DNA from: Pedobacter lusitanus
GTDB lineage: Bacteria; Bacteroidota; Bacteroidia; Sphingobacteriales; Sphingobacteriaceae
Reading direction: 5' to 3'
NCBI RefSeq assembly: GCF_040026395.1
Contig: NZ_CP157278.1
Coordinates: 1,116,001-1,180,000 of the forward strand
Length of the DNA stretch: 64,000 nucleotides
The notes under the pieces are model-generated. The model saw nothing but the letters and a program-made list of their open reading frames with translations, was not told where the DNA came from and made no database searches. Below are positions 1-64,000 of this stretch, piece after piece (position 1 is the stretch's first letter; the number at the start of each line of letters is the position of its first letter). The translations under genes were made by a program, and so were the position numbers.

Positions 1-476
1 GCCAGACGATTACAGTCACCCTCAATATAATTCTCTAAAGTATAGTTGGCATTAAGCTGTGGATCAACGTTTAGTTTTTTCAGACCAGGAATCACAAACG
101 GATTTCTAAGATCCTTACTGATCTGCGCCGGTGCTGGCAATGACTGTGCCTTTGATGCAATTGTATTGGTATTGGACGGGCTGCTTGCAGCTATATATGG
201 AGTATTGCTTTTTGAAGGTTTATTATCTACAACGATGTTATATTCCAAACGTCCTTCATCTCCTAATTCCTGCTTTACTGTTTTACGTAAAAGACCTACA
301 TAGTGCTCTTCCAGCCACTCATAAAAAAACAAACTTGGTACCTGAACAGTTAAGACGTTACCTTCTAATTTTAATGCCGAGATCGGTTCGAACCAAGTCT
401 TATAACTTTGATTCGGGATGTTAGCCTTAATAGTTTGAAGTGAATTATTCCACACTGTTGTACAAGTATTCTGCAT
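1..476 (-). CDS. dnaA: DnaA, chromosomal replication initiator (3' part outside window)
   Basis: The first 158 codons of DnaA read leftward off the window edge. The product begins MQNTCTTVWNNSLQTI, and the segment with YKTWFEPI, FFYEWLEEHYVGLL and VKQELG is the typical domain I that recruits helicase. A low-complexity Ser/Ala/Pro linker (domain II, about residues 90-130) follows. The visible end, LNANYTLENYIEGDCNRLA, is the start of the AAA+ domain III, matching the LNxxYTFxNFxxGxxNRxA motif of the family. DnaA binds oriC and melts it. The ATG at 474-476 is the only sensible start. The gene is intact as far as seen and is cut only by the window boundary. Confidence 0.95.
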   Translation of the reverse strand, partial: MQNTCTTVWNNSLQTIKANIPNQSYKTWFEPISALKLEGNVLTVQVPSLFFYEWLEEHYVGLLRKTVKQELGDEGRLEYNIVVDNKPSKSNTPYIAASSPSNTNTIASKAQSLPAPAQISKDLRNPFVIPGLKKLNVDPQLNANYTLENYIEGDCNRL

Positions 477-637
477 AGTTTTTTTATTGTTATTGGTAAT
501 GTTAATGCCCCGGAAATAAGCTTCCTTCATTTTCGGGATTGCGAAGATCTAGAAAATTACCAACAAAAAAACATAAACTTATACCCAGTAGTAAGCTACT
601 AAAAAGCAATTATTTAGCTCTTTTTTTTTAGCCATAA

Positions 638-646
638 TGTGGATAA
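638..646 (-). promoter_or_regulatory. Perfect DnaA box
   Basis: The plus strand reads TGTGGATAA, the exact reverse complement of the consensus DnaA box TTATCCACA. It lies 162 bp upstream of the dnaA start codon, so it could serve replication initiation, dnaA autoregulation, or both. Confidence 0.6.
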
Positions 647-781
647 GTATGGGTTACCAACAGGTGTTGTTAACTAAAGAGCTGTTAATAACTTTACAGG
701 GTTATTAACTACTGGAAGCAGATAGTGGAAGACTGATAACTATCAACCAGTTATATCCTGTTCTAACCTATGTAAGTTACC

Positions 782-790
782 TGTTGATAA
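782..790 (-). promoter_or_regulatory. Near-consensus DnaA box
   Basis: The plus strand reads TGTTGATAA, i.e. TTATCAACA on the minus strand, one mismatch from TTATCCACA. It has the same orientation as the perfect box about 140 bp away. A lone single-mismatch match is weak; its support is the position upstream of dnaA. Confidence 0.35.
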
Positions 791-1053
791 ATTAAAAAGA
801 ATCAGAATATCAGATTTGCCTCAGCATATTTTTGATGGGAAGGTCAAAAAGCTAGAAAAAACTCCAATTATCTTTCGGCTTTTACCTCAGTGACGACAAC
901 CCTTCATCCAGCCGGATCTGCATACCTACTCCTATCCGGAATCTGATCAGGTTTTGCAGACATTATTCAGTTAACAAATTAAAATTGTGCAACGAGTATA
1001 GTTGCGAACCGGATTTTATCAATAAATTGGAAACTTAAATAAAAAACCGGCAT

Positions 1054-1812
1054 ATGTATCCATCAGGTGAAGCTCTTATTATACTATTATTAGCAATTGG
1101 CGCAGCAGGTATACTGCTTTTAGGTCTTTTGCTTTCTATTGTGGTTTTCTTTAAAAAAAAGACAGCTATTGAAATCATTGCATGGATCTGCAGTGGACTA
1201 TCATTGGCTCTGTATCTTACTTTTCTGCATTTTGGACTTTCCAGCGAGTTTCGATGGTCCGATCTCTTTCTCCTGATCGTCATACTTACTTTCTTTTTAT
1301 TGCTTCAATACAGATCAGCATTTGCGCAGGGAGCTAAACTTAAAATCGTATTAATCTTCAGAACGGTTCTCATTCTGATGACTTTTGCCACTGTATGCAA
1401 GGCAATAATCAATCTGCTGATTACAGCTAATCTGATAGATCCTTCAAAGGGCGGTATGGTGCAGACTTTCTATACCTTGCAAAGTGTAATATTCTGGTGT
1501 ATCATGACAGCTTCGGGCATCTGGTATTTATATAAGATAAACCCACCCCTGGTCAAAAGTGAAATCTTTAAAACTGCAGTATTTTTTAGCTGGCCGGTAT
1601 TTTTCCTGGTAGTCACACTGGGTATGCTACTCTTTTATATGGAATACACGAATATGAACCGGGGAATAACTATTTCGATGCTTTTTAATCGAAAGTTTTT
1701 AATCAGCCAGCTGGGTTTCCTGATTTTCGGCTGTGCGATTTCTGCCATTATAGCCACCTCAATCTACTATTATTTTAAAACTACTAAAGATAAAAACATA
1801 ACAACCGTCTGA
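1054..1812 (+). CDS. Hypothetical multi-pass inner membrane protein
   Basis: This 252-residue protein is not recognised as a member of any named family. It is strongly hydrophobic, with about seven predicted membrane segments at roughly residues 6-33, 38-58, 68-88, 97-125, 135-155, 173-197 and 215-240, linked by short basic loops such as FFKKKTA. No catalytic or ligand motif stands out. It ends 21 bp before an SRPBCC-fold gene on the same strand, so the two may be cotranscribed. The start ATG at 1054 gives a reasonable first membrane helix. It is read as a real gene because of its length, helix pattern and intact frame; its function is unknown. Confidence 0.7.
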   Translation: MYPSGEALIILLLAIGAAGILLLGLLLSIVVFFKKKTAIEIIAWICSGLSLALYLTFLHFGLSSEFRWSDLFLLIVILTFFLLLQYRSAFAQGAKLKIVLIFRTVLILMTFATVCKAIINLLITANLIDPSKGGMVQTFYTLQSVIFWCIMTASGIWYLYKINPPLVKSEIFKTAVFFSWPVFFLVVTLGMLLFYMEYTNMNRGITISMLFNRKFLISQLGFLIFGCAISAIIATSIYYYFKTTKDKNITTV

Positions 1813-1833
1813 TCAGTAAATCAATTACAAATT

Positions 1834-2262
1834 ATGGAAACTGTAAACAACACCTCTGTCACAATAGAAACCACAGTTAACGCACCAATAGAAAAAGTAT
1901 GGGAATCATGGAATAAACCTGAGCATATCACTAAATGGAGCCATGCATCTGATGACTGGCACACCACTTACGCAGATAATGACCTGCGTAAAGATGGAAA
2001 ATTCAAAACTACGATGGCTGCAAAAGACGGAAGTTTAAGTTTTGATTTTGAAGGTGTATATACCAGTGTAATTGAACAGGAACTTATTGCCTATACCATG
2101 GGTGATGGCAGAAAAGTAAAAATTTCCTTCGTTAGTAACGGAGACGGAACACAGGTTATAGAGACATTCGATCCTGAAAGCACGAACCCTGTTGAAATGC
2201 AACGTGGAGGATGGCAGGCAATTCTGGATAATTTCAAAAAATATACTGAAGCTAATCTTTAA
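1834..2262 (+). CDS. SRPBCC (AHSA1-like) domain protein
   Basis: This 142-residue single-domain protein begins with the typical edge strand and helix (VTIETTVNAPIEKVWESW) followed by WSHASDDWHTT. It ends in a long helix, GGWQAILDNFKKYTEANL, as in Activator-of-Hsp90-ATPase-like START-fold proteins. Members of this family bind hydrophobic ligands or act as stress proteins; which applies here cannot be told. It lies 21 bp downstream of the membrane protein on the same strand and converges on the TPR gene, with a hairpin between them. The length matches the family (about 140-160 residues). Confidence 0.85.
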   Translation: METVNNTSVTIETTVNAPIEKVWESWNKPEHITKWSHASDDWHTTYADNDLRKDGKFKTTMAAKDGSLSFDFEGVYTSVIEQELIAYTMGDGRKVKISFVSNGDGTQVIETFDPESTNPVEMQRGGWQAILDNFKKYTEANL

Positions 2263-2272
2263 TATGGTTATC

Positions 2273-2310
2273 TATTCTTAAAGGCCGTTAAACAGCGACC
2301 TTTAAGAATA
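2273..2310. terminator. Bidirectional hairpin terminator between convergent genes
   Basis: TATTCTTAAAGG at 2273-2284 pairs perfectly with CCTTTAAGAATA at 2299-2310, giving a 12-bp stem and 14-nt loop. The outer bases provide A/T tracts on both sides. The right arm overlaps the last codons of the minus-strand TPR gene, so the terminator is partly coding. Confidence 0.7.
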
Positions 2311-3316
2311 AATCTTTACCTGAAGCAATTCTGACCGGTTTTCCGAGGAAGTCTTTCAAATGGGCTTCAGCATATTGCTGAATTTGCGCAATAGCCAGAG
2401 ATGTACGCTCTTTGTCATCCTTGTTAAGATAGAAAATAACCTGTTCCAGAAGATTTGCTTTAAAATGATCATAAGCAGCAGAAATTTCTGTGTCTCCAAA
2501 AAAAGCTTTCAGATTCTCAAAATAAACTTCTTCAGGATCATTGAAATAAGAAGCTTTCACGTACATCCAGTTATGTGCTATCGCCCTGTTATAAAGGTCT
2601 GCCGGCATATCGGCCAGTAGTGGCTGAAAAATATGGGTATTAAAATAAACATTATCGTATTCGCCGGTATACATTAATGCACTATTTAGCGATGCCAGCT
2701 GATTAAATACAGAATCCATCGCATTCTCCTGTACCAGAGCCACAGCCCTGATCAGTTCATGGTTCCAGTCTTCAATAATCAATCCTTCTGCATGCCCTGA
2801 ATAAATAAAAGTGATAATATTTTTAATCAGGTTATTAGCCTTTTCCAGATCTCCCATCTTTTGATAGATACGGGATATATTCTGAATCTGCTCAATTCTC
2901 CTGAAAATAAGAATCGGATACCCGTTACGTTCCAGTTCAGCACTTAGTAACAATCCTTCTTTCATTAAAGCTATTGCTTCTTCCCAGCGTGCTACTTTGT
3001 AATAATAATTCCCCCAGGCAGAAAGTTTAAACAGTTTAGGTAAAACATGACTTTCGGGAATAGTATCAAACAACCCGTCAGCCATTTCAAAAAGCCTGTC
3101 TGCTTCTTTAAAATCATTTTTCCGGCAAGCAACAACAGCATCCAGATAAATGTCAATACAGTGATGTATCTGTGGCCCGGTAATCGTGTTTTCATTATCC
3201 TGTTTGCCTAATAAAAAGCTGAATACGCCGTTATATTCGGCTGGTGCTTTACTACCTGACTTGTCCTCAGGACTAATGTTCTGCAAAAAATCGATAAAAT
3301 CATTTAGTGTTTCCAT
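2288..3316 (-). CDS. TPR-like helical protein of the lanthipeptide export operon
   Basis: This 342-residue soluble protein has no signal peptide. It is built of helical pairs resembling tetratricopeptide repeats, for example the segments with DAVVACRKNDFKEADRLFE, WGNYYYKVARWEEAIALMKE and ISRIYQKMGDLEKANNLIK (about residues 55-190). The C-terminal third is helical but not clearly TPR. TPR folds mediate protein contacts. It lies 5 bp downstream of the C39 ABC exporter on the same strand, so it is almost certainly cotranslated with it. An adaptor or chaperone role in peptide export is inferred only from that position. No enzyme motif was seen. Confidence 0.75.
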   Translation of the reverse strand: METLNDFIDFLQNISPEDKSGSKAPAEYNGVFSFLLGKQDNENTITGPQIHHCIDIYLDAVVACRKNDFKEADRLFEMADGLFDTIPESHVLPKLFKLSAWGNYYYKVARWEEAIALMKEGLLLSAELERNGYPILIFRRIEQIQNISRIYQKMGDLEKANNLIKNIITFIYSGHAEGLIIEDWNHELIRAVALVQENAMDSVFNQLASLNSALMYTGEYDNVYFNTHIFQPLLADMPADLYNRAIAHNWMYVKASYFNDPEEVYFENLKAFFGDTEISAAYDHFKANLLEQVIFYLNKDDKERTSLAIAQIQQYAEAHLKDFLGKPVRIASGKDLFLKVAV

Positions 3317-3321
3317 AATTT

Positions 3322-5532
3322 TTAATTTCCTAGTTCCAATTGATTCTTAATTAATTTGTAGTAATATCCCCGCTGTGCAACAAGTTCAGCATGTGTACCC
3401 TGCTCGGCTACCCCGCCATTATCCAGAACAATTATATTATCGGCATTCTTCACTGTACTCAGACGATGGGCAACAATCACCACTGTTTTTCCCTCCAAAA
3501 AGGTATTTAAACGTTCAATGATGATCTTTTCATTTGAAGCATCCAAAGCGCTTGTAGCCTCATCAAGAAAAATATATTCAGGGTTTTTATAAACCATACG
3601 GGCAATCAATATTCTTTGTTTCTGTCCGCCGCTGATCCCTTTTCCATCTTCACCAATTTTAGTTTGAAAACCCAGAGGCTGACTCGAAATGTATTGCTGA
3701 AGATTAGCTATATGGATAGCCCGCTGTAAACTTTCCAGACTCAGATTCTCTTTGTTCAGCGCTATATTATTTGCTATAGTATCAGAAAATATAAAGCCAT
3801 CCTGCAATACAACTCCACAATGCTGTCTCCAGAAATCAGGACTCATATTTTCAAAAGAATTGCTTTCCATGATGATCTCTCCGTCGGTTGGTTTGCAGAT
3901 TCTCAGCATTAATTTCAATAATGTGGTCTTTCCGCTTCCGCTGGCCCCGACAATGGCAGTTGTTTTACCGGATTCTATTGTCAGATTCAATCTGTCGATA
4001 GTCACCTTATTTCCTGCCCCGGGGTATACAAAACTTACCTCTTTAAAAATTAAGCTCCGGTTTACAGGAAGTCTGTTAATATAGTTGTACTGCGTATCCT
4101 CTTCTTCTTCCAGCGCCTGTATCTGCCCCAGACGCTCCATACTGATTTTTGCCTCCTGATAAGTTTGTATAAATGAAGCCAGCTGCGCAATAGGATTATT
4201 CATCTGTCCAACTATAAACTGTATAGCCATCATATCTCCAAGGGTCATCTCATTTTTGATAACCAGCCTGGCTGCAAGAAACAGGATAAATATATTTTTA
4301 GCCTGATTGATAAAAGCTGACCCGATTTGCTGATACTGACTTAAGGATAATGTCTGTATGTTAAACCTGAACAATCTGGCCTGCAGCTCTTCCCATTCCC
4401 AGATCTTTTGTGTTCCGCAATTGTTAATTTTGATTTCGCAGATTCCGTTAAGCAATTCCATTGTCTTAGACCTGTTCTGAGAAGTGATATCGAACCGCTT
4501 AAAGTCCAGTTTTTCTCTCCGGGCAAGAAAAAGTGAAAGCCATCCGAAATACATCAGGCTTCCACTAATAAACACACCACAAATGACTGGATTATATGCA
4601 AATAGCACGAAACTAAATACTATGAAGGTTATGATTGAAAAAAGCGTATTCAAAGAAGCTCCGCTTAACAGATTCTCTATTCTTTTATGATCCTCTATAC
4701 GCTGTAAAATATCCCCGTTTAATTTACTGTCAAAGAAAGTCAGCGGCAAACGGAATAACTTATGCAAAAATGCCGACAGCACCTCAACATTAACTCTGGA
4801 AGTAATATGCAGCACAATCCAGCCTCTGATAAATTCAACTGATGTCTGCCCCAGCACAATAAACAATTGTCCCAGTAGAATGGCATAAATAATATTCAGA
4901 TTCTGCCCCTTCACCCCCATATCCACAAGGGCTTTGGTAAGAAAGGGTAAAATAAGCTGAATTAATGCACCGGCCAGCAATCCTGCAAACAATTGCCTGA
5001 TCAATGCTTTATATTGCATCAGGTGTTTCAAAAGATATCCTATACCATTAACGACAACCTTTTTATCATCTTCCAGATCATAAAAAGTTGTGGTGGGCTT
5101 AAGTAATAAAACAATACCGGCAGGTTCATTCTGGATCTGCGTATATGCCCAGTTATTTAAGAATTCATCCTTTGAATAGGATTGCAAACCACTTCCCGGA
5201 TCAGAAACATAAACCTTTTTCTTGCTCATTTTGTATAAAACGACAAAATGATTTTTCCGCCAGTGAATAATACAAGGCAAAACAGGTCTCCCCTGTAATT
5301 TCTCGTAAGTCATATTCCCCCCTACAGTATGTAATCCAAGGTTTTCCGCAGCTCTGCTTATCCCTAACAATGATACTCCTGTTTTCCCGATCTCGCTTAA
5401 CCTGCGGATTTTTTCCAGGTCAAAAAACTTCCCGTAAAACTTGCTGATTATCTTTAAACACGTAGGCCCGCAATCCATCATGTCATGCTGTTTGTAATGA
5501 GGAAAACGCAGCGCTTTTACTTGGTCTATCAT
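3322..5532 (-). CDS. C39-peptidase-containing ABC transporter (bacteriocin exporter)
   Basis: This 736-residue inner-membrane exporter fuses leader peptidase and transporter. Residues 10-135 form a C39 papain-like domain with Cys21 (in DCGPTCL), His95 (NHFVVLY) and Asp111 (SDPGSG), all intact. Six membrane helices follow (about 165-450). The ATPase carries Walker A GASGSGKTT, signature ISGGQKQR, and Walker B YIFLDEATSALD. Such proteins cut double-glycine leaders while exporting the peptide. The lanA products in this window end their leaders in GG, so they are the obvious substrates. The gene is divergent from the LytS kinase gene and is followed 5 bp later by the TPR gene. No full-length HlyD partner is encoded nearby, only a miniature one at 7558-8061. 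Confidence 0.95.
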   Translation of the reverse strand: MIDQVKALRFPHYKQHDMMDCGPTCLKIISKFYGKFFDLEKIRRLSEIGKTGVSLLGISRAAENLGLHTVGGNMTYEKLQGRPVLPCIIHWRKNHFVVLYKMSKKKVYVSDPGSGLQSYSKDEFLNNWAYTQIQNEPAGIVLLLKPTTTFYDLEDDKKVVVNGIGYLLKHLMQYKALIRQLFAGLLAGALIQLILPFLTKALVDMGVKGQNLNIIYAILLGQLFIVLGQTSVEFIRGWIVLHITSRVNVEVLSAFLHKLFRLPLTFFDSKLNGDILQRIEDHKRIENLLSGASLNTLFSIITFIVFSFVLFAYNPVICGVFISGSLMYFGWLSLFLARREKLDFKRFDITSQNRSKTMELLNGICEIKINNCGTQKIWEWEELQARLFRFNIQTLSLSQYQQIGSAFINQAKNIFILFLAARLVIKNEMTLGDMMAIQFIVGQMNNPIAQLASFIQTYQEAKISMERLGQIQALEEEEDTQYNYINRLPVNRSLIFKEVSFVYPGAGNKVTIDRLNLTIESGKTTAIVGASGSGKTTLLKLMLRICKPTDGEIIMESNSFENMSPDFWRQHCGVVLQDGFIFSDTIANNIALNKENLSLESLQRAIHIANLQQYISSQPLGFQTKIGEDGKGISGGQKQRILIARMVYKNPEYIFLDEATSALDASNEKIIIERLNTFLEGKTVVIVAHRLSTVKNADNIIVLDNGGVAEQGTHAELVAQRGYYYKLIKNQLELGN

Positions 5533-5679
5533 TATTTTATATATTAATAGTGTAAGAATATTATATCCAGACGATAATAAAACTTCGTTTGTATTACAAA
5601 TAAAAGGAGTACTTTAGAAGTGCAGAATTAAATTCGACAAACCCATTACTTTTAATGACCAAAAGCAATTAACGCTACA
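5533..5679. promoter_or_regulatory. Divergent promoter region, exporter / LytS kinase
   Basis: These 147 bp must hold the promoters of both the exporter operon (-) and the sensor-regulator operon (+). A small palindrome, TTTGTA-T-TACAAA, lies at 5588-5600. Its placement suits an operator, but LytTR regulators usually bind direct repeats, so it is only noted. No clear TAnnTTTG -7 box was found in either direction. Confidence 0.4.
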
Positions 5680-6783
5680 ATGAGGCTAAATAATTATACC
5701 CCATGGATCTCAAAAATAGACTGGAATAAACAATATTCTACCCGTACAAGAATCCTCTTTCATTTACTGATGTGGACTCTTCTCTCTATTTTGTACTTCA
5801 ATGGATATAACAGATATGACAAACAACTTGGCTGGCTGTTTGTCATCAAAGACCTGACCTGCATCATGATCATTTTTTATGCAGCCTCATATTATGTACT
5901 TCCCAGGTTATTATTTAAAGGCAAAGTTGTACTAACACTCATTGCAGGAGTACTCTCTTACCTGCTGTATGGAAGTTTAACTTATCTGCTCTGTGTAATT
6001 CTCAATGCAAATTTCGAACAAAGCCCGCGGTTACATAACTATGTGGTGGTGGTTCTGGATCATAAGATTACCGGTATTTTCACCTGGTGGGCCGTTTCAT
6101 TTTATCTGCTTGATTTTCTTTACCTGGTTACCCCGCCACTGGCACTAAAACTTATCAAACTGATTACTGACCAGAGTAATAAACGTATCATACTGGAAAG
6201 AGACAATCTGAACCTGGAGATAAATTTCCTGAAAGCACAGATAAATCCCCATTTTTTATTCAATACACTGAATAATATTTATAGAATGGTTAACAAACAG
6301 GACCCTAAAACAGGTCCTATGGTCCTGCATTTTGCGGATCTGATGAGATATACTTTATATGAATCCAACGTGGACAGAATATTATTATCCAGAGAAGTCG
6401 AATTTATTAATGATTACCTGGAACTGGAACGCATCAGATATGGGAAAGATGTAAGCATTAAAACACATTTTAAAGAAGATTTCGGCCGGATGATGGTTGT
6501 GCCTTTAATTCTCTTTCCATTTATTGAAAATGCTTTTAAACACGGGATTGATGCAACTATAGAATCATCATGGATAGAAATATTACTTGAAGTGAAGGAA
6601 AACATTCTCCATTTTGAAGTAAACAATAGTGTCGGTAATGGCTACCCAACTGAAGAATTTGGTGGTGTTGGCGTTGCCAACGTCAAAAAACGTCTGAATA
6701 TTCACTATGCTAATAAATTTAAACTGACAAACCGGGCAGAAGACGGCGTGTATAGCGTAAATCTTCAGCTTGTATTGAATTAA
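5680..6783 (+). CDS. LytS-family sensor histidine kinase
   Basis: This 367-residue kinase has an N-terminal membrane module of four helices (about residues 25-45, 55-77, 82-108 and 130-155). The His_kinase domain (PF06580 type) contains the phospho-acceptor His191 in QINPHFLFNTLNN. The ATP-binding domain has an N-box at PFIENAFKHG (280-289) and a G-box at GVGVANVKKRL (329-339). There is no large extracellular domain, so the signal is probably sensed in the membrane. The gene is followed 62 bp later by a LytTR response regulator, its likely partner. The pair is nested between the two halves of the lanthipeptide locus, which suggests it controls peptide production or export. Confidence 0.93.
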   Translation: MRLNNYTPWISKIDWNKQYSTRTRILFHLLMWTLLSILYFNGYNRYDKQLGWLFVIKDLTCIMIIFYAASYYVLPRLLFKGKVVLTLIAGVLSYLLYGSLTYLLCVILNANFEQSPRLHNYVVVVLDHKITGIFTWWAVSFYLLDFLYLVTPPLALKLIKLITDQSNKRIILERDNLNLEINFLKAQINPHFLFNTLNNIYRMVNKQDPKTGPMVLHFADLMRYTLYESNVDRILLSREVEFINDYLELERIRYGKDVSIKTHFKEDFGRMMVVPLILFPFIENAFKHGIDATIESSWIEILLEVKENILHFEVNNSVGNGYPTEEFGGVGVANVKKRLNIHYANKFKLTNRAEDGVYSVNLQLVLN

Positions 6784-6845
6784 TGATATTGATATTCTTA
6801 CAGGAATACCATATATTGTAACCACACCTAACCTCTTAAACACAA

Positions 6846-7556
6846 ATGACTATTAAATGCCTGATCATAGACGATGAGCCTCTGGCAAGGGAAACCATTG
6901 AGGATTATATCAGTAAAATACCAAATCTTGAATTGATTGCAAGTTGCAAGCATGTTTTTGATGCCCTGGAGCACCTGCAAAATGATACAGTAGATCTGCT
7001 GTTCTCAGACATCCACATGCCTGAAGTAAATGGAATTGATTTTATCAGATCTTTACAAAACCCACCTTACGTAATTTTTATCTCCGCTTATCCAAACTAT
7101 GCCGTTGACGGATTTGATCTGGATGCCCTGGATTATATAGTTAAACCCTTTCCTTTCGAACGGCTCCTCAGAGCTGTTAATAAAGCATCCAAAATAATTT
7201 ATCAGAAAGGTAAAACTACCGATACTCCAAAAAATCAACATCTTTTTGTCAAAGACGGTCATAAATTACACCGGGTAATGTTTGATGAGATTTGTTATGT
7301 AGAAGGAATGAAAGACTATGTGAAGCTGGTTCTCAAAGACCGGACAATCGTAACTCACCTTACGATGAAACGGGTTGAAGACCAGCTGCCTGAAGACAAA
7401 TTTATCAGAATACAAAAATCTTTTATTATCAAAAAAGACGAGATCAAGTCATTCAATGGAAACGAAATTGATTTATATACTCTGAAGGAAAAAATCCCTA
7501 TTGGAAAACTTTATAAGGAAGCATTGCTAAAACATTTTGGCCTTAACATGGATTAG
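6846..7556 (+). CDS. LytTR-family response regulator
   Basis: This 236-residue regulator has a receiver domain (residues 3-118) with the acidic pair in IIDDEPLA, phospho-acceptor Asp55 in LLFSDIHMPE, and a lysine in the YIVKPF motif. It ends in a LytTR DNA-binding domain (about 135-232, including FVKDGHKL, ICYVEGMKDYVKL, FIRIQKSFIIK and IPIGKLY). LytTR proteins bind direct repeats upstream of target promoters and often control bacteriocin genes. The cognate kinase lies directly upstream. The gene ends one base from the convergent mini-HlyD gene with no terminator between them, so antisense overlap of transcripts is likely. Confidence 0.95.
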   Translation: MTIKCLIIDDEPLARETIEDYISKIPNLELIASCKHVFDALEHLQNDTVDLLFSDIHMPEVNGIDFIRSLQNPPYVIFISAYPNYAVDGFDLDALDYIVKPFPFERLLRAVNKASKIIYQKGKTTDTPKNQHLFVKDGHKLHRVMFDEICYVEGMKDYVKLVLKDRTIVTHLTMKRVEDQLPEDKFIRIQKSFIIKKDEIKSFNGNEIDLYTLKEKIPIGKLYKEALLKHFGLNMD

Positions 7557-7557
7557 T

Positions 7558-8061
7558 TTATTCCATTAATGATTTAAGCAGCGTTCTCTTTTCACTTTCA
7601 AAAATAAGCGTTCCGCCAATGGATTCTATTTCCGGTAATTTACCTGCCAGAAATTCTGCAGATTTTTGATCCAGCTTAACAGTATAAGATATTTTGCCGT
7701 TTTTTATGGGAGGAATGATCTTCAGTAACCTCCCTTTTAAACTTATTTTATCCTGTGAGCTATTATCCAATGGAATTTCGATCTGAACAACACCTGCTTT
7801 TTTTAAACCGTCAAGCTGGCCGGCATCCAGCATACCTTTTACCAGGTACTCAGGAGTGTGTTTAGCAGCATCAGCAGTCAGCTGACCATATAACACGACG
7901 GGCAGGATATGCTCCTTGGGTATAACAATCAGTGCTGAACTTATTACAAAACTGGTAATAATAAACAGAAGGATGGTACCTCCTACACGATTAACCCAAT
8001 GTGGCGGATTACCAATTATCTCATTGATTTCTGCTGAAAAATGGGGACGGTCTATGATCAT
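7558..8061 (-). CDS. Miniature HlyD-like membrane fusion protein
   Basis: This 167-residue protein starts like Bacteroidota HlyD adaptors: a segment ending in EINEIIGNPPHWVNRVG, then one membrane helix (about residues 27-48). It also ends like them, with a strand-rich part containing LKGRLLKIIPP and YTVKLD and the tail GGTLIFESEKRTLLKSLME. What normally lies between, the lipoyl/barrel-sandwich and the long coiled coil, is almost wholly missing; full-length relatives are about 400 residues. The start overlaps the LanB stop by 4 bp, so the two are translationally coupled. It may be an adaptor for the C39 exporter. The family call rests on the terminal motifs and is moderately secure. Confidence 0.65.
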   Translation of the reverse strand: MIIDRPHFSAEINEIIGNPPHWVNRVGGTILLFIITSFVISSALIVIPKEHILPVVLYGQLTADAAKHTPEYLVKGMLDAGQLDGLKKAGVVQIEIPLDNSSQDKISLKGRLLKIIPPIKNGKISYTVKLDQKSAEFLAGKLPEIESIGGTLIFESEKRTLLKSLME

Positions 8062-11000
8062 GATAATATAGTTTTAATTGGTGAATGTTTTCTTCGTGCA
8101 ATCAACGACGCATAATATTTAGCCATGTGATGATAAACTACCATCTCATGCATTCTTTGATTGGCAATAAATATTCTATTTAAAAACATGTGTATATAAC
8201 TCGGCATAATACTTCTGAAAACTGCACTAAAATCAGTTCCGGGTGTGTGTTCCTGAGCAGAATTATAGAATTTCTCAAGCGCAGATTTGTTTAATGCTGA
8301 TCGCACAGTGAACAGCTGAACTGCATCTTCTATCTCTTCGGTATCATTTTGAGGATCCATAAACAGATTCAGTTCGCTGGTAACAGCTCTGAATTTATCA
8401 TTCAATTGTGTATTCAGACTCTTATTTCCATCAAATTCGGTAAAGAATGAAGAAAATACCTGTTCCATCATTTGCTGTCTTTGTTCAATGGTCATTTCAA
8501 AATCTGCCATCAGCAAATCCACCCCTCTCATTGCAAAAAGCCACCTGTACCGCTCACCTTCTACCCCCTCTATCATATCGATGAAGCTACTTACAGCCTT
8601 ACTGTCATGGTAAAAAACTGTTTCACTGAGTTCCATAGTCTTTTCCCCGTAACGTTCTATCTCTCTGTCATAAGTATCATATTGCAGCTTACAAACAATT
8701 CTTTCCTCATATAATCCGCTCAGCGCCTGTTGTATTCTGCTAATGATTTCAGCGGTTGCTGCTGCATTCTTCTGATGCAGAAATCTTACTCTCAGGTGGC
8801 CTTCCGGATCATTAAAGCGAATAAAGAACCATTTTTCAACAATGCCATCTTCTTCCATATCAGTAATCAGAGGCAGTAAATACTCTGTCAGGATGGTATC
8901 CGCCCATTTTGAGCCACAGTATATTTTAACATAAGTCCATTCGCTTCCCAGAGGAAAAGAACGGGTTATTACACTTTTCTTTCCCTGAACCAAACCTCTT
9001 GAAGCTTTCACCTCATTTTGAACATAAAACGGAATGATCACTTCATTTAAATAACCAGCTCCTGAGCTATCAGTTGCCAGATGGCTATCCTGAGTATGTA
9101 AAAACTCATATAATACAGCATCCTTTTTTTTCAGATGCTGAATAAGCAATGGCATCACCAGTAAACTGTCAAAATCCAGAAGCAGTTCATTATCACCTTC
9201 GGTAAGCAAAACTTTAGCAGGAAGATTGTATTTTTTTCTGAAGGCTGTTATTTCTTCAGCAGTCTTTATACCCTTAATATCATTGTATATGGAAGACTTC
9301 AGCTGCCACCTCGCTCTGGATAGAATAATATGTTTATACTCAATTCTTGGCAGGAATGCCTGCTCACCCAGAAAATTCCAGTCCCATATAATTGCAAAAG
9401 AATTGTCCTGGTTCTGCAAATCGCATAAGAACTTATAGACAGAGATCCCATTTCCAAAATTATGGGCAGAACTCAATCTTGGAATGATAATCTTATTCAA
9501 TCGTTTAGAGCGAAGTACAATTTTGCCATTTCTGATAGAAACCATTAAATCTGTTACCGGAATCTGATGATCTTTATCCGCCGAAGAGTTTCCCAGAAAA
9601 GGAATCTCATATGACCTGATCTGAGGGCGCTGTAAAATATTACCTATCCTGGCTTCAGGAAGATGAACAACCTCAGCGACAATAGCATCTCCCAGCCCAT
9701 CCTGCTCTATCTGAGCACATTGCTTTAATTTTTGATCAAGCGGATCAATTGATTGAGCAAACCTTCCCAATAGCGGGGTTGCAGAAGGGCCGCCGCAAAT
9801 GGTCATACTGAATTTAAAATCCCCATTATCCAGATCTTCGCCGCTGGCAGCAACAAAACTCCCTACGCTGTATAATGTATTGGGCAGGCTATTTTCACGC
9901 TGTCCTAATTTTTCCAGCTCTTCAGGAGTGATCATAATTTTATCATTTCCGGTCTCCTGACTTTCAATGAATTTCTTAAAAACAAATTGTTTATATGGAG
10001 TCCAGCTTATTTTACTTATTTCTTTTTTACCCGGCAAAATCATTCCGTCAATTAAAGGCGTATAATTAGCATGAGCACCGCTGAATTTGGCATAACCAAT
10101 TCCTGCTTCAGTATCCAGTGCTTCAAGCAAAGGGATTTCCTGTTCCTCATAACGGTAACTGAACTTCTGTTTGAATGTTCTTAAATCACCTGAAACTGTA
10201 CTTTTATATAATCCGCTTAACTCACCCAGTTCTTTAGAAAGAATTCCAATACTCTGTTTGCTCAACGAGTTTTTATTCATTTTAATTTCCAGATCAGTCT
10301 GTACCAGATCCTTACTTTTTGCTGATGGAAAATCTTCCAGAAGAATTGACTCAATTTCCTTACAAGCTCCGATCAGATTCCCCTTTTCCTGTAAAATGGT
10401 ATTAATTTTTAATAAGCCCGGTAATTTAGTATTGGTACTATCCAGCTGTTCCAGTTTTTCCAGTAGTACATCAAAAAACTCTCTTCCGGTTACCGTAGGC
10501 TCAAGCTCTGAGGTAATAATCTGGCTATTGATAATATCATCCAAAAACTCAGCAGATTGTTCTGGAGTAAGTGATAATGATATCAATGCATTCAGCAGAT
10601 CCTGATACTTCGCACCATTTGCAGCTGTACTTAAGATCATCTCTACATATTTTGATGATTTGATAGAAACCAGGAAATAATCCCTTTTTTTATTTCTTAA
10701 TTTATATTCATAATAGCGATAAGTAGTATTTGTTTTATAAAGACTGTTATTGGGATAAAAAGTCAATTTAGTTTTGAGCTCTGGCTGCTGAATTAATGCA
10801 GAGGTGATTTCTGCCACATAATTCATATCAAGACGACTATGTTTAACTGTATCATTTTTCAATTCCCAGCTGGTCTTCTCTTCGCCAATCAACCCCATAT
10901 CAAATCCGGCAAACAAACCATATGGCGTACATCTGGAACTCATTCGCAGCAAATACTTATATAAGGTTTGCATTAATTTTTCACTTTTTATCAACGCTGG

Positions 11001-11210
11001 ATTTTCCAGCCACTTTAACAATTCTGCATGAAGTTCAGGACTGGCCAGATAAATAGACTCCTGAATATCTTCCGATTGATAAATAGTAAAAATTGCCTTT
11101 ATCAGGCTTTCAGGGTCAGCAATTTTATTCAAAGCAAACAAGTTATCTATTGACAATGCCGGCATTCTCAGTAAATAAAAATCGAAAGGGGTAATTTTTG
11201 CTTTTTGCAT
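8058..11210 (-). CDS. LanB-type lantibiotic dehydratase, full length
   Basis: This 1050-residue protein combines both LanB activities. The N-terminal glutamylation domain starts PFDFYLLRMP (Arg15) and carries LLRMSSRCTPYGLFAGF (Arg89, Arg93, Thr95), matching the tRNA-Glu-dependent site of NisB-type enzymes. The elimination (SpaB_C) domain spans about 755-1035 with GSEWTYVKIY, FIRFNDPEGHLRVRF (796-810) and YDREIERYG (847-855). LanB enzymes glutamylate Ser/Thr of a precursor core and eliminate glutamate to give Dha/Dhb. It is one continuous frame, not split as in some Bacteroidota clusters. It lies 15 bp downstream of the receiver gene and overlaps the mini-HlyD gene. The substrates should be the LanA peptides at 15.3-17.2 kb. 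Confidence 0.95.
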   Translation of the reverse strand: MQKAKITPFDFYLLRMPALSIDNLFALNKIADPESLIKAIFTIYQSEDIQESIYLASPELHAELLKWLENPALIKSEKLMQTLYKYLLRMSSRCTPYGLFAGFDMGLIGEEKTSWELKNDTVKHSRLDMNYVAEITSALIQQPELKTKLTFYPNNSLYKTNTTYRYYEYKLRNKKRDYFLVSIKSSKYVEMILSTAANGAKYQDLLNALISLSLTPEQSAEFLDDIINSQIITSELEPTVTGREFFDVLLEKLEQLDSTNTKLPGLLKINTILQEKGNLIGACKEIESILLEDFPSAKSKDLVQTDLEIKMNKNSLSKQSIGILSKELGELSGLYKSTVSGDLRTFKQKFSYRYEEQEIPLLEALDTEAGIGYAKFSGAHANYTPLIDGMILPGKKEISKISWTPYKQFVFKKFIESQETGNDKIMITPEELEKLGQRENSLPNTLYSVGSFVAASGEDLDNGDFKFSMTICGGPSATPLLGRFAQSIDPLDQKLKQCAQIEQDGLGDAIVAEVVHLPEARIGNILQRPQIRSYEIPFLGNSSADKDHQIPVTDLMVSIRNGKIVLRSKRLNKIIIPRLSSAHNFGNGISVYKFLCDLQNQDNSFAIIWDWNFLGEQAFLPRIEYKHIILSRARWQLKSSIYNDIKGIKTAEEITAFRKKYNLPAKVLLTEGDNELLLDFDSLLVMPLLIQHLKKKDAVLYEFLHTQDSHLATDSSGAGYLNEVIIPFYVQNEVKASRGLVQGKKSVITRSFPLGSEWTYVKIYCGSKWADTILTEYLLPLITDMEEDGIVEKWFFIRFNDPEGHLRVRFLHQKNAAATAEIISRIQQALSGLYEERIVCKLQYDTYDREIERYGEKTMELSETVFYHDSKAVSSFIDMIEGVEGERYRWLFAMRGVDLLMADFEMTIEQRQQMMEQVFSSFFTEFDGNKSLNTQLNDKFRAVTSELNLFMDPQNDTEEIEDAVQLFTVRSALNKSALEKFYNSAQEHTPGTDFSAVFRSIMPSYIHMFLNRIFIANQRMHEMVVYHHMAKYYASLIARRKHSPIKTILS

Positions 11211-11225
11211 ATCTGTAATTATTAA

Positions 11226-11591
11226 TTATCTATTTATTATTGAATAAAAAACCTCATCGATACAACGATTAAATTTCTCATAGGACACTGGTTTATAAAG
11301 TACATTACTAATCTGACTCAAGTCGTAATCACTTAACTGATCTATCGTATATGCCGTTACAAGTACTATACTGCTATCATTTGAAAAAAGTCCTTCTATA
11401 TCTTTTTTCACGTTGCCTCTTATTTTAATGTCCATGAACATTAAATCTATTTTCACTTCCTTAAATTTAACAAAGTCATTGACATTATTAAACTTACCTA
11501 AAAGCTTTAAATCGCCTCTTCTGTGTATATATTCCTGAAGAAGCTCTTGTGCCAATGGCTCGTCTTCTATGATTATGCAGGTTAGTATCAT
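11226..11591 (-). CDS. Stand-alone response-regulator receiver domain
   Basis: This 121-residue receiver domain has no output domain. It opens CIIIEDEPLAQELLQEYI, very like the LytTR regulators of the same locus, with phospho-acceptor Asp54 (LMFMDIKI), a Thr/Ala at 79-80 and Lys100 in LYKPVS, so the phosphorylation site is intact. The DNA-binding LytTR half is absent, and the frame ends in a proper stop 15 bp before LanB. It sits between LanC-like and LanB genes in one transcript. It could accept phosphate from the LytS kinase as a sink or act through protein contacts. It looks like a truncated paralogue of the regulator at 6846-7556. Confidence 0.88.
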   Translation of the reverse strand: MILTCIIIEDEPLAQELLQEYIHRRGDLKLLGKFNNVNDFVKFKEVKIDLMFMDIKIRGNVKKDIEGLFSNDSSIVLVTAYTIDQLSDYDLSQISNVLYKPVSYEKFNRCIDEVFYSIINR

Positions 11592-11600
11592 TTATTCTAA

Positions 11601-12818
11601 CTAAGGTATCCATGTAAATTCATTAATTGATAGTTCTCCTTCGGTCAGATACTGAATTAATACTAAACCGATTCCGGCAAGACCATAACCAAACCCTAGC
11701 TGTCCTTCCGGATATTTATCAAAGAAATAGGAGTTGAATCCCAGATATTCATTATCTGATTTATTCATTTTGCTGATTTGACTGAACCAGTAGTTTGCCG
11801 CTTTTTTAAAGGTATCAATCCCTGTCAGCTGATAAATCCTGCTATACAAAAGATAAGGAGAACTGACACCATATTTAACGGAAGCATCCTTCAGTGTTGA
11901 ACCTTCCATCCGATGTCTGGTAATTGTATCATAGGCCAGATCAATTCCTTCAAGCAAAGCAACTGAATCATTAAGAATCTTCGCTGCTTTTATTATGGCG
12001 TAAACAGTACCAATATCACCATAGACAACGCAGTGATTTTTAGTTTCTTCATTTCTGCCAATCCACAGCGGGAAGTTTGAACCATACTGATCAGGATCAA
12101 TTTTATTAAGCAGTAAAAATCTTATAGCATAACGCATCAGCTCTTCACATCTTTCTTTTTCAATTCCTTTTTCGTGAATTGAGCAGAGGAAATTGATAAT
12201 CATTCCATTTCCATGTGCTAATCCTGTATAGACTCTTGGCTCTTCGAAATAATTCGTAGTCCAGTAATATCCGTTATCCTTATCCCCTTCGCGGGAAGAA
12301 TAAATAGCTTCAAATAAAGCCAGGGTACAGCGATAGATTTCAGGAGAACTGTCCAGTCTTCTTAACAGATAAGAACTGATACTTAAAGCTCCTGTTCCTA
12401 TTCCAAAATTTTTAGCCTCAATATTTGTTTCTACTCTATCAATTAACAAAGCATCAAATTCATCAAATGAAAAGCCCGTGTCCTGATCTAAATGTCCTTT
12501 CTCCTGAAGATAGCTGATCAGTGTTCCAAACTCAGATAAGTCACCATAATAATTAGATAGTATAGCTTTATATTTAGCAGGGTTCAGCGCATCTATGGAT
12601 TCCAGCAGTAGTTTTTCAGCAACTTCATAATACTTATCATCCCCTGTTAATTTCGCATAGTGACAGTTTAATAATAAGGCCCCACCACGTCCGGTTCCAA
12701 GACCGAAATTATGCAGTACTGTACCCGTAAGTGAATTTACATGAGTTACAATATTAGCCAGCAGTGTTTCTGTGCTTTTTTGAGCTGACTGACTTTCATA
12801 TTTTTTCAATAGTTCCAT
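11601..12818 (-). CDS. LanC-like protein lacking the zinc ligands
   Basis: This 405-residue protein has the LanC alpha/alpha-toroid layout: HNFGLGTGRGGALLL (36-50), NFGIGTGAL (137-145), GLAHGNG (199-205), and GFGYGLAGIGLVLI near the end. LanC cyclases bind zinc through one Cys in a WCYG motif and a Cys-His pair in a CHG motif. Here the first motif reads CVVYGDIG (V265 at the Cys position) and the second VKYGVSSPYLLYSR (K315-Y316 in place of Cys-His). His202 of the active site is kept. Classical zinc-dependent cyclisation therefore looks impossible. It may be a scaffold, a partner of LanB, or a divergent enzyme. It is translated 4 bp after the TonB receptor gene and 9 bp before the receiver gene. 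Confidence 0.85.
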   Translation of the reverse strand: MELLKKYESQSAQKSTETLLANIVTHVNSLTGTVLHNFGLGTGRGGALLLNCHYAKLTGDDKYYEVAEKLLLESIDALNPAKYKAILSNYYGDLSEFGTLISYLQEKGHLDQDTGFSFDEFDALLIDRVETNIEAKNFGIGTGALSISSYLLRRLDSSPEIYRCTLALFEAIYSSREGDKDNGYYWTTNYFEEPRVYTGLAHGNGMIINFLCSIHEKGIEKERCEELMRYAIRFLLLNKIDPDQYGSNFPLWIGRNEETKNHCVVYGDIGTVYAIIKAAKILNDSVALLEGIDLAYDTITRHRMEGSTLKDASVKYGVSSPYLLYSRIYQLTGIDTFKKAANYWFSQISKMNKSDNEYLGFNSYFFDKYPEGQLGFGYGLAGIGLVLIQYLTEGELSINEFTWIP

Positions 12819-12822
12819 ATCA

Positions 12823-15249
12823 TTAAAGTTTTAGCCTGTTAATTTCATTTGTATTTCCCTGTGTATTGGATTTTTCTCTTTTTTTACTCTCATTTCCTCC
12901 AAAACTGTAACGAAAGCTAAGTCTGACTCTTCTGGTATCCATCCTGTTTATTCCACTGGTAACTATCGGAATGATATTGGTTGAGATCAGGATATTGTTA
13001 TTGTAAAAAATATCAGAGACATCAAGTTTAACTGAGCCTTTCCCTGCAAGAACAGTCTTTTTAATTCCTGCACTAACATTGGAGTAACCGCCATACGAAT
13101 AGATTCCATTGATGCTGGGAGAATTATAATAGGCAGATATTTCTGCAGAGAGTCCGTCATTGAAAGTAAAAGTGTTCAGTGTGTTGAGTGCATAATAAGT
13201 TTTGCTCCTGGTCAGTATTTCATTATTATCAAATACTGATGGATACTTCAGATCTTTGAAATATAATGTAGCCCGATTGTTCATATCCCACCAGGATGCG
13301 ATTTTCACAGGAATAGAAAGTGCTGCACTGAATAAATTCTGATTCAGGAAATTACTTTGAGTCTGAATAAAACGGAAAGTGTTTTCATCATAAATCATGG
13401 TACTTGCCAGTGCATCCGTCGTTCTTGTATAAGCTAAACGCAAACTATATTTTTTATATAAATGGTTCCAGGAAAACGTTTGTTTATATTCAGGTCTCAG
13501 AAAAGCATTTCCTCTGCTAACTGTATAATTATCTATGAATAGTTCATAAGGTATCAGGTTATCATAAGATGGTCTGTTAATATTTCTTGCATAACCAATT
13601 GATGAACTATATACTTTGGAAACTTTATAATCTATCCTCAGGTTAGGGAACAGATTAAAATAGCTGGAATCGATACCACCGGTAACTTTATATGAACTTT
13701 GCTCGGCACGCAGTCCTGCCTGAAATGAAAACTTTCCTACCTTCTGATTAAAGTTGATATAACCAGCATATATTTTCTCCGAATATCCCAGCTCTCTTAA
13801 TCCACTATTATTATCTGTCCAGGCACCATCCTGAAACACTTCAGTAACCTGATTGCTATGATTTTCAGTCAGCGTATATTTCAGTCCTGCCTCTAATTTT
13901 GCAGAACTGCTGAAATTTTTAGTGTAGTCAGCTGTTCCGGTATAAATATCGTATTTGGCCGGAGCGTTATTTCTGAACTGGGAATTTCCAATATTGCCTG
14001 TACTCTCGTCAAGTGTACTCTGTTTAAATTCCTGCTGTTGTCCGCTTGTATAACGGGCATAATTCGCTGTCGTCAGAAAGTTTGACCCCAATGAGTCAAG
14101 AACTGCTTTATAGAAAATATTATAGTTAGAAAAACCTACCTGCAGTAAAACATCATTAAATGTGTTGGTGATTAACCTGTTCTGGTTTTCATTAATTACT
14201 GCATCTAAATTACCTGAACCGTTTAATTTAGATTTGATCAGATTTACATCTGCCCCAAAGCTGTTATTTTTATTTAATTGATAGCCAATGCTTCCATTTA
14301 AGCTTTTATCAATCATACTACCTTTTGAAATATCCATTTGCTGAGTAAAATCACCAATCCGGTTTTTCCCCTGGTACAATTCTCTGTTAGAGTATCCGCG
14401 TTCGATATGTCCTTTTTGTGAATATCCTGCAGAAACTCCGAAATCCCATTTTTTAGTACTTAATCTAAAGTCAGCGTCACCACCACCGCCGGTTCTGTAT
14501 CCCCGGGCAACATTCCCGCTAACATTCGATGTCCAGCCCATTTGTGAATTTCTTTTGGTATATATTTCGATTACTCCACCTGATGCATTAGCATCGTATT
14601 TTGAAGAAGGGTTACTTATAAATTCTATACGTTCAATCTGCTCACCAGATAAAGATCCAAGGATACTTTCCAGTGTAGCTCCGGGAAGACGTTTACCATT
14701 AAGCAGAATCAATACATTTGATTTTCCATCCATAGTCAGCTTTCCGTTCATTAACTGAACTGAAGGCGCCATGGCCAGAATATCATAAGCATTGTTCCCA
14801 CTTGCCAGCACACTGCCCTGTACATTCATAATTAACCGATCTGTTTTTTGCTGTATGAGAGGTTTTTTTGCAGAGATAGTGACTCCGCTTAAAGTTTGTC
14901 TGTCATCGTGAAGAACAATTTCCGTCAGATTCACGGCATGACTCTGTTCAAAACTGATGGTCTGTTTCCAGGGGGTAAAACCTACGCTGGATATAGTGAT
15001 TTCCACGATTCCATTACGGATATCTGAAATTGAAAATTCGCCGGTATTATTACTGATCACATTGCGTTTGGCAAGTGTATCAGAAGCTTTAATGATTAAA
15101 CTTACTGTTGCAAACGGAACAGGAATTTTCTGCTCGTCCACAACTTTACCCTTAATTGTATTTTGTGCAAAACAAGGGCAAAACAACAATGATAAGCTTA
15201 CAAAAATTAGCATCCTGATTATTAAATATTCGCCCGTTAAGTATTTCAT
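12823..15249 (-). CDS. TonB-dependent receptor / outer-membrane beta-barrel protein of the lanthipeptide operon
   Basis: This 808-residue outer-membrane protein has a signal peptide ending near CPCFAQ, a CarboxypepD_reg-like domain (about 30-115; IKGKVVDEQKIPVPFATVSL), a TonB-plug-like domain (about 130-235; YDILAMAPSVQLMNGKL, NPSSKYDANASGGVIEIYT) and a long C-terminal barrel of the outer-membrane beta-barrel 14905 type. There is no extended TonB box, and the C-terminus is a Lys/Asn-rich tail. Such receptors take up or bind ligands. It sits between the precursors and the LanC-like gene in one leftward transcription unit. It may reimport, sense or release the peptide, which is inferred from position. 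An alternative start at Met13 would also leave a complete signal peptide. Confidence 0.88.
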   Translation of the reverse strand: MKYLTGEYLIIRMLIFVSLSLLFCPCFAQNTIKGKVVDEQKIPVPFATVSLIIKASDTLAKRNVISNNTGEFSISDIRNGIVEITISSVGFTPWKQTISFEQSHAVNLTEIVLHDDRQTLSGVTISAKKPLIQQKTDRLIMNVQGSVLASGNNAYDILAMAPSVQLMNGKLTMDGKSNVLILLNGKRLPGATLESILGSLSGEQIERIEFISNPSSKYDANASGGVIEIYTKRNSQMGWTSNVSGNVARGYRTGGGGDADFRLSTKKWDFGVSAGYSQKGHIERGYSNRELYQGKNRIGDFTQQMDISKGSMIDKSLNGSIGYQLNKNNSFGADVNLIKSKLNGSGNLDAVINENQNRLITNTFNDVLLQVGFSNYNIFYKAVLDSLGSNFLTTANYARYTSGQQQEFKQSTLDESTGNIGNSQFRNNAPAKYDIYTGTADYTKNFSSSAKLEAGLKYTLTENHSNQVTEVFQDGAWTDNNSGLRELGYSEKIYAGYINFNQKVGKFSFQAGLRAEQSSYKVTGGIDSSYFNLFPNLRIDYKVSKVYSSSIGYARNINRPSYDNLIPYELFIDNYTVSRGNAFLRPEYKQTFSWNHLYKKYSLRLAYTRTTDALASTMIYDENTFRFIQTQSNFLNQNLFSAALSIPVKIASWWDMNNRATLYFKDLKYPSVFDNNEILTRSKTYYALNTLNTFTFNDGLSAEISAYYNSPSINGIYSYGGYSNVSAGIKKTVLAGKGSVKLDVSDIFYNNNILISTNIIPIVTSGINRMDTRRVRLSFRYSFGGNESKKREKSNTQGNTNEINRLKL

Positions 15250-15291
15250 AAGATCTGTTTAAATATTAACCCTTGTTTATTTTTTATTTGT

Positions 15292-15471
15292 TTAGTTATA
15301 ATCTTCCCGCTCTGCTTCTTTACAGTTAGGACAGGATTTGGACCCCGTTATGCAAGACATATTGTTGGCATGTGCACCACCACCATATAACTCTTTTAAC
15401 TGATCCTCATTTAGTTTGGAAATAATCTCTTTATCTAAGGTTATTTTATTGGTTAGTTTTACTTTTTTCAT
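15292..15471 (-). CDS. LanA1, class I lanthipeptide precursor
   Basis: A 59-residue precursor. The leader MKKVKLTNKITLDKEIISKL continues into NEDQLKELYGGG, a double-glycine site. The core AHANNMSCITGSKSCPNCKE holds three Cys with Ser/Thr partners, then the acidic tail AEREDYN. The start is taken at the ATG at 15469-15471, because it aligns exactly with the other seven precursors; an earlier in-frame ATG would add MAIKSTCK. It is the last precursor before the TonB receptor gene (42 bp). It has one more Cys than LanA3-8, shares its TNK leader type with LanA2 and diverges from the SDK/SEK types upstream. Confidence 0.88.
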   Translation of the reverse strand: MKKVKLTNKITLDKEIISKLNEDQLKELYGGGAHANNMSCITGSKSCPNCKEAEREDYN

Positions 15472-15484
15472 CTTGCAGGTAGAT

Positions 15485-15682
15485 TTAATTGCCAAAAATT
15501 AAATTATCAAGAGATTCTTCCGGATCACATTTCGCTGACTGACAGGATAAATTAGAGCCCGTTATACATGACATATTGTAGGCATTTTTACCACCCTCCA
15601 GCTCTCTTAACTGATCATCGTTCAGTTTGGAAATGATCTTTTTATCCAGGCTTATTTTATTGGTTAGCTTTACTTTTTTCAT
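15485..15682 (-). CDS. LanA2, class I lanthipeptide precursor
   Basis: A 65-residue precursor with leader MKKVKLTNKISLDKKIISKL, then NDDQLRELEGG and core KNAYNMSCITGSNLSCQSAK followed by CDPEESLDNLIFGN. The MSCITGS element is shared with LanA1. The core has three Cys and several dehydratable Ser/Thr. The C-terminal tail is longer and more hydrophobic (NLIFGN) than in the other precursors. The start ATG at 15680-15682 is followed by the family-wide MKKV. It lies 13 bp upstream of LanA1 and downstream of the strong hairpin at 15714-15745, which separates LanA1-2 from LanA3-8. Confidence 0.9.
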   Translation of the reverse strand: MKKVKLTNKISLDKKIISKLNDDQLRELEGGKNAYNMSCITGSNLSCQSAKCDPEESLDNLIFGN

Positions 15683-15713
15683 CTTGCAGGCAGATTAACT
15701 GAATTTTAAATAA

Positions 15714-15745
15714 TATCAGGGGCATTCAAATGAACACCCCTGATA
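15714..15745 (-). terminator. Hairpin after LanA3, probable internal attenuator
   Basis: TATCAGGGG at 15714-15722 pairs perfectly with CCCCTGATA at 15737-15745 (9 bp, 14-nt loop with an inner TTCA/TGAA pairing). It starts 8 nt after the LanA3 stop codon in transcript order and is followed by an A/U-rich but not pure U tract. It could partly stop transcription, giving more precursor mRNA than mRNA for LanA1-2, receptor and enzymes. Confidence 0.6.
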
Positions 15746-15753
15746 AATAGCTA

Positions 15754-15927
15754 TTATAGAGAAGCATCTACTTCTGGTTGCTGAACACCTTTACAAGAGT
15801 TATCTCCTGTGATACAAGAAAGGCCTTGTTTAGCACCACCTTCTAATTCGCTCAATTGGTCCTGAGTTAATTTTGAAATGATTTCTTTGTCTAATTGTAC
15901 TTTGTCTGATAGATTTACCTTTTTCAT
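15754..15927 (-). CDS. LanA3, class I lanthipeptide precursor
   Basis: A 57-residue precursor read directly from the sequence. The leader is MKKVNLSDKVQLDKEIISKL plus TQDQLSELEGG, and the core is AKQGLSCITGDNSCKGVQQ with tail PEVDASL. Two Cys and Ser/Thr residues in SCITGDNSC permit two thioether rings at most. Up to the second Cys it differs from LanA5 by one residue, a sign of recent duplication. The acidic/hydrophobic end (DASL) resembles the ends of LanA5-8. The gene is short enough to be skipped by standard gene callers. Confidence 0.9.
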   Translation of the reverse strand: MKKVNLSDKVQLDKEIISKLTQDQLSELEGGAKQGLSCITGDNSCKGVQQPEVDASL

Positions 15928-15970
15928 TTTGTTTAATTTTAATGGTTAAAATTGATTTTGGTTTCCTATT

Positions 15971-16010
15971 AACCATATAGAGCAGTTTGCAACAACACAC
16001 CCTATATGGT
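15971..16010 (-). repeat. Post-lanA hairpin element, copy 1
   Basis: ACCATATAG (15972-15980) and CTATATGGT (16002-16010) are perfect inverted repeats around the conserved loop word TTTGCAACAACACACC. In transcript order it begins 11 nt after the LanA4 stop codon. The same loop word recurs after LanA5 and LanA7. Confidence 0.75.
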
Positions 16011-16021
16011 AATGTGGTTAA

Positions 16022-16210
16022 TTAAATAGCTGATTCAGACTCTTCAGCCTCAATAGTTTTAGTTTTACCACCTGCACAAGAATTACTTCCTGTGATACAT
16101 GAAAGAGCTTGTTTAGCTCCACCTTCAAGTTCGCCTAATTGCGCTTCAGTAAACTTTGAAATAACTTCTTTGTCTAATTGAATTTTGTCTGATAGATTTA
16201 CCTTTTTCAT
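16022..16210 (-). CDS. LanA4, class I lanthipeptide precursor
   Basis: A 62-residue precursor with leader MKKVNLSDKIQLDKEVISKF plus TEAQLGELEGG, core AKQALSCITGSNSCAGG and a longer tail KTKTIEAEESESAI. It has the invariant two-Cys SCITGxNSC element. The tail is Thr/Glu-rich and ends AI rather than SL/QL. The ATG at 16208-16210 is preceded by the AT-rich upstream word (coding strand TTAACCATTAAAAT) shared by the array instead of a Shine-Dalgarno sequence. A hairpin element follows its stop. Confidence 0.92.
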   Translation of the reverse strand: MKKVNLSDKIQLDKEVISKFTEAQLGELEGGAKQALSCITGSNSCAGGKTKTIEAEESESAI

Positions 16211-16251
16211 TTTGTTTAATTTTAATGGTTAAAATTGATTTTGAATTTCGG

Positions 16252-16293
16252 TTAACCAGATAGGCATAGTTTGCAACAACACACCCTATATGA
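16252..16293 (-). repeat. Post-lanA hairpin element, copy 2
   Basis: This copy carries the same loop word TTTGCAACAACACACC and right arm CTATATG as copy 1. The left arm is degenerate (ATAGG against CCTAT, 5 bp). It begins 10 nt after the LanA5 stop codon. The loop is better conserved than the stem, which argues for a sequence-specific role or very recent duplication. Confidence 0.7.
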
Positions 16294-16303
16294 TTACAAT
16301 CGA

Positions 16304-16477
16304 CTAAAGTGAAGCTTCTTCAGCCTCGATACTTTTAGTTTTACAAGAGTTATCTCCTGTGATACAAGAAAGGCCTTGTTTAGCACCACCTTCTAACTCG
16401 CTCAATTGTTCCTGAGTTAATTTTGAAATGATTTCTTTGTCTAACTGTACTTTGTCTGATAGATTTACCTTTTTCAT
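16304..16477 (-). CDS. LanA5, class I lanthipeptide precursor
   Basis: A 57-residue precursor: leader MKKVNLSDKVQLDKEIISKL plus TQEQLSELEGG, core AKQGLSCITGDNSCK, tail TKSIEAEEASL. Leader and core are nearly identical to LanA3, whereas the tail resembles LanA4 (TK-IEAEE), so it may be a recombinant of the two types. It has two Cys and intact Ser/Thr partners. The start ATG is at 16475-16477, in line with the family. Only 27 bp separate it from LanA6 upstream. Confidence 0.9.
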   Translation of the reverse strand: MKKVNLSDKVQLDKEIISKLTQEQLSELEGGAKQGLSCITGDNSCKTKSIEAEEASL

Positions 16478-16504
16478 TTTGTTTGATTTTAAGAGTTAAA
16501 TAAA

Positions 16505-16681
16505 TTATAAAGAAGCTTCTCCTATTTCAGGGCTTACTTTTGAAGCACAAGAATGATCTCCTGTTACGCAAGAAAGGCCTTGTTTAGCACCACCTTCTAA
16601 TTCACTTAATTGGTCCTCAGACAATTTTGAAATGATTTCTTTGTCTAACTGTACTTTTTCTGATAGATTTACTTTTTTCAT
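16505..16681 (-). CDS. LanA6, class I lanthipeptide precursor
   Basis: A 58-residue precursor: leader MKKVNLSEKVQLDKEIISKL plus SEDQLSELEGG, core AKQGLSCVTGDHSCASK, tail VSPEIGEASL. The Ile of the SCITG element is replaced by Val and Asn by His, the only such changes in the set. It is the first gene of the SEK subtype in map order (LanA6-8). The 27-bp spacer after it lacks the hairpin element found after LanA4, 5 and 7. The start ATG lies at 16679-16681. Confidence 0.9.
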   Translation of the reverse strand: MKKVNLSEKVQLDKEIISKLSEDQLSELEGGAKQGLSCVTGDHSCASKVSPEIGEASL

Positions 16682-16724
16682 TTTGTTTGATTTTAATGGT
16701 TAATAATTGATTTTTAATTTCAGA

Positions 16725-16764
16725 TAACCACATAGAGCCGTTTGCAACAACACACCCTATATGT
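16725..16764 (-). repeat. Post-lanA hairpin element, copy 3
   Basis: Loop word TTTGCAACAACACACC again, flanked by ACATAG (16730-16735) and CTATATGT (16757-16764), which pair with a TA insertion. It begins 8 nt after the LanA7 stop codon. Three of the five spacers within LanA3-8 carry this element, always just after a stop. Confidence 0.7.
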
Positions 16765-16772
16765 TTGATTTA

Positions 16773-16949
16773 CTAAAGTTGCTCTGATTCTATTTCAGGA
16801 CTTACTTTTGAAGCACATGAGTTGTTTCCTCCGATACAAGAAAGCGCTTGTTTTGCACCACCTTCTAACTCACCTAATTGCTCTTCAGTCAATTTTGAGA
16901 TGATTTCTTTGTCTAACTGTACTTTTTCTGATAGATTTACCTTTTTCAT
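16773..16949 (-). CDS. LanA7, class I lanthipeptide precursor
   Basis: A 58-residue precursor: leader MKKVNLSEKVQLDKEIISKL plus TEEQLGELEGG, core AKQALSCIGGNNSCASK, tail VSPEIESEQL. The Thr of the SCITG element is Gly here, so the dehydratable residue between the two Cys is lost and only the Ser residues remain as ring partners. The tail is close to LanA6. The start ATG lies at 16947-16949, and a hairpin element follows the stop. It has the same AT-rich untranslated leader as its neighbours. Confidence 0.9.
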   Translation of the reverse strand: MKKVNLSEKVQLDKEIISKLTEEQLGELEGGAKQALSCIGGNNSCASKVSPEIESEQL

Positions 16950-17020
16950 TTTGTTTGATTTTAATGGTTAATTATTATGTTGATTATTGATATGCAAATG
17001 CCGGTAAGAATCGTTGAGGT

Positions 17021-17200
17021 CTAAAGCTGCGCTTCTTCTGCTTCAGGGCTTGTCTTACTTGCACAAGAGTCTTTTCCTCCGATACAAGACAGTCCTAATT
17101 TCCCGGAGCCACCTTCAAGTTCTTTTAATTGATCATCACTTAATTTTGAAATGATCTCTTTGTCTAGTTGTACTTTTTCTGATAGATTTACCTTTTTCAT
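17021..17200 (-). CDS. LanA8, class I lanthipeptide precursor
   Basis: A 59-residue precursor, the first of the lanA array in transcript order. The leader is MKKVNLSEKVQLDKEIISKL plus SDDQLKELEGG, the core SGKLGLSCIGGKDSCASK, the tail TSPEAEEAQL. Like LanA7 it has Gly in place of the Thr between the Cys residues. The segment after the GG site differs from the others (SGKL against AKQ) and is one residue longer. The start ATG lies at 17198-17200. It is 128 bp downstream of the short GG peptide gene. Confidence 0.9.
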   Translation of the reverse strand: MKKVNLSEKVQLDKEIISKLSDDQLKELEGGSGKLGLSCIGGKDSCASKTSPEAEEAQL

Positions 17201-17328
17201 TTTGTTTGGTTTTAAGAGTTGACTATTATTTTGGTTTGATTTAATCCGTCTTGAATTAACTGGCCAGTTGCTTTTCAGCGCGGTTTAAAGAGAAAGCCAG
17301 GTATAAATTATTTCAGGTTTACCGGGTA

Positions 17329-17481
17329 CTAATTCTCTTCTTCCTTTTCAACGAACAAATGTTCTATTTCCAGAAAGCTCACTACATTGGTATCTCCGCC
17401 ACCACCCATTACCATATTTAATTCGTTATCAGTAAAAAAACTGAAGTCATTATTTCCGAGGTCAAAAAAATCGTTTTTCAT
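17329..17481 (-). CDS. Short double-glycine peptide without Cys
   Basis: A 50-residue frame starting MKNDFFDLGNNDFSFFTDNE, then LNMVMGGGG and the short acidic end DTNVVSFLEIEHLFVEKEEEN. The DNELNMVMGG stretch resembles the GG leaders of Bacteroidota natural-product precursors. The part after the GG has no Cys and just one Thr and one Ser, so it could not form lanthionines alone. It lies 5 bp downstream of the Ser/Thr-rich peptide and upstream of LanA8. It may be a companion peptide, a signal for the LytS kinase, or an unrelated small gene. It was read from the sequence by hand. Confidence 0.65.
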   Translation of the reverse strand: MKNDFFDLGNNDFSFFTDNELNMVMGGGGDTNVVSFLEIEHLFVEKEEEN

Positions 17482-17486
17482 AATTT

Positions 17487-17642
17487 TTAGAATTGAACTA
17501 TAATTTGAGAACTTGTGAATGTATCAGGGCTGGTATGACTGGTATTCGTCTGCCTTTTATTGTCAAATGAATTAACAGTGAACTTTCCAATTATTTGTTT
17601 TTGAATCTTAACATCATCAGTTTTGTAAATTTTCTTTTTCAT
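17487..17642 (-). CDS. Short Ser/Thr-rich peptide without Cys
   Basis: A 51-residue frame that begins MKKKIYKTDDVKIQKQIIGK and ends in a Ser/Thr-rich stretch with TNTSHTSPDTFTSSQIIVQF. About twelve of the last 32 residues are Ser or Thr and there is no Cys or GG site. A LanB enzyme could dehydrate such residues, but ring formation would be impossible without Cys. It is promoter-proximal in the leftward unit, with a long AT-rich leader before it and the GG peptide 5 bp after it. Function unknown; a role as LanB substrate is inference. Confidence 0.6.
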   Translation of the reverse strand: MKKKIYKTDDVKIQKQIIGKFTVNSFDNKRQTNTSHTSPDTFTSSQIIVQF

Positions 17643-17716
17643 GTTTTGGTTAATTAATTGTGAGACAAATATTTTCTTCCCTTTTGTTGAAACAAATATG
17701 TTCGATTATTCTTTCC

Positions 17717-17724
17717 CAAAAATA
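17717..17724 (-). promoter_or_regulatory. Candidate -7 box for the lanthipeptide operon
   Basis: The minus strand reads TATTTTTG, matching the Bacteroidota -7 consensus TAnnTTTG, 75 bp upstream of the first peptide start. No good -33 TTG was found at the usual distance, so a regulator such as the LytTR protein may be required. Support is the match and location only. Confidence 0.35.
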
Positions 17725-17799
17725 TTTCTTCGACCAAAGTGAAAGTTTATAGTACAAAATCACCTTTTAAATATTCTTTTGGTAAGTGTAGCTATTAAG

Positions 17800-17829
17800 A
17801 TATGGCCGGGAAGGCGCTTCCGGCCATAT
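17800..17829. terminator. GC-rich hairpin terminator after the GH3 operon
   Basis: ATATGGCCG(G)GAAG at 17800-17813 pairs with CTTCCGGCCATAT at 17817-17829, a 13-bp stem with one bulged G and a 3-nt loop. It lies 187 bp after the GH3 stop codon and just before the lanthipeptide promoter region, so it insulates the two units. Confidence 0.65.
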
Positions 17830-17897
17830 ATTTATTGATAACAAGAACTGTATATCATCTTAATAATTCGACGAAAACAAGAGTAATGGTGAATATA

Positions 17898-17942
17898 CCG
17901 GTTATGCCAGCAGCGCTTTAAAAAGCCAGGATGCATAACCGG
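17898..17942. repeat. Long inverted repeat between GH3 and the lanthipeptide operon
   Basis: CCGGTTATGC at 17898-17907 and GCATAACCGG at 17933-17942 form a perfect 10-bp inverted repeat with a 25-nt loop. It lies 74 bp beyond the GH3 stop codon. It may be a first terminator stem, an operator, or a small RNA structure; no gene overlaps it. The whole gene-free gap 17643-18015 contains only this, the hairpin at 17800 and the candidate promoter box. Confidence 0.5.
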
Positions 17943-18015
17943 ATTCGTCAGGAACGACGTATAGAGTGTAAGCCCGAATGATAGTGTTCCGGTGCTCTGC
18001 TATTAACAATTTTTA

Positions 18016-20439
18016 CTAGTTGGAACCAGATACTGTAAATTCCTTTTTCAAGCGTATATCTTCTGATGAATTCCCTATCATCACCTGGAATTTACCAGGT
18101 TCAACAGTCCATTTCATATCCTTATCCAGTATAGCAAGATCATCCTGATGAAGAATAAACTTAACAGTTTTTGTTTCTCCTGGTTGAAGTGAAACACGTT
18201 CAAATCCTCTTAAAACAGATTCATAGACGGTTACACTACTTAACTCATCTTTGAGATATAACTGGACAACCTGATCCCCTTTACGTTGCCCGGTATTTTT
18301 AACTTTTACTGATACATTAATATCACCCTGAGTCTGCAGCTGATCTGGTAAGACTTCCAGGTCAGTGAATTCAAACGTAGTATAACTTAATCCATATCCG
18401 AAAGGATATAACACCCCGGAGACAGTCGTTTTTCCATAACCATTGGGATCTTCTTTACTATTCTGTCCCGCCTGCGAAGCTGGCTTAAAAGGGAAGTTAA
18501 GTTCTATCTGACCAATCGATTTGGGAAAGGTCACTGACAACTTTCCTCCCGGATTGTTCTCTCCGAAAAGTGTCTCTGCAACAATTTTACCGGCCGATGG
18601 CCCAGGAAATCCAGCCTGAAGTATTGCAGATAAGTATCTGTTTTCCCAATTAATAGTCAGTGGTCTTCCATTAATCATTACCATCACAACCGGCTTTCCG
18701 GTAGCATGCAGCGCCTGAAGCAACTGGAGCTGTCTGCCTGGCAAACCAAGCCCCGTCCTGGACTTGCTTTCTCCAACCTGGGCATCAGTTTCGCCCACTA
18801 CAGCAATAATAACATCCGCATCTCTTGCAGCACTTACAGCCTGATCTATAGATAACAGTTCGTCTTTGGTCAGTGGTGTTGGTATAATTTCACTTTCAGG
18901 CCAGGTTGCATCAATAACATCGCATCCTTTACTGTAATTAACTTGTATTCCTTTATCTTTTGTCAGATATTGTCTAATCCCATCCAGCACTGTAGTAACA
19001 GGATTATTAGAAGGTCCGTACCGGCTGGTTGTAAAATTCACTTCGGTAGCCAGCGGTCCCGTAACCAGAACTTTTTTCAGCGCAGACTTATTCAGAGGCA
19101 GCACATCTTTGTCATTTTTCAGCAAAACCATCGATTCTCTGTTAAGCTGCATTGCAAATTCTTCATCAGCTTTAGTATGTACTATCTGATCCGCAACCTG
19201 AGGATCAGATACATAAGGCTGATCAAATAAGCCTAATTTAAATTTGACGCGAAGTACATCAGCCACACGCTGATTTAGTGTGGTCATAGATACTGCACCT
19301 TCTTTAACCAGCTCACGTAAAGGCAGGATAAACTTATCCGGCATATTAAAATTAGTGTATACATTTAGGCCCGCATTTATAGCCTGTTTTACTGCTCCTT
19401 TCATATTCTCTGCAACATGATGCTTGCTAAAAATAAATTCTACAGCCTCACTATCAGAAACTACATAACCCGAAAACCCGAACTGTTTTCTGAGTAAATC
19501 TGTTAAAAAGTAAGTGCTTCCAGATACTGGTACACCATCCCAGTCATTATAACTGCTCATAATTCCCATGGGATGGGCTTCCTGTATGACTCTTTTAAAA
19601 GGATATAAAAATAACTGGTGCATTTCACGGGGTGCAACATGGGGATCTGTTCTTGCGTTTCCATCCCTTCCTCCCTTGGGTACACTATAAACAGCATAAT
19701 GTTTCAATGTTGCTGCCGCACCATGATCCTGTATGCCAAGAGTCATTTGTTTACCTAATTCTGCTATCAGAAACGGGTCTTCCGCATAACATTCAACCAC
19801 TCTGCCCCATCTCTGATCTCTTGCAACATCCAGAATTGGTGCATAAACATTGGTATAACCCAAAGCTCTGGCTTCCCGGCCTACAATACTACCAGCCTGA
19901 TATACCAAATTCTTATTCCAGGTACAGCCTATATTTATAGGTGCAGGAAGAGGTGTTGCCCGGTCATGGCAAAGACCATGAATAGCCTCATTAGTAAAAT
20001 CTACTGGTATCCCTAGTCTGGTTTCTTCAACAAACCATCTTTGCACAGTATTAATCGCATCAGCATGTTTACTAAATGGAAAAGAATACTGAGTCTGTGC
20101 CTTTTTGTTGTAGGCCAGACCATTTAATTCTTCATCAATATTGGCAATACCATCTTTCCAGATCTCAGATTTCCATCCCGGCCCAGGTAATTCATCCTTT
20201 AATACTCGACCATATCCATATAAAGTGGCTGTCTGACAAGTTTTTTCATCCAGTGTCATCTGACTGAGTAAATCATTTACTCTAAGTTCAACGGCTTTAG
20301 AAGGATCTTCAAAAATGTCCATCTTCCCGTTTTTATTAAAGTCTACCCATCCATTATGGTAAATAGTTTTGGACTGACAGAATGAAATCTGCGCAGTTAC
20401 CAAAACTATAATTGTACTCAACAGACCTTCTTTCTTCAT
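18016..20439 (-). CDS. Glycoside hydrolase family 3 (beta-glycosidase)
   Basis: This 807-residue secreted enzyme has a signal peptide (residues 1-22, ending SFCQS) and a calcium-binding-like DFNKNGKMDIFEDP stretch. The GH3 N-domain (about 55-400) has the KH motif LKHYAVYS and the likely nucleophile Asp329 in GYVVSDSEAVEF. The C-domain (about 430-660) has GETDAQVGESKSRTGLGLPG, and a fibronectin-III-like domain ends the protein (715-795). GH3 enzymes release terminal beta-glucose, xylose or GlcNAc; the substrate cannot be read here. The gene is 42 bp downstream of the GH29 fucosidase gene, so the pair probably act on one fucosylated glycan in the periplasm. Confidence 0.93.
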   Translation of the reverse strand: MKKEGLLSTIIVLVTAQISFCQSKTIYHNGWVDFNKNGKMDIFEDPSKAVELRVNDLLSQMTLDEKTCQTATLYGYGRVLKDELPGPGWKSEIWKDGIANIDEELNGLAYNKKAQTQYSFPFSKHADAINTVQRWFVEETRLGIPVDFTNEAIHGLCHDRATPLPAPINIGCTWNKNLVYQAGSIVGREARALGYTNVYAPILDVARDQRWGRVVECYAEDPFLIAELGKQMTLGIQDHGAAATLKHYAVYSVPKGGRDGNARTDPHVAPREMHQLFLYPFKRVIQEAHPMGIMSSYNDWDGVPVSGSTYFLTDLLRKQFGFSGYVVSDSEAVEFIFSKHHVAENMKGAVKQAINAGLNVYTNFNMPDKFILPLRELVKEGAVSMTTLNQRVADVLRVKFKLGLFDQPYVSDPQVADQIVHTKADEEFAMQLNRESMVLLKNDKDVLPLNKSALKKVLVTGPLATEVNFTTSRYGPSNNPVTTVLDGIRQYLTKDKGIQVNYSKGCDVIDATWPESEIIPTPLTKDELLSIDQAVSAARDADVIIAVVGETDAQVGESKSRTGLGLPGRQLQLLQALHATGKPVVMVMINGRPLTINWENRYLSAILQAGFPGPSAGKIVAETLFGENNPGGKLSVTFPKSIGQIELNFPFKPASQAGQNSKEDPNGYGKTTVSGVLYPFGYGLSYTTFEFTDLEVLPDQLQTQGDINVSVKVKNTGQRKGDQVVQLYLKDELSSVTVYESVLRGFERVSLQPGETKTVKFILHQDDLAILDKDMKWTVEPGKFQVMIGNSSEDIRLKKEFTVSGSN

Positions 20440-20481
20440 ATTTTAATCTTTAGTTTTTCCCTTATCCGGGAAATAAACTTT

Positions 20482-21906
20482 TTAGTCAAGTGCCCCTGTT
20501 TTCATGTTTCCACCCTTATAATCCTTCAAACTTATTTTACCCTTAAGTTTTACCTTAATAACTGTTGCTATAGAATCAGGTGATACAGCAGGAAGCGTAA
20601 TCATACTATTCACAAATTTCAACGGACTCCCGTCTGCTAATAAAACTGCAGATTTAATCTTGTTATTCAGTCCTGTAACTTCTATTTTACCATCCGAAGG
20701 CCAGTTAAAAACAGTCAGATACAGTGTTGTTTCACCACCATTCTCTTTAGCAGTAATTCTGCCCCAGTTCATTTCTTCTAATGGATTACCATTGGTAGCG
20801 TAAATAGCCTCATGATTTACCTTCATCCATTTCCCTATTTCATCTAATCGCTGAATACTCTCCAGAGGAAACGTACCGTCGGGTTTCGGACCCACATTCA
20901 GCAGATAATTACCACCTTTAGAGGCGATATCGACTAAATTTTTAATCAGTACAGCGCTACTTTTCCAGTTGTTATCTTTAGTTCTGTATCCCCAGGTTCC
21001 ATTCATAGTCATGCAGGTTTCCCAGTCTTTGCCATCCAGTTCTTTTCTGCCAGGTATTTTCTGCTCAGGTGTTTTTGTATCTCCCGGAAAATCAGGCCTT
21101 TTTAAGCGGTCATTAGTAATAATGTCTGGTTGCAGCTTTAACAATTCCTGGAGTTTTAAAGCAGCCTCATCGGTCATATTAGTCGGGGTATCCCACCATA
21201 AAACAGCAATATCACCATAGTTCGTCAACAGCTCTTTAACCTGAGGTACCGATACCTGGTTAATATACTGATCAAATGAGGCGGTTTCCTGTGCAGGGTC
21301 CCAATGCCCGTTATGCGCTAAGGTATAAGCATCAATCTGTGTTGAATCTGGGTTTGCCCAACCCTCTCTCATGAGTTTTCTTGCTGCTGCACCACCCGGG
21401 TTATTCCAGTCCTGTGCATGAGAATAATAAAAACCAAGTTTTATACCATATTTCTTACAGGCATCGGCCAGTGGTTTTAATAAATCTTTACCATATGGAG
21501 TAGCATCTGCAATGTTCCATTTACTGGCTTTGGACTTGAAAAGTGCAAAGCCATCATGATGCTTGGCTGTGATCACTATATATTTCATACCGGCATCCTT
21601 AGCCATTTTTACCCAAAGGTCAGGATCATAATTCTGAGGATTAAATTCTTTGGCTTTTGCCTGATATTCAGCTACCGGAATTTTAGAACGGTTCATAATC
21701 CACTCTGCCCCGCCTCTGCCCTGCTCATGTCCATGATAAACTCCTGCCCATTGTGCATATACCCCCCAATGAATAAACATCCCAAAACGGGCTTCGCGCC
21801 ACCATTTCATTCTTTCATCTTTTGAATGCAGTTTAACCTGAGCAAAAACAAGCTGGCTACAGGCCAGCAGAATAAATAATAAAGAACAGTTTTTTTTCAT
21901 AATCAT
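20482..21906 (-). CDS. Alpha-L-fucosidase, glycoside hydrolase family 29
   Basis: This 474-residue enzyme has a signal peptide (LVFAQ, residues 1-23) and the GH29 barrel. The FGMFIHWGVYA motif (41-51), the TAKHHDGF motif with His116-His117, the GFYYSHAQDW stretch, and the likely nucleophile Asp239 in VLWWDT are all present. GH29 enzymes remove alpha-L-fucose with retention. A C-terminal beta-sandwich follows. It is the first gene of a two-gene leftward operon with the GH3 enzyme. Upstream is a 290-bp gap and an AraC regulator, a likely controller. Alternative start Met3 (MKKNCS) is equally possible. Confidence 0.93.
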   Translation of the reverse strand: MIMKKNCSLLFILLACSQLVFAQVKLHSKDERMKWWREARFGMFIHWGVYAQWAGVYHGHEQGRGGAEWIMNRSKIPVAEYQAKAKEFNPQNYDPDLWVKMAKDAGMKYIVITAKHHDGFALFKSKASKWNIADATPYGKDLLKPLADACKKYGIKLGFYYSHAQDWNNPGGAAARKLMREGWANPDSTQIDAYTLAHNGHWDPAQETASFDQYINQVSVPQVKELLTNYGDIAVLWWDTPTNMTDEAALKLQELLKLQPDIITNDRLKRPDFPGDTKTPEQKIPGRKELDGKDWETCMTMNGTWGYRTKDNNWKSSAVLIKNLVDIASKGGNYLLNVGPKPDGTFPLESIQRLDEIGKWMKVNHEAIYATNGNPLEEMNWGRITAKENGGETTLYLTVFNWPSDGKIEVTGLNNKIKSAVLLADGSPLKFVNSMITLPAVSPDSIATVIKVKLKGKISLKDYKGGNMKTGALD

Positions 21907-22196
21907 ATTGGTTAGGTAAATGGTAATTAACAGGAGTCAGCTGGAGAATACAGTTTTAACAAACAGGTTATTTTCAATTTTTGGCAAATACTGACCTTGC
22001 AGATCTTTCCCTGGAATATATCTGATTAGAGTTTTGTGGATGCCGGACTGATCAGTAAGAAATTTCCATATAACAGGAAAATTCAATAAGGAGTACTTCA
22101 TTTCTATCAATTAATTACAAAAGCAATTAAGACATAAAAACGTTTTATTGTTGCTGCCTGTTTAGCATATGATTCAACCTTATTGGCAATCATCAA

Positions 22197-23066
22197 TTAA
22201 GAAGCAGTAAATTCTCTTTGATAGCTTAAAGGGCTTTTCCCTGTAATTCCTTTAAAACATTTATGAAAGCTGGTGAAATTATTAAACCCACTCTCATAAC
22301 AAACCTGTTTAATATTAAGTCTGTTATCAATTAACAATTTACAGGCCTGGCCGACTTTAATTTCTGTTAAAAACTGGGAGTATGTTTTTTGCGTAAAAGA
22401 TTTAAAATATCTGCAAAAAGAATTAGGGCTTATTCTGGCTACATCAGCTATTTCCTTTAGCTCGATTCTATTTCTGAAATTGGCGAAAGTATAGTCATAG
22501 ACATCCTTAATCCGGTCATTGCCCATATCTTCTGTTACCGATGAATACCCAACCGAAGACAGCAATTCCAGTTTATCGCATTTAGCAATTTCCAGCAGCG
22601 CCTGTATCATGTAAATTATCCGGTCAGTTCCTTCAGTTTTAAGCATATAGCCTAGTATTTCAGTAACATTCTTCTTATTTTTCCCTTCTATCCTGATTCC
22701 ACGTCTGGCTTTATCAAGGATATCTCTGATTGATTTATTTTCAGGCAGATTTAAGAAATGTTCTCCCAAAAATTTTTCAGAAAAATGAACCACTTTAAGA
22801 TCGGCATAATTAGTCGAATCTGTTGCTGTAAAATCTTCATCGAAGCGCCAGTAATGAGGCAGATTCGCACCTACCAGGATTAAATCGCCAGACTGGAATT
22901 CACTGATACTGTCTCCGATAAACTGAGACCCTTTTCCCTTTACAAAATGTATTAATTCTGCCTCCGGATGATAATGAAATTTATTATTCATATTCGGCTT
23001 CCAATCATGACGTACACTAAAGGATTGAGCAGGACTTTTTGAAATTTTAAGTAGTTGTGGTTTCAT
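22197..23066 (-). CDS. AraC-family transcriptional regulator with cupin domain
   Basis: This 289-residue regulator has an N-terminal cupin-like sensing domain (about 15-110; FHYHPEAELIHFVKGKGSQF, GDLILVGANLPHYW) and a C-terminal AraC double helix-turn-helix (about 190-285; RIELKEIADVARISPNSFCR, then FTSFHKCFKGITGKSPLSYQ). The cupin metal-type histidine pattern HYHPE is kept. Members bind sugars and activate nearby carbohydrate operons. It is on the same strand as, and upstream of, the GH29-GH3 operon and divergent from a second AraC gene. The target is inferred from location. Confidence 0.92.
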   Translation of the reverse strand: MKPQLLKISKSPAQSFSVRHDWKPNMNNKFHYHPEAELIHFVKGKGSQFIGDSISEFQSGDLILVGANLPHYWRFDEDFTATDSTNYADLKVVHFSEKFLGEHFLNLPENKSIRDILDKARRGIRIEGKNKKNVTEILGYMLKTEGTDRIIYMIQALLEIAKCDKLELLSSVGYSSVTEDMGNDRIKDVYDYTFANFRNRIELKEIADVARISPNSFCRYFKSFTQKTYSQFLTEIKVGQACKLLIDNRLNIKQVCYESGFNNFTSFHKCFKGITGKSPLSYQREFTAS

Positions 23067-23294
23067 ACGCTCTAAATTTAGTCTTGACGATTAAAAGGAC
23101 GGTGTCCGGATGATGAGCAGACAGCTGCTTATTTCCTGAAAGAATTTGAAAAAAAATTTCAGAATCATACAACCAGACGACGCTTCTAGGGTGTCAAATT
23201 TTAATTTTGTTTATATTCGGTTTCTAAAGTTGGGAAACTTATTTCCAATCCTGTTGTATGATTTGCTCAAAATTATGTATGAAATAAACATTGT

Positions 23295-24197
23295 ATGGTA
23301 AGGAAGATAAGTGAGGAGATCAAAACAGACCCCTCGGATGTACATCAAAACTTCAAAGAACTCAGTGTAAAGCTACTCTGCTGCCGTTACTGGATTTTAG
23401 AAGAATGGGAATGCGATGATTTTAAAGCACCTTTCTGGAGAATTTATTATAATTCACTGGGCGGATCCACCATTAAGTTTAAGGACAGAACAATTCCGCT
23501 GAATAACGAGAACATAATAATTATTCCGCCTAACACCTCTTTTTCATCGCAATTAAGACGGAACTTCAATCATGAGGATGAATCTATCCTTGGCAGGAAA
23601 TTTATTAAAACTGATGACCTGGATACTTTAAAATCAAAAGGGAAAGTAGATCATTTCTTCATACACTTTTCACTGGGATATCCACTGGATTTTTCCAGTA
23701 ACAGGATTCATGAAATCAAACTTAATGAAGTCATGAATCTGTTAGTAAAAGAGATCAAAAATGCATGTATCACTGACTCCATTACTTCAATGAAAGAGTG
23801 TTTACGTGTCAAACATTTAATCGCGGTATGTTTACTGAATCTGCCGGATGATATCTGGGAATCAGGTAACATTGATCAGCGCATTCTGAAATCAATCAAG
23901 TTCATTGAAGGAAATTTCAGAAGGAAAATAACTAACGAACAACTCGCTGACAGTGCTAATATGGCTATAAATTCTTTTGCCAGGCTCTTTAAAATGAGTA
24001 CCAAAATAACCACACAACAATATATACTCAAATTAAGAGTAGAAGCTGCCTGTCATCTAATGCATCATAGCAATAAATCGCTTGATGAAGTCTCTTATGA
24101 ATGCGGCTTTTCTGATCGTCATCATTTCTCCAAGATCTTTAAAAAGATCATGAAGGTTAATCCTTCTGATTATAAAAGACAATTAAAAATAGTTTAA
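23295..24197 (+). CDS. AraC-family transcriptional regulator
   Basis: A 300-residue protein. The N-terminal sensing half (about 30-150) is AraC-like but only weakly cupin (INNENIIIIPPNTSFSSQ region). The DNA-binding half (about 200-298) has two helix-turn-helix units: KITNEQLADSANMAINSF and SLDEVSYECGFSDRHHFSK, followed by FKKIMKVNPSDYKRQL, typical of AraC members. It is divergent from the other AraC gene, sharing a 228-bp promoter region, and ends 4 bp from the convergent DUF1080 gene. The regulated genes are not evident. Confidence 0.92.
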   Translation: MVRKISEEIKTDPSDVHQNFKELSVKLLCCRYWILEEWECDDFKAPFWRIYYNSLGGSTIKFKDRTIPLNNENIIIIPPNTSFSSQLRRNFNHEDESILGRKFIKTDDLDTLKSKGKVDHFFIHFSLGYPLDFSSNRIHEIKLNEVMNLLVKEIKNACITDSITSMKECLRVKHLIAVCLLNLPDDIWESGNIDQRILKSIKFIEGNFRRKITNEQLADSANMAINSFARLFKMSTKITTQQYILKLRVEAACHLMHHSNKSLDEVSYECGFSDRHHFSKIFKKIMKVNPSDYKRQLKIV

Positions 24198-24201
24198 ATC
24201 C

Positions 24202-25176
24202 TTATTTTACCGGCGTAATCACAATTTTCCTGAATTCAATCGGACCATGATCACCCTGGAAGTAAATTGGTCCCGGTTCACCTTCATCACTATCCAGTGC
24301 ACCACCAGTAATACCAGGAATTTCCTGATTACTGATCACAGTTTTACCATTGGCAACCACAGTAATCATTCGACCTATCAGTGTAATATCATAAACCTGC
24401 CACTGATCAGGTCCTAAAGCATTAATTTCGCTTGGTGGCAGAAAACCATAAATACCACTGAACAATACACTTGAAGGATGAGCATCTTTAGGGCTGTCCT
24501 CAATCTGCACCTCATAACGACCTCTCAGATAGACACCACTGTTACTGCCTTTCTGATACTTAAATTCCACATGCAATTTAAAATCTGTAAACTTCTGCTC
24601 AGAAATCAGATTTGCTCCCGAATGCGGGCTTGTCAAAACACCATTTTTAACTATCCACTGGTTTTCACCTAAAGCTTTCCAGCCGGTCAGATCTTTTCCA
24701 TTGAACAGTTCAATCGGTTTAGCCCAGACAACAGCAGATGTCCTTTTCAGATAAGGAGCCTTCACTCCTTTCCATTCCTGTTTTTTTCCTTCACTGGTAA
24801 TTAAAGTCCCATGAATTTCATTACCACTCAACTCCCCTTCAATCACAAGATCCTGATCTCCCTTTTCCCATTGCGGTGGAATAGTAAAACTAAATTTTCC
24901 GTCCTTAAAATTCACTTTTGCTATAGGACGGGCACTTCCTGAGGCTCCAACAAAATATCCAGTTAAAGTACTGTAACCTGAAAGTTTAACTTCCAGCCAG
25001 GAAGGGACAGACTTACCATTTTCGTCCATGGTAATATCCCATCGACCTATCAAATCTTTCGCAGTAATGCGCTGTGGTGCTACAGCCGCCAGAGAATGTT
25101 CCGCAGCAAATAAAGTGTGGACTGATCCAAGACTAAGCAGACCACCTAAACCCAAAACAAAAAACTTCTTATACAT
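24202..25176 (-). CDS. DUF1080 (3-keto-disaccharide hydrolase-like) secreted protein
   Basis: This 324-residue protein has a signal peptide (VHTLFAAEH) and a small N-terminal beta domain (about 35-140). The C-terminal lectin-like DUF1080 domain (about 155-322) carries PIELFNGKDLTGWKALGENQW, the KFTDFKLHVEFKY stretch, SNSGVYLRGRYEVQIEDS and GPIEFRKIVITPVK. The family includes 3-keto-glycoside hydrolases and other sugar-active periplasmic proteins. The N-terminal domain, with LIGRWDITMDENGK, looks like a separate lipocalin-like module. It is followed by DoxX upstream on the same strand (44 bp), suggesting one operon. Confidence 0.9.
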   Translation of the reverse strand: MYKKFFVLGLGGLLSLGSVHTLFAAEHSLAAVAPQRITAKDLIGRWDITMDENGKSVPSWLEVKLSGYSTLTGYFVGASGSARPIAKVNFKDGKFSFTIPPQWEKGDQDLVIEGELSGNEIHGTLITSEGKKQEWKGVKAPYLKRTSAVVWAKPIELFNGKDLTGWKALGENQWIVKNGVLTSPHSGANLISEQKFTDFKLHVEFKYQKGSNSGVYLRGRYEVQIEDSPKDAHPSSVLFSGIYGFLPPSEINALGPDQWQVYDITLIGRMITVVANGKTVISNQEIPGITGGALDSDEGEPGPIYFQGDHGPIEFRKIVITPVK

Positions 25177-25220
25177 ACCAGTAGAATTATAAATATTTCA
25201 TGGTAAGATAATGATTTTTT

Positions 25221-25679
25221 TCATGTCAGCAGATCTGATTTTAAACGCAATGCATCCACACTCCAGATATAATACGGCTGAACCGCCAGTAAGAAACTTG
25301 CTGCACTTAATGTAAAGACTGAATAACCTAAAGGGGATTCTATGCCAAATGATATAGCCATTGCCAGGCCAAAACACAGGCTCAATACACCACTGCCTGC
25401 AGCGCCGGCCCGGGTATACCAGCCAGACAAAAGCATTAAACCAAAAAGTGCCTCACCCGCTGTGGCAATGACAGCCAGTGCCGGCACCCAGTCAGGAGGC
25501 AGAAAAGACATTGTCTCCCGGGCATATTTTATAAAATGAGCCCAATCCCCCCAGCCAACATGCGGTTGCCCGTGAGCGCCCCATATGCCTAACCTGTCTG
25601 CCACCTCCCATAGGTAACTTACAGCAATTGATACCCGCAGGCATAATCCAAAAACTTCAGCAGTCGGTTTTGTATTCAT
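25221..25679 (-). CDS. DoxX-like membrane protein
   Basis: A 152-residue membrane protein with four predicted helices at about residues 8-25, 62-82, 88-108 and 112-135. The sequence pattern (LRVSIAVSYLWEVADRLG, AGEALFGLMLLSGWYTRAGA, SPLGYSVFTLSAASFLLA) fits the DoxX/DUF4267-type quinone-related family. Its exact role is unknown. It is upstream of and 44 bp from the DUF1080 gene on the same strand. The length fits the family (130-160 residues). Confidence 0.8.
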   Translation of the reverse strand: MNTKPTAEVFGLCLRVSIAVSYLWEVADRLGIWGAHGQPHVGWGDWAHFIKYARETMSFLPPDWVPALAVIATAGEALFGLMLLSGWYTRAGAAGSGVLSLCFGLAMAISFGIESPLGYSVFTLSAASFLLAVQPYYIWSVDALRLKSDLLT

Positions 25680-26096
25680 CTATATCTGATTTTATATCAA
25701 AGCTACCTTATCAAAGGCCTGTCATTATAGTCCAAAGATAACAACACAGATAGTCCAGCCTGCTGTTACAAATAAGAGGTTCATTTACTGCAAGCAAATC
25801 CCGGATCAATTTATTTTCCCTGTCACTCTTCTGTTTTACCAGTTTTAACAATTTTTCTTCTATATGAAAAATTACAATTTTATTGATTTTATTGCGAATC
25901 AATATTTTACAACCATTTACAAAAAAATGCAGTTTTGAAGCAAAAGAACCAATAAATAATCAAAAAACAGGTGTATTTCAAGCGTATCACATATTATCTT
26001 ATGATTTTAATAATTTAATTATTATTAAATAATATATTGTTTAATACAATTTATGATGTTAGTTTTATGCTTAAACTATAACATAAACCAACTATC
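25680..26096. other. Gene-free promoter region upstream of DoxX and chitinase
   Basis: A 417-bp AT-rich stretch between divergent genes. A 63-codon minus-strand frame at 25711-25902 has no recognisable features and is not called. A plausible promoter for the chitinase gene lies near its right end. No other repeats or RNAs were seen. Confidence 0.6.
26037..26067 (+). promoter_or_regulatory. Candidate promoter of the chitinase gene
   Basis: TTG at 26037-26039 and TAGTTTTA at 26060-26067 are separated by 20 bp, close to the Bacteroidota -33/-7 arrangement (TTTG, TAnnTTTG) with one mismatch in the -7 box. The untranslated leader would be about 20-25 nt. Confidence 0.3.
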
Positions 26097-27488
26097 ATGA
26101 AAACAAAAAACAGATTAAAATTAATGCTTATGCCAGCATTGTTACTTTTATGCATGGCTTCATGTAAAAAACAAGAAACAGATTCACCTGTTCCTCAGAA
26201 TGAAATGAGTACTAATAACACGGGCACCAATGCTGTTGCAGCAGCAGATTTTAAAGTAATAGGCTATTTACCTTCCTGGGCCGGAGAAGTGAACCAGGTT
26301 CAGTTCAGTAAATTAACACATGTAAACTATGCTTTTATTCTCCCTACAGCTTCCGGGGGTTTTCAACCGCTGGAAAATCCATCAAAACTACAAAGCCTGG
26401 TTTCCACTGCACATGCGAACAATGTAAAAGTATTGGTTTCAGTTGGGGGGTGGAATAATGGAGATGACAGTGCATTTGAAGCATTAGCCTCCAGTGCATC
26501 CGGGCGTACAACTTTCACCAATAATGTCGTTAACCTGGTTAATCAATATAATCTGGATGGAATTGACATCGACTGGGAATATCCGGATAACGGAAATTCG
26601 GGCAATAACTATACGGCTTTAATGCAGCAGTTAAGTACCGCAATGCACAACAAAGGAAAATTGCTTACTGCTGCTGTAGTATCCTATAATGGCCCGGGGG
26701 TTCAGAATGCCGTATTTGCTGCTGTAGATTTTCTAAACATTATGGCTTATGATGAAGGCGGAGCTAACCACTCCACTTATGACCTGGCTGTTCAATCTTT
26801 AAATTACTGGAAAGGAAGAGGACTACCAGCAAGCAAAGCCAATTTAGGTGTTCCATTTTATGGCCGCTCTTCCAGTGAGTATGTCGATTATAAAACCATA
26901 TTATCCAGAGGCGGAAGCCCAAATTCTGATTCATTTGCAGGAATAGGTTACAATGGTATACCAACAATTAAAAATAAAACCAACCTTGCCTTTGATCAGG
27001 CCGGTGGTATTATGTTCTGGGAATTATCACAAGACGCTACAGGAGCTAACTCATTGCTCACTGCAATTAATCAGGTCGTGGTTAGCAGAGCTGGTAATCC
27101 GGGTACAATTCCGATAGGCAGCACTGTAACGCTGAAAGGCATTAACGGAAAATATGTAAGTGGGGAAAATGGCACACAGGCAATGACCTGTAACCGTACA
27201 GCAGCTTCACCCGTAGAGACATTTACAGTGGTAGATGCTGGCGGAGGTAAAATCGCACTGAGAAGCAAAGGAAAATACGTTTCTTCAGAAAATGGAACTC
27301 AGGCTATTACCTGCAGCCGTGCTGCTGTCAGTGACTGGGAAAAATTTGATTGGGTAACCAACGCTGATGGAACTGTATCTTTCAGAGGAAATAATGGAAA
27401 ATACATTTCCAGTGAAAACGGTACACAAGCGATGACCTGTAACCGTGCAGCTATTTCAGGATGGGAGGCTTTCGGTATAAATAAATAA
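26097..27488 (+). CDS. GH18 chitinase lipoprotein with C-terminal triple-repeat domain
   Basis: This 463-residue surface lipoprotein has a lipobox with Cys23 (LLCMASC). The GH18 barrel (about 52-325) carries LVSVGGWN and the catalytic DGIDIDWE motif (Asp154, Asp157, Asp159, Glu161), intact for chitin or endo-N-acetyl-glucosamine cleavage. The C-terminal 125 residues hold three repeats of about 40-45 residues, each with [19 protein letters not shown] wording (340-463), resembling a fascin-like or ricin-like beta-trefoil. The repeats probably bind carbohydrate. The gene is monocistronic with its own hairpin terminator. Confidence 0.93.
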
Positions 27489-27499
27489 TATGTAGTTAT

Positions 27500-27550
27500 A
27501 AAGATATAATATGTGCTTTTCCTGTTAAGAAAATCGCATATTATATCTTT
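27500..27550. terminator. Bidirectional terminator between chitinase and DUF4249 genes
   Basis: AAAGATATAATAT at 27500-27512 pairs with ATATTATATCTTT at 27538-27550, a perfect 13-bp stem with inner GC pairing. The arms are A/T-rich on both sides, so it can serve both converging genes. Confidence 0.65.
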
Positions 27551-27555
27551 ACTTA

Positions 27556-28371
27556 TTATTTGACTAATGCCTTTCTGGAGCTTGAAGTATAAGCGCTGAA
27601 CACACCTAAAGCATTATTATCAAAATTAGAGGGCGGGTTTGCAGGCGACACAGGCTGGGTCTCCGCTGAGTTTTGTCCCATGCTAAAAAAATATCTGTAA
27701 ACGGCTTTATCAACACACTGAAATTCAACAGCAATTGTATCTCCCGGAACCATATCTTTCAGGTCGTACAACAGGATATCATTAACCTTATTTCCATCAT
27801 TAAACCGGTCATCTGTCGCTACATCAAATTTTACTTTTCCTTTAAACCTGATAATAGAATGATACTGATTTGGCACTCCGGGCGGATCATCATAAATTAC
27901 CGTCACGTATTCTCTGGTTTTCCCCAAAAGGGTGAAGTTTTTGAAGGTTAATAAATTCAGGATTACCTTTTTAGGCATTGTCGAAGAAGCAGTATAGGTC
28001 TGACCTTCCGAACTGACCGTTAATTTATAAGTTGTTCCTGGTTTTCCTTTAAACTTAGGACTTTTGTATACACCAGGCACAGACTCCGCATAATTCAGCA
28101 CTGTACCGTCACCAGCAGTCAGTACTACTTTTGCACCACTCACGCTGTTAAAGCGGTTAGCTTCCGTAAAATTGTAGGTTTTAGAGATCCTTACTATCTG
28201 ATTTTCGTTCAGGTCATTAACGCCACCATCAATTACAATAATAGGAGCCACATTATCCAGTTTTAAATCTATTGCTTTTTCACATGCACTATACATGCCC
28301 AGTGAAAGCAGCCCGGTGAACAATCCAACACCTATTTTATAGTTCCTGTTTTTTGCTAAATACATCATCAT
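27556..28371 (-). CDS. DUF4249 lipoprotein partner of a TonB receptor
   Basis: A 271-residue lipoprotein. The start is taken at the first of three consecutive ATGs (28369-28371), one base after the receptor's stop codon; an upstream ATG at 28413 would overlap the receptor. The signal peptide ends near SLGMYSAC, followed by the DUF4249 body with LDNVAPIIVIDGGVNDL, SGAKVVLTAGDGTVLNY and TYKLTVSSEGQTYTASSTM. DUF4249 proteins are surface or periplasmic lipoproteins encoded beside TonB receptors in Bacteroidota, with unknown ligands. It ends 5 bp from the terminator at 27500-27550. Confidence 0.88.
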   Translation of the reverse strand: MMMYLAKNRNYKIGVGLFTGLLSLGMYSACEKAIDLKLDNVAPIIVIDGGVNDLNENQIVRISKTYNFTEANRFNSVSGAKVVLTAGDGTVLNYAESVPGVYKSPKFKGKPGTTYKLTVSSEGQTYTASSTMPKKVILNLLTFKNFTLLGKTREYVTVIYDDPPGVPNQYHSIIRFKGKVKFDVATDDRFNDGNKVNDILLYDLKDMVPGDTIAVEFQCVDKAVYRYFFSMGQNSAETQPVSPANPPSNFDNNALGVFSAYTSSSRKALVK

Positions 28372-28372
28372 A

Positions 28373-30700
28373 CTAGAATTTAAAGTTCCAGGTTGCCGAA
28401 GGGATAATACCAAATAATGTGGTTCTGACTACCTGTGTTTTAGAAGCATCATCCGGATCATCCTTAAAATTAATTGCAAAGGCATTCTGTCGGTTGTATA
28501 AATTATAAATCCCAAAAGACCAGCTGGATTGAAATCTCCTGCCAGGTTTCCCTGCCAGCGTTGCTGACACGTCCAGACGATGATAAGCCGGGGTACGGTA
28601 GGCATTTTTCTCTGTATAATAAAATACAGTTTTCCCATTAATCTGATACTTACCACTAGGATAAGTCACTGCATTTCCGGTATTGTAAACAAATACAGCA
28701 GAAAAAGTCCAGCGGGGTCCGGGTTTATAAATACCAACCAGAGAAATATCATGTGTTCTGTCTTGTTTGGCATAAAACCATTTTCCTCCGTTAAGTCCAT
28801 CAAATTGCCGCTCTGTTCTGGAATAAGTATAACCGACCCAGCCATTAAATTTGCCAAATCTTTTTTTCAGGAACAGTTCAATACCATAAGCCCTCCCGTC
28901 ACCATAAAGCAAATCGGCTTCCACATTATCCTTTTCACGCAAATCTGTACCATTCCGGTATTCAATTTGATTTTGCATCCACTTATAATAGACCTCTGCA
29001 GATAATTCATACTGATCCTCACTGAAATTTCTAAAGTATCCGGCTGATACCTGATCGGCTATCTCAGGCTTTACATTATTACTGTTCATAATGTACAGAT
29101 CCGTTGGAGAGGTTGAAGTAGAATTAGACATCAGGTGAATATTCTGGGTATTTCTGGTATAAGAAGCCTTAAAGGCACTATTAAGGTTAAGTCTGTAATT
29201 CGCTGAAAACCGGGGTTCCGGATTCACATAACTTTTAACAAATTCTCCTGAACTGTAAGGTGTAATCTTCGTAATATTTCCTTCATGATCATAATTCTTA
29301 AAATTACCAGGCCCCAATAAAGAAAAACTGCTCAGTCTGAGTCCGTATACAAAACTTAGTTTTTCACCGGCCGTCCATTCATCCATCACATAAGCCGCAA
29401 GTTCCAGCCCCCTGCGATTTTCATAGGTAACATTATTAACGCTGGATGATCCGGTAGCAGTCATTTTCCCTGGAGCAATCGTATGGTGAATACCATTTAT
29501 ACCAAATTTCAATTTATGTTTATTGCTGATATTGTATTCAAAATCCTGCTTTAAATTGAAATCTCTGATAGAAGAGTTCACTTCAAAATTAGAGTCATCC
29601 ATAAAATTATGGATTACATAATTGTAGTGACTGTAAATCAAGGAAGTGTTAGAAAATAAACGATTACTGTATAAGTGATTCCATCTCAAGGTTAGTGTCC
29701 TGTTCCCCCAGTCAAAACCAAATATTTTAACCAGATTCAATTTATCTCTACCAAAATAACCAGAAAGGAAAAGTGTGTTTTTTTCATCCAGCCTGTAATT
29801 TGCCTTGGCGTTCAGATCATAAAAATATAAGGTGTTTTTATTGATTGACGGGTTGGGAGATAATTTAAAAAAAGCATCCAGATAAGTTCGCCTTGCACTG
29901 ATCATAAATGAACCTTTATCTTTTACAATTGGTCCTTCAACTTTTAGTCTGGAAGAAATCAGACCAATCCCTCCTTCTATGGTGTTCTTTTTACGATTAC
30001 CATCATTCATTTTAATATCCAGTACAGCAGCAAGCCGGCCTCCATATTGCGCAGGCATTCCTTCTTTATAGACAGTCACATCTTTGATCGCATCAGAATT
30101 AAAAGTCGAAAAGAAACCCAGTAAATGTGATGCATTGTATACCGGAGCTTCATCCAGCAGGATCAGATTCTGATCTGCAGCCCCTCCTCTGATATAAAAA
30201 CCACTGTTTCCTTCTCCGGCCAGCTTAATCCCGGGCAGCAATTGCAGTGCCTTCATCACATCACGTTCCCCCAGTAGCATAGGCAGATTATTAATTTCAA
30301 TGGTCTTCATCTTTTGCATCCCCATTTGCGGACTGCTCACATTTTCGTCACTTTTATCTCCGGAAACAATAACCTCATTCAGCTGATTACCAGATTCCAG
30401 TGAAAAATCAAGATGCATATCTTTTGATAAAACAAGATGCCGGGTAATCGTTTTATAACCGATAAAACTTACAGAAATATCGTAGTCTCCACCAGGAGCA
30501 CTAACAGCATAAAAGCCATAGCTATTTGTCATAGCTATGGCTGTTGAGCTTCCTGTTAATTTAACACTGGCACCAATTAATGTTTCTCCGGTTTTATCAT
30601 CAGTTACATTTCCGATGATGGCATGCTTAAGCTGAGCAAATGAGAACTGGAATTGAGCGATCATTAACAGCAGCAGTAAAACTCTATAAGTATATCGCAT
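28373..30700 (-). CDS. TonB-dependent receptor (DUF4249-associated)
   Basis: This 775-residue outer-membrane receptor has a signal peptide ending SFAQ. A CarboxypepD_reg-like domain (about 26-110; IIGNVTDDKTGETLIGASVKL), a TonB plug (about 120-240; GERDVMKALQLLPGIKLAGE, GGAADQNLILLDEAPVYN) and a C-terminal beta-barrel follow. The absence of a SusD gene and presence of the DUF4249 partner place it outside classic polysaccharide-utilisation pairs. The substrate cannot be told. It overlaps none of its neighbours; the next gene downstream starts one base after its stop. Confidence 0.92.
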   Translation of the reverse strand: MRYTYRVLLLLLMIAQFQFSFAQLKHAIIGNVTDDKTGETLIGASVKLTGSSTAIAMTNSYGFYAVSAPGGDYDISVSFIGYKTITRHLVLSKDMHLDFSLESGNQLNEVIVSGDKSDENVSSPQMGMQKMKTIEINNLPMLLGERDVMKALQLLPGIKLAGEGNSGFYIRGGAADQNLILLDEAPVYNASHLLGFFSTFNSDAIKDVTVYKEGMPAQYGGRLAAVLDIKMNDGNRKKNTIEGGIGLISSRLKVEGPIVKDKGSFMISARRTYLDAFFKLSPNPSINKNTLYFYDLNAKANYRLDEKNTLFLSGYFGRDKLNLVKIFGFDWGNRTLTLRWNHLYSNRLFSNTSLIYSHYNYVIHNFMDDSNFEVNSSIRDFNLKQDFEYNISNKHKLKFGINGIHHTIAPGKMTATGSSSVNNVTYENRRGLELAAYVMDEWTAGEKLSFVYGLRLSSFSLLGPGNFKNYDHEGNITKITPYSSGEFVKSYVNPEPRFSANYRLNLNSAFKASYTRNTQNIHLMSNSTSTSPTDLYIMNSNNVKPEIADQVSAGYFRNFSEDQYELSAEVYYKWMQNQIEYRNGTDLREKDNVEADLLYGDGRAYGIELFLKKRFGKFNGWVGYTYSRTERQFDGLNGGKWFYAKQDRTHDISLVGIYKPGPRWTFSAVFVYNTGNAVTYPSGKYQINGKTVFYYTEKNAYRTPAYHRLDVSATLAGKPGRRFQSSWSFGIYNLYNRQNAFAINFKDDPDDASKTQVVRTTLFGIIPSATWNFKF

Positions 30701-30744
30701 AAATCCAATTAGCTATGTGCATTATAAAAACAGTATCGAGGAGA

Positions 30745-32139
30745 TTAATAGGCGTTATCTTCGCCGTGAAGCACATTGATAATGGTCATAAAAAGGATCT
30801 TTACGTCAAGCATGGCAGTCCAGTTTTCCAGATACCAGATATCATGTTTCACCCGTTTTTCCATAGAACCGGCCTCTTTGGTTTCACCACGGAAACCATT
30901 TACCTGCGCCCAGCCTGTTATTCCTGGTTTCATAAAATGACGAACCATAAATTCACTGATAATCGCTCTGTATTGTTCAGTATGACTCAGCATGTGAGGT
31001 CTTGGGCCAACAACGGTCATGCTGCCGGCAAATACATTAAAAAACTGAGGTAACTCATCCAGACTGGTTTTCCTTAAAAATTTCCCGATTGGTGTAATAC
31101 GGTCATCATTTTTAGTTGCCTGTTTTTTATCACTGTTGCTGTTCATTCGCATACTTCTGAATTTCAGACACCAGAAAGGCTCATCATTTCTGCCGCTACG
31201 CAACTGTTTAAATAATACCGGTCCTTTACTTTGCATCTTGATCAGCAAAGCGATGATCGGATAAAGCCAGCTCAAAATAAACAAGATCACCAACCCGCTA
31301 AAAATTATATCAAATGTTCGTTTCTTAAAGCGATTACCCATTTGCTCTAAGGGCTCATTACGAAGCGTAATTATCGGAAATTCATCCCCCATATAACTCA
31401 TGGTATAAGGCGTATCCAGAGAACCGGCAATATCAGGAATAAATTTAAGCCTTAAACACTGCTTATCAGCTTCCCGAACCAGTGTATGCATCATAGACAT
31501 TTTTTCCGGCGGAACAGATACGTATAAATCTTTCACACCACCAGCTGCTGCTGCCTTCATTTCAGAAATAGCAAATTCAGATATTAAACCTGTCTGATCG
31601 CTATAAAAACCCTCATCACAATCAGCTATTATGCCATAGAAATCTACATTATTTTGTTTTGTCAGATAATTCGCCAGCTTATTACCGGTAGGATTTCCTC
31701 CCATTACAGCTACTTTTTTAGTGACATGAAACTTATTGATTAACAGGAATTGAATAGCCGTACCAACAAAACGGTTTAGCACAAATGAAACCGCAAGTAA
31801 TAAATAGAATATTACAACAAATGTCTTAGAGAACTCTATATTTTTCTCCAGCAACAGATAAGCAGAGAATAAAACGCAATGCAACAGAATGCTTCTGAAT
31901 GTACTTCTGTAAATACGTTCCAGTCGTCGTGCTCCATATTCAGTATACATGCCAAATAGCAGTGCATTGAACACCCAGATCAGATTGCATATAATCACAT
32001 AGTGATGCAGCAACTCATAAGAAACAAATTTTCCTAAAAAAATGCTAATATTAAATGCAGCGAAGTAAACCAGATTAAGCATTAGCAGGTCCGTGATAGG
32101 TAAAACATACCTCAAAAGATATAAATAGCGTGTTTGCAT
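30745..32139 (-). CDS. Undecaprenyl-phosphate sugar phosphotransferase (WbaP/WcaJ-like)
   Basis: This 464-residue integral enzyme starts chain synthesis on the lipid carrier. It has five predicted helices: about residues 10-30, 45-62, 80-100, 105-125, and 275-300 just before the catalytic domain. A Rossmann-like CoA-binding domain spans about 140-250. The bacterial sugar transferase domain follows, with KRTFDIIFSGLVILFILSWL, the RSGRNDEPFWCLKFRSM motif, RKTSLDELPQFFNVFAGSM and GPRPH. It lies at the 3' end of the dTDP-sugar operon region, separated by a gap with a terminator. It probably initiates the polymer made by the cluster to its right. Confidence 0.93.
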   Translation of the reverse strand: MQTRYLYLLRYVLPITDLLMLNLVYFAAFNISIFLGKFVSYELLHHYVIICNLIWVFNALLFGMYTEYGARRLERIYRSTFRSILLHCVLFSAYLLLEKNIEFSKTFVVIFYLLLAVSFVLNRFVGTAIQFLLINKFHVTKKVAVMGGNPTGNKLANYLTKQNNVDFYGIIADCDEGFYSDQTGLISEFAISEMKAAAAGGVKDLYVSVPPEKMSMMHTLVREADKQCLRLKFIPDIAGSLDTPYTMSYMGDEFPIITLRNEPLEQMGNRFKKRTFDIIFSGLVILFILSWLYPIIALLIKMQSKGPVLFKQLRSGRNDEPFWCLKFRSMRMNSNSDKKQATKNDDRITPIGKFLRKTSLDELPQFFNVFAGSMTVVGPRPHMLSHTEQYRAIISEFMVRHFMKPGITGWAQVNGFRGETKEAGSMEKRVKHDIWYLENWTAMLDVKILFMTIINVLHGEDNAY

Positions 32140-32494
32140 AGGTAGATTATAATATAGATAAACGAATATAGCAAATAAGCGTCAATCGCAAAGTATATTA
32201 TCAAATATATTGTAAATTTTAACTGAAAAAGTTTTTTAATATGAATTTATTATTAAATAATCAACATTTAGAAATTTATAGATAAATAAAAAGCGTAATA
32301 CTCCCTATGGTTTTAAAACACTTTTTCTCATTTCATTTAAGAATAAAAACATTAAAAAAGGATTAAAGAAACATTAACATCTTACAAAACAGAAACCACA
32401 ACCCAGACATACACAGCAATAGCTTATAAAAAAAAGACCCTCCTTGCAACATAAGCCGGAGAGTCTTTTATAAATATAAACGTCAAAAAAAATT
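32140..32494. other. AT-rich gene-free gap between transferase and rfbA genes
   Basis: A 355-bp gap with no reading frame of note. It holds the terminator of the dTDP-sugar operon at its right end and presumably the promoter of the sugar transferase gene at its left. The middle is A/T-rich and no repeats or RNA were seen. Confidence 0.6.
32433..32468 (-). terminator. Terminator after rfbA
   Basis: AAAGACCCTCC at 32433-32443 pairs with GGAGAGTCTTT at 32458-32468, a 10-pair stem with one C/A mismatch. On the minus strand it is 26 bp downstream of the rfbA stop and is followed by a run of U residues. Confidence 0.7.
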
Positions 32495-33355
32495 CTACCT
32501 GATCAGTTTAAGTAAATACTGACCATAACCACTTTTAACCAGAGGAGCTGCAATAGCAGCCAACTGCTCTGCGTTTATAAAACCCATTCTATAAGCAATT
32601 TCTTCTATCGCCCCTATTTTCAATCCCTGACGTTCTTCAATAACCTGAACAAATTGCCCGGCCTGCATCAATGAATTAAAAGTACCGGTATCCAACCAGG
32701 CCGTCCCTCTACTCAATACTCCTACTTTAAGTTTACCCTGTTCCAGATACACCTTATTCACATCTGTAATTTCATATTCCCCACGCGCAGAAGGCTTAAT
32801 GTTCTTAGCAATTTCCACAACACTGTTATCATAAAAATAAAGCCCCGGAACCGCATAATCAGATTTAGGCTCTTTTGGCTTTTCTTCAATTGAGATAGCT
32901 TTTTTATGCGCATCAAATTCCACAACCCCATAACGTTCCGGATCAGAAACCTGATAAGCAAATACCACCCCGCCATCAGGATCAGCACTGGCCTGCAACA
33001 ATTTCGACATCCCTTCACCGTAAAAAATATTATCCCCCAAAACAAGTGACACTTTATCCTTACCAATAAAATCAGCCCCGATTACAAAGGCCTGAGCCAG
33101 TCCATTTGGCTCCTCCTGCACAGCATAAGAAAACTTACAACCCAACCTGCTTCCATCGCCCAAAAGCTTTTCAAAGTTTGGAAGATCATGCGGTGTAGAG
33201 ATAATCAGTACCTCCCTTATACCCGCCAGCATCAGTGTGGATAAAGGATAATATATCATCGGCTTATCATAAACCGGCATCATTTGTTTACTCATTACCA
33301 GGGTCAGTGGATGCAAACGTGTTCCGCTTCCACCTGCCAGAATTATTCCTTTCAT
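32495..33355 (-). CDS. rfbA: Glucose-1-phosphate thymidylyltransferase RfbA
   Basis: A 286-residue enzyme converting dTTP and glucose-1-phosphate to dTDP-glucose, the first step of dTDP-rhamnose synthesis. The nucleotide-binding signature [20 protein letters not shown] is at the N-terminus, with [20 protein letters not shown], the [20 protein letters not shown] stretch and [10 protein letters not shown] all as in RmlA. The full length matches. It is downstream of rfbD (8-bp gap), which lies directly after rfbB. The operon lacks rfbC. Confidence 0.96.
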
Positions 33356-33363
33356 ATACTAAT

Positions 33364-34230
33364 TTAAATTGCTGCTAAAAAAGCCAGCTGACTGACACAC
33401 TCTGTTAAACTATCTCTCCAGTACGGAATTTCCAAACCAAAAGTCTCTTTAATTTTAGTTTTATCCATCACTGAAAACTTTGGTCTTATTGCTCTTGTAG
33501 GATATTTAGAAGTTGGGATAGGAAACAACCTCACATTCGTATCACTCAGATCAAAAATCGCATGCGCAAAATCATACCAGGAAGTAACACCCTCATTACT
33601 ATAATGATAAGTACCATAAGCAGCTTTTCCTGACTTTACAATCGTCAAAACAGCTTTAGCCAGATCAACAGCATAGGTTGGTGTACCAATCTGATCGGCA
33701 ATAATACTCAGCTCTTCCCTTTCTGCCCCTAACTTCAACATCGTTTTCACAAAATTATTCCCATATTCAGAATAGAGCCAGCTTGTACGGATAATAAAAT
33801 GAGACGACAGCGCAGCCGCTATAGCCATCTCACCCTCCAGCTTGGTCAACCCATATACATTAATCGGATCTGCAGCATCAGTCTCTTTCAATAAACCAAC
33901 CTGATTACCAGCAAACACAAAATCAGTAGAAACATGAACCATGACCGCATCAAACTCTTTACAAAGCAATGCAACATTCTCTGCTCCGTTTTTATTGATC
34001 TCTGCACAAAGTTCAATATCATCTTCAGCTTTATCAACAGCAGTATAGGCTGCACAATTAATCACAAATCGGGGTCTCTCTGCTACAAAAAGCGTCCTCA
34101 AGCCTTCCCGATCCAATATATTTCCTGCATTTTCATCAGGAAAAGAAATAGAATCCAGACCAGTTTCACCGGCAACTTTTTTGATGCAGCTACCTAACTG
34201 GCCGGAAGCACCTAATACTAATATTTCCAT
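33364..34230 (-). CDS. rfbD: dTDP-4-dehydrorhamnose reductase RfbD
   Basis: A 288-residue SDR-type enzyme reducing dTDP-4-keto-rhamnose with NAD(P)H. The Rossmann motif GASGQLGS is at residues 7-14. The VINCAAYTAVDKAEDD stretch, the VHVSTDFVFAG motif (Ser/Thr), the catalytic pair in YGLTKLEGE (Tyr, Lys) and RTSWLYSEYGNNFVKTM are as in RmlD. It abuts rfbB with no spacer and precedes rfbA by 8 bp. In the absence of a nearby epimerase its substrate may be a differently configured 4-keto sugar. Confidence 0.95.
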   Translation of the reverse strand: MEILVLGASGQLGSCIKKVAGETGLDSISFPDENAGNILDREGLRTLFVAERPRFVINCAAYTAVDKAEDDIELCAEINKNGAENVALLCKEFDAVMVHVSTDFVFAGNQVGLLKETDAADPINVYGLTKLEGEMAIAAALSSHFIIRTSWLYSEYGNNFVKTMLKLGAEREELSIIADQIGTPTYAVDLAKAVLTIVKSGKAAYGTYHYSNEGVTSWYDFAHAIFDLSDTNVRLFPIPTSKYPTRAIRPKFSVMDKTKIKETFGLEIPYWRDSLTECVSQLAFLAAI

Positions 34231-35283
34231 CTATCTTTCTGCGTATTGAGTTTCATAATAAGACTGATAATTAGACGAAGTCACATCATCGAGCCATTGT
34301 TCATTTTCCAGATACCAATCAATGGTTTTAGCCAGCCCCTCTTCAAACTGAAGACTCGGCACCCAGCCTAATTGCTGCTGAAGTTTAGAAGAATCAATTG
34401 CATACCTCAAATCATGCCCCGCACGATCCGTCACATAAGTGATCAGTTGCGCCGAAGCGCCTTCTTCACGCCCAAGCTTCTGATCCATTAACTTACATAA
34501 CAATTTAATCAGATCAATATTCTTCCACTCATTATGTCCACCAATATTATAAGTCTCACCAGCCTTAGCCTGATGAAAAATCACATCAATAGCGCGCGCA
34601 TGATCTTCCACCCAAAGCCAGTCACGAACATTTTCTCCTTTACCATAAACCGGCACTGCTTTATTATTCTTGATATTGTTAATAGCAAGCGGGATCAGTT
34701 TCTCAGGAAAATGATGAGAACCATAATTATTTGAGCAATTTGAAATAACCACATCCAGACCATAAGTATCATGGTAAGCCCGCACAAAATGATCAGAACT
34801 TGCCTTAGAAGCAGAATACGGACTATGCGGATCATAAGCTGTAGCCTCAGTAAACATACCAGACTCTCCTAATGCACCATAAACCTCATCAGTAGAAACA
34901 TGATAAAAACGTTTTTTACTATAATCACCTTTCCAATTCTCCCGCGCCGCATTCAACAAATTCACCGTTCCGATTACATTGGTCATGACAAACTCCATCG
35001 GACTTGCAATAGAACGGTCAACATGAGATTCTGCTGCCAGATGCACAACTGCATCAAACTGGTATGTCGTAAACAACTCTGTTATAAAAGCAGCATCTAC
35101 AATGTCCCCTTTTATAAATTCATAATTAGACCCTCCTTCTACATCAGTCAGATTCAAAAGATTCCCGGCATAAGTTAATTTATCCAGATTTATAATTTGA
35201 TAGTCAGGGTAATTCTTAACGAATCTCCGCACCACATGAGAACCAATGAAGCCAGCGCCACCGGTAATTAAAATTCTTTTCAT
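34231..35283 (-). CDS. rfbB: dTDP-glucose 4,6-dehydratase RfbB
   Basis: A 350-residue SDR enzyme making dTDP-4-keto-6-deoxyglucose. The start is the ATG at 35281-35283 giving MKRILITGGAGFIGSHVVRR; an upstream frame extension would only add 23 unlikely residues. The GGAGFIGS NAD motif, HLAAESHVDRSI stretch, the THR-DEVYG motif (STDEVYGAL), the YSASKASSDHF catalytic Tyr/Lys motif and VRDWLWVEDHARAI are all typical. It is the middle gene of the dTDP-sugar operon, with a 34-bp gap from the upstream nucleotidyltransferase. Confidence 0.95.
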   Translation of the reverse strand: MKRILITGGAGFIGSHVVRRFVKNYPDYQIINLDKLTYAGNLLNLTDVEGGSNYEFIKGDIVDAAFITELFTTYQFDAVVHLAAESHVDRSIASPMEFVMTNVIGTVNLLNAARENWKGDYSKKRFYHVSTDEVYGALGESGMFTEATAYDPHSPYSASKASSDHFVRAYHDTYGLDVVISNCSNNYGSHHFPEKLIPLAINNIKNNKAVPVYGKGENVRDWLWVEDHARAIDVIFHQAKAGETYNIGGHNEWKNIDLIKLLCKLMDQKLGREEGASAQLITYVTDRAGHDLRYAIDSSKLQQQLGWVPSLQFEEGLAKTIDWYLENEQWLDDVTSSNYQSYYETQYAER

Positions 35284-35317
35284 TGTAATAGATTTAAATA
35301 GTTGATTATCCCGATTA

Positions 35318-36226
35318 TCAGTTCCACAAATTGGCAGGATAAAAACCCTCACCGGTTAATTCAAGTAATTGTTTTTTCACAATTAACGCATCTTCTTTGA
35401 AAGTCACACCAAACCATTTTGCCTCAGTAGGAATCATTTTCATCACTCCTTTACCGGCATTAATCAGCTGATCTGCGACTTCCGGTATTAAAAACTCAGC
35501 TTTAAGGTTATTTATATTCGCATTTAAGAACTTCGCATACTCCGCCTCACTCCAGGTTACAAACTCAGGCGTAAAGCAGAAAAAATTCATACTGACTTTA
35601 GTATCCAGCGGCAGCTCCAGATCAGACACACCATCTTTCACTACAGCTTTACCATTTATTTTACTAATCTCTTTACGTTCGGTAATCCCAACAATATTAC
35701 CCGCTTCATTTACATTAATTTCACCACGACTTACCGAACCATGATCACTTAAGCTATTTCTTAATTCATACCCCACACAAGCATACTTCCCATCAGCAGC
35801 TTCCGTAGTCAGAAAATCATAAGCCTGCTTAAAAGCATCATAACCATAAAAATCATCAGCATTAATTACTGCAAAAGGAGCATCCAACACATCCTTGGTA
35901 CACAATAAAGCATGTTGCGTTCCAAAAGGCTTTGTGCGGTCTGAGGGTATCTTTATTCCGCCGCTGAATTTATCCAGAGACTGATAAACATAATCCAGTT
36001 CAATCTTCCCGGCAAGCTTAGGCTCAATAGACAGCCTGAAAGACTCAGCAAATTCTTCACGGATAATAAAAATCACTTTACCAAAGCCGGCTTTAATCGC
36101 ATCAAAAATTGAATACTCCATAATAGTCTCTCCGGAAGGACCAAAAGATTCAATCTGCTTATTACCACCATAGCGACTTGCCATTCCGGCAGCCAAAATA
36201 ACTAGTGAAGGTTTTAATTTAATCAT
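35318..36226 (-). CDS. Sugar-phosphate nucleotidyltransferase
   Basis: A 302-residue NTP-transferase-fold protein. The start is taken at the ATG at 36224-36226 (MIKLKPSLVILAAGMASRYGG); another seven residues are possible upstream. It has the nucleotide-binding GMASRYGGNKQIESFGPSGE stretch, a NADDFYGYDAF metal-binding motif, and a C-terminal domain without obvious hexapeptide repeats. It belongs to a family of uncharacterised sugar nucleotidyltransferases, not RfbA. It is the first gene of the leftward dTDP-sugar operon and is likely to activate another sugar for the polymer. Its substrate is unknown. Confidence 0.85.
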   Translation of the reverse strand: MIKLKPSLVILAAGMASRYGGNKQIESFGPSGETIMEYSIFDAIKAGFGKVIFIIREEFAESFRLSIEPKLAGKIELDYVYQSLDKFSGGIKIPSDRTKPFGTQHALLCTKDVLDAPFAVINADDFYGYDAFKQAYDFLTTEAADGKYACVGYELRNSLSDHGSVSRGEINVNEAGNIVGITERKEISKINGKAVVKDGVSDLELPLDTKVSMNFFCFTPEFVTWSEAEYAKFLNANINNLKAEFLIPEVADQLINAGKGVMKMIPTEAKWFGVTFKEDALIVKKQLLELTGEGFYPANLWN

Positions 36227-36630
36227 AAATAGAGGTGTTATAGGCACAAATATAGTACTCTAAACCAATTCTTATCATTAACAATGCATTAAATTTTCAT
36301 TTAAATATAATACTTTAATAAAATAAGCCGTTTATTAAACATAAAACACTATAAAAACATAATTATAATAACATAAAAATAAATACATTTGCAAGAATAA
36401 GATGATCTAAAGATTAAACTATCATTAAATCCTGAATTCGTCTATGATTTGTAGTTAATATTTCAATAATTTTAAAACCGGCATCACTAACCAGACCTAA
36501 ATCATCTACCTATGCATACATCTCCTGTAAATTCATCAAAATACAGGCAACAAAAACCTTAAAAACAAAAAAACAACAAATAAACAAAAGATTTTCAATC
36601 ACTTACAACTAAAACATTTAACCACAAACA
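36227..36630. other. Divergent promoter region of the capsule locus
   Basis: A 404-bp AT-rich gap between the leftward dTDP-sugar operon and the rightward manC-wzi operon. It contains a clear -7-like box on the plus strand at 36384 and must hold the minus-strand promoter as well. No gene or RNA structure was identified in it. Confidence 0.6.
36384..36391 (+). promoter_or_regulatory. Candidate -7 box upstream of manC
   Basis: TACATTTG is an exact match to TAnnTTTG. No convincing -33 element lies 19-21 bp before it. If used, the untranslated leader would be about 230 nt, unusually long, leaving room for a regulatory leader. Confidence 0.35.
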
Positions 36631-37710
36631 ATGAAAAACAATAATTACGTACTTATCATGGCTGGCGGTGTTGGCAGCAGATTCTGGCCTAAAAGTAGAA
36701 ACACATACCCCAAACAGTTCCTTGATATCCTTGGAATCGGCAAATCATTATTACAGTTAACTTATGATCGTTTTTTGAAAATAGTACCTGCAGAAAACAT
36801 ATATATTGTAACCAACAGTCAGTACAGTGATATTATTGTTAATCAACTAAAAGGAATTAGCTTAGAGCAGCTAATCTGCGAACCAAGCAGGAACAATACC
36901 GCTCCATGTATCGCATATGCGTCATTTAAGCTAAATTCAATTAATCCGGATGCAAATATTGTAGTTGCCCCTTCTGATCATTTCATTCTTCATGAAGATA
37001 TTTTCACAAAAAAAGTCACACAAGCATTAAACTATACAGAAAATCACAATGTCCTGGTTACCCTTGGTATATCTCCAACCAGACCAGACACGGGTTATGG
37101 CTATATAAAATACGACACAGCAGCAGAAGAAGGCATCCATAAAGTGATCCGCTTCACAGAAAAACCTTCTCTGGCTAAAGCAAAAGAGTTCCTGCAAGCA
37201 GGTGACTACCTATGGAATGCGGGCATTTTCATCTGGAAAGTAAGTGCGATCCTTAAAGGATTAAAAGACCACGCAGAAGCCATATACACACTATTCCAGA
37301 GTGGAAACGAGGTATACAACACCTCCGACGAACAATCATTTATCAATGAAAACTATCCTAAATCTCCTAATATCTCGATAGACTACGCTATTATGGAACA
37401 GGCAGACAATGTTTATACTATACCTGCAGACTTTGGATGGTCAGACCTTGGAACCTGGGCTTCATTATATGAATCAGCTCCAAGAAATGATGACAACAAT
37501 GTATTATCTGCTAAACAGCTTCATATCAAAGACACCAGTAATAGTATTATTCATATTAATAATGATAAACTGGCTATCATCAGAGGCCTGGATAACTATA
37601 TCGTTGTAGATGAAGGAAATGCCCTGCTGATTTACCCGAAAGACCAGGAACAGGAAATCAAAGAAGTCGTCAGAGAAATGAGTATCACATTCGGAAACAC
37701 TTTCATATAA
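36631..37710 (+). CDS. manC: Mannose-1-phosphate guanylyltransferase
   Basis: A 359-residue enzyme making GDP-mannose. The N-terminal nucleotidyl motif MAGGVGSRFWPKSRNTYPKQ is complete, followed by SRNNTAPCIAYA, VVAPSDHFI, RFTEKPSLAKAKEFL and the WNAGIFIW motif. There is no phosphomannose isomerase domain, so it is the single-function type. It is the first gene of a rightward pair with wzi. GDP-mannose or a derivative such as GDP-fucose is therefore probably a building block of the polymer. Confidence 0.94.
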   Translation: MKNNNYVLIMAGGVGSRFWPKSRNTYPKQFLDILGIGKSLLQLTYDRFLKIVPAENIYIVTNSQYSDIIVNQLKGISLEQLICEPSRNNTAPCIAYASFKLNSINPDANIVVAPSDHFILHEDIFTKKVTQALNYTENHNVLVTLGISPTRPDTGYGYIKYDTAAEEGIHKVIRFTEKPSLAKAKEFLQAGDYLWNAGIFIWKVSAILKGLKDHAEAIYTLFQSGNEVYNTSDEQSFINENYPKSPNISIDYAIMEQADNVYTIPADFGWSDLGTWASLYESAPRNDDNNVLSAKQLHIKDTSNSIIHINNDKLAIIRGLDNYIVVDEGNALLIYPKDQEQEIKEVVREMSITFGNTFI

Positions 37711-37751
37711 GTACAAATAAACCTTCTGCCATTTTCACCCCGATCCTACAG

Positions 37752-39314
37752 ATGAATTTATTCAAAGCACTTAACCCCGGACAACTGTTAATCCCGGCGA
37801 TATTATTTATCACTGTTACTGAAATAAAAGCCCAGACATTTAAAAGTATAAAAACCGAGATAGAAAGTCAGGCTATCGGAACATCCAATGGTGTGGTTCC
37901 ATTCTGGATGCGTTCTAATCAGTTTGGATCAGTCCCGTCATCAGGTATATCCGGCAGTTTTCTAGCCAGAATTCACCGGGACTACAGTACAATTCCCGAC
38001 TCCGGCAGCCGTACCGGAAAGAAAAAACTGATAGACTGGGGCTTTGGCTTTGAAGGAAGAGCAAATGCAGGCAAAGAGTCCAGTCTGCAGCTTATTGAGG
38101 CTTATGCCAAAATAAAAGCGGGTATTTTTCAATTGAAAGGCGGAAGAAGCAAAGATGTAATGGGCCTGAATGGTGACAGTACATTAAGCTCAGGTAATTT
38201 CTCTGTATCCGGAAACGCGCTGGGTATTCCTAAAATAGAACTCTCTATTCCCGATTACTATACCATTCCCGTATTTGACGGCCTCTTTGCAATTAAAGGT
38301 AATTTTGTACATGGATGGGTAGGAAAAACAAGAATCCTGGATGTAATAGCAGGCACACCACCAAACCCGGCACTTTATTATATCAAAAACACACATCCTG
38401 TTACTTATTTCCATCAAAAATCATTGTATATCCAACTCGGTAAACAAGACTGGAAACTAAAACTCTACGGCGGTTTTAATCATCAGGTATACTGGGGTAA
38501 TGAAAAAGAAGCATTTGGACCTAATTTCAAATTATCAGCTTTAAAATCTTTCTTTTACGTTGCTACCGGAAAATCATATGGAACAGCTGGTGTCCCGACT
38601 TCTAAAATAGGTAATCAGCTGGGTTCAATCGATATCGGTGCAGCATACGATTTCAATAATTTTAAAATCATGATATACCGGCAGAATTTTTATGATGTCG
38701 GTGCCTTATCAAAACTAGCCAATATCAGAGACGGCTTAAACGGAATCAGTATAGAAAACAAACATTATACCCACAGGATTCAGGGGTTTGCATGGAAAAA
38801 AGCGCTGTTTGAATTGTTCTATTCAAAAGATCAGGCCGGCTACCCATGGTCAGTACCAACAAAATCCGGTGACGAAGATTATTACAATAATTTCTATTAT
38901 ATGGAAGGATGGTCTTATAAGGGTATGGGGCTAGGAAACCCCTTCGTCACGACGAGAGACGATGCCAGAAAAGGACAAGCTTACCGCTATGCTGATTACT
39001 TCATTAACAACAGGGTGATTGCATTTCATTTCGGACTTTCAGGAAGCCTCTATGACTGGGATTTTACTTCAAAACTTTCTTATTCTAAAAACTACGGCAC
39101 TTTCGGAACCAGTATTTACGGAGGGTCGACCGGTTCAATCCGAAATCCGCAGACGACTAATATCTTCACAGCAGTTGATCAGTTCTCTTTTTACCTGGAA
39201 AGCATGAAAGCATTAAAAAAGGGCTATAGCGTTGGTTTTGCTACAGCCCTTGATCAGGGAAAATTATTATATAACTCCTATGGCTTATTACTCAGACTAA
39301 AAAAGAGCCTGTAA
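37752..39314 (+). CDS. Capsule assembly Wzi-family outer-membrane protein
   Basis: A 520-residue outer-membrane barrel protein with a signal peptide (TEIKAQ) and the Wzi-like core: FWMRSNQFGSVPSSG near the start, repeated beta-hairpins with aromatic girdle residues, and the HGWVGKT stretch. Wzi is a surface lectin that anchors group 1 capsule to the outer membrane. It follows manC by 41 bp and converges on the glycosyltransferase gene with a 2-bp gap and no terminator between. It fits the Wza/Wzc system in this window. Confidence 0.85.
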   Translation: MNLFKALNPGQLLIPAILFITVTEIKAQTFKSIKTEIESQAIGTSNGVVPFWMRSNQFGSVPSSGISGSFLARIHRDYSTIPDSGSRTGKKKLIDWGFGFEGRANAGKESSLQLIEAYAKIKAGIFQLKGGRSKDVMGLNGDSTLSSGNFSVSGNALGIPKIELSIPDYYTIPVFDGLFAIKGNFVHGWVGKTRILDVIAGTPPNPALYYIKNTHPVTYFHQKSLYIQLGKQDWKLKLYGGFNHQVYWGNEKEAFGPNFKLSALKSFFYVATGKSYGTAGVPTSKIGNQLGSIDIGAAYDFNNFKIMIYRQNFYDVGALSKLANIRDGLNGISIENKHYTHRIQGFAWKKALFELFYSKDQAGYPWSVPTKSGDEDYYNNFYYMEGWSYKGMGLGNPFVTTRDDARKGQAYRYADYFINNRVIAFHFGLSGSLYDWDFTSKLSYSKNYGTFGTSIYGGSTGSIRNPQTTNIFTAVDQFSFYLESMKALKKGYSVGFATALDQGKLLYNSYGLLLRLKKSL

Positions 39315-39316
39315 GA

Positions 39317-40423
39317 TCAGCGGTTGAGCCGTCCTTTAACGTCTTTAAAGTGCTGTGCGTACTGATCAGTAATAATTTCCCAGTCGTATATTTTCGTGAT
39401 TTTAGTACGATTGTTTGTGATCATCAGCTGATATAAATCACGCTCATAAATCACTTCCTGCAAGTGCTTTTTAACATCTTCAGCGCTATTAAAATATAGC
39501 GCATCGTTTTCCAGTATATATCTGTTAAATGGATTATCATTAGCACAAATCAGACTATCAGAAGCCATAGCCTCCAGAAGTGACGGATTTGTACCACCAA
39601 CAGTATGTCCATGAAAATAGATTTTAGAATAGTATCTCAAACTATTTAAAATATCAATGTTATAAATACCACCAATAAATTTAATCTGTGGAAAGGATGC
39701 AAACTTTCCTTTCAGATAGTTACCGTAAGCAGTTTCATGCTTACCGATAACTAAAAATGGAACATCAGCATTAGCCATTGCCACACCATCCAGAATCACC
39801 TCAATACTATTTTCCGGTTCTAATCTGGCAATCAGCATATTGTAAGCATAAGGAAGCAGACCATAAGCTAAAAGTTTGCTGCTATCCGGATGCTCAAAAA
39901 CTGTAGCTCCGTAAGCAATAAAAGCAGAGTCTTTTTTGTATTTTTCTTTCAGATAATCCTGAATGCCAATAGAGTCTGCTATTAAATGATCACTGTATTT
40001 AACCCCAAGACTTTCTGCATACTTCAGGAACTTCTTAACCTTTTCTGAATACTTGGTACGTTTCCACTCCAGACCATCCATATTCGTAGTCACCACAACC
40101 TTTTTTGGCAACATCCATCCCCATACAGAGCTACTGGTATAACCCAACTGAAGAATAATATCACAATGCTGTTTTCTCACATCCAGAATACAGTTCAAAT
40201 CATAAATAAACTGACCAGCAGTGCCAATTTTATCTTCAGGATCATAACAATGTATTAATTTGACCCCATTCCACTCTTTTTCCTGATAAGGATGATTATG
40301 CGAATTGTAAACAATAACCTCAAATCCTCTTTTTACTAACCCAAGTGCTAGGTACTCTGCACATTGTTCAAAACCACCGTAATAATTTGGTATACCCCTT
40401 GTCCCGATTATAGCTATGCGCAT
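39317..40423 (-). CDS. Glycosyltransferase, DUF1972/GT4 type
   Basis: A 368-residue glycosyltransferase of the GT-B fold. The N-terminal domain (DUF1972-like) begins RIAIIGTRGIPNYYGGFEQC with AEYLALGLVKRGFEVIVYNS. The C-terminal half contains ARLEPENSIEVILDG, a GHTVGGTNPSLLEAMA nucleotide-sugar loop and the conserved Glu. This family contains rhamnosyltransferases. It is the last gene of the long capsule operon and 4 bp after the next GT4 gene. The acceptor and donor are not known; dTDP-rhamnose made in this locus is a candidate donor. Confidence 0.9.
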   Translation of the reverse strand: MRIAIIGTRGIPNYYGGFEQCAEYLALGLVKRGFEVIVYNSHNHPYQEKEWNGVKLIHCYDPEDKIGTAGQFIYDLNCILDVRKQHCDIILQLGYTSSSVWGWMLPKKVVVTTNMDGLEWKRTKYSEKVKKFLKYAESLGVKYSDHLIADSIGIQDYLKEKYKKDSAFIAYGATVFEHPDSSKLLAYGLLPYAYNMLIARLEPENSIEVILDGVAMANADVPFLVIGKHETAYGNYLKGKFASFPQIKFIGGIYNIDILNSLRYYSKIYFHGHTVGGTNPSLLEAMASDSLICANDNPFNRYILENDALYFNSAEDVKKHLQEVIYERDLYQLMITNNRTKITKIYDWEIITDQYAQHFKDVKGRLNR

Positions 40424-40427
40424 ATTT

Positions 40428-41540
40428 CTAATTCTGATCTTCGTTAATTATATTATAAAAATTACCGGCTATTACCTTCCAGTTATACTTAAGGCTGATT
40501 GCCTGTTTGATTTGTTCAAAAGGGTAATCCCGATCTTCCAGTGCAGCCTGTAACATTTCCTCCAGCTGTTTCTGATTACCCGGGTTAAACAGATATTTAA
40601 AAAACCCAAATTCAGACATAGCCGTCTGATTGGAGCAGACTACCTTACACCCATTCATCGCAGCCTCAACAGGTGGTATTCCAAACCCTTCGGCCAGCGA
40701 CGGAAAAACAAAAACTTCGGCCTGCTGATAAAAAGCATTAAGATCAGGCCAGCTTATCCCTTCCAGAAAGTGAATGTATTTACGGACATCATCATGAATC
40801 AGTTTCTGTAATTCATTAAAAGCATCCTGTTCAATTTTCTCCTTTTTACTGCCGATAAAAACCAGGTGATAACCCTGATCATATAACTTCAGTTTCAGAA
40901 AAGCAGTAAGTAAACCAAGATGATTTTTTCTGGGTTCAAAACGACTGACATACAGTATGTACTTACTGATACCGTATTTTTGCTCAATATTCACAGCCGG
41001 TTCATCCCCAGGAGTTATAGTTACTGCATTCGGTGTAACATGAATATTCTTCTGATCAATCCGGAATTTTTCTGATACATCAATTTTCGAATATTCAGAA
41101 ACAGTAAGTACGATATCTGATCTTTTAGCCGAAGCAAAAAACAACACTTTCCTGCTCATCCTGTAAGTCCATGGAAAGTATTGCTTAAATTCTAAAAACA
41201 GCAGATCATGAATCGTGTTGATAAATTTACAATTTTTAACAAAGGGGACTATATATTGAAAATGAGCATAATCATATCCTCCTTCTCTGATTAACCGGGG
41301 ATATTCAGTAAACAGTCTTTTGATCCTAGAACCCGAATTCAGCTTTACAAACTTAAATCTCGGATCCGGGAACAATGTTTTCAAATGATCAGTATCATGC
41401 GCACATAAAAAGATTTCCAGTCTTTCAAATTCTACCAATGCAGAATACAATCCATACATATAGGTTGCAGTCCCCTGAAAAGAATGATCAAAAATATGTG
41501 CATCTAACAGAATTTTTATTCTCTTTTGTATCAAACTCAT
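40428..41540 (-). CDS. Glycosyltransferase family 4
   Basis: A 370-residue GT-B enzyme. The C-terminal donor-binding domain carries LYVSRFEPRKNHLGLL, GISWPDLNAFYQQAEVFVFP, and the EGFGIPPVEAAMNGCKVV loop with the catalytic Glu pair. The N-terminal acceptor domain begins KRIKILLDAHIFDHSFQG. It overlaps the GH99-like gene by one base at its start and is followed 4 bp later by the other glycosyltransferase. Retaining mannosyl- or rhamnosyl-type transfer is typical for the family; the exact sugar is unknown. Confidence 0.92.
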   Translation of the reverse strand: MSLIQKRIKILLDAHIFDHSFQGTATYMYGLYSALVEFERLEIFLCAHDTDHLKTLFPDPRFKFVKLNSGSRIKRLFTEYPRLIREGGYDYAHFQYIVPFVKNCKFINTIHDLLFLEFKQYFPWTYRMSRKVLFFASAKRSDIVLTVSEYSKIDVSEKFRIDQKNIHVTPNAVTITPGDEPAVNIEQKYGISKYILYVSRFEPRKNHLGLLTAFLKLKLYDQGYHLVFIGSKKEKIEQDAFNELQKLIHDDVRKYIHFLEGISWPDLNAFYQQAEVFVFPSLAEGFGIPPVEAAMNGCKVVCSNQTAMSEFGFFKYLFNPGNQKQLEEMLQAALEDRDYPFEQIKQAISLKYNWKVIAGNFYNIINEDQN

Positions 41541-42646
41541 TATTTATTATTTAAAGCTTTTTGTAGCCCTCTCAGGAAATCCGGCCCTTTAGCAGAAGGA
41601 GTAAGATAAGCTCCTTCCCCATTCTCATTCCAGGCATAAAGAAGTCCTATTTTTTCTTTGGTTATATGAGTTGTATTTTCACTGATCCAGTTAACCATAC
41701 CCGAAACAGATTTGTATACTGATTTTTCAGAATAACCAACAAAATAAGGGGCAGTATCATATTTATTATTTGGTGCCGACCATGGCCTCGGGTCCCAGTT
41801 CAGCGTAGATACCGGGATATATTTCAGGCGACTTGTTTTAACAACCCTGTTCCATAACCGGTTCTCTGCAGTCCGCATACTATCAATAGGAACCTGTGTC
41901 TTTTTTGCCGTAAAACCTGCACTATGTGCATTATAGCCCGTCAAAATATCAAAACCACAACGTTCTGCCTGACTAACACTGTTTCTATCTCCTGATATAC
42001 AAGCTGCAATAGTTACTCCATTTAACCCTTTTGTCATCGCTGCAGCCCTTAAAGACTGAAGCGCATCTTTCACTGAATCCTCAGACCCCAGCTGATCAAC
42101 CAGACTCTGTACCGAGAATAAAATGAGTAACGGTTTTCCGTCAACCTTTAAATAACCCGGTGTTTTAAATTGTCTGATCCATTCCTGCTGAACAATATCC
42201 CAATCCTCTTTACCTATTTCAAAGCCCTTATGATTAGCTACCATCAGGCAATATTCCATTTTCCCGGTATAGGCAGACTGCTGAAAAAACTTCAGCGCAT
42301 TGTTCAGGGGCTCTGTACTGTATTTATCCTTTCCACTATAATACCAGCAAAAACTAAAAAAAGAAAGACCCGCACCTGATGCTGCCAGAATCTGCTGATC
42401 AACAATCTTCTGCGAACTGGTAATCCATCCCCATTTAGGCTTTCTGCCAGAAAAAGAATTCATTAACTTTGGACTGATATGCTGTGCATACTTCCCTGTC
42501 CATCCATCAAAATAATAAGCACCAAGTTTAATGCCGGCAGCAGGATTTCTGTCAGGATTATACTGAGAATCTCCTGTGAAAGGTAACATTGCCATCATCA
42601 GACACAAAACATTCTGCCTGAATGAAAAAGATGAAATTAAGTTCAT
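41540..42646 (-). CDS. GH99-like (WbsX-type) glycoside hydrolase domain protein
   Basis: A 368-residue protein with a signal peptide (residues 1-27, ending TGDSQ). The GH99-like fold appears in KLGAYYFDGWTGKYAQHI, SFFSFCWYYSGKD, GYLKVDGKPLLILFSVQS and the terminal LLYAWNENGEGAYLTP stretch with its Asn-Glu-Glu motif. WbsX-like members lie in polysaccharide clusters, sometimes as glycosyltransferase-like enzymes, and true GH99 members are endo-alpha-mannosidases. The signal peptide puts this one in the periplasm. A chain-trimming or length-control role is inferred from the location within a biosynthetic operon. Confidence 0.8.
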   Translation of the reverse strand: MNLISSFSFRQNVLCLMMAMLPFTGDSQYNPDRNPAAGIKLGAYYFDGWTGKYAQHISPKLMNSFSGRKPKWGWITSSQKIVDQQILAASGAGLSFFSFCWYYSGKDKYSTEPLNNALKFFQQSAYTGKMEYCLMVANHKGFEIGKEDWDIVQQEWIRQFKTPGYLKVDGKPLLILFSVQSLVDQLGSEDSVKDALQSLRAAAMTKGLNGVTIAACISGDRNSVSQAERCGFDILTGYNAHSAGFTAKKTQVPIDSMRTAENRLWNRVVKTSRLKYIPVSTLNWDPRPWSAPNNKYDTAPYFVGYSEKSVYKSVSGMVNWISENTTHITKEKIGLLYAWNENGEGAYLTPSAKGPDFLRGLQKALNNK

Positions 42647-42671
42647 AAGCTATTCAGATTAAATTCATAAA

Positions 42672-43727
42672 CTATTCAAAAACAGTATACTCCTCCGCGA
42701 AATACTTCCTGAGCCGGGCATAGATATAAGTAAATTTCTTTTTCTCTTTTCCTGCCAGCAGATTAATCATTTGAGGTGTCAGCAAGGAAATACCTTTGAC
42801 CCCAAAAAATTCATGGGCATAGATAATCGTATTAGAATAAATACCTACAACTTCTTTAAACTTCCCACTCAGCAACATCGTTTCGGCCGGGATACCGTAG
42901 TCTTCAAAAAACGTAACACTACCAGAAGTTAGTTTATTTAGCGCTTCAATTTTTTCAGCACAGGATCTTGGATGAGGTTTGATAATTACACTCATCTTTA
43001 AATCGTTGCACCTTTGAATAAACTTACTGTACAGATTCAACTCCTCCTGCAGGGGTATCACTTTATCCTCAGACAAGGACTGACACAACAATAAGACATC
43101 TTTATCCTGGAAAGCATCTCCACCGGCAGTAATGTTATAAGCCTGATTTAAAACTGCTAAAAACTCTTTTTTAAGACTGATCAGCGGTACATAACGCTCA
43201 GGGCTGACTTCTTCAACCCGGCGAAACATTATCACCTGATCAAACAGGTGATAATAGTTTTTATACACGTAATACTTAACCTTTGACCCTAAAAACAGAT
43301 AACCGGCTATTTGTTTCAAAAGACTATGAGCTTTTAAACCAGGCAGGTAATCCAGGATACCATCTTCAGATTTGATATAAGTTTTACTATTACCAAAAAG
43401 AGAGTAAATCAGCTTAAAAAGTACTGTCTGCTCTGAAAACACCAGAATCTTTTCAACCTTTGTAAAATACTCCTGTTTTAAAGATTCAATAATTGAATCA
43501 ATATAAGCCGAAGCTATTGCCGATTTGGTTTTAGACAGCACAGACAACTGTCCCCACTCTACAATCAGCCGGATTGCCTTTTCATCAGCATTCAGTATTT
43601 TCATAATCTCTCCAAATGATTTTGGAGATGATTTCTCGATTACATATTGCGGATCAGTTATATTTTCTTTAAGCAGGTAACTCTTAGCCAAGAGCGCCTG
43701 CCATGGACTGCCTACTATTATCAACAT
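42672..43727 (-). CDS. Polysialyltransferase-like glycosyltransferase
   Basis: A 351-residue protein. It opens MLIIVGSPWQALLAKSYLLK, and the C-terminal half holds SVIIKPHPRSCAEKIEALNK, a PAETML segment and GIYSNTIIYAHEFFGVKGIS. The Pro-His-Pro and Ser motifs and overall plan resemble bacterial alpha-2,8-polysialyltransferases (GT52/GT38-type), which use CMP-sugars. The cluster encodes a CMP-sugar synthetase-like enzyme, so a CMP-ulosonate transferase is plausible. The match is remote. The coding region overlaps the Wzy gene by 44 bp. The call should be treated as tentative. Confidence 0.6.
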   Translation of the reverse strand: MLIIVGSPWQALLAKSYLLKENITDPQYVIEKSSPKSFGEIMKILNADEKAIRLIVEWGQLSVLSKTKSAIASAYIDSIIESLKQEYFTKVEKILVFSEQTVLFKLIYSLFGNSKTYIKSEDGILDYLPGLKAHSLLKQIAGYLFLGSKVKYYVYKNYYHLFDQVIMFRRVEEVSPERYVPLISLKKEFLAVLNQAYNITAGGDAFQDKDVLLLCQSLSEDKVIPLQEELNLYSKFIQRCNDLKMSVIIKPHPRSCAEKIEALNKLTSGSVTFFEDYGIPAETMLLSGKFKEVVGIYSNTIIYAHEFFGVKGISLLTPQMINLLAGKEKKKFTYIYARLRKYFAEEYTVFE

Positions 43728-44931
43728 ATAGATTTTTGTCTTTATTTAGTGCTTCAATGGATATTAGAATTAATAATGATAATTCAACATAATAGATTAA
43801 TGGTAAAAGGAATGATACGGCCAGATAAACCAGGATAATTACCGTAGACAAAGAGCCCCTTTTATAATGCACTATTGGAAATGATAAGAATACAAATACG
43901 GCCGTCAGCAAGCCCAGTTCAATGATAACGGATAAATAACCCGATTCAATAACCAGTGCATTATCAAAAAATGCGGCCGTATGCGCACCGACTTTTCCCA
44001 GTCCGATTCCATTGCCGATATTTTCCCATGCGATTTTAAACCCTCTGTCCAGACTTTCAAAATGCCCGGCAGAACTGGTATCCTCCAGAGAAGTACTGTT
44101 ACTCCAGAAAGTATCTATAGTGCTCAATTCCATTTCCTGAATAGAAACAGGGACAATAAAGAATTGTATAACCACCACAAACAGCAGTACAAACAGGTAC
44201 TTCACAGTCTTGGGCGTAAAGAAATTCAAATAAGGTATAACAAAGAAAAACAAGTATGTAGCGATTGTGGAACGGGTAAAAGTAAGCACCAGACTAATGG
44301 TCAGCACCATATTCAGTATTTTCCCAAACCTGACACTAAACAGCTCTTTGTATTTAAACAATAACACCAATGCCAGAATCAGGTATACACTATAGGGAAT
44401 TGGCGCAATAAATCCACCTGCCCCTCTCTGCAATAATCCATAACCGATATAAAAAGTAAAATTCAGTTTTTCATCACTAAAAGTATTGACCGGATAACCA
44501 GCATTCAGATAGATACTTTCCCCGAGAAATAACTGCTGGATAGTTGTAAATACAGCCATCACAAAAGCGCCGATGATAAACCACTTTGAAATTCTCTCCC
44601 AATCAATCAGATCTGCTAATTTATAGAGAGAAATAGTCATTAAAATAGGCAACAGATAAATCCGGTAACTATAGGCTGCCATTAAACCCACACTATTAAA
44701 AAACAAATGTGCCGTTAAAAGAAAGATGGTCCCCAGTAATACCATCAGTTTCATACCTGCTATTTTAGGTCCCTTATGTGACAGCGCAAGTATTAACAAA
44801 GCAATCACTGCCAGTTCTTTCCAGAGTACAATCAATGAAAAATATTTTCTCAGGTATCCGTTTATAATCAGTGAATGCCATGGGAGCAGCAGCACCAGAC
44901 TTAAAAACAACCTGTTAACCAATGCCTTCAT
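43684..44931 (-). CDS. O-antigen/capsule polymerase Wzy-like
   Basis: A 415-residue inner-membrane protein with about eleven hydrophobic segments and a large periplasmic loop (about residues 240-330, including SIQEMELSTIDTFWSNSTSL). It has the O-antigen-ligase-like central signature with ALVLLFKYKELFSV, TRSTIATYLFFFVIPY and IGNGIGLGKVGAHTAAF. Wzy proteins join repeat units on the outer face of the membrane. The sequence is very divergent as usual for the family. The gene overlaps both the Wzx gene (17 bp) and the transferase gene, so the operon is compact and translation is probably coupled. Confidence 0.8.
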   Translation of the reverse strand: MKALVNRLFLSLVLLLPWHSLIINGYLRKYFSLIVLWKELAVIALLILALSHKGPKIAGMKLMVLLGTIFLLTAHLFFNSVGLMAAYSYRIYLLPILMTISLYKLADLIDWERISKWFIIGAFVMAVFTTIQQLFLGESIYLNAGYPVNTFSDEKLNFTFYIGYGLLQRGAGGFIAPIPYSVYLILALVLLFKYKELFSVRFGKILNMVLTISLVLTFTRSTIATYLFFFVIPYLNFFTPKTVKYLFVLLFVVVIQFFIVPVSIQEMELSTIDTFWSNSTSLEDTSSAGHFESLDRGFKIAWENIGNGIGLGKVGAHTAAFFDNALVIESGYLSVIIELGLLTAVFVFLSFPIVHYKRGSLSTVIILVYLAVSFLLPLIYYVELSLLILISIEALNKDKNLYVDNSRQSMAGALG

Positions 44932-46150
44932 CCGTCTTCTTTTTAAATATGTAACTATAAGAATAAAGAGCGATTAATGATTCTGCAACCAGCAGGGATA
45001 CAATCGAACTGTATCTCAGATAGCCGAGAAAATAACTGATTAAATTCAGGACCAATACGATAATCAAACCATAAACAGTTAACCTGTTAAAGATTCCCCC
45101 GCCTTCAAATGCCTGTAAAAAAGTAATTGTAAAAAAGGATGCACAAACTACACCTATCAAAGCCACACCAACATTAAAGTTAAACCTGATGATCTCAGAA
45201 ACCGGTGTCGTTTTCGGGACAATAATGTGTATGATCTGATCCGAATAATTCATGTAAACCAACAGGAATAAAACAAAACCAGCCGTTGCACACAAATTGA
45301 GATACAGGGAAAGTTTAAGCGCTTTTTTTCTGTCAAGTTTACAGAAATAGGGATAAACGGAGGTGATCAATATCGCCCTGCCCATACTGAATATGTTGTA
45401 AAAAGTAAAGGCATAGGAAATCATCCCCAGAGAGGTTTTATCAGTTAAAAAACCCACCAGAATTAATCCTATTGAATTATAGGCCCTGGCACAGAAACTT
45501 CCTGTAGTAAAAAGCATCGTTTCATTGAACTGCGCTTTTGGCCAGGTTTTCCTTATGGCAACCAGTACCAGATTGGATTTTGTAATCCATTTCAGGAAAA
45601 ATCCCGAGATAATAGCCGCAGCCAGCAAAGGACCTATTTTAGCTATACTGATAATATAGCTGTTACTTAAATCCAGTTTTTTCCAGATTAACAGATACAA
45701 GATCAGTAAAGCAATACCATTGGTTGTCAGATTAATCAGCGCCTGGCTGGAAATTTTACCTATCCCTTTTAAAACCCAGTCACAGTAATACAGATAAATC
45801 AGCCCCCATAAGATTAAAAGAGAAGCAAAAGTAAAGGAGTCTTCGATAAAAAAGGAATACACTACAGAGAACAGGACCCAGACAATAAAACCAATAAATC
45901 TGAAAGTACTCACTGTTCTGACCAGTTCTCTGATAGCAGAAATATCCTTAAGTTTAATCAGTTCCTTTACCCCAAAATTCTGGGAACCAAAATCAATTAC
46001 AGTCTGACCAATCGAGGTTACCGTTATAAACAACGAAAAATACCCATAAGTACTGACCGAAAAATTTCTGGACACCAGTAAAACCATAAACAAGGTACAG
46101 AACCTGTTTAAGGATTCAAACAAAACCGTCTTAAGGATACTTAATTTCAT
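44915..46150 (-). CDS. Polysaccharide flippase Wzx-like
   Basis: A 411-residue MATE/PST-type inner-membrane protein with about twelve predicted helices. It starts SILKTVLFESLNRFCTLFMV and contains the family's typical pattern of helices and short loops, e.g. VIDFGSQNFGVKELIK and TTGSFCARAYNSIGLILVGF. Wzx flips lipid-linked repeat units across the membrane. It overlaps the HAD gene start by 4 bp and the Wzy gene by 17 bp. The assignment rests on topology and position; sequence identity in this family is always low. Confidence 0.85.
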   Translation of the reverse strand: MKLSILKTVLFESLNRFCTLFMVLLVSRNFSVSTYGYFSLFITVTSIGQTVIDFGSQNFGVKELIKLKDISAIRELVRTVSTFRFIGFIVWVLFSVVYSFFIEDSFTFASLLILWGLIYLYYCDWVLKGIGKISSQALINLTTNGIALLILYLLIWKKLDLSNSYIISIAKIGPLLAAAIISGFFLKWITKSNLVLVAIRKTWPKAQFNETMLFTTGSFCARAYNSIGLILVGFLTDKTSLGMISYAFTFYNIFSMGRAILITSVYPYFCKLDRKKALKLSLYLNLCATAGFVLFLLVYMNYSDQIIHIIVPKTTPVSEIIRFNFNVGVALIGVVCASFFTITFLQAFEGGGIFNRLTVYGLIIVLVLNLISYFLGYLRYSSIVSLLVAESLIALYSYSYIFKKKTDEGIG

Positions 46151-46779
46151 TTGCCGGAATTACAGGTAAACTGTTCGATATAATTTTCAGAAAGCTGTTT
46201 TAGTCCGGTATTATTATAACCGGCAAAAGAGATATTATTAAACACGGCTGCATCATAATCATTAATAGAATCCCCGATTAATATCACCTCATTTTTATCA
46301 TATTGATTAGCGGACAAAACCTCTTCAACCAATTGTTTTTTTGGAGTCGGAGAGCCGTTGATTGATTTAAAAAAACCGGAAAGACCCAGTGAATCATTGA
46401 TTATTTTCAGCTCCTTACCATCAGATCCAGACACAATATGCATTTGGAAATTCTGCCAGTTATCTCTGATAAATCCAACACTATCCTCAATCAGTAGAGT
46501 CTGATCAATCAGCAGAGACAACATAATCTCAGAAAACTTACCCGCAAGAGCTAAAACCTCTTCCTCACTGATAGCTTCCTTTCTGATTTCCTCAAAAAAA
46601 TATCTGAACTTAACATATCTGGATAGGCCACCATTAAGCTCATGAAAAGCCATGAGCTGGTCAACCTGTTTCTTTGGATAAGCAGCCAGTACCAATTCAA
46701 ACCCCTTTGATCTGACTGGCATAGAATCCATGATTACCCCATCAAAATCCCATAATAAAACTTTATATTCTGACAGCAT
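46147..46779 (-). CDS. HAD-superfamily phosphatase
   Basis: A 210-residue HAD hydrolase with the nucleophile motif LLWDFDGVIMDS (Asp11, Asp13), motif II in HIVSGSDG, a lysine in TPKKQLVEEVL and motif IV GDSINDYDAA. A helical cap after motif I places it with beta-phosphoglucomutase-like HADs, unlike the KdsC-type phosphatases without a cap. In a cluster with an aldolase and a cytidylyltransferase it is a candidate for removing phosphate from a sugar acid-phosphate. It overlaps the cytidylyltransferase gene by 17 bp and the Wzx gene by 4 bp. Confidence 0.88.
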   Translation of the reverse strand: MLSEYKVLLWDFDGVIMDSMPVRSKGFELVLAAYPKKQVDQLMAFHELNGGLSRYVKFRYFFEEIRKEAISEEEVLALAGKFSEIMLSLLIDQTLLIEDSVGFIRDNWQNFQMHIVSGSDGKELKIINDSLGLSGFFKSINGSPTPKKQLVEEVLSANQYDKNEVILIGDSINDYDAAVFNNISFAGYNNTGLKQLSENYIEQFTCNSGK

Positions 46780-47506
46780 CTTCTTTTAATTTATCCAGTA
46801 CTTCTGTTAAATCTTCCGGACTATCCACAGCGATTGACTCACTGGACAGTTCAAGCATTCTCACTTCGTAATTCAACTCCAGAAATCTCAGAATTTCTAT
46901 ATCCTCTTCTGCTTCCAGAACAGTCTTATTTTCAGTTGCCGCAAAAGCTTTCAGCGCATCATAAGGAAAAGCATATATACATACCTGTCGCCAGCCTTTT
47001 ACAAAATCCAGCCCTTTATTGCCGGGAACAGGACTTCTGGACATATACAAGAGCCTGCCATCCGGTCTGAAAACAACTTTAGGAACAGATTTACTTCTGT
47101 ATTGTCTTTCACTGGTGATCGCACAATAACCATTCAATATCTCTCCGGGATAGGTATCCAGCCTGGAAATAACCTCCTTAATATCTTCCGGATTGAACAA
47201 AGGTTCATCTCCCTGAACATTAATATAATAGTCAGCTTTGACCAGATCAGCTACCTCAGCAATTCTGTCGGTTCCTGTCAGACAGTTATCTGATGTCAGC
47301 AGAACCTGCATACCAAAAAAACGGCAATGATCAACAATACGCTGATCTTCAGTAGCCACATAAACCAGATTTTTATCTACAGCCTTGATGCATTGCTCAT
47401 AGGTTCGCTGCAACATACTCTTACCGTTAATAACGGTAAGAGGTTTCCCCGGAAATCTGGTCGATTGATACCGGGCGGGAATAACTACTATATAATTCAT
47501 TAGCAT
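46763..47506 (-). CDS. CMP-sugar synthetase, KdsB-like cytidylyltransferase
   Basis: A 247-residue enzyme with the KdsB-type motifs IPARYQSTRFPGKPL, GTDRIAEV, VQGDEPL, YMSRSPVP and DIEILRFLELNYEVRM. Such enzymes activate 3-deoxy-ulosonic acids with CTP. A housekeeping kdsB for lipopolysaccharide is expected elsewhere in the genome, so this copy within a capsule operon probably activates a capsule-specific acid. It overlaps the aldolase gene by 7 bp and the HAD gene by 17 bp. The distinction between KDO and other acids cannot be made from these motifs. Confidence 0.88.
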   Translation of the reverse strand: MLMNYIVVIPARYQSTRFPGKPLTVINGKSMLQRTYEQCIKAVDKNLVYVATEDQRIVDHCRFFGMQVLLTSDNCLTGTDRIAEVADLVKADYYINVQGDEPLFNPEDIKEVISRLDTYPGEILNGYCAITSERQYRSKSVPKVVFRPDGRLLYMSRSPVPGNKGLDFVKGWRQVCIYAFPYDALKAFAATENKTVLEAEEDIEILRFLELNYEVRMLELSSESIAVDSPEDLTEVLDKLKEDAVRI

Positions 47507-49041
47507 ACCAAACTATAAACTGAGCCAGGTAACAGGGTTTTATACCTGGTTGGCGTTAAAGAAACCAATTCTATATTATAAGTCTGCTGGAAAAGCTGAA
47601 ACAGGAATTCATTTTCTTCAACCAGACTTCTTTCCAGCTGAGAGATTGAGGCTTCCTGATAACCATCAAATCCGGCTATATAAACTTCCTGAGCATTCAG
47701 TTCAACTGCAGTCTGCAGAGCCAGTAAACTATGTGAATCTTTAAATTTATCTGTAAAGGAGATCTTTTCGAATTCAAAGCACCGGTCATGAATCTTAGCC
47801 GGAATATAAGTACCCATTTTTCTTGGGAACGGAGGAAAAACACAAAGACCGTTAAAGTCACCCAGATCATTGAATACTTTTTCTAAACGATGTCCTTCGT
47901 TTCCGACAAGACAGAAAAACTGATCTGCCTGAACATCTTTATAGTATAGTGCATTTTTTGAACTCGAATGAACAACAGCGATATCTTCCGTCAGATTTAT
48001 AAATTCAATAATAGCTTTCGCATGCTCCGCTGAATTAGGACCACCACCCAGTATCAGTACTTTACTGTAAGATTTTGCAGGTTTAAAAACCGGTAGTTCT
48101 TCATTATCCTTGATGTTATTTTTTTGATTCTGAAGTGCTCTCACCATACTATTCAATGAATATACCCGGGTAGTATACCAATCCATTACATCTTTCTGAG
48201 GCAAGGAATTTGAACCAGAAATCATATAAGGCACGTTGGTTCCCCACTCGTATTTTTTCAATAACTTATCAAAACCATCTACGACATTTCCGATAGCATT
48301 AAAATCTATATCCATTTTATATTTGGTATTTAAAACTGACAGTAACAGTTCAGTTTTAAGATTCCCGGCTCCACGACCCATACCCAAAATGGTAGAATCT
48401 ACAATATCAGCACCATAATCAACTGCAGTAAGCGAGTTGATTAAAGCCATTTCCAGGTTATTATGACCATGAAAACCGATTTTACAATCAGTCTTTGACC
48501 TGATCAGATCCATAGTCTGCTTCACATCATCCGGGAATACCCCACCATAGCTGTCAACCATATAAAAATAGTCGGCAAGTCCATCCAGTCCACTCAGTTC
48601 TTCAACGAAATTACCATACTGCTTCCATTTGGACATATACATCACATTGAAGCCTACTTCGAAACCATATTTCTTAATTTCTGCCGCAAGCTTTAAGGCA
48701 CGGCCCAGTTGCTGCGGGTCCAATGCAATCCTGACCATATCCACAATACCTACAATTGGCAGCAGCAGATCAGCAACATGTTCTACCCGGATATCCTTTT
48801 CATTGAAAATGATAACCAGTTTTTTATTGGTGAGACTTTTTAATTCCTGTAACTCATATACCGGAGAATAGAAATATTTGCCGTAATAATCTTTAACAGG
48901 TATACTTCTGTATCCAACCTCTATATATTCAACTGGCAGGCTGTTTAAAGAGTTAAGATAAGTATGGACTAAACTTTTATCGAAGTCCCAGTTTGTGTAA
49001 TAACCACCATCCCGTAAGGTACAATCAAGTATTTTAAACAT
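47500..49041 (-). CDS. Two-domain aldolase (HMGL-like) fusion protein
   Basis: A 513-residue protein. Residues 1-280 form a DRE-TIM aldolase/HMGL-like barrel: LDCTLRDGGYYTNWDF (divalent metal Asp), GFNVMYMSKW, FHGHNN (metal His), and DSTILGMGRGAGN. Its closest resemblance is to 4-hydroxy-2-oxovalerate aldolases. The C-terminal part (about 320-513) has a Rossmann-like start, SKVLILGGGPNSAEHAKAI, and is not recognised. Such barrels join a keto acid, commonly pyruvate, to an aldehyde. Within this operon it may make a keto-sugar acid for the KdsB-like enzyme. It is the first of the sugar-specific genes, just after wzc by 6 bp. Confidence 0.85.
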   Translation of the reverse strand: MFKILDCTLRDGGYYTNWDFDKSLVHTYLNSLNSLPVEYIEVGYRSIPVKDYYGKYFYSPVYELQELKSLTNKKLVIIFNEKDIRVEHVADLLLPIVGIVDMVRIALDPQQLGRALKLAAEIKKYGFEVGFNVMYMSKWKQYGNFVEELSGLDGLADYFYMVDSYGGVFPDDVKQTMDLIRSKTDCKIGFHGHNNLEMALINSLTAVDYGADIVDSTILGMGRGAGNLKTELLLSVLNTKYKMDIDFNAIGNVVDGFDKLLKKYEWGTNVPYMISGSNSLPQKDVMDWYTTRVYSLNSMVRALQNQKNNIKDNEELPVFKPAKSYSKVLILGGGPNSAEHAKAIIEFINLTEDIAVVHSSSKNALYYKDVQADQFFCLVGNEGHRLEKVFNDLGDFNGLCVFPPFPRKMGTYIPAKIHDRCFEFEKISFTDKFKDSHSLLALQTAVELNAQEVYIAGFDGYQEASISQLERSLVEENEFLFQLFQQTYNIELVSLTPTRYKTLLPGSVYSLVC

Positions 49042-49047
49042 AATTAA

Positions 49048-51411
49048 TTAAGATTTGAACAACTTTTTAAACCACTTTTTATTTTTACTTTCTGAATCGT
49101 CATACGAACCATAGCCGTAACCATAGCCGTAACCGTAGCCATAACCGTAACCATGGCCATCAATATCGTTTACAACAATTCCAATATTCTTCATCTTTTC
49201 ACTCCTGCTCAGCTCTTCAATAATGTTTATTTGTTGTTTAGCGGTATAATTTTGTCTCACCAGATACAGACAGACATCTGCGTGAACAGCAATCAGCTGT
49301 GCATCGGCAACTATCCCGATTGGCGGAGCATCAATAATGATATAATCAAACTGTTGCTTAAGGTCATCTATTAATTCTTTTGTCCTGTCATCCAGCAGCA
49401 TCTCGGCCGGATTTGGCGGAACAGGGCCCGAACTTACAATCGATAAATTCCGATGAATACTTAAGGGCTTTACGACATCTTTTGCCGTCAGACCAGCGTC
49501 GATAATATAGTTGGTAAAACCTTCATGATTTGAAATACCGAGCTTGGCAGATAAACCCGGCTTGCGTAAATCCAGCTCCATTAACAATACTTTTTTGTTG
49601 GATAAGGCAAGTACATTTCCCAGATTAATCGCCGCAAAAGATTTCCCTTCACCAGCCATACTTGAAGTAATCAGGATAACCTTCTCCTCTTTAGTTTTCA
49701 TATAAAAGGAAAGATTGGTTCTCAGTGCCCTGAATTGTTCAGAAACAGCAGATCTGGAACTATTGGCGACAACCAGATTACTATCTTCTTCATTATGACT
49801 GATCTCTCCGATTACGGGAACTGCAGTCAGCTTACTGATATCTGCTTTAGTATGAATCTTATCATTTAAAATATCTTTCAGATAGATGGTTGATATCGGT
49901 ATCAGCAGGCCCATAAAGACACCTACGATATAGATCATTCCTTTCTTTGGATTAAATGGCTTAACCTCAGATTTAGGCGGATCAATAGTTCTGGAATTTG
50001 AAATATTGGATGTTTTGGAAATCGCAGTTTCTTCACTCTTTTGCATCAGAAAAAGATAGAGTTCCTGCTTGATTTGCTGCTGACGGGCTAAATTCAAATA
50101 ATTACGTTCAATTTCCGGAACACCGCGAACCTGAGTTTCAGCTTTTTTCATCTGATTACTCAATCTGTTTCTGGTAATCGTAAATGCATCCAGGGTAGTT
50201 ACCAGGTTAGCTTCTATATCAGCCCTTGCATTGGCAATTTCTTTATCAATCAATACAATTGCAGGATTGGCTTCCGTGACCCCGATTAATCTTCTCGCTC
50301 TTTCCAGTGTCAGTGCATTGAATTTTTCTACGGCACTACTAAATACCAGATCGGCAGGCACCAGAGAACTCGGAAGAACCCTTTTATTTTTAGTGCCGTC
50401 TTTCAGATACTCCTGTAAACTTTTAAGAATACTGATCTGGGTTTCAGTTTTACTCAGGTCACTTACATACTGACCTGTAGTCTGTACCAGCAATTTAGAC
50501 TGCTCAGTCATATCAGCCAGATTATTCTTTTGCTTAAAACCCTGAATATTACCTTCCAGATCACCCAGTTCCTTACCAATAAAACTCAGGCGGTTCTGAA
50601 TAAATTTAACAGTGCTGTCCGCTATCTCATTTTTATCTTTGACATTCCCCTGCACATAGTTTTCAATCAGTTTATTTAAAATATCCTCTCCTTTTTTAGG
50701 TATCGGATGATTCAGCGACAGATCGACTATCGTAATCAGTTTATTTCTTACCTCTACAGCCAGATCTTCCATCAGATCAGCAACTTTTGAATCAACTGAG
50801 GTTACATTAACCCTGTATTTAGTATACAGTTCTTTGACAGCAGGATTTCTGGAAATCAATACCGTACCTACATGCAGCAGTTTAAATGGCTTATCCAGAT
50901 GAACCACTGTATCCAGTTTTTTGGAACTTACTGCCAGCTGATCATTTTTCAGAAACTCTATATCAACATTGGTTTCCTTAATGGTGTCTTCTGCCGAAAC
51001 TATCTTTAATACAACAGGAGATTTGTAAAGCTCAGTATTCTTTACCCTCCCTCTTCTGTAATTGGTTATATTCAGGCCCATATCTTTAACCACCTGCTCC
51101 ATTAAATAGCGGGTTCTCAAAATTTCAGCCTCATTATCTACAGTGCTTTTGGCGCCCAGTAAACCACCAAGATCACCCAGGATATCACTGCCAGCCATCA
51201 GGCCACTGCCCTTTTTCTCATCATTTACCAGTACTCTTGCAGCGATTTTATAGCTGGGTGTTTTATATCTGGCATACAATACAGCAAGGATCACACAAAT
51301 TATCACAGACAATAAAATCCAATACCAATTGTATAATAAACGTGATACAATTTGCTTTATATCTAAAGGTTCATCTTTATCAGACACTCTGTTTTCAATT
51401 ATTTTATTCAT
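49048..51411 (-). CDS. wzc: Polysaccharide co-polymerase/tyrosine autokinase Wzc-like
   Basis: A 787-residue inner-membrane BY-kinase. It has a Wzz-type N-terminus with helix 1 (about 33-50), a long periplasmic coiled-coil region (about 270-460), a second helix (about 500-520), and a cytoplasmic ATPase with Walker A SSMAGEGKSF (Lys590, Ser591), A' LLMELDLRKPG and Walker B-type YIIIDAPPIG. The C-terminal tail has eight Tyr in a Gly-Tyr repeat (754-770), the expected autophosphorylation cluster. Wzc controls chain length and works with Wza and the PHP phosphatase encoded just upstream. Confidence 0.94.
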   Translation of the reverse strand: MNKIIENRVSDKDEPLDIKQIVSRLLYNWYWILLSVIICVILAVLYARYKTPSYKIAARVLVNDEKKGSGLMAGSDILGDLGGLLGAKSTVDNEAEILRTRYLMEQVVKDMGLNITNYRRGRVKNTELYKSPVVLKIVSAEDTIKETNVDIEFLKNDQLAVSSKKLDTVVHLDKPFKLLHVGTVLISRNPAVKELYTKYRVNVTSVDSKVADLMEDLAVEVRNKLITIVDLSLNHPIPKKGEDILNKLIENYVQGNVKDKNEIADSTVKFIQNRLSFIGKELGDLEGNIQGFKQKNNLADMTEQSKLLVQTTGQYVSDLSKTETQISILKSLQEYLKDGTKNKRVLPSSLVPADLVFSSAVEKFNALTLERARRLIGVTEANPAIVLIDKEIANARADIEANLVTTLDAFTITRNRLSNQMKKAETQVRGVPEIERNYLNLARQQQIKQELYLFLMQKSEETAISKTSNISNSRTIDPPKSEVKPFNPKKGMIYIVGVFMGLLIPISTIYLKDILNDKIHTKADISKLTAVPVIGEISHNEEDSNLVVANSSRSAVSEQFRALRTNLSFYMKTKEEKVILITSSMAGEGKSFAAINLGNVLALSNKKVLLMELDLRKPGLSAKLGISNHEGFTNYIIDAGLTAKDVVKPLSIHRNLSIVSSGPVPPNPAEMLLDDRTKELIDDLKQQFDYIIIDAPPIGIVADAQLIAVHADVCLYLVRQNYTAKQQINIIEELSRSEKMKNIGIVVNDIDGHGYGYGYGYGYGYGYGSYDDSESKNKKWFKKLFKS
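49102..49152 (-). repeat. Gly-Tyr microsatellite in the wzc tail
   Basis: Seven tandem 6-bp units (49111-49152) encode GYGYGYGYGYGYGY, followed by GSY. The synonymous codons alternate (TAC/TAT, GGT/GGC), so it is not a perfect DNA repeat, but it could still vary in length by slippage. The unit number sets the tyrosine count of the Wzc tail. Confidence 0.85.
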
Positions 51412-51434
51412 CGGTTTAAACTAAGATTGATCAA

Positions 51435-52244
51435 CTAAAGTCTTGAAAACAAGACAATTAAAACTGAGAGCGCAGTTCCAATAATCGCATAAGTCTGGGT
51501 TCTTGCCTGATTCAAAGAAGCAGCCTTTCCCTTATTAGGCTCGACATAAATCACATCGTTCTGTTTGAGATAATAAAATGGACTGTTAAACACCTGAGAG
51601 GAGTTTAAATTAAGACGTACAAATTCCTTTTTTCCATTGTTTTCACGGATAAGCAGTACATTTTCGCGCCTTCCAAAAATAGTCAGGTCACCTGCCAGGC
51701 CCAATGCATCAAGCACACTTACCCTTTCATTAGGCAGCACATAAGATGCCGGCCGGCCCACTTCTCCCAAAACCGTTACTTTAAAATTAGCGTAGCGCAC
51801 CTGTACATTCGGATCTTTGTAAACAACAGCAGCTTTTTCTTTAATTAAATCTCTGGCCTGAAAGGTTGTGAGACCGCCAATTTTGACTTTCCCGATGATG
51901 GATAAATCAATCTCTCCATTTTTATCTACCAGAAATCCTGCAGCAGCTGCTGTTGGGGTAATCCCGGCAACCTGACCAGGAACAGTACTTAAAGCCTGTG
52001 TACCTAACTGATTAACAACCATTGAAGTTGCAGGGTCGATCGTAAAAATAGAAATGGAGAGGATGTCATCAGGTTGAATTGCAGGTTCAGTAAACACAGC
52101 TGTATTAGCTAATACAGATTTATCTGCAGACGTGATATCCTGAAAATAAGGTACATTTTTAGTACTCGCACAGGAAACAAAAAGTAAAGTCAGCAACAGC
52201 AGCATACTGTTTTTGATTTTACTGCTTTTAAAACTTCTTTTCAT
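51435..52244 (-). CDS. wza: Polysaccharide export lipoprotein Wza-like
   Basis: A 269-residue outer-membrane lipoprotein: signal peptide ending LLFVSC (lipid Cys), PES-domain (about 50-150; DDILSISIFTIDPATSMVVN), then SLBB domain (155-220; FKVTVLGEVGRPASYVLP) and a C-terminal hydrophobic segment (250-267, IIGTALSVLIVLFSRL). Such proteins form the channel for polymer export. The final helix may cross the outer membrane, as in Wza octamers. The gene lies 23 bp upstream of wzc and 185 bp downstream of the PHP phosphatase gene. Confidence 0.94.
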   Translation of the reverse strand: MKRSFKSSKIKNSMLLLLTLLFVSCASTKNVPYFQDITSADKSVLANTAVFTEPAIQPDDILSISIFTIDPATSMVVNQLGTQALSTVPGQVAGITPTAAAAGFLVDKNGEIDLSIIGKVKIGGLTTFQARDLIKEKAAVVYKDPNVQVRYANFKVTVLGEVGRPASYVLPNERVSVLDALGLAGDLTIFGRRENVLLIRENNGKKEFVRLNLNSSQVFNSPFYYLKQNDVIYVEPNKGKAASLNQARTQTYAIIGTALSVLIVLFSRL

Positions 52245-52429
52245 AGGTGAATAAAGCGTTTTTAACAGGTTATGATTCTATAAATTGTATTCGGGTTATT
52301 TTAAATATTCAGAGCGCTTTTTATAATGTCTTTTTTGAATATATAAATCGTTTTATCTTCGTTTTAAACAGGTATCAGGCAAATTCAGAATTACAATCTT
52401 TATGTTTCAGGTTCTGCCTGCACAACAGC

Positions 52430-53158
52430 TCAGGAGAAAAGTTCCTTGTTTTTAAATCCATAATTACCCAGCCTTTTATGCAAAAAACCACTGGTAACTG
52501 CTGTTGAAAGTGCGCGCAAATGTCTGTTGTGATGCAAATCGGTAGCAGCGAGATCATACAGCTCATTTTCCAATAAATATTCTGCTATTTGTTTAACTTC
52601 TTTACCATAATAACCACAAACTGATAATAAATTTAACTGAAAAAGAACGCCTATTTCCTTATACCTGCTAAATCTGAGAGGATCAGCATGATTAAAACTA
52701 TAGCGCTCCGGATGTGCCAGGATCACATGGTACCCACGGATCTTCAGATCGAATATTACCTGTTCAATACCAGGCGTCTCTGAGAGATAGGACATCTCAA
52801 TCAAAACATACTTCCCCGGCAGACATAATAAGTCATCAGCAACCCTGAAATTCTCATCAACCATGTACTCCGCTGCCGCATCAAGCACAACGTCCAGTCC
52901 GGCTCCCTGCAATCCGGCTTTAACTTCCAGCAGAGCAGTTTTAATGGTATCAGGGTTATTCGGATATAATTCCGCAAAAATATGGGGCGTACATAAAAAT
53001 TTACTAAAGCCCAAATTATTTAACCCCCTGATCAAGTCTAATGACTGCACCAAATCGGGTGCACCATCATCAATACCCGGTAATAAATGCGAATGAACAT
53101 CAATTCCCAGCCATTCTATATCCTCAACTCGATTTTTTTTCTTAAAAAAGGTAAACAT
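52430..53158 (-). CDS. PHP-type tyrosine-protein phosphatase CpsB/YwqE-like
   Basis: A 242-residue phosphatase of the polymerase and histidinol phosphatase fold. Metal motifs are complete: DVHSHLLPGIDDGAPDL near the start, FLCTPHI, the EAAAEYMVDE-type Glu (AAEYMVDENF), VILAHPERYSF and DLAATDLHHNRHL. It dephosphorylates the tyrosine tail of Wzc and so controls polymer assembly. It is the first gene of the long leftward capsule operon. A candidate -7 box lies about 85 bp upstream. Confidence 0.92.
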   Translation of the reverse strand: MFTFFKKKNRVEDIEWLGIDVHSHLLPGIDDGAPDLVQSLDLIRGLNNLGFSKFLCTPHIFAELYPNNPDTIKTALLEVKAGLQGAGLDVVLDAAAEYMVDENFRVADDLLCLPGKYVLIEMSYLSETPGIEQVIFDLKIRGYHVILAHPERYSFNHADPLRFSRYKEIGVLFQLNLLSVCGYYGKEVKQIAEYLLENELYDLAATDLHHNRHLRALSTAVTSGFLHKRLGNYGFKNKELFS

Positions 53159-53242
53159 TCTTTAATATATGGTATTTCGTAAAGCAATAAAATCTAAATC
53201 CTTCAATAGAAGACTAACTTGATATGTTTTTTAACGAAAGTA

Positions 53243-53250
53243 CAAATTTA
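53243..53250 (-). promoter_or_regulatory. Candidate -7 box of the capsule operon
   Basis: The minus strand reads TAAATTTG, a match to TAnnTTTG, about 85 bp upstream of the PHP phosphatase start. No clear -33 element lies at the expected distance. Support is the match and location only. Confidence 0.35.
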
Positions 53251-53964
53251 TTAATACATAAAATGATTTAAACATTAAATTATTGTGTTTTTTTTTATCA
53301 ACTACAATTTGAAAGACTAAAAAACACTGAAATTTTCAGGCTCAAAACAATCTGTATTTTACAGCAGCTACAGCATAAAACAAAGAGCAAAACACAAGAG
53401 AAATACTTAGCAAAAGATTGTTTAAAAACACAAAAATCATTGTTTAAACCTCAATAAACAGCCAAAAAAGTAAAAACAGGGTCAGAAAAAACATCATCTT
53501 TTTTTCACCGGAACACCAGAAACAAGAGTGTAACAAACCTAAGACACAATCTTCGCACAACCTGCAGGAATACGTTTTAAGCCCTTAAAACCCGCGCCAA
53601 TTCTCTTTAAACGCCATTTATCAAGTTTTAAATAGACACCATTAGTTAATATATTTTTATATAATTATCTAAATAATAATGTTTTATATCTTATAAAGAT
53701 TCAATAATTAAATTATAAGTATAAATATAATCTAAATTATAAATACAATTCCCTTGTTAAATCTGACCACATTTAGTGTAAAAAGAACACAATTGCTACT
53801 ACCTGAATAAGTATAAAAGACAATTTTTCTGCTTAAAAAATTCACATCATCCTAAAAAACGGGGAGATCCGAAGCAGATATTTCAGCAAACTCTGATGAG
53901 ATTATATAACTCCTGCGGTCAATAACCGTGTGAATCCGGAGCAATTCCATCTCAGGTCCGCCCC

Positions 53965-54032
53965 GAGTCCACGTATTTCTGTAAAAAGGTGGACTCAACG
54001 TGGACTCATTGTGGACTTGCGGTGGACTCACA
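53965..54032. repeat. 11-bp tandem repeats with inverted copy
   Basis: Four head-to-tail 11-bp units, each starting GTGGACT, occupy 53989-53999, 54000-54010, 54011-54021 and 54022-54032. The inverted word GAGTCCAC lies at 53965-53972, able to pair with any of the GTGGACTC copies. The unit length approximates one DNA helical turn, so proteins bound to all units would lie on one face. Confidence 0.8.
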
Positions 54033-54184
54033 CAGTTACTGCTCTAACCCGAACCGGATCAAATAACAACCCGGTTTCAGGGTATTTACAGTTGGGTGGC
54101 AACCCTAATCTTTCTGCGGGCAAAACATTTTAGTTTTATTTTGGTTTAAATGCTACACCTAACCGTTTACAAAGCCTTTATAAT

Positions 54185-55546
54185 TTGGAATTTAAGCCCC
54201 TATCGAAACTCGCCAAGCTCTATAAACACAACAGACTATCATTAGTATGGAAGCTTACCGCTTTAGTTATATTGATAAATATTCATAATCATGCGTACGG
54301 ACAGACAGTTATTCCAGCTGAACCTTTAAAAAAGGATACTGCTCATGCCTCTCCTCCAGCCAGTCAGAGGCCGGCAGATTCTACCTATAAACAATATGAT
54401 GTTTCCGATTTGATTCGTCATATCCTTCACCCTAAAAGAAAAACCAATCCGTTGCGTAAAAAATCAGGAATCACGCCGATGCCTAATGTGGCCTATAATC
54501 CAAGTATCGGTGCTCAGATCGGAATTAAAGCCGTAGCCGGAAAAATACTGGGCAGTGACCCTAATACCCTGATGTCAGTTGCTGCCACATCGGCTTCTAT
54601 TACCACAAAAGGTATTATTTATTTTTATATCAGTCATAATATCTATACTCCGGGTAATAAATGGAATTTCCAGGGCAGTCTTGTCGCTGCAAAAACAGTG
54701 ACACCAGATTTCGGATTGGGTATAGGTCAGGGAGCTACCGGAAATGAAACTGATGAGATTCTAACCAACGCTGAACGTAAAGGTTATGTACTCCATGCCC
54801 AGTTTTACAGTTTTAAAGAAAAAGTATATAAACAGATCCAGGATAATCTCTTTGTCGGTGCAGGGGTATCATTTGATATCCGAAGAAAGATAGAAGACAG
54901 AAAAACACCAACCGACCTGACTCCTTACAATATTTACAGTGACCGTTATGGCTTTGAAAGAGATCATTATATGGCAAATGGCCTTCTTTTTAATGTACAA
55001 TACACTACCCGCGACAACCAGAACCGTGCCTATAAAGGCATTTATGCCGATGCCGGCCTCAGAGTGAATCAAAGCTGGATGGGAAGTACTAAAAACGCTG
55101 TACAGTTTACTACTGATTTCAGAAAATACTGGAGCCTTTCTGCCAGAAATCCGGAACATGTAATCGCTTTCTGGAACTGGGGATCTTATCTGGTTAGTGG
55201 TGCACTGCCCTATCTGGAACTGCCTGGCTCAGGCAAGGACCCTGCTTTCCGCAGCGGAAGAGGTTATACTATTGGTTATTTCAAAGGCACAAAGTATTTT
55301 TATTCTGAAGTAGAATACCGCTTTCCGATAACAAGAAATAAATTTTTAAGCGGTGCTACCTTCTTTAATGTACAAACTACAAACGATGATTCAGGTACCA
55401 GAATATTTCAGAAATGGCAACCTGCCGGTGGTGCCGGCTTAAGAGTACTTTTCAATAAGGCAACAAGAACCAATCTCTGTCTTGACTATGCTTTTGGTAA
55501 TTATGGATCAAGAGGATTTTTTCTGGGTTTAAATGAGGCCTTTTAG
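54185..55546 (+). CDS. BamA/surface-antigen-like outer-membrane protein
   Basis: A 453-residue protein with a signal peptide that ends near HAYGQ, a Pro/Ala-rich linker, and a C-terminal beta-barrel of the surface antigen (BamA/TamA) type. The barrel shows QYTTRDNQNRAYKGIYADAG (the typical strand with D-R-N) and VEYRFPITRN near the end, then FGNYGSRGFFLGLNEAF with a C-terminal Phe. There are no POTRA domains. The start is unclear: no in-frame ATG is found before the signal peptide, so a TTG at 54185 is used. It follows a 1-kb gap and precedes gabD by 60 bp. Confidence 0.8.
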   Translation: MEFKPLSKLAKLYKHNRLSLVWKLTALVILINIHNHAYGQTVIPAEPLKKDTAHASPPASQRPADSTYKQYDVSDLIRHILHPKRKTNPLRKKSGITPMPNVAYNPSIGAQIGIKAVAGKILGSDPNTLMSVAATSASITTKGIIYFYISHNIYTPGNKWNFQGSLVAAKTVTPDFGLGIGQGATGNETDEILTNAERKGYVLHAQFYSFKEKVYKQIQDNLFVGAGVSFDIRRKIEDRKTPTDLTPYNIYSDRYGFERDHYMANGLLFNVQYTTRDNQNRAYKGIYADAGLRVNQSWMGSTKNAVQFTTDFRKYWSLSARNPEHVIAFWNWGSYLVSGALPYLELPGSGKDPAFRSGRGYTIGYFKGTKYFYSEVEYRFPITRNKFLSGATFFNVQTTNDDSGTRIFQKWQPAGGAGLRVLFNKATRTNLCLDYAFGNYGSRGFFLGLNEAF

Positions 55547-55606
55547 AAAAAAATTGGGCGGCCGCTACATATGCTTAAATTTGATCAGTCACCAAATTCA
55601 TACAAA

Positions 55607-57052
55607 ATGGAAGATTACAAACAATTGCTTTTCAGCAAATCCTATATAAACGGCGAATGGGTTTCCGGCAGCAGCAAAACTTTTGAAGTGCTGAATCCTG
55701 CAGACGGAAGCGTCATCAAAAAATTAAGTGATGGCGATGGTCAGACCATCAGCCTGGCTATTGAAGCTGCACATACCGCTTTTAAACCATGGAGTAAAAA
55801 ATCTGCTAAAGAAAGAGCTGTCATTATGCAGAAATGGTTTGCACTGATGATAGCAAACAGGGAATCCATTGCTAAAATCATGACCATGGAAAGTGGAAAG
55901 CCCATTCACGAAAGCCGCGGTGAAGTAGATTATGGCGCATCATTTATTCAGTGGTTTGCCGAAGAAGGGAAAAGACTTTACGGCGATATCATCCCCGGTT
56001 ACACCGCCGACCGCAGAATAATGGTTATCAAACAGCCTATCGGGGTTGTAGGTGCTATCACACCGTGGAATTTCCCGCTGGCCATGATTACCAGAAAAGT
56101 TGGTCCGGCGCTGGCAGCAGGCTGTACTGTAGTAGTCCGGCCAAGTGAAGAAACCCCGCTGACGGCACTGGCCATAGCTCATCTTGCCGAAAAAGCAGGG
56201 TTCCCTAAAGGGGTTTTTAATGTGGTAACTGGAATGAACGCTTCAGCAATGGGTAAGGTCTTATGTGAAAGCCCGCTGGTTGCTAAAATCTCCTTTACAG
56301 GATCTACCCGGGTAGGACAAATCTTAAGTGCTCAGTGTGTTTCTACTTTAAAAAAGTTAAGTCTGGAACTAGGTGGAAATGCACCTTTTATTGTATTTGA
56401 GGATGCTGATATCGAGGCTGCCGTTAAAGGAGCTATTGCCGGTAAATTCAGATTTTCGGGTCAGACCTGCGTTTGTGTAAACCGTATTCTGGTGCATGAG
56501 AACATATACGAAGATTTCACAGCCAGATTCGTTAAAGCTGTATCTGCATTCAAACCAGGTAACGGACTGGATGAAACTGTAAATATCGGGCCACTGATCA
56601 ATAGCAAAGCTATCAGCAGAGTTGAAGCCTTTGTTGAGGATGCCGTTAGCAAGGGAGGCAAAGTCCTGATTGGCGGAAAAAAAATGAATGAACAGTTTTT
56701 CTTACCGACGGTAATCGGCGAAGCTAACCAGACAATGAACTTTGCAAAAGAAGAAATTTTTGGCCCTGTAGCTCCGATCTTTAAATTCTCAACAGATGAG
56801 GAAGCTATAACTTTAGCCAATGATACGATATATGGACTGGCCTCTTATTTCTATACTAACGATTTAAAAAGAAGCTGGAAAATCAGCGAAGCACTGGAAT
56901 ATGGCATTGTAGGTATTAATGAAGGACTGATTTCATCAGAAGTAGCACCTTTTGGCGGCATAAAGCATTCTGGCTCCGGCAGAGAGGGATCTAAATATGG
57001 AATAGAAGATTATATTGAAATTAAATACATCTGCATAGGAAATATTGAATAA
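55607..57052 (+). CDS. gabD: Succinate-semialdehyde dehydrogenase (NAD(P)+)
   Basis: A 481-residue aldehyde dehydrogenase. The start is taken at ATG 55607 ([18 protein letters not shown]), typical for GabD; an upstream in-frame ATG at 55571 would add twelve residues. It has the NAD-binding [14 protein letters not shown] and TGSTRVGQ stretches, catalytic Glu in [12 protein letters not shown] and Cys288 in [11 protein letters not shown]. The C-terminus [20 protein letters not shown] is the GabD signature. It oxidises succinate semialdehyde to succinate in GABA breakdown. It lies 60 bp after the BamA-like gene. Confidence 0.93.
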
Positions 57053-57115
57053 CAAATTAAAATTTATTATTGATCCGAAATTTATTTAATTTCACTGGTA
57101 ACAGCTAACCATTCT

Positions 57116-58309
57116 ATGAAATCATCATTATTATATTTATTCGGCCTTCCGGTGTTAATCGCAGGCTGCCATTCAACTGAAAAAAAAAATCCGGCAACAG
57201 ACTCCGTTACAACTGCAGTAGTAGAAAGAAGAGTTGCTGTACAGGAGCATCTTCCTGAAAATTTCTATAAAAGATTCCAGGGGATCATCGGTGACCGGAA
57301 TGTAACGATTAACCTCAACAAAATAGGGAAAAATTTTACCGGCACCTATGACTATAATGGCGTTCAGGTAAACCTGGTTACTGATAAAATTATCAATCAG
57401 GACAGTATCATTCTGATAGAAAATGGTCTTGCTGATCATTACACAGAAGATGTGATACCTGGTGGCAAAGCAAAACTACATTTAAAATGGACCGGAACCG
57501 TTTTTAGCGGAATAAGGGTTGATGGTAAAGAAAAATCAAGTATTCGCCTGGAAGAATCCTATCCTGAGGGAAGTTATGCTTTCAAAATCGCTACTTACGC
57601 AGATTCGGCCAAAGCCTATCCGGCAAAAAAAGAATCACCCCAGGCTTCTGTAAAATATGAGTACCTGATGTCCGCCGGAACTAAACCAGAAGAACAGTGG
57701 CTGGATAAGCAGGTCAAAAAGACAATGGATCTTCAAAAACCAGCTGCTTCCTGGGCAACAGCAATAAAAAATGATGCTGACACTTATCTTAAAGGTTACA
57801 AAGCTGAAATCCGGGAAATGAAAATCGAGGCTGACGAACCCAGTGCTACTTTAAATTATTACAGAGGTCAAACCCTGAGTATTCATTATAACGACAACGG
57901 TTTTGCAGTGATTAAACATCTGATTGATAGTTATTCCGGAGGCGCACATGGCAATTATGCAACTACCCTGTATTGTTTCGATGTCAAAAATCAAAAACAT
58001 TTAACACTTGCTGATGTGCTGAAAATTGATTCTGTATCACTGCAGAAACTGGTAGAAAAGAATTTCAGGATACAATATAATGTAAAACCTGCAGAAGAAC
58101 TGACTACCCAGCTATTTGAAAATCACCTGGCAGCTAACAAAAACTTCTTTTTTGATAAAACAGGTGTCTCATTTTTATATAATCCTTATGAAGTGGCCAG
58201 CTTTGCCCAGGGGCAGATTATCGTTTCTGTTCCCTATTCAGATTTAAAAAAATATCTTAACCCTGTCTTCATTAAACGAATGGAGAATGACGTTCATTTG
58301 CATGACTAA
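57116..58309 (+). CDS. DUF3298-type lipoprotein
   Basis: A 397-residue lipoprotein with lipobox LIAGC (Cys18). The C-terminal half (about 185-390) resembles DUF4163/DUF3298, with IDSYSGGAHGNYATTLYCFD, HLTLADVLK, NFFFDKTGVSFLYNPYEVAS and IIVSVPYSDLKKYL. These domains occur in RsiV-type anti-sigma and other periplasmic proteins. The N-terminal half is a separate beta-rich region of unknown family. It is 63 bp after gabD and overlaps the HD-domain gene by 8 bp, so the two may be expressed together. Confidence 0.82.
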   Translation: MKSSLLYLFGLPVLIAGCHSTEKKNPATDSVTTAVVERRVAVQEHLPENFYKRFQGIIGDRNVTINLNKIGKNFTGTYDYNGVQVNLVTDKIINQDSIILIENGLADHYTEDVIPGGKAKLHLKWTGTVFSGIRVDGKEKSSIRLEESYPEGSYAFKIATYADSAKAYPAKKESPQASVKYEYLMSAGTKPEEQWLDKQVKKTMDLQKPAASWATAIKNDADTYLKGYKAEIREMKIEADEPSATLNYYRGQTLSIHYNDNGFAVIKHLIDSYSGGAHGNYATTLYCFDVKNQKHLTLADVLKIDSVSLQKLVEKNFRIQYNVKPAEELTTQLFENHLAANKNFFFDKTGVSFLYNPYEVASFAQGQIIVSVPYSDLKKYLNPVFIKRMENDVHLHD

Positions 58310-58823
58310 TAAAGAATTATTTAATGAAGCCCGGGAATTTGCCATAAAATCACATGGTGATCAGAAATATGGCATCTCTCCCTACGAAATACACCTGGGT
58401 AATGTAATCAGTGTGCTGATGAGGTTTAATGTTGACCTCAGTAATGCCTACAACCTTAATTTACTGATTGCGGCATGGCTTCATGATGTACTGGAAGACA
58501 CTAAAATTACCAAAGACCAGCTGCAGGAAAAATTTGGCACCGCAGTAGCCGAAATTGTCTATACACTCAGTGATGATGAAGGAAACAGCAGAGAAGAAAG
58601 AAAAGCTAATTTTTATAAAAAGATAGCGCATAATGAAGATGCGATCATCGTCAAGCTTGCAGACAGAATCTCCAATGTAGAATTTAGTATTATACATGGA
58701 AATGATCAAAAATACGAATTGTATAAAGCAGAGGAGGAAAAACTCGAAACGGCCCTGCTTCCTGCATTAAAATCAGCACTAGGTATTGAACTACTCCAGT
58801 ACCTAAGAAAACTATTAAACTGA
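58302..58823 (+). CDS. HD-domain hydrolase, MESH1/SpoT-like
   Basis: A 173-residue metal-dependent HD phosphohydrolase. The start is taken at ATG 58302 (MTNKELFNEAREFAI); an upstream ATG at 58287 would add five residues. Motifs: HGDQKYG (His), EIHLGNV, AAWLHDVLED (HD pair) and VKLADRISNVE (Asp), in the same order as small (p)ppGpp hydrolases. The length is the same as stand-alone MESH1-type enzymes. The role is inferred from the motif set only. Its start overlaps the lipoprotein gene, and a strong hairpin lies about 70 bp after its stop. Confidence 0.85.
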   Translation: MTNKELFNEAREFAIKSHGDQKYGISPYEIHLGNVISVLMRFNVDLSNAYNLNLLIAAWLHDVLEDTKITKDQLQEKFGTAVAEIVYTLSDDEGNSREERKANFYKKIAHNEDAIIVKLADRISNVEFSIIHGNDQKYELYKAEEEKLETALLPALKSALGIELLQYLRKLLN

Positions 58824-58892
58824 TAATCACAGCTTTAATAATTACAAAATTGATCTTATTGCCGCTTTTTGTCAAAGCTACCAAATTATTTC

Positions 58893-58951
58893 AATCGTTT
58901 GAATCCTCCTTAAATGCGCCTTTCCACAGGTTCTGAGAGATTCAAACGATT
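58893..58951 (+). terminator. Long-stem hairpin terminator
   Basis: AATCGTTTGAATC at 58893-58905 pairs perfectly with GATTCAAACGATT at 58939-58951 (13 bp), with a 33-nt loop, followed by TTATTTTTA. It ends the transcript of the HD gene, 69 bp after the stop codon. The large loop is unusual for a simple terminator. Confidence 0.6.
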
Positions 58952-59061
58952 TTATTTTTAGGCGTTTGCTTAAATTCATTTCATAAACCAACTATAAAAA
59001 TGATGACGGCATCCCTTATTGGGAAAGGAATTGGTGCGTCTTATTTTGTAAAACATAAACT

Positions 59062-60588
59062 ATGAAAAAAAGCATCGCCATCCTGTTCTTCGCCTCCTGC
59101 CTGTCCATTTTTTTCAGCTGCCAGAAAAGAAAGGGAAAAGTTTTAACACATCCGTTTTCCAAAAACAGAATTACCGAACTCAACAATTATCTTACACAAC
59201 TCAGCCAGGCTTTTTCTATTCCAGGTTTATCGGTTGGAATTGTACATAAAGACTCCGTTTTTTATACAGCATTTGGAATTGCAGACCAAAATCATCATCC
59301 TATAGACTCTTTATCAGCGTTCTCTGCAGGCAGTCTTTCTGAACCTGTACTCGCCACAGTAGTGCTTAAAATGCTGGACTCCGGATTAATCAACCTTGAT
59401 GACCCTGTACATAAATATCTGCCTTATTTCAAAACAGCAGACAAGGCAAACAAAAAAATCACGATCAGACATTTGTTATCGCATACCTCCGGAATACAGC
59501 ATTATCCCGTATTATGGGACAAACCTGATAATTCTGCCGCAGCACTGGAAACAACCACCCGCAGCATTTCATCTCAGGAGCTAAAATTCCCGGTTCCGGG
59601 CAGCAGAGTCGTCAGGTCTCCGTACAACTATGATATTCTGGCTGATTTAATCACCAAAGTAACTAGAAAGCCATTTGAAGAGTATGCTGATGAACAGGTG
59701 TTTAAAAAATTAGGTATGAAATCTTCAGGTTTTGCCAAACCGTCCGGACCAGTTCAGCCATTCAAAATCAATAACTGGCTCACATGGAGCTCAAAAACGG
59801 ATAGCATCTATCCTTATAACCGGGAAAATGGTGGCAGTACCGGGCTGCATACCACTTCTGCAGATCTGTCCAGGTGGATGGAAATGCTGCTGAACAATGG
59901 AAAAACCACTATAGGTGTTTTTGTTAAACAAGCAATCTTTGATGATTTCTTTTCTGCCAGATATATGACGGGCAAAACATCAGGTATAACATTTGGCTGG
60001 GAATTGCTGAAAGATGGTGACATTGATTTCCTGTTCAAGAAAAATGACCTCACAAGTTTCCAGAATCAATTAATCCTGATTCCTGAAAAGGAGATTGGCA
60101 TTACCTTTTTAAGCAATATTTCGGGTCAGCAGATTAGCCCGGGCGCTATTAAAGATATTACCGCCTGGCTGAATGGCGCTGCTTTACCCGTTGTAAAAAC
60201 GCCCGTAAGCCGTACAATGGGAAATAAACTGCAGCAAACCGGCAATATTGATTCTGCGCTTAACCTTTACCGGATACTCAAAAAAACGAAAAATCAGCAC
60301 TATGATCTGAGTATTACTGCACTGAGTGCTTTTGGAAATGTGCTGCTCAATCATATGCATGATCAAGAAAGTGCACTCAAACTATATACTCTTTGTGCAG
60401 AAGAATTTCCTGAATCAGCTGCACCTTATCTCAATATAGCAGCTATCTATATCAAAAGCAGATCTTATACCAATGCAGTTATGATACTTAAAAAATCAAA
60501 ACCCCTGATGAATAAATTCCAGCTTGATTATGCTTCAGGCATGGAACAATATATTAAAGAAAGAACTACGGATCAGGATCCGGGATAA
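59062..60588 (+). CDS. Beta-lactamase-fold protein with TPR domain, catalytic motifs lost
   Basis: A 508-residue lipoprotein (lipobox at Cys20, FFSC). Residues 35-370 have the class C beta-lactamase/DD-peptidase fold: LSVGIVHKDSVFYTAFG, INLDDPVHKYLP, ITIRHLLSHTSGIQHYP and LILIPEKEIGITFLSN. The SxxK motif reads SLSE (Ser91, Glu94), the YxN motif reads RSP (185-187), and the HxG/KTG motif reads KND (327-329). All three catalytic motifs are thus degenerate. A TPR-like region covers about 395-490. It may bind peptidoglycan or a partner protein without hydrolysing it. Confidence 0.85.
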   Translation: MKKSIAILFFASCLSIFFSCQKRKGKVLTHPFSKNRITELNNYLTQLSQAFSIPGLSVGIVHKDSVFYTAFGIADQNHHPIDSLSAFSAGSLSEPVLATVVLKMLDSGLINLDDPVHKYLPYFKTADKANKKITIRHLLSHTSGIQHYPVLWDKPDNSAAALETTTRSISSQELKFPVPGSRVVRSPYNYDILADLITKVTRKPFEEYADEQVFKKLGMKSSGFAKPSGPVQPFKINNWLTWSSKTDSIYPYNRENGGSTGLHTTSADLSRWMEMLLNNGKTTIGVFVKQAIFDDFFSARYMTGKTSGITFGWELLKDGDIDFLFKKNDLTSFQNQLILIPEKEIGITFLSNISGQQISPGAIKDITAWLNGAALPVVKTPVSRTMGNKLQQTGNIDSALNLYRILKKTKNQHYDLSITALSAFGNVLLNHMHDQESALKLYTLCAEEFPESAAPYLNIAAIYIKSRSYTNAVMILKKSKPLMNKFQLDYASGMEQYIKERTTDQDPG

Positions 60589-60630
60589 TTTCCAGCGCTC
60601 AACAATTAACCAAAATATAAACCTATACCT

Positions 60631-61518
60631 ATGAAAACCAACTCACAAAAGTTTAAATTCCTTTTCACCGTACTGGGAATTTCTCTTGCAATTGCAGGAT
60701 GTAAAAAAGACGTCCGGCCCAATGAAATCATTGATGAGGATGCAACTACTACCGCCAGAGCCGTTTATTCGAGCAGAACAGTAAATTTTACGCACAGCGA
60801 CGGTGCTTACAGTAAAGCCACAGCCGCTGCTGATATGGGAGACATCAGCGGAAACTGGCAATCTGGAAATGTGAATATATCAGGCAACCAGGTGAGCGTC
60901 AGAATTCCGGCTAACTCTATTTCTTCTCAGCCGGCCAGTGCGGGAAGCGGAAATACGGTTCAGATAGATGTACCTGACGGTTCTGAATATGAATTAAGTT
61001 TCAAAGTACGCTTTGCTTCAGACTTCCAGTGGAGCAGAGGTGGAAAAACCGGATTTGGATTTCTGATTGGGGATGGTTTCACAGGTTGTAACAAAGCCGA
61101 CAGCGGAACTGGCGGAAGTGCTAGAATTATGTGGTATAACCCGACCAATCAAAAAGACAACAGCGGTACCGACAAGCCCTATTTCAGACCTTACGTTTAC
61201 TATAAGGATATGCCGGAAGATTGCGGTAATAACTTCGGGAAACAAAGTAAACAACTGGCTAAAAACACCTGGTACACGATTAAAATCAGGATAAAAAGCA
61301 ATACGGGATCGAATTTTGACGGACAGATTTCTTACACTGTTGACGGAGTGGATCTGCTGACCAAAAATGATATCCGCTGGACAACTGATACTTCTAAACG
61401 TCTGATCAAGATGATTACTTTTCACACCTTCAGAGGCGGCAGTCAGGACTACTGGGCTTCCTCTTCTGACGGTCTGATCTATTACGATGACCTGAGCTGG
61501 AACAGAATAGCCAGCTAA
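60631..61518 (+). CDS. PL14-like polysaccharide lyase domain lipoprotein
   Basis: A 295-residue lipoprotein with lipobox LAIAGC (Cys23). The remainder is one beta-jelly-roll: YELSFKVRFASDFQWSRGGK, GFGFLIGDGFTG, ARIMWYNPTNQ, the YFRPYVYYKD stretch, WYTIKIRIKSNTGS and the C-terminal MITFHTFRGGSQDYWASSSD then IYYDDLSW. The pattern with GGxxGFGF, YVYY and FHTFRGGS fits the PL14/alginate-lyase-like fold. The activity is unproven. It is 42 bp after the beta-lactamase-fold gene and ends at a strong terminator. Confidence 0.75.
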   Translation: MKTNSQKFKFLFTVLGISLAIAGCKKDVRPNEIIDEDATTTARAVYSSRTVNFTHSDGAYSKATAAADMGDISGNWQSGNVNISGNQVSVRIPANSISSQPASAGSGNTVQIDVPDGSEYELSFKVRFASDFQWSRGGKTGFGFLIGDGFTGCNKADSGTGGSARIMWYNPTNQKDNSGTDKPYFRPYVYYKDMPEDCGNNFGKQSKQLAKNTWYTIKIRIKSNTGSNFDGQISYTVDGVDLLTKNDIRWTTDTSKRLIKMITFHTFRGGSQDYWASSSDGLIYYDDLSWNRIAS

Positions 61519-61520
61519 AA

Positions 61521-61554
61521 ACAAAGGGCTGCAGAGTTGAGTGCAGCCCTTTGT
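61521..61554. terminator. Bidirectional hairpin terminator
   Basis: ACAAAGGGCTGCA at 61521-61533 pairs perfectly with TGCAGCCCTTTGT at 61542-61554 (13 bp, 8-nt loop). It lies between two converging genes, 2 bp after the PL14-like stop and 30 bp before the antiporter stop on the other strand. Confidence 0.85.
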
Positions 61555-61584
61555 AATTTATTTTATATCACCAGGTACCGGCTA

Positions 61585-63201
61585 TCAGGAAATAACCATA
61601 CCGGTACTTAATTCTTCTAAATCCAGCCTGTTCTCTTCTTCCCTGATAATATCATCATCATAATTCCTGTCACGCTTTAAAAGATGCAATTCATGACGCT
61701 GAACCTGTATTAAGTCGAGCATAATTTCCCGGTATACTTTCAATTCCTGCTGATCAATTTTACCTGCTCTGATAGCCTCCAGGTTATTTCTTTTACCGGT
61801 TAATGAGTTTTCCAGTTCAGCTTTAAAATTAGACATCAGTTCGTTATGGATACACTGGAACTGATAGTTCTCCTGTATTCTGACCAGTGACCTGTCAATC
61901 AAACGCAGCTTAATTTGCGCGCTCTGCTCCTGTTCGGGTATTTTATAAGTATTCTCCGGTATTTTGAGCCACTTGATGACATAAGGCAGAGATAATCCCT
62001 GAAATACCAGGGTAACCAGAATAACTACAAAAGTGATAAACAGGATTAAATTCCTTAATGGAAAAGGTGTCTGACTGTTTAGCATCAGAGGAATAGATAA
62101 GGCCGCTGCCAATGAAACTACACCTCGCATTCCAGCCCATACCACCACGACAGAAGAATGCCAGGTCATCCCCTGGTATCTGATTCTTGTTTTTTTATTC
62201 ACCACCCTGGTAATTCTGCTGGTAGAAAACAACCACAAAAATCTTACAACCAAAGCCAGCATACTGATTCCAATACCATAATATATAGCCGTTTTCAACG
62301 GATATTCCGAACCTAAACCCGCAACAATATCAGGTAATGCCAGTCCTATTAATATAAATACGACTCCGTTCATCATGAAGGTAATTGCCGACCATACGGA
62401 ATTAACCTTAACCCTGGAATTCGGTGTCAGAATTACATGGGACTGACTACATAACAGCAAACCTCCGGAAACTACGGCCATCACCCCCGAAACTTTAAAA
62501 TGTTCTGCTACGACATACATAAAATATGGGGTCAGCAGGGTCAGCACTGTATCGATATTATCATTTGTAGGTAGCCATCTGTGCAGTACATAAAACACGC
62601 CTCCTATGGCAAGGCCTATCAGAATTCCCAAACCTGCTACCACCACAAAATTCAATGCAGCGTCCTGAAGCACAAAATTTCCGGTAACCACGGCTGCCAG
62701 CGCAAATTTAAATACGATTAAACTGGAAGCATCATTGACCAGACTCTCCCCTTCCAGTAAGGAATTAATAGTTTTGGGAACTTTAATTCCTTTCATTACT
62801 GAAGAGGCTGCAATGGCATCGGGTGGAGAAATAATCCCGCCCAGCAGAAAGCCAAGCGCCAGGGTAAAACCCGGAATAAAAGCCACAGATGCATAAGCAA
62901 CAGCTATAGAAGTAATCAAAACCAAACCTACAGCCATCAACATGATCGCGCCTCTGTATTCCCTGAAATCTTTCCATGAGGTTGTCCAGGCAGCTTCGTA
63001 AAGCAATGGAGGCAGAAAAAGTAAAAAGATAATATCAGGATCGACCGTGAGGTGTGGAATTCCCGGAACAAAACCTATAATCAAGCCGGCCAGCACTAAA
63101 AATATCGGGTATGATATTTTCAACTTCTGCCCCATCATCACTAAAATAGTGACGCCCAGCAGTAAAACGAGAATTAGAATAAGATTATCGTGCAGCATCA
63201 T
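61585..63201 (-). CDS. Na+/H+ antiporter, CPA1 family
   Basis: A 538-residue membrane protein with about twelve helices in residues 5-425 and a cytoplasmic C-terminal helical tail (430-538). The CPA1 core is visible: PDIIFLLFLPPLLYEAAW, the discontinuous-helix GGIISPPDAIAASSVMKG, and the catalytic Asn-Asp pair in LEGESLVNDASSLIVFKF. The family exchanges Na+ or K+ for protons across the inner membrane. The tail carries many charged residues and could sense pH or ions. It is converging with the PL14-like gene and 28 bp from DUF2461, which is upstream on the same strand. Confidence 0.93.
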   Translation of the reverse strand: MMLHDNLILILVLLLGVTILVMMGQKLKISYPIFLVLAGLIIGFVPGIPHLTVDPDIIFLLFLPPLLYEAAWTTSWKDFREYRGAIMLMAVGLVLITSIAVAYASVAFIPGFTLALGFLLGGIISPPDAIAASSVMKGIKVPKTINSLLEGESLVNDASSLIVFKFALAAVVTGNFVLQDAALNFVVVAGLGILIGLAIGGVFYVLHRWLPTNDNIDTVLTLLTPYFMYVVAEHFKVSGVMAVVSGGLLLCSQSHVILTPNSRVKVNSVWSAITFMMNGVVFILIGLALPDIVAGLGSEYPLKTAIYYGIGISMLALVVRFLWLFSTSRITRVVNKKTRIRYQGMTWHSSVVVVWAGMRGVVSLAAALSIPLMLNSQTPFPLRNLILFITFVVILVTLVFQGLSLPYVIKWLKIPENTYKIPEQEQSAQIKLRLIDRSLVRIQENYQFQCIHNELMSNFKAELENSLTGKRNNLEAIRAGKIDQQELKVYREIMLDLIQVQRHELHLLKRDRNYDDDIIREEENRLDLEELSTGMVIS

Positions 63202-63229
63202 TTCAGTAATTGACAGATTTAAATATAAT

Positions 63230-63931
63230 TTATGCTACCGATCCGTTGATATCAGTAGTCAGCACTTCGCTCATATAGTCAAAAAACGGGCGCATATTTT
63301 TAAATGTCTGTCCCGCCTGTTCTAAAAAATCTTCACTTAAAACCTCCTGATCAGAAAAGCGCCTGGTCAGCAGAAACTGTTTGTAGCGTAAAAGATCAAT
63401 TGCTTCATTAGCTGCATCAAAACCTTTAGGCGTAGTTTTTAACTTTTCGCCCTTCAGCGTTCCAAATGTAGAGATAAATGACTGGCTGCTTAATATTTTC
63501 CTCAATGGTGCAGCATCAAAAGAGATATCTTCCCTGATTCTTTTCAGATCTTCTGCAGAAGGACCAAAAAATCCACCTGCTATATAAGTATTACCTTCTT
63601 CAATATGAAAATGATATCCGCCTCTGCGATATTTGGTAGCTCTGCGGAAGCTGCCGCTCCAATGTGTTTTATAAGGCGTTTTATCTTTAGAAAAACGGGT
63701 ATCCCGGTAAATCCGGTAGAGACTCTTTTTACCCGACGGGGTTTCAATGACATCATGTGTATTGAGCTCCTTTAACAACGCATCTGCAAAGGTTTCTATA
63801 TACTCCTGCTCCTGCTGAAATTCTTCTTTATGGGTATTGAACCATTCCCGGTCATTATTCTTCTTTAACTGATTCAGAAAATCAAAGCCTGAAGACCGGA
63901 TGGTTATATTTTTTGAACTCGTATTTTTCAT
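63230..63931 (-). CDS. DUF2461 family protein
   Basis: A 233-residue soluble protein of the DUF2461/TIGR02453 family. Its features are FLNQLKKNNDREWFNTHKEE at the N-terminus, RIYRDTRFSKDKTPYKTHWS in the middle, and YHFHIEEGNTYIAGGFFGPS. The start is taken at ATG 63929-63931 (MKNTSSKN); a frame start seven residues earlier is also possible. The function of the family is unknown. It lies 28 bp upstream of the antiporter gene on the same strand and may be cotranscribed. The last 69 bases of the window beyond it hold nothing recognised. Confidence 0.9.
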   Translation of the reverse strand: MKNTSSKNITIRSSGFDFLNQLKKNNDREWFNTHKEEFQQEQEYIETFADALLKELNTHDVIETPSGKKSLYRIYRDTRFSKDKTPYKTHWSGSFRRATKYRRGGYHFHIEEGNTYIAGGFFGPSAEDLKRIREDISFDAAPLRKILSSQSFISTFGTLKGEKLKTTPKGFDAANEAIDLLRYKQFLLTRRFSDQEVLSEDFLEQAGQTFKNMRPFFDYMSEVLTTDINGSVA

Positions 63932-64000
63932 GGTGAAGGCCAAATTAAGCATTTATCGCAAAAATATCTGGTTAAAATAAACTGCCGGATACCTTTTTGA

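Follow-up and report, generated by a model that had tools for sequence, protein, structure and literature searches.

The window analysed here, a stretch of 64,000 nt, spans positions 1,116,001-1,180,000 of the forward strand of contig NZ_CP157278.1 of Pedobacter lusitanus (assembly GCF_040026395.1). Judged from its gene content, a class I-type lanthipeptide gene cluster is confirmed at positions 2288-17642, where the ORF listing gave an open frame for every gene described below. The cluster combines a LanB with both domains and its catalytic residues, a separate PF05147 protein, and LanA precursors with a leader and a core containing Ser/Thr and Cys. LanB (1050 aa; 8058-11210, minus strand) is a single chain, unlike the split LanB of the pinensin type, and its glutamylation and elimination domains are present nearly end to end (PF04738, 460 bits, model positions 3-648 of 649; PF14028, 222 bits, model positions 1-255 of 255). 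PMC12241602 lists nine residues as indispensable to NisB and conserved in MadB, and a hand count on alignments to MadB found all nine in the window LanB. The gene set mostly recurs in nine named relatives, and the locus is therefore unlikely to be a chance assemblage; as exceptions, the receiver-only protein was not found at any of three Hymenobacter loci, and in relative L063 the exporter reads in two frames. Profiles for neighbouring genes were grown from the window proteins, so that distant homologues may escape them, and one homologue search gave loci for part of its matches.

Ten small peptide genes lie on the minus strand. A search with the NF038153 precursor model, as proposed in the initial annotation, recovered eight of them at 37.4-45.3 bits (cut-off 22) and neither of the two Cys-free peptides, which agrees with its division into eight LanA-type precursors and two others. 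The precursors and their cores are precursor 1 (15292-15471, MSCITGSKSC, 45.3 bits), precursor 2 (15485-15682, MSCITGSNLSC, 42.7 bits), precursor 3 (15754-15927, LSCITGDNSC, 40 bits), precursor 4 (16022-16210, LSCITGSNSC, 37.4 bits), precursor 5 (16304-16477, LSCITGDNSC, 39.9 bits), precursor 6 (16505-16681, LSCVTGDHSC, 42.8 bits), precursor 7 (16773-16949, LSCIGGNNSC, 41.8 bits) and precursor 8 (17021-17200, LSCIGGKDSC, 42.4 bits). Counted from their ATGs, seven are shorter than 65 aa and one is exactly 65 aa, as had been anticipated for most of them. Across window-type loci, all 32 precursors counted share a [ST]C-x-[ST]C core, and Cys is directly preceded by Ser/Thr in 64 of 67 cases; the search profile was built from the window's own eight precursors and thus favours like cores, and the count set aside three peptides (one unreadable in part, one Cys-free and one degenerate and lacking GG) as well as the precursors of the one-ligand loci L050-L053. 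Visual inspection found the core motif in L050 and L053 but, at that spacing, in neither L051 nor L052. Cys-free peptide 1 (50 aa; 17329-17481), with an ELxM..GGGG leader, may be a C39 substrate or a signal; homologues could be aligned at nine of the ten window-type relative loci, and none was found in L065, whose contig begins near there. Cys-free peptide 2 (51 aa; 17487-17642) carries a LanB-type leader motif and a Ser/Thr-rich tail and is a candidate for a dehydrated but uncyclised substrate. Three 27-nt intergenic repeats (15985, 16269 and 16740) accompany duplicated precursor units; they do not represent a genome-wide element, as a 23-base pattern with two mismatches allowed occurred three times in the genome, always at this locus.

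Among the accessory genes, the domain assignments of the C39-ABC exporter and the LytS/LytTR pair were borne out. The exporter (736 aa; 3322-5532, minus strand) matched PF03412, PF00664 and PF00005 above cut-off, and its predicted role is leader cleavage behind GG together with peptide export. The sensor kinase (367 aa; 5680-6783, plus strand) matched PF06580 with 92.5 bits, and the response regulator (236 aa; 6846-7556, plus strand) contains PF00072 and PF04397. Three other assignments called for correction. The protein previously described as a mini-HlyD (167 aa; 7558-8061, minus strand) had no HlyD match of its own in a domain search, nor had its homologues in L063 and four Pedobacter; one of three Hymenobacter homologues, that of L065, passed the HlyD_3 cut-off (25.1 versus 22.2) and that of L061 stayed below it, and the label HlyD-like therefore rests on homology. 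The window protein is shortened, since the homologues have 225-230 aa in eight of ten window-type relatives. The receiver-only protein (121 aa; 11226-11591, minus strand) gave two receiver-type matches, both below cut-off (Pfam receiver, 21.5 versus 30.2 bits; receiver part of BtsR, 37.2 versus 246). The supposed TonB receptor (808 aa; 12823-15249, minus strand) is an outer-membrane beta-barrel receptor (OMP_b-brl_3, 281 bits; CarboxypepD_reg) in which no Plug match was found at E <= 0.1. A TPR protein (342 aa; 2288-3316, minus strand) completes the gene set.

The LanC-family protein (405 aa; 11601-12818, minus strand) was recognised correctly as LanC-like (PF05147, 79.3 bits, cut-off 23.2). 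Its alignment shows a striking feature that the initial annotation missed, namely the absence of all three zinc ligands. The Cys-Cys-His triad of zinc-dependent LanC cyclases, C284, C330 and H331 in NisC, corresponds to V265 (codon 12024-12026, minus strand), K315 and Y316 (codons 11871-11876, minus strand). The catalytic acid His212 of NisC is kept as H202 (codon 12213-12215, minus strand), and the catalytic Tyr is kept as well. The equivalents of Trp283, Arg280 (N261) and Asp141 (G139; E/D in 8 of 21 window-type rows) are changed. Position 315 is Phe/Trp in Hymenobacter-type rows, and eight of the 21 window-type rows have Phe/Trp there. The locus departs from the Firmicutes layout, as had been stated. 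The proposal that it makes a family of small, similar lanthipeptides agrees with the class I-type genes and the similar small precursors, but ordinary lanthionine formation cannot be assumed with such a LanC.

We collected 69 LanC ORFs around the window LanC (at least 120 bits to a LanC profile made here, 330-520 aa, near-copies removed; LanC-like proteins of 620-690 aa and short or weak rows were left out). Of these, 31 have all three zinc ligands, 11 only the first and 27 none, and the His212 equivalent is kept in all 69. With the ligand columns removed, a tree placed 35 of the 37 ligand-poor rows in one clade, with L124 and L125 outside it and L114 on a long branch. Neither tree included P0003, whose third motif is garbled, and the second tree also omitted P0023, L114, L026_870, L002, P0022, L040, L119, P0020, P0021, L124 and L125, three of them (L114, L124 and L125) being ligand-poor. 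The window's own genome encodes two triad LanCs, L002 and L003, that could act in trans. As a general answer, zinc from another LanC in trans is unlikely, because, among seven relatives of the same genus that carry a window-type LanC, five yielded no triad-bearing PF05147 protein; G326 has one such protein and G394 has two.

Published work already covers class I lanthipeptides from Bacteroidota, including Pedobacter. The PedA15 class I lanthipeptides of P. lusitanus NL19, reportedly the subject of Bothwell 2021 and Caetano 2020, share genus and class with the window locus. Among the titles and passages covered by our literature search, no zinc-less class I LanC was reported beside a LanB. LahT150 is a C39 peptidase. 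With it the leader was removed from PedA15.2, a class I lanthipeptide of P. lusitanus that is mentioned as characterised in PMC12328550. Pinensins, cited earlier as precedent, are likewise class I products of Bacteroidota, but PedA15.2 is a closer precedent, and the pinensin LanB is split (PMC7268733), whereas the window LanB is one chain. The same paper describes for Bacteroidetes an LxLxKx5L leader type with GG and C39; the eight window precursors share this NF038153 leader family above cut-off, with GG and C39 alike (PMC7268733). There, a lack of zinc residues is named for LanKC only, whereas the window has a separate LanC without them. Bacteroidales LanC-like proteins also lack the triad; according to PMC10352776, none occurred together with a LanB, several are encoded close to carbohydrate enzymes, and the group is judged probably not to consist of lanthipeptide enzymes, whereas the window LanC adjoins LanB and precursors. 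In contrast to NisC and MadC, class III ThurKC has replaced zinc ligands too, and its Phe770 recalls the Phe/Trp at 315. ThurKC is nevertheless a single polypeptide that includes kinase and lyase, and Asp stands where NisC has His212, whereas the window LanC keeps this His and its LanB is separate; the proposed base Asp771 corresponds to Tyr in the window LanC. The latter stands alone as a 405-aa protein (NF038151, 23.7 bits versus cut-off 575), and a metal-free lineage would be set apart from class III by architecture, with class III domains outside the trees.

The gene content, the ligand loss, the single clade of all but two ligand-poor rows, the purifying selection and the core motif are best explained by a class I-type lanthipeptide cluster working with a metal-free LanC lineage, which we regard as somewhat probable; from these observations we infer the chemistry and the rings, as well as export, control and the biological role. 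With its catalytic residues intact, LanB would dehydrate Ser/Thr of the eight precursors via glutamyl-tRNA, and the LanC-family protein would guide Cys thiols onto the resulting dehydro residues. On the acceptor side, H202 would protonate and Y266 stabilise the enolate. The thiol-activating zinc would have been lost, its part perhaps taken by Lys315 (replaced by Phe/Trp in rows of the Hymenobacter type) or Tyr316, or else by residues specific to the clade, for instance E193-P194-R195 and Y197. The exporter would then cleave after GG and export the peptides. LytS/LytTR, perhaps along with the TPR protein, would control expression, and the outer-membrane receptor would sense or take up a product. 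In a more specific and rather doubtful version, the metal-free lineage closes two nested antiparallel thioethers (first Ser-last Cys, first Cys-last Ser) on symmetrical S-C-xn-S-C cores, yielding a library of eight small hairpin-like bicycles in each cell. A natural series within one bacterial family, with three, one or no zinc ligands, would allow a direct test of the role of zinc in thioether formation and of how an enzyme works without the metal; the triad-intact paralogues L002 and L003 are ready controls in the same genome.

The changed Asp141 and Arg280 equivalents, together with the loss of all three ligands, fit a non-catalytic scaffold or chaperone as well as a rebuilt enzyme. The peptides would then leave in dehydrated form, their Cys either free or joined in disulphides, or else with self-closing rings, as the placement of Ser/Thr directly before most Cys might let a Dha react unaided with the Cys beside it. 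We consider this unlikely, given that the His212 and Tyr285 equivalents are kept in all 21 window-type rows, that LanC is under purifying selection (dN/dS 0.075) and that Ser/Thr and Cys are conserved in every core counted. That the protein is a zinc LanC whose metal site has moved, to His262-Cys263 or other clade-specific Cys/His, appears improbable. Such a site would draw on NHC at 261-263 in all 13 Pedobacter-type rows, adjoining a lost ligand, and on C52, H109 and C224, which are present in every one of the 21 window-type rows but seldom in zinc rows; yet C263 is missing in three and H262 in eight of the 21, and the His ligand is Tyr in all 32 window-type and one-ligand rows. Decay of the cluster to a non-functional state, to which the ligand loss and the shortened HlyD-like protein might point, is very improbable in view of the open frames, the recurring gene set and dN/dS values of 0.013-0.102 for seven genes (NG86), among them the exporter (0.013, against L057 of P. 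cryoconitis); these are rough values, since dS exceeds 1 for LanC and LanB, and YN00 gave no estimate for three of the seven.

A further reading concerns function rather than chemistry and is compatible with a metal-free LanC: the peptides might be signals or uptake substrates instead of antibiotics, within a sensing circuit of the receptor, LytS/LytTR, the TPR protein and GG peptides. We view this as possible but less likely than not. Of 21 loci with a ligand-poor LanC, 19 have the receptor, 18 LytTR and 17 the TPR protein, versus none, one and none of the 16 loci whose LanC all bear the zinc triad. The best fold matches of the TPR protein are NprR and RapF, both peptide sensors, although these may reflect a generic TPR fold. 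The conserved Cys-free GGGG peptide is consistent with such a circuit.

In window LanC, the 405-aa LanC-family protein of the lanthipeptide locus (11601..12818, minus strand), Val265, Lys315 and Tyr316 occupy the places of the NisC zinc ligands Cys284, Cys330 and His331, both in a family-profile alignment with NisC and in the alignment with relatives (NisC numbering follows excerpts of PMC9889658 and PMC10604976). The protein retains His202, equivalent to the catalytic His212 of NisC, and Tyr266, equivalent to NisC Tyr285, for which an excerpt of PMC9934072 proposes an enolate-stabilising role. The genome is a single contig of 6.05 Mb, and all genes named in the initial annotation are open frames within 2288-17642. 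Its full-length LanB with intact motifs was borne out, as the 1050-aa protein (8058..11210, minus strand) covers both Pfam domains and conserves, by hand count on alignments to MadB, nine of the nine residues given as essential in an excerpt of PMC12241602. The eight LanA-type precursors it listed likewise score over the NF038153 cut-off. The genes labelled TonB receptor, receiver-only protein and mini-HlyD are present, but their identities are less secure than those labels.

Among 23 aligned database homologues, P0001-P0016 lacked the zinc ligands wherever the row was readable (15 homologues with 40-84% identity besides the window's own entry; the third motif of P0003 is garbled, and P0005 covers part of the alignment). 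The full triad was found in the seven distant homologues P0017-P0023 and in both LanC paralogues of the same genome (L002 and L003). We then considered 69 LanC ORFs drawn from the loci and proteins gathered here (≥120 bits to a profile built in this analysis, 330-520 aa): 31 had three ligands, 11 the first Cys only, 27 none and 0 exactly two, and all 69 retained the catalytic His. Window LanC was matched in 50 of 399 genomes of the same family, with a ligand-poor LanC (first Cys only, or no ligand) in at least 18 of these 50 among the matches listed; the relative whose LanC is most similar is Pedobacter cryoconitis (G326), of the same genus. Of 395 genomes of the phylum, 11 were matched by a profile of the window type (the group of no-ligand rows that includes window LanC); the window's own genome is among them, and several matches are triad LanCs. 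The window type is also present at three Hymenobacter loci.

In a quick 68-row tree built without the ligand columns, 35 of 37 ligand-poor rows joined (SH-aLRT 99), L124 and L125 being placed elsewhere. In a careful 57-row tree, which omits 11 long or odd rows including the ligand-poor L124, L125 and L114, a single branch parted 34 ligand-poor from 23 zinc rows (support 100/99). Because the one-ligand row L021 was sister to the 21 window-type rows in both trees, ligand loss looks stepwise, with Cys330-His331 lost first and Cys284 later. Since the no-ligand rows L113 and L118 stood apart from the window type in the 57-row tree, the topology implies that Cys284 disappeared, or came back, on more than one occasion.

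Class I lanthipeptides are already known from Bacteroidetes (PMC7268733, in excerpt), and a characterised one from Pedobacter is mentioned in an excerpt of PMC12328550. According to excerpts of PMC10604976, class III LanKC is active without metal and the zinc ligands are otherwise strictly conserved. The zinc-less LanC-like proteins recorded in Bacteroidales (PMC10352776, in excerpt) have no LanB alongside, whereas that of the window shares its locus with one. The literature searched, covered as listings and excerpts and apart from the two most relevant papers, on Pedobacter lusitanus, gave no account of a zinc-less LanC next to a LanB. This pairing appears, from sequence, to be a new variation on class I lanthipeptide loci, with putative chemistry.

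All 32 precursors from 11 window-type loci carry [ST]C-x-[ST]C after GG, and Ser/Thr immediately precedes the core Cys in 64 of 67 cases; these counts include many near-copies from related strains and derive from a search profile made from the window's own eight precursors (15292-17200, minus strand). The core motif spans 7 residues in 11 peptides, 9 in 19 and 10 in 2. Outside this count, the motif was seen by eye in two of the four one-ligand loci L050-L053. Given the symmetrical Ser-Cys...Ser-Cys arrangement, we propose that the core could possibly carry two nested thioethers running in opposite directions. Precursors 3-8 sit in 195-nt repeated units (15754-17253), and a 27-nt intergenic repeat has three copies within this interval and no other in the genome; this arrangement points to duplications inside the array. 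Cys-free peptide 1, which has a GGGG leader, could be aligned with homologues from nine of the ten relative loci of the window type. Cys-free peptide 2 (17487-17642) combines a LanB-type leader motif with a Ser/Thr-rich tail; a copy in a relative matches the precursor profile weakly (E 0.0057). Similar peptides lie upstream in L057 and L058 and, by eye, in L060 and L064. Peptide 2 looks like a candidate LanB substrate offering Ser/Thr only, whose product would perhaps be a linear dehydropeptide.

Other LanC-like proteins were also observed. At L001 1345-3297 (genome region of 4567923), a 650-aa LanC-like protein adjoins a split LanB, and its WAHG and LCSG motifs replace two of the three zinc ligands by Ala and Ser in an alignment to LicM2; the same holds for similar proteins of 623-674 aa from relatives (L066-L070). 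Near their 3' ends, the Hymenobacter loci L061, L063 and L065 encode a second LanB together with a LanC-like protein in which the zinc ligands and also the catalytic His have been lost. At locus L105, a ligand-poor LanC gene and a LanC gene bearing the full triad lie in tandem. Elsewhere in the window, ten ORFs scanned at 34231-51411 included nucleotide-sugar, glycosyltransferase, Wzi and Wzz/tyrosine-kinase genes, and this region is therefore probably a capsule or exopolysaccharide locus.
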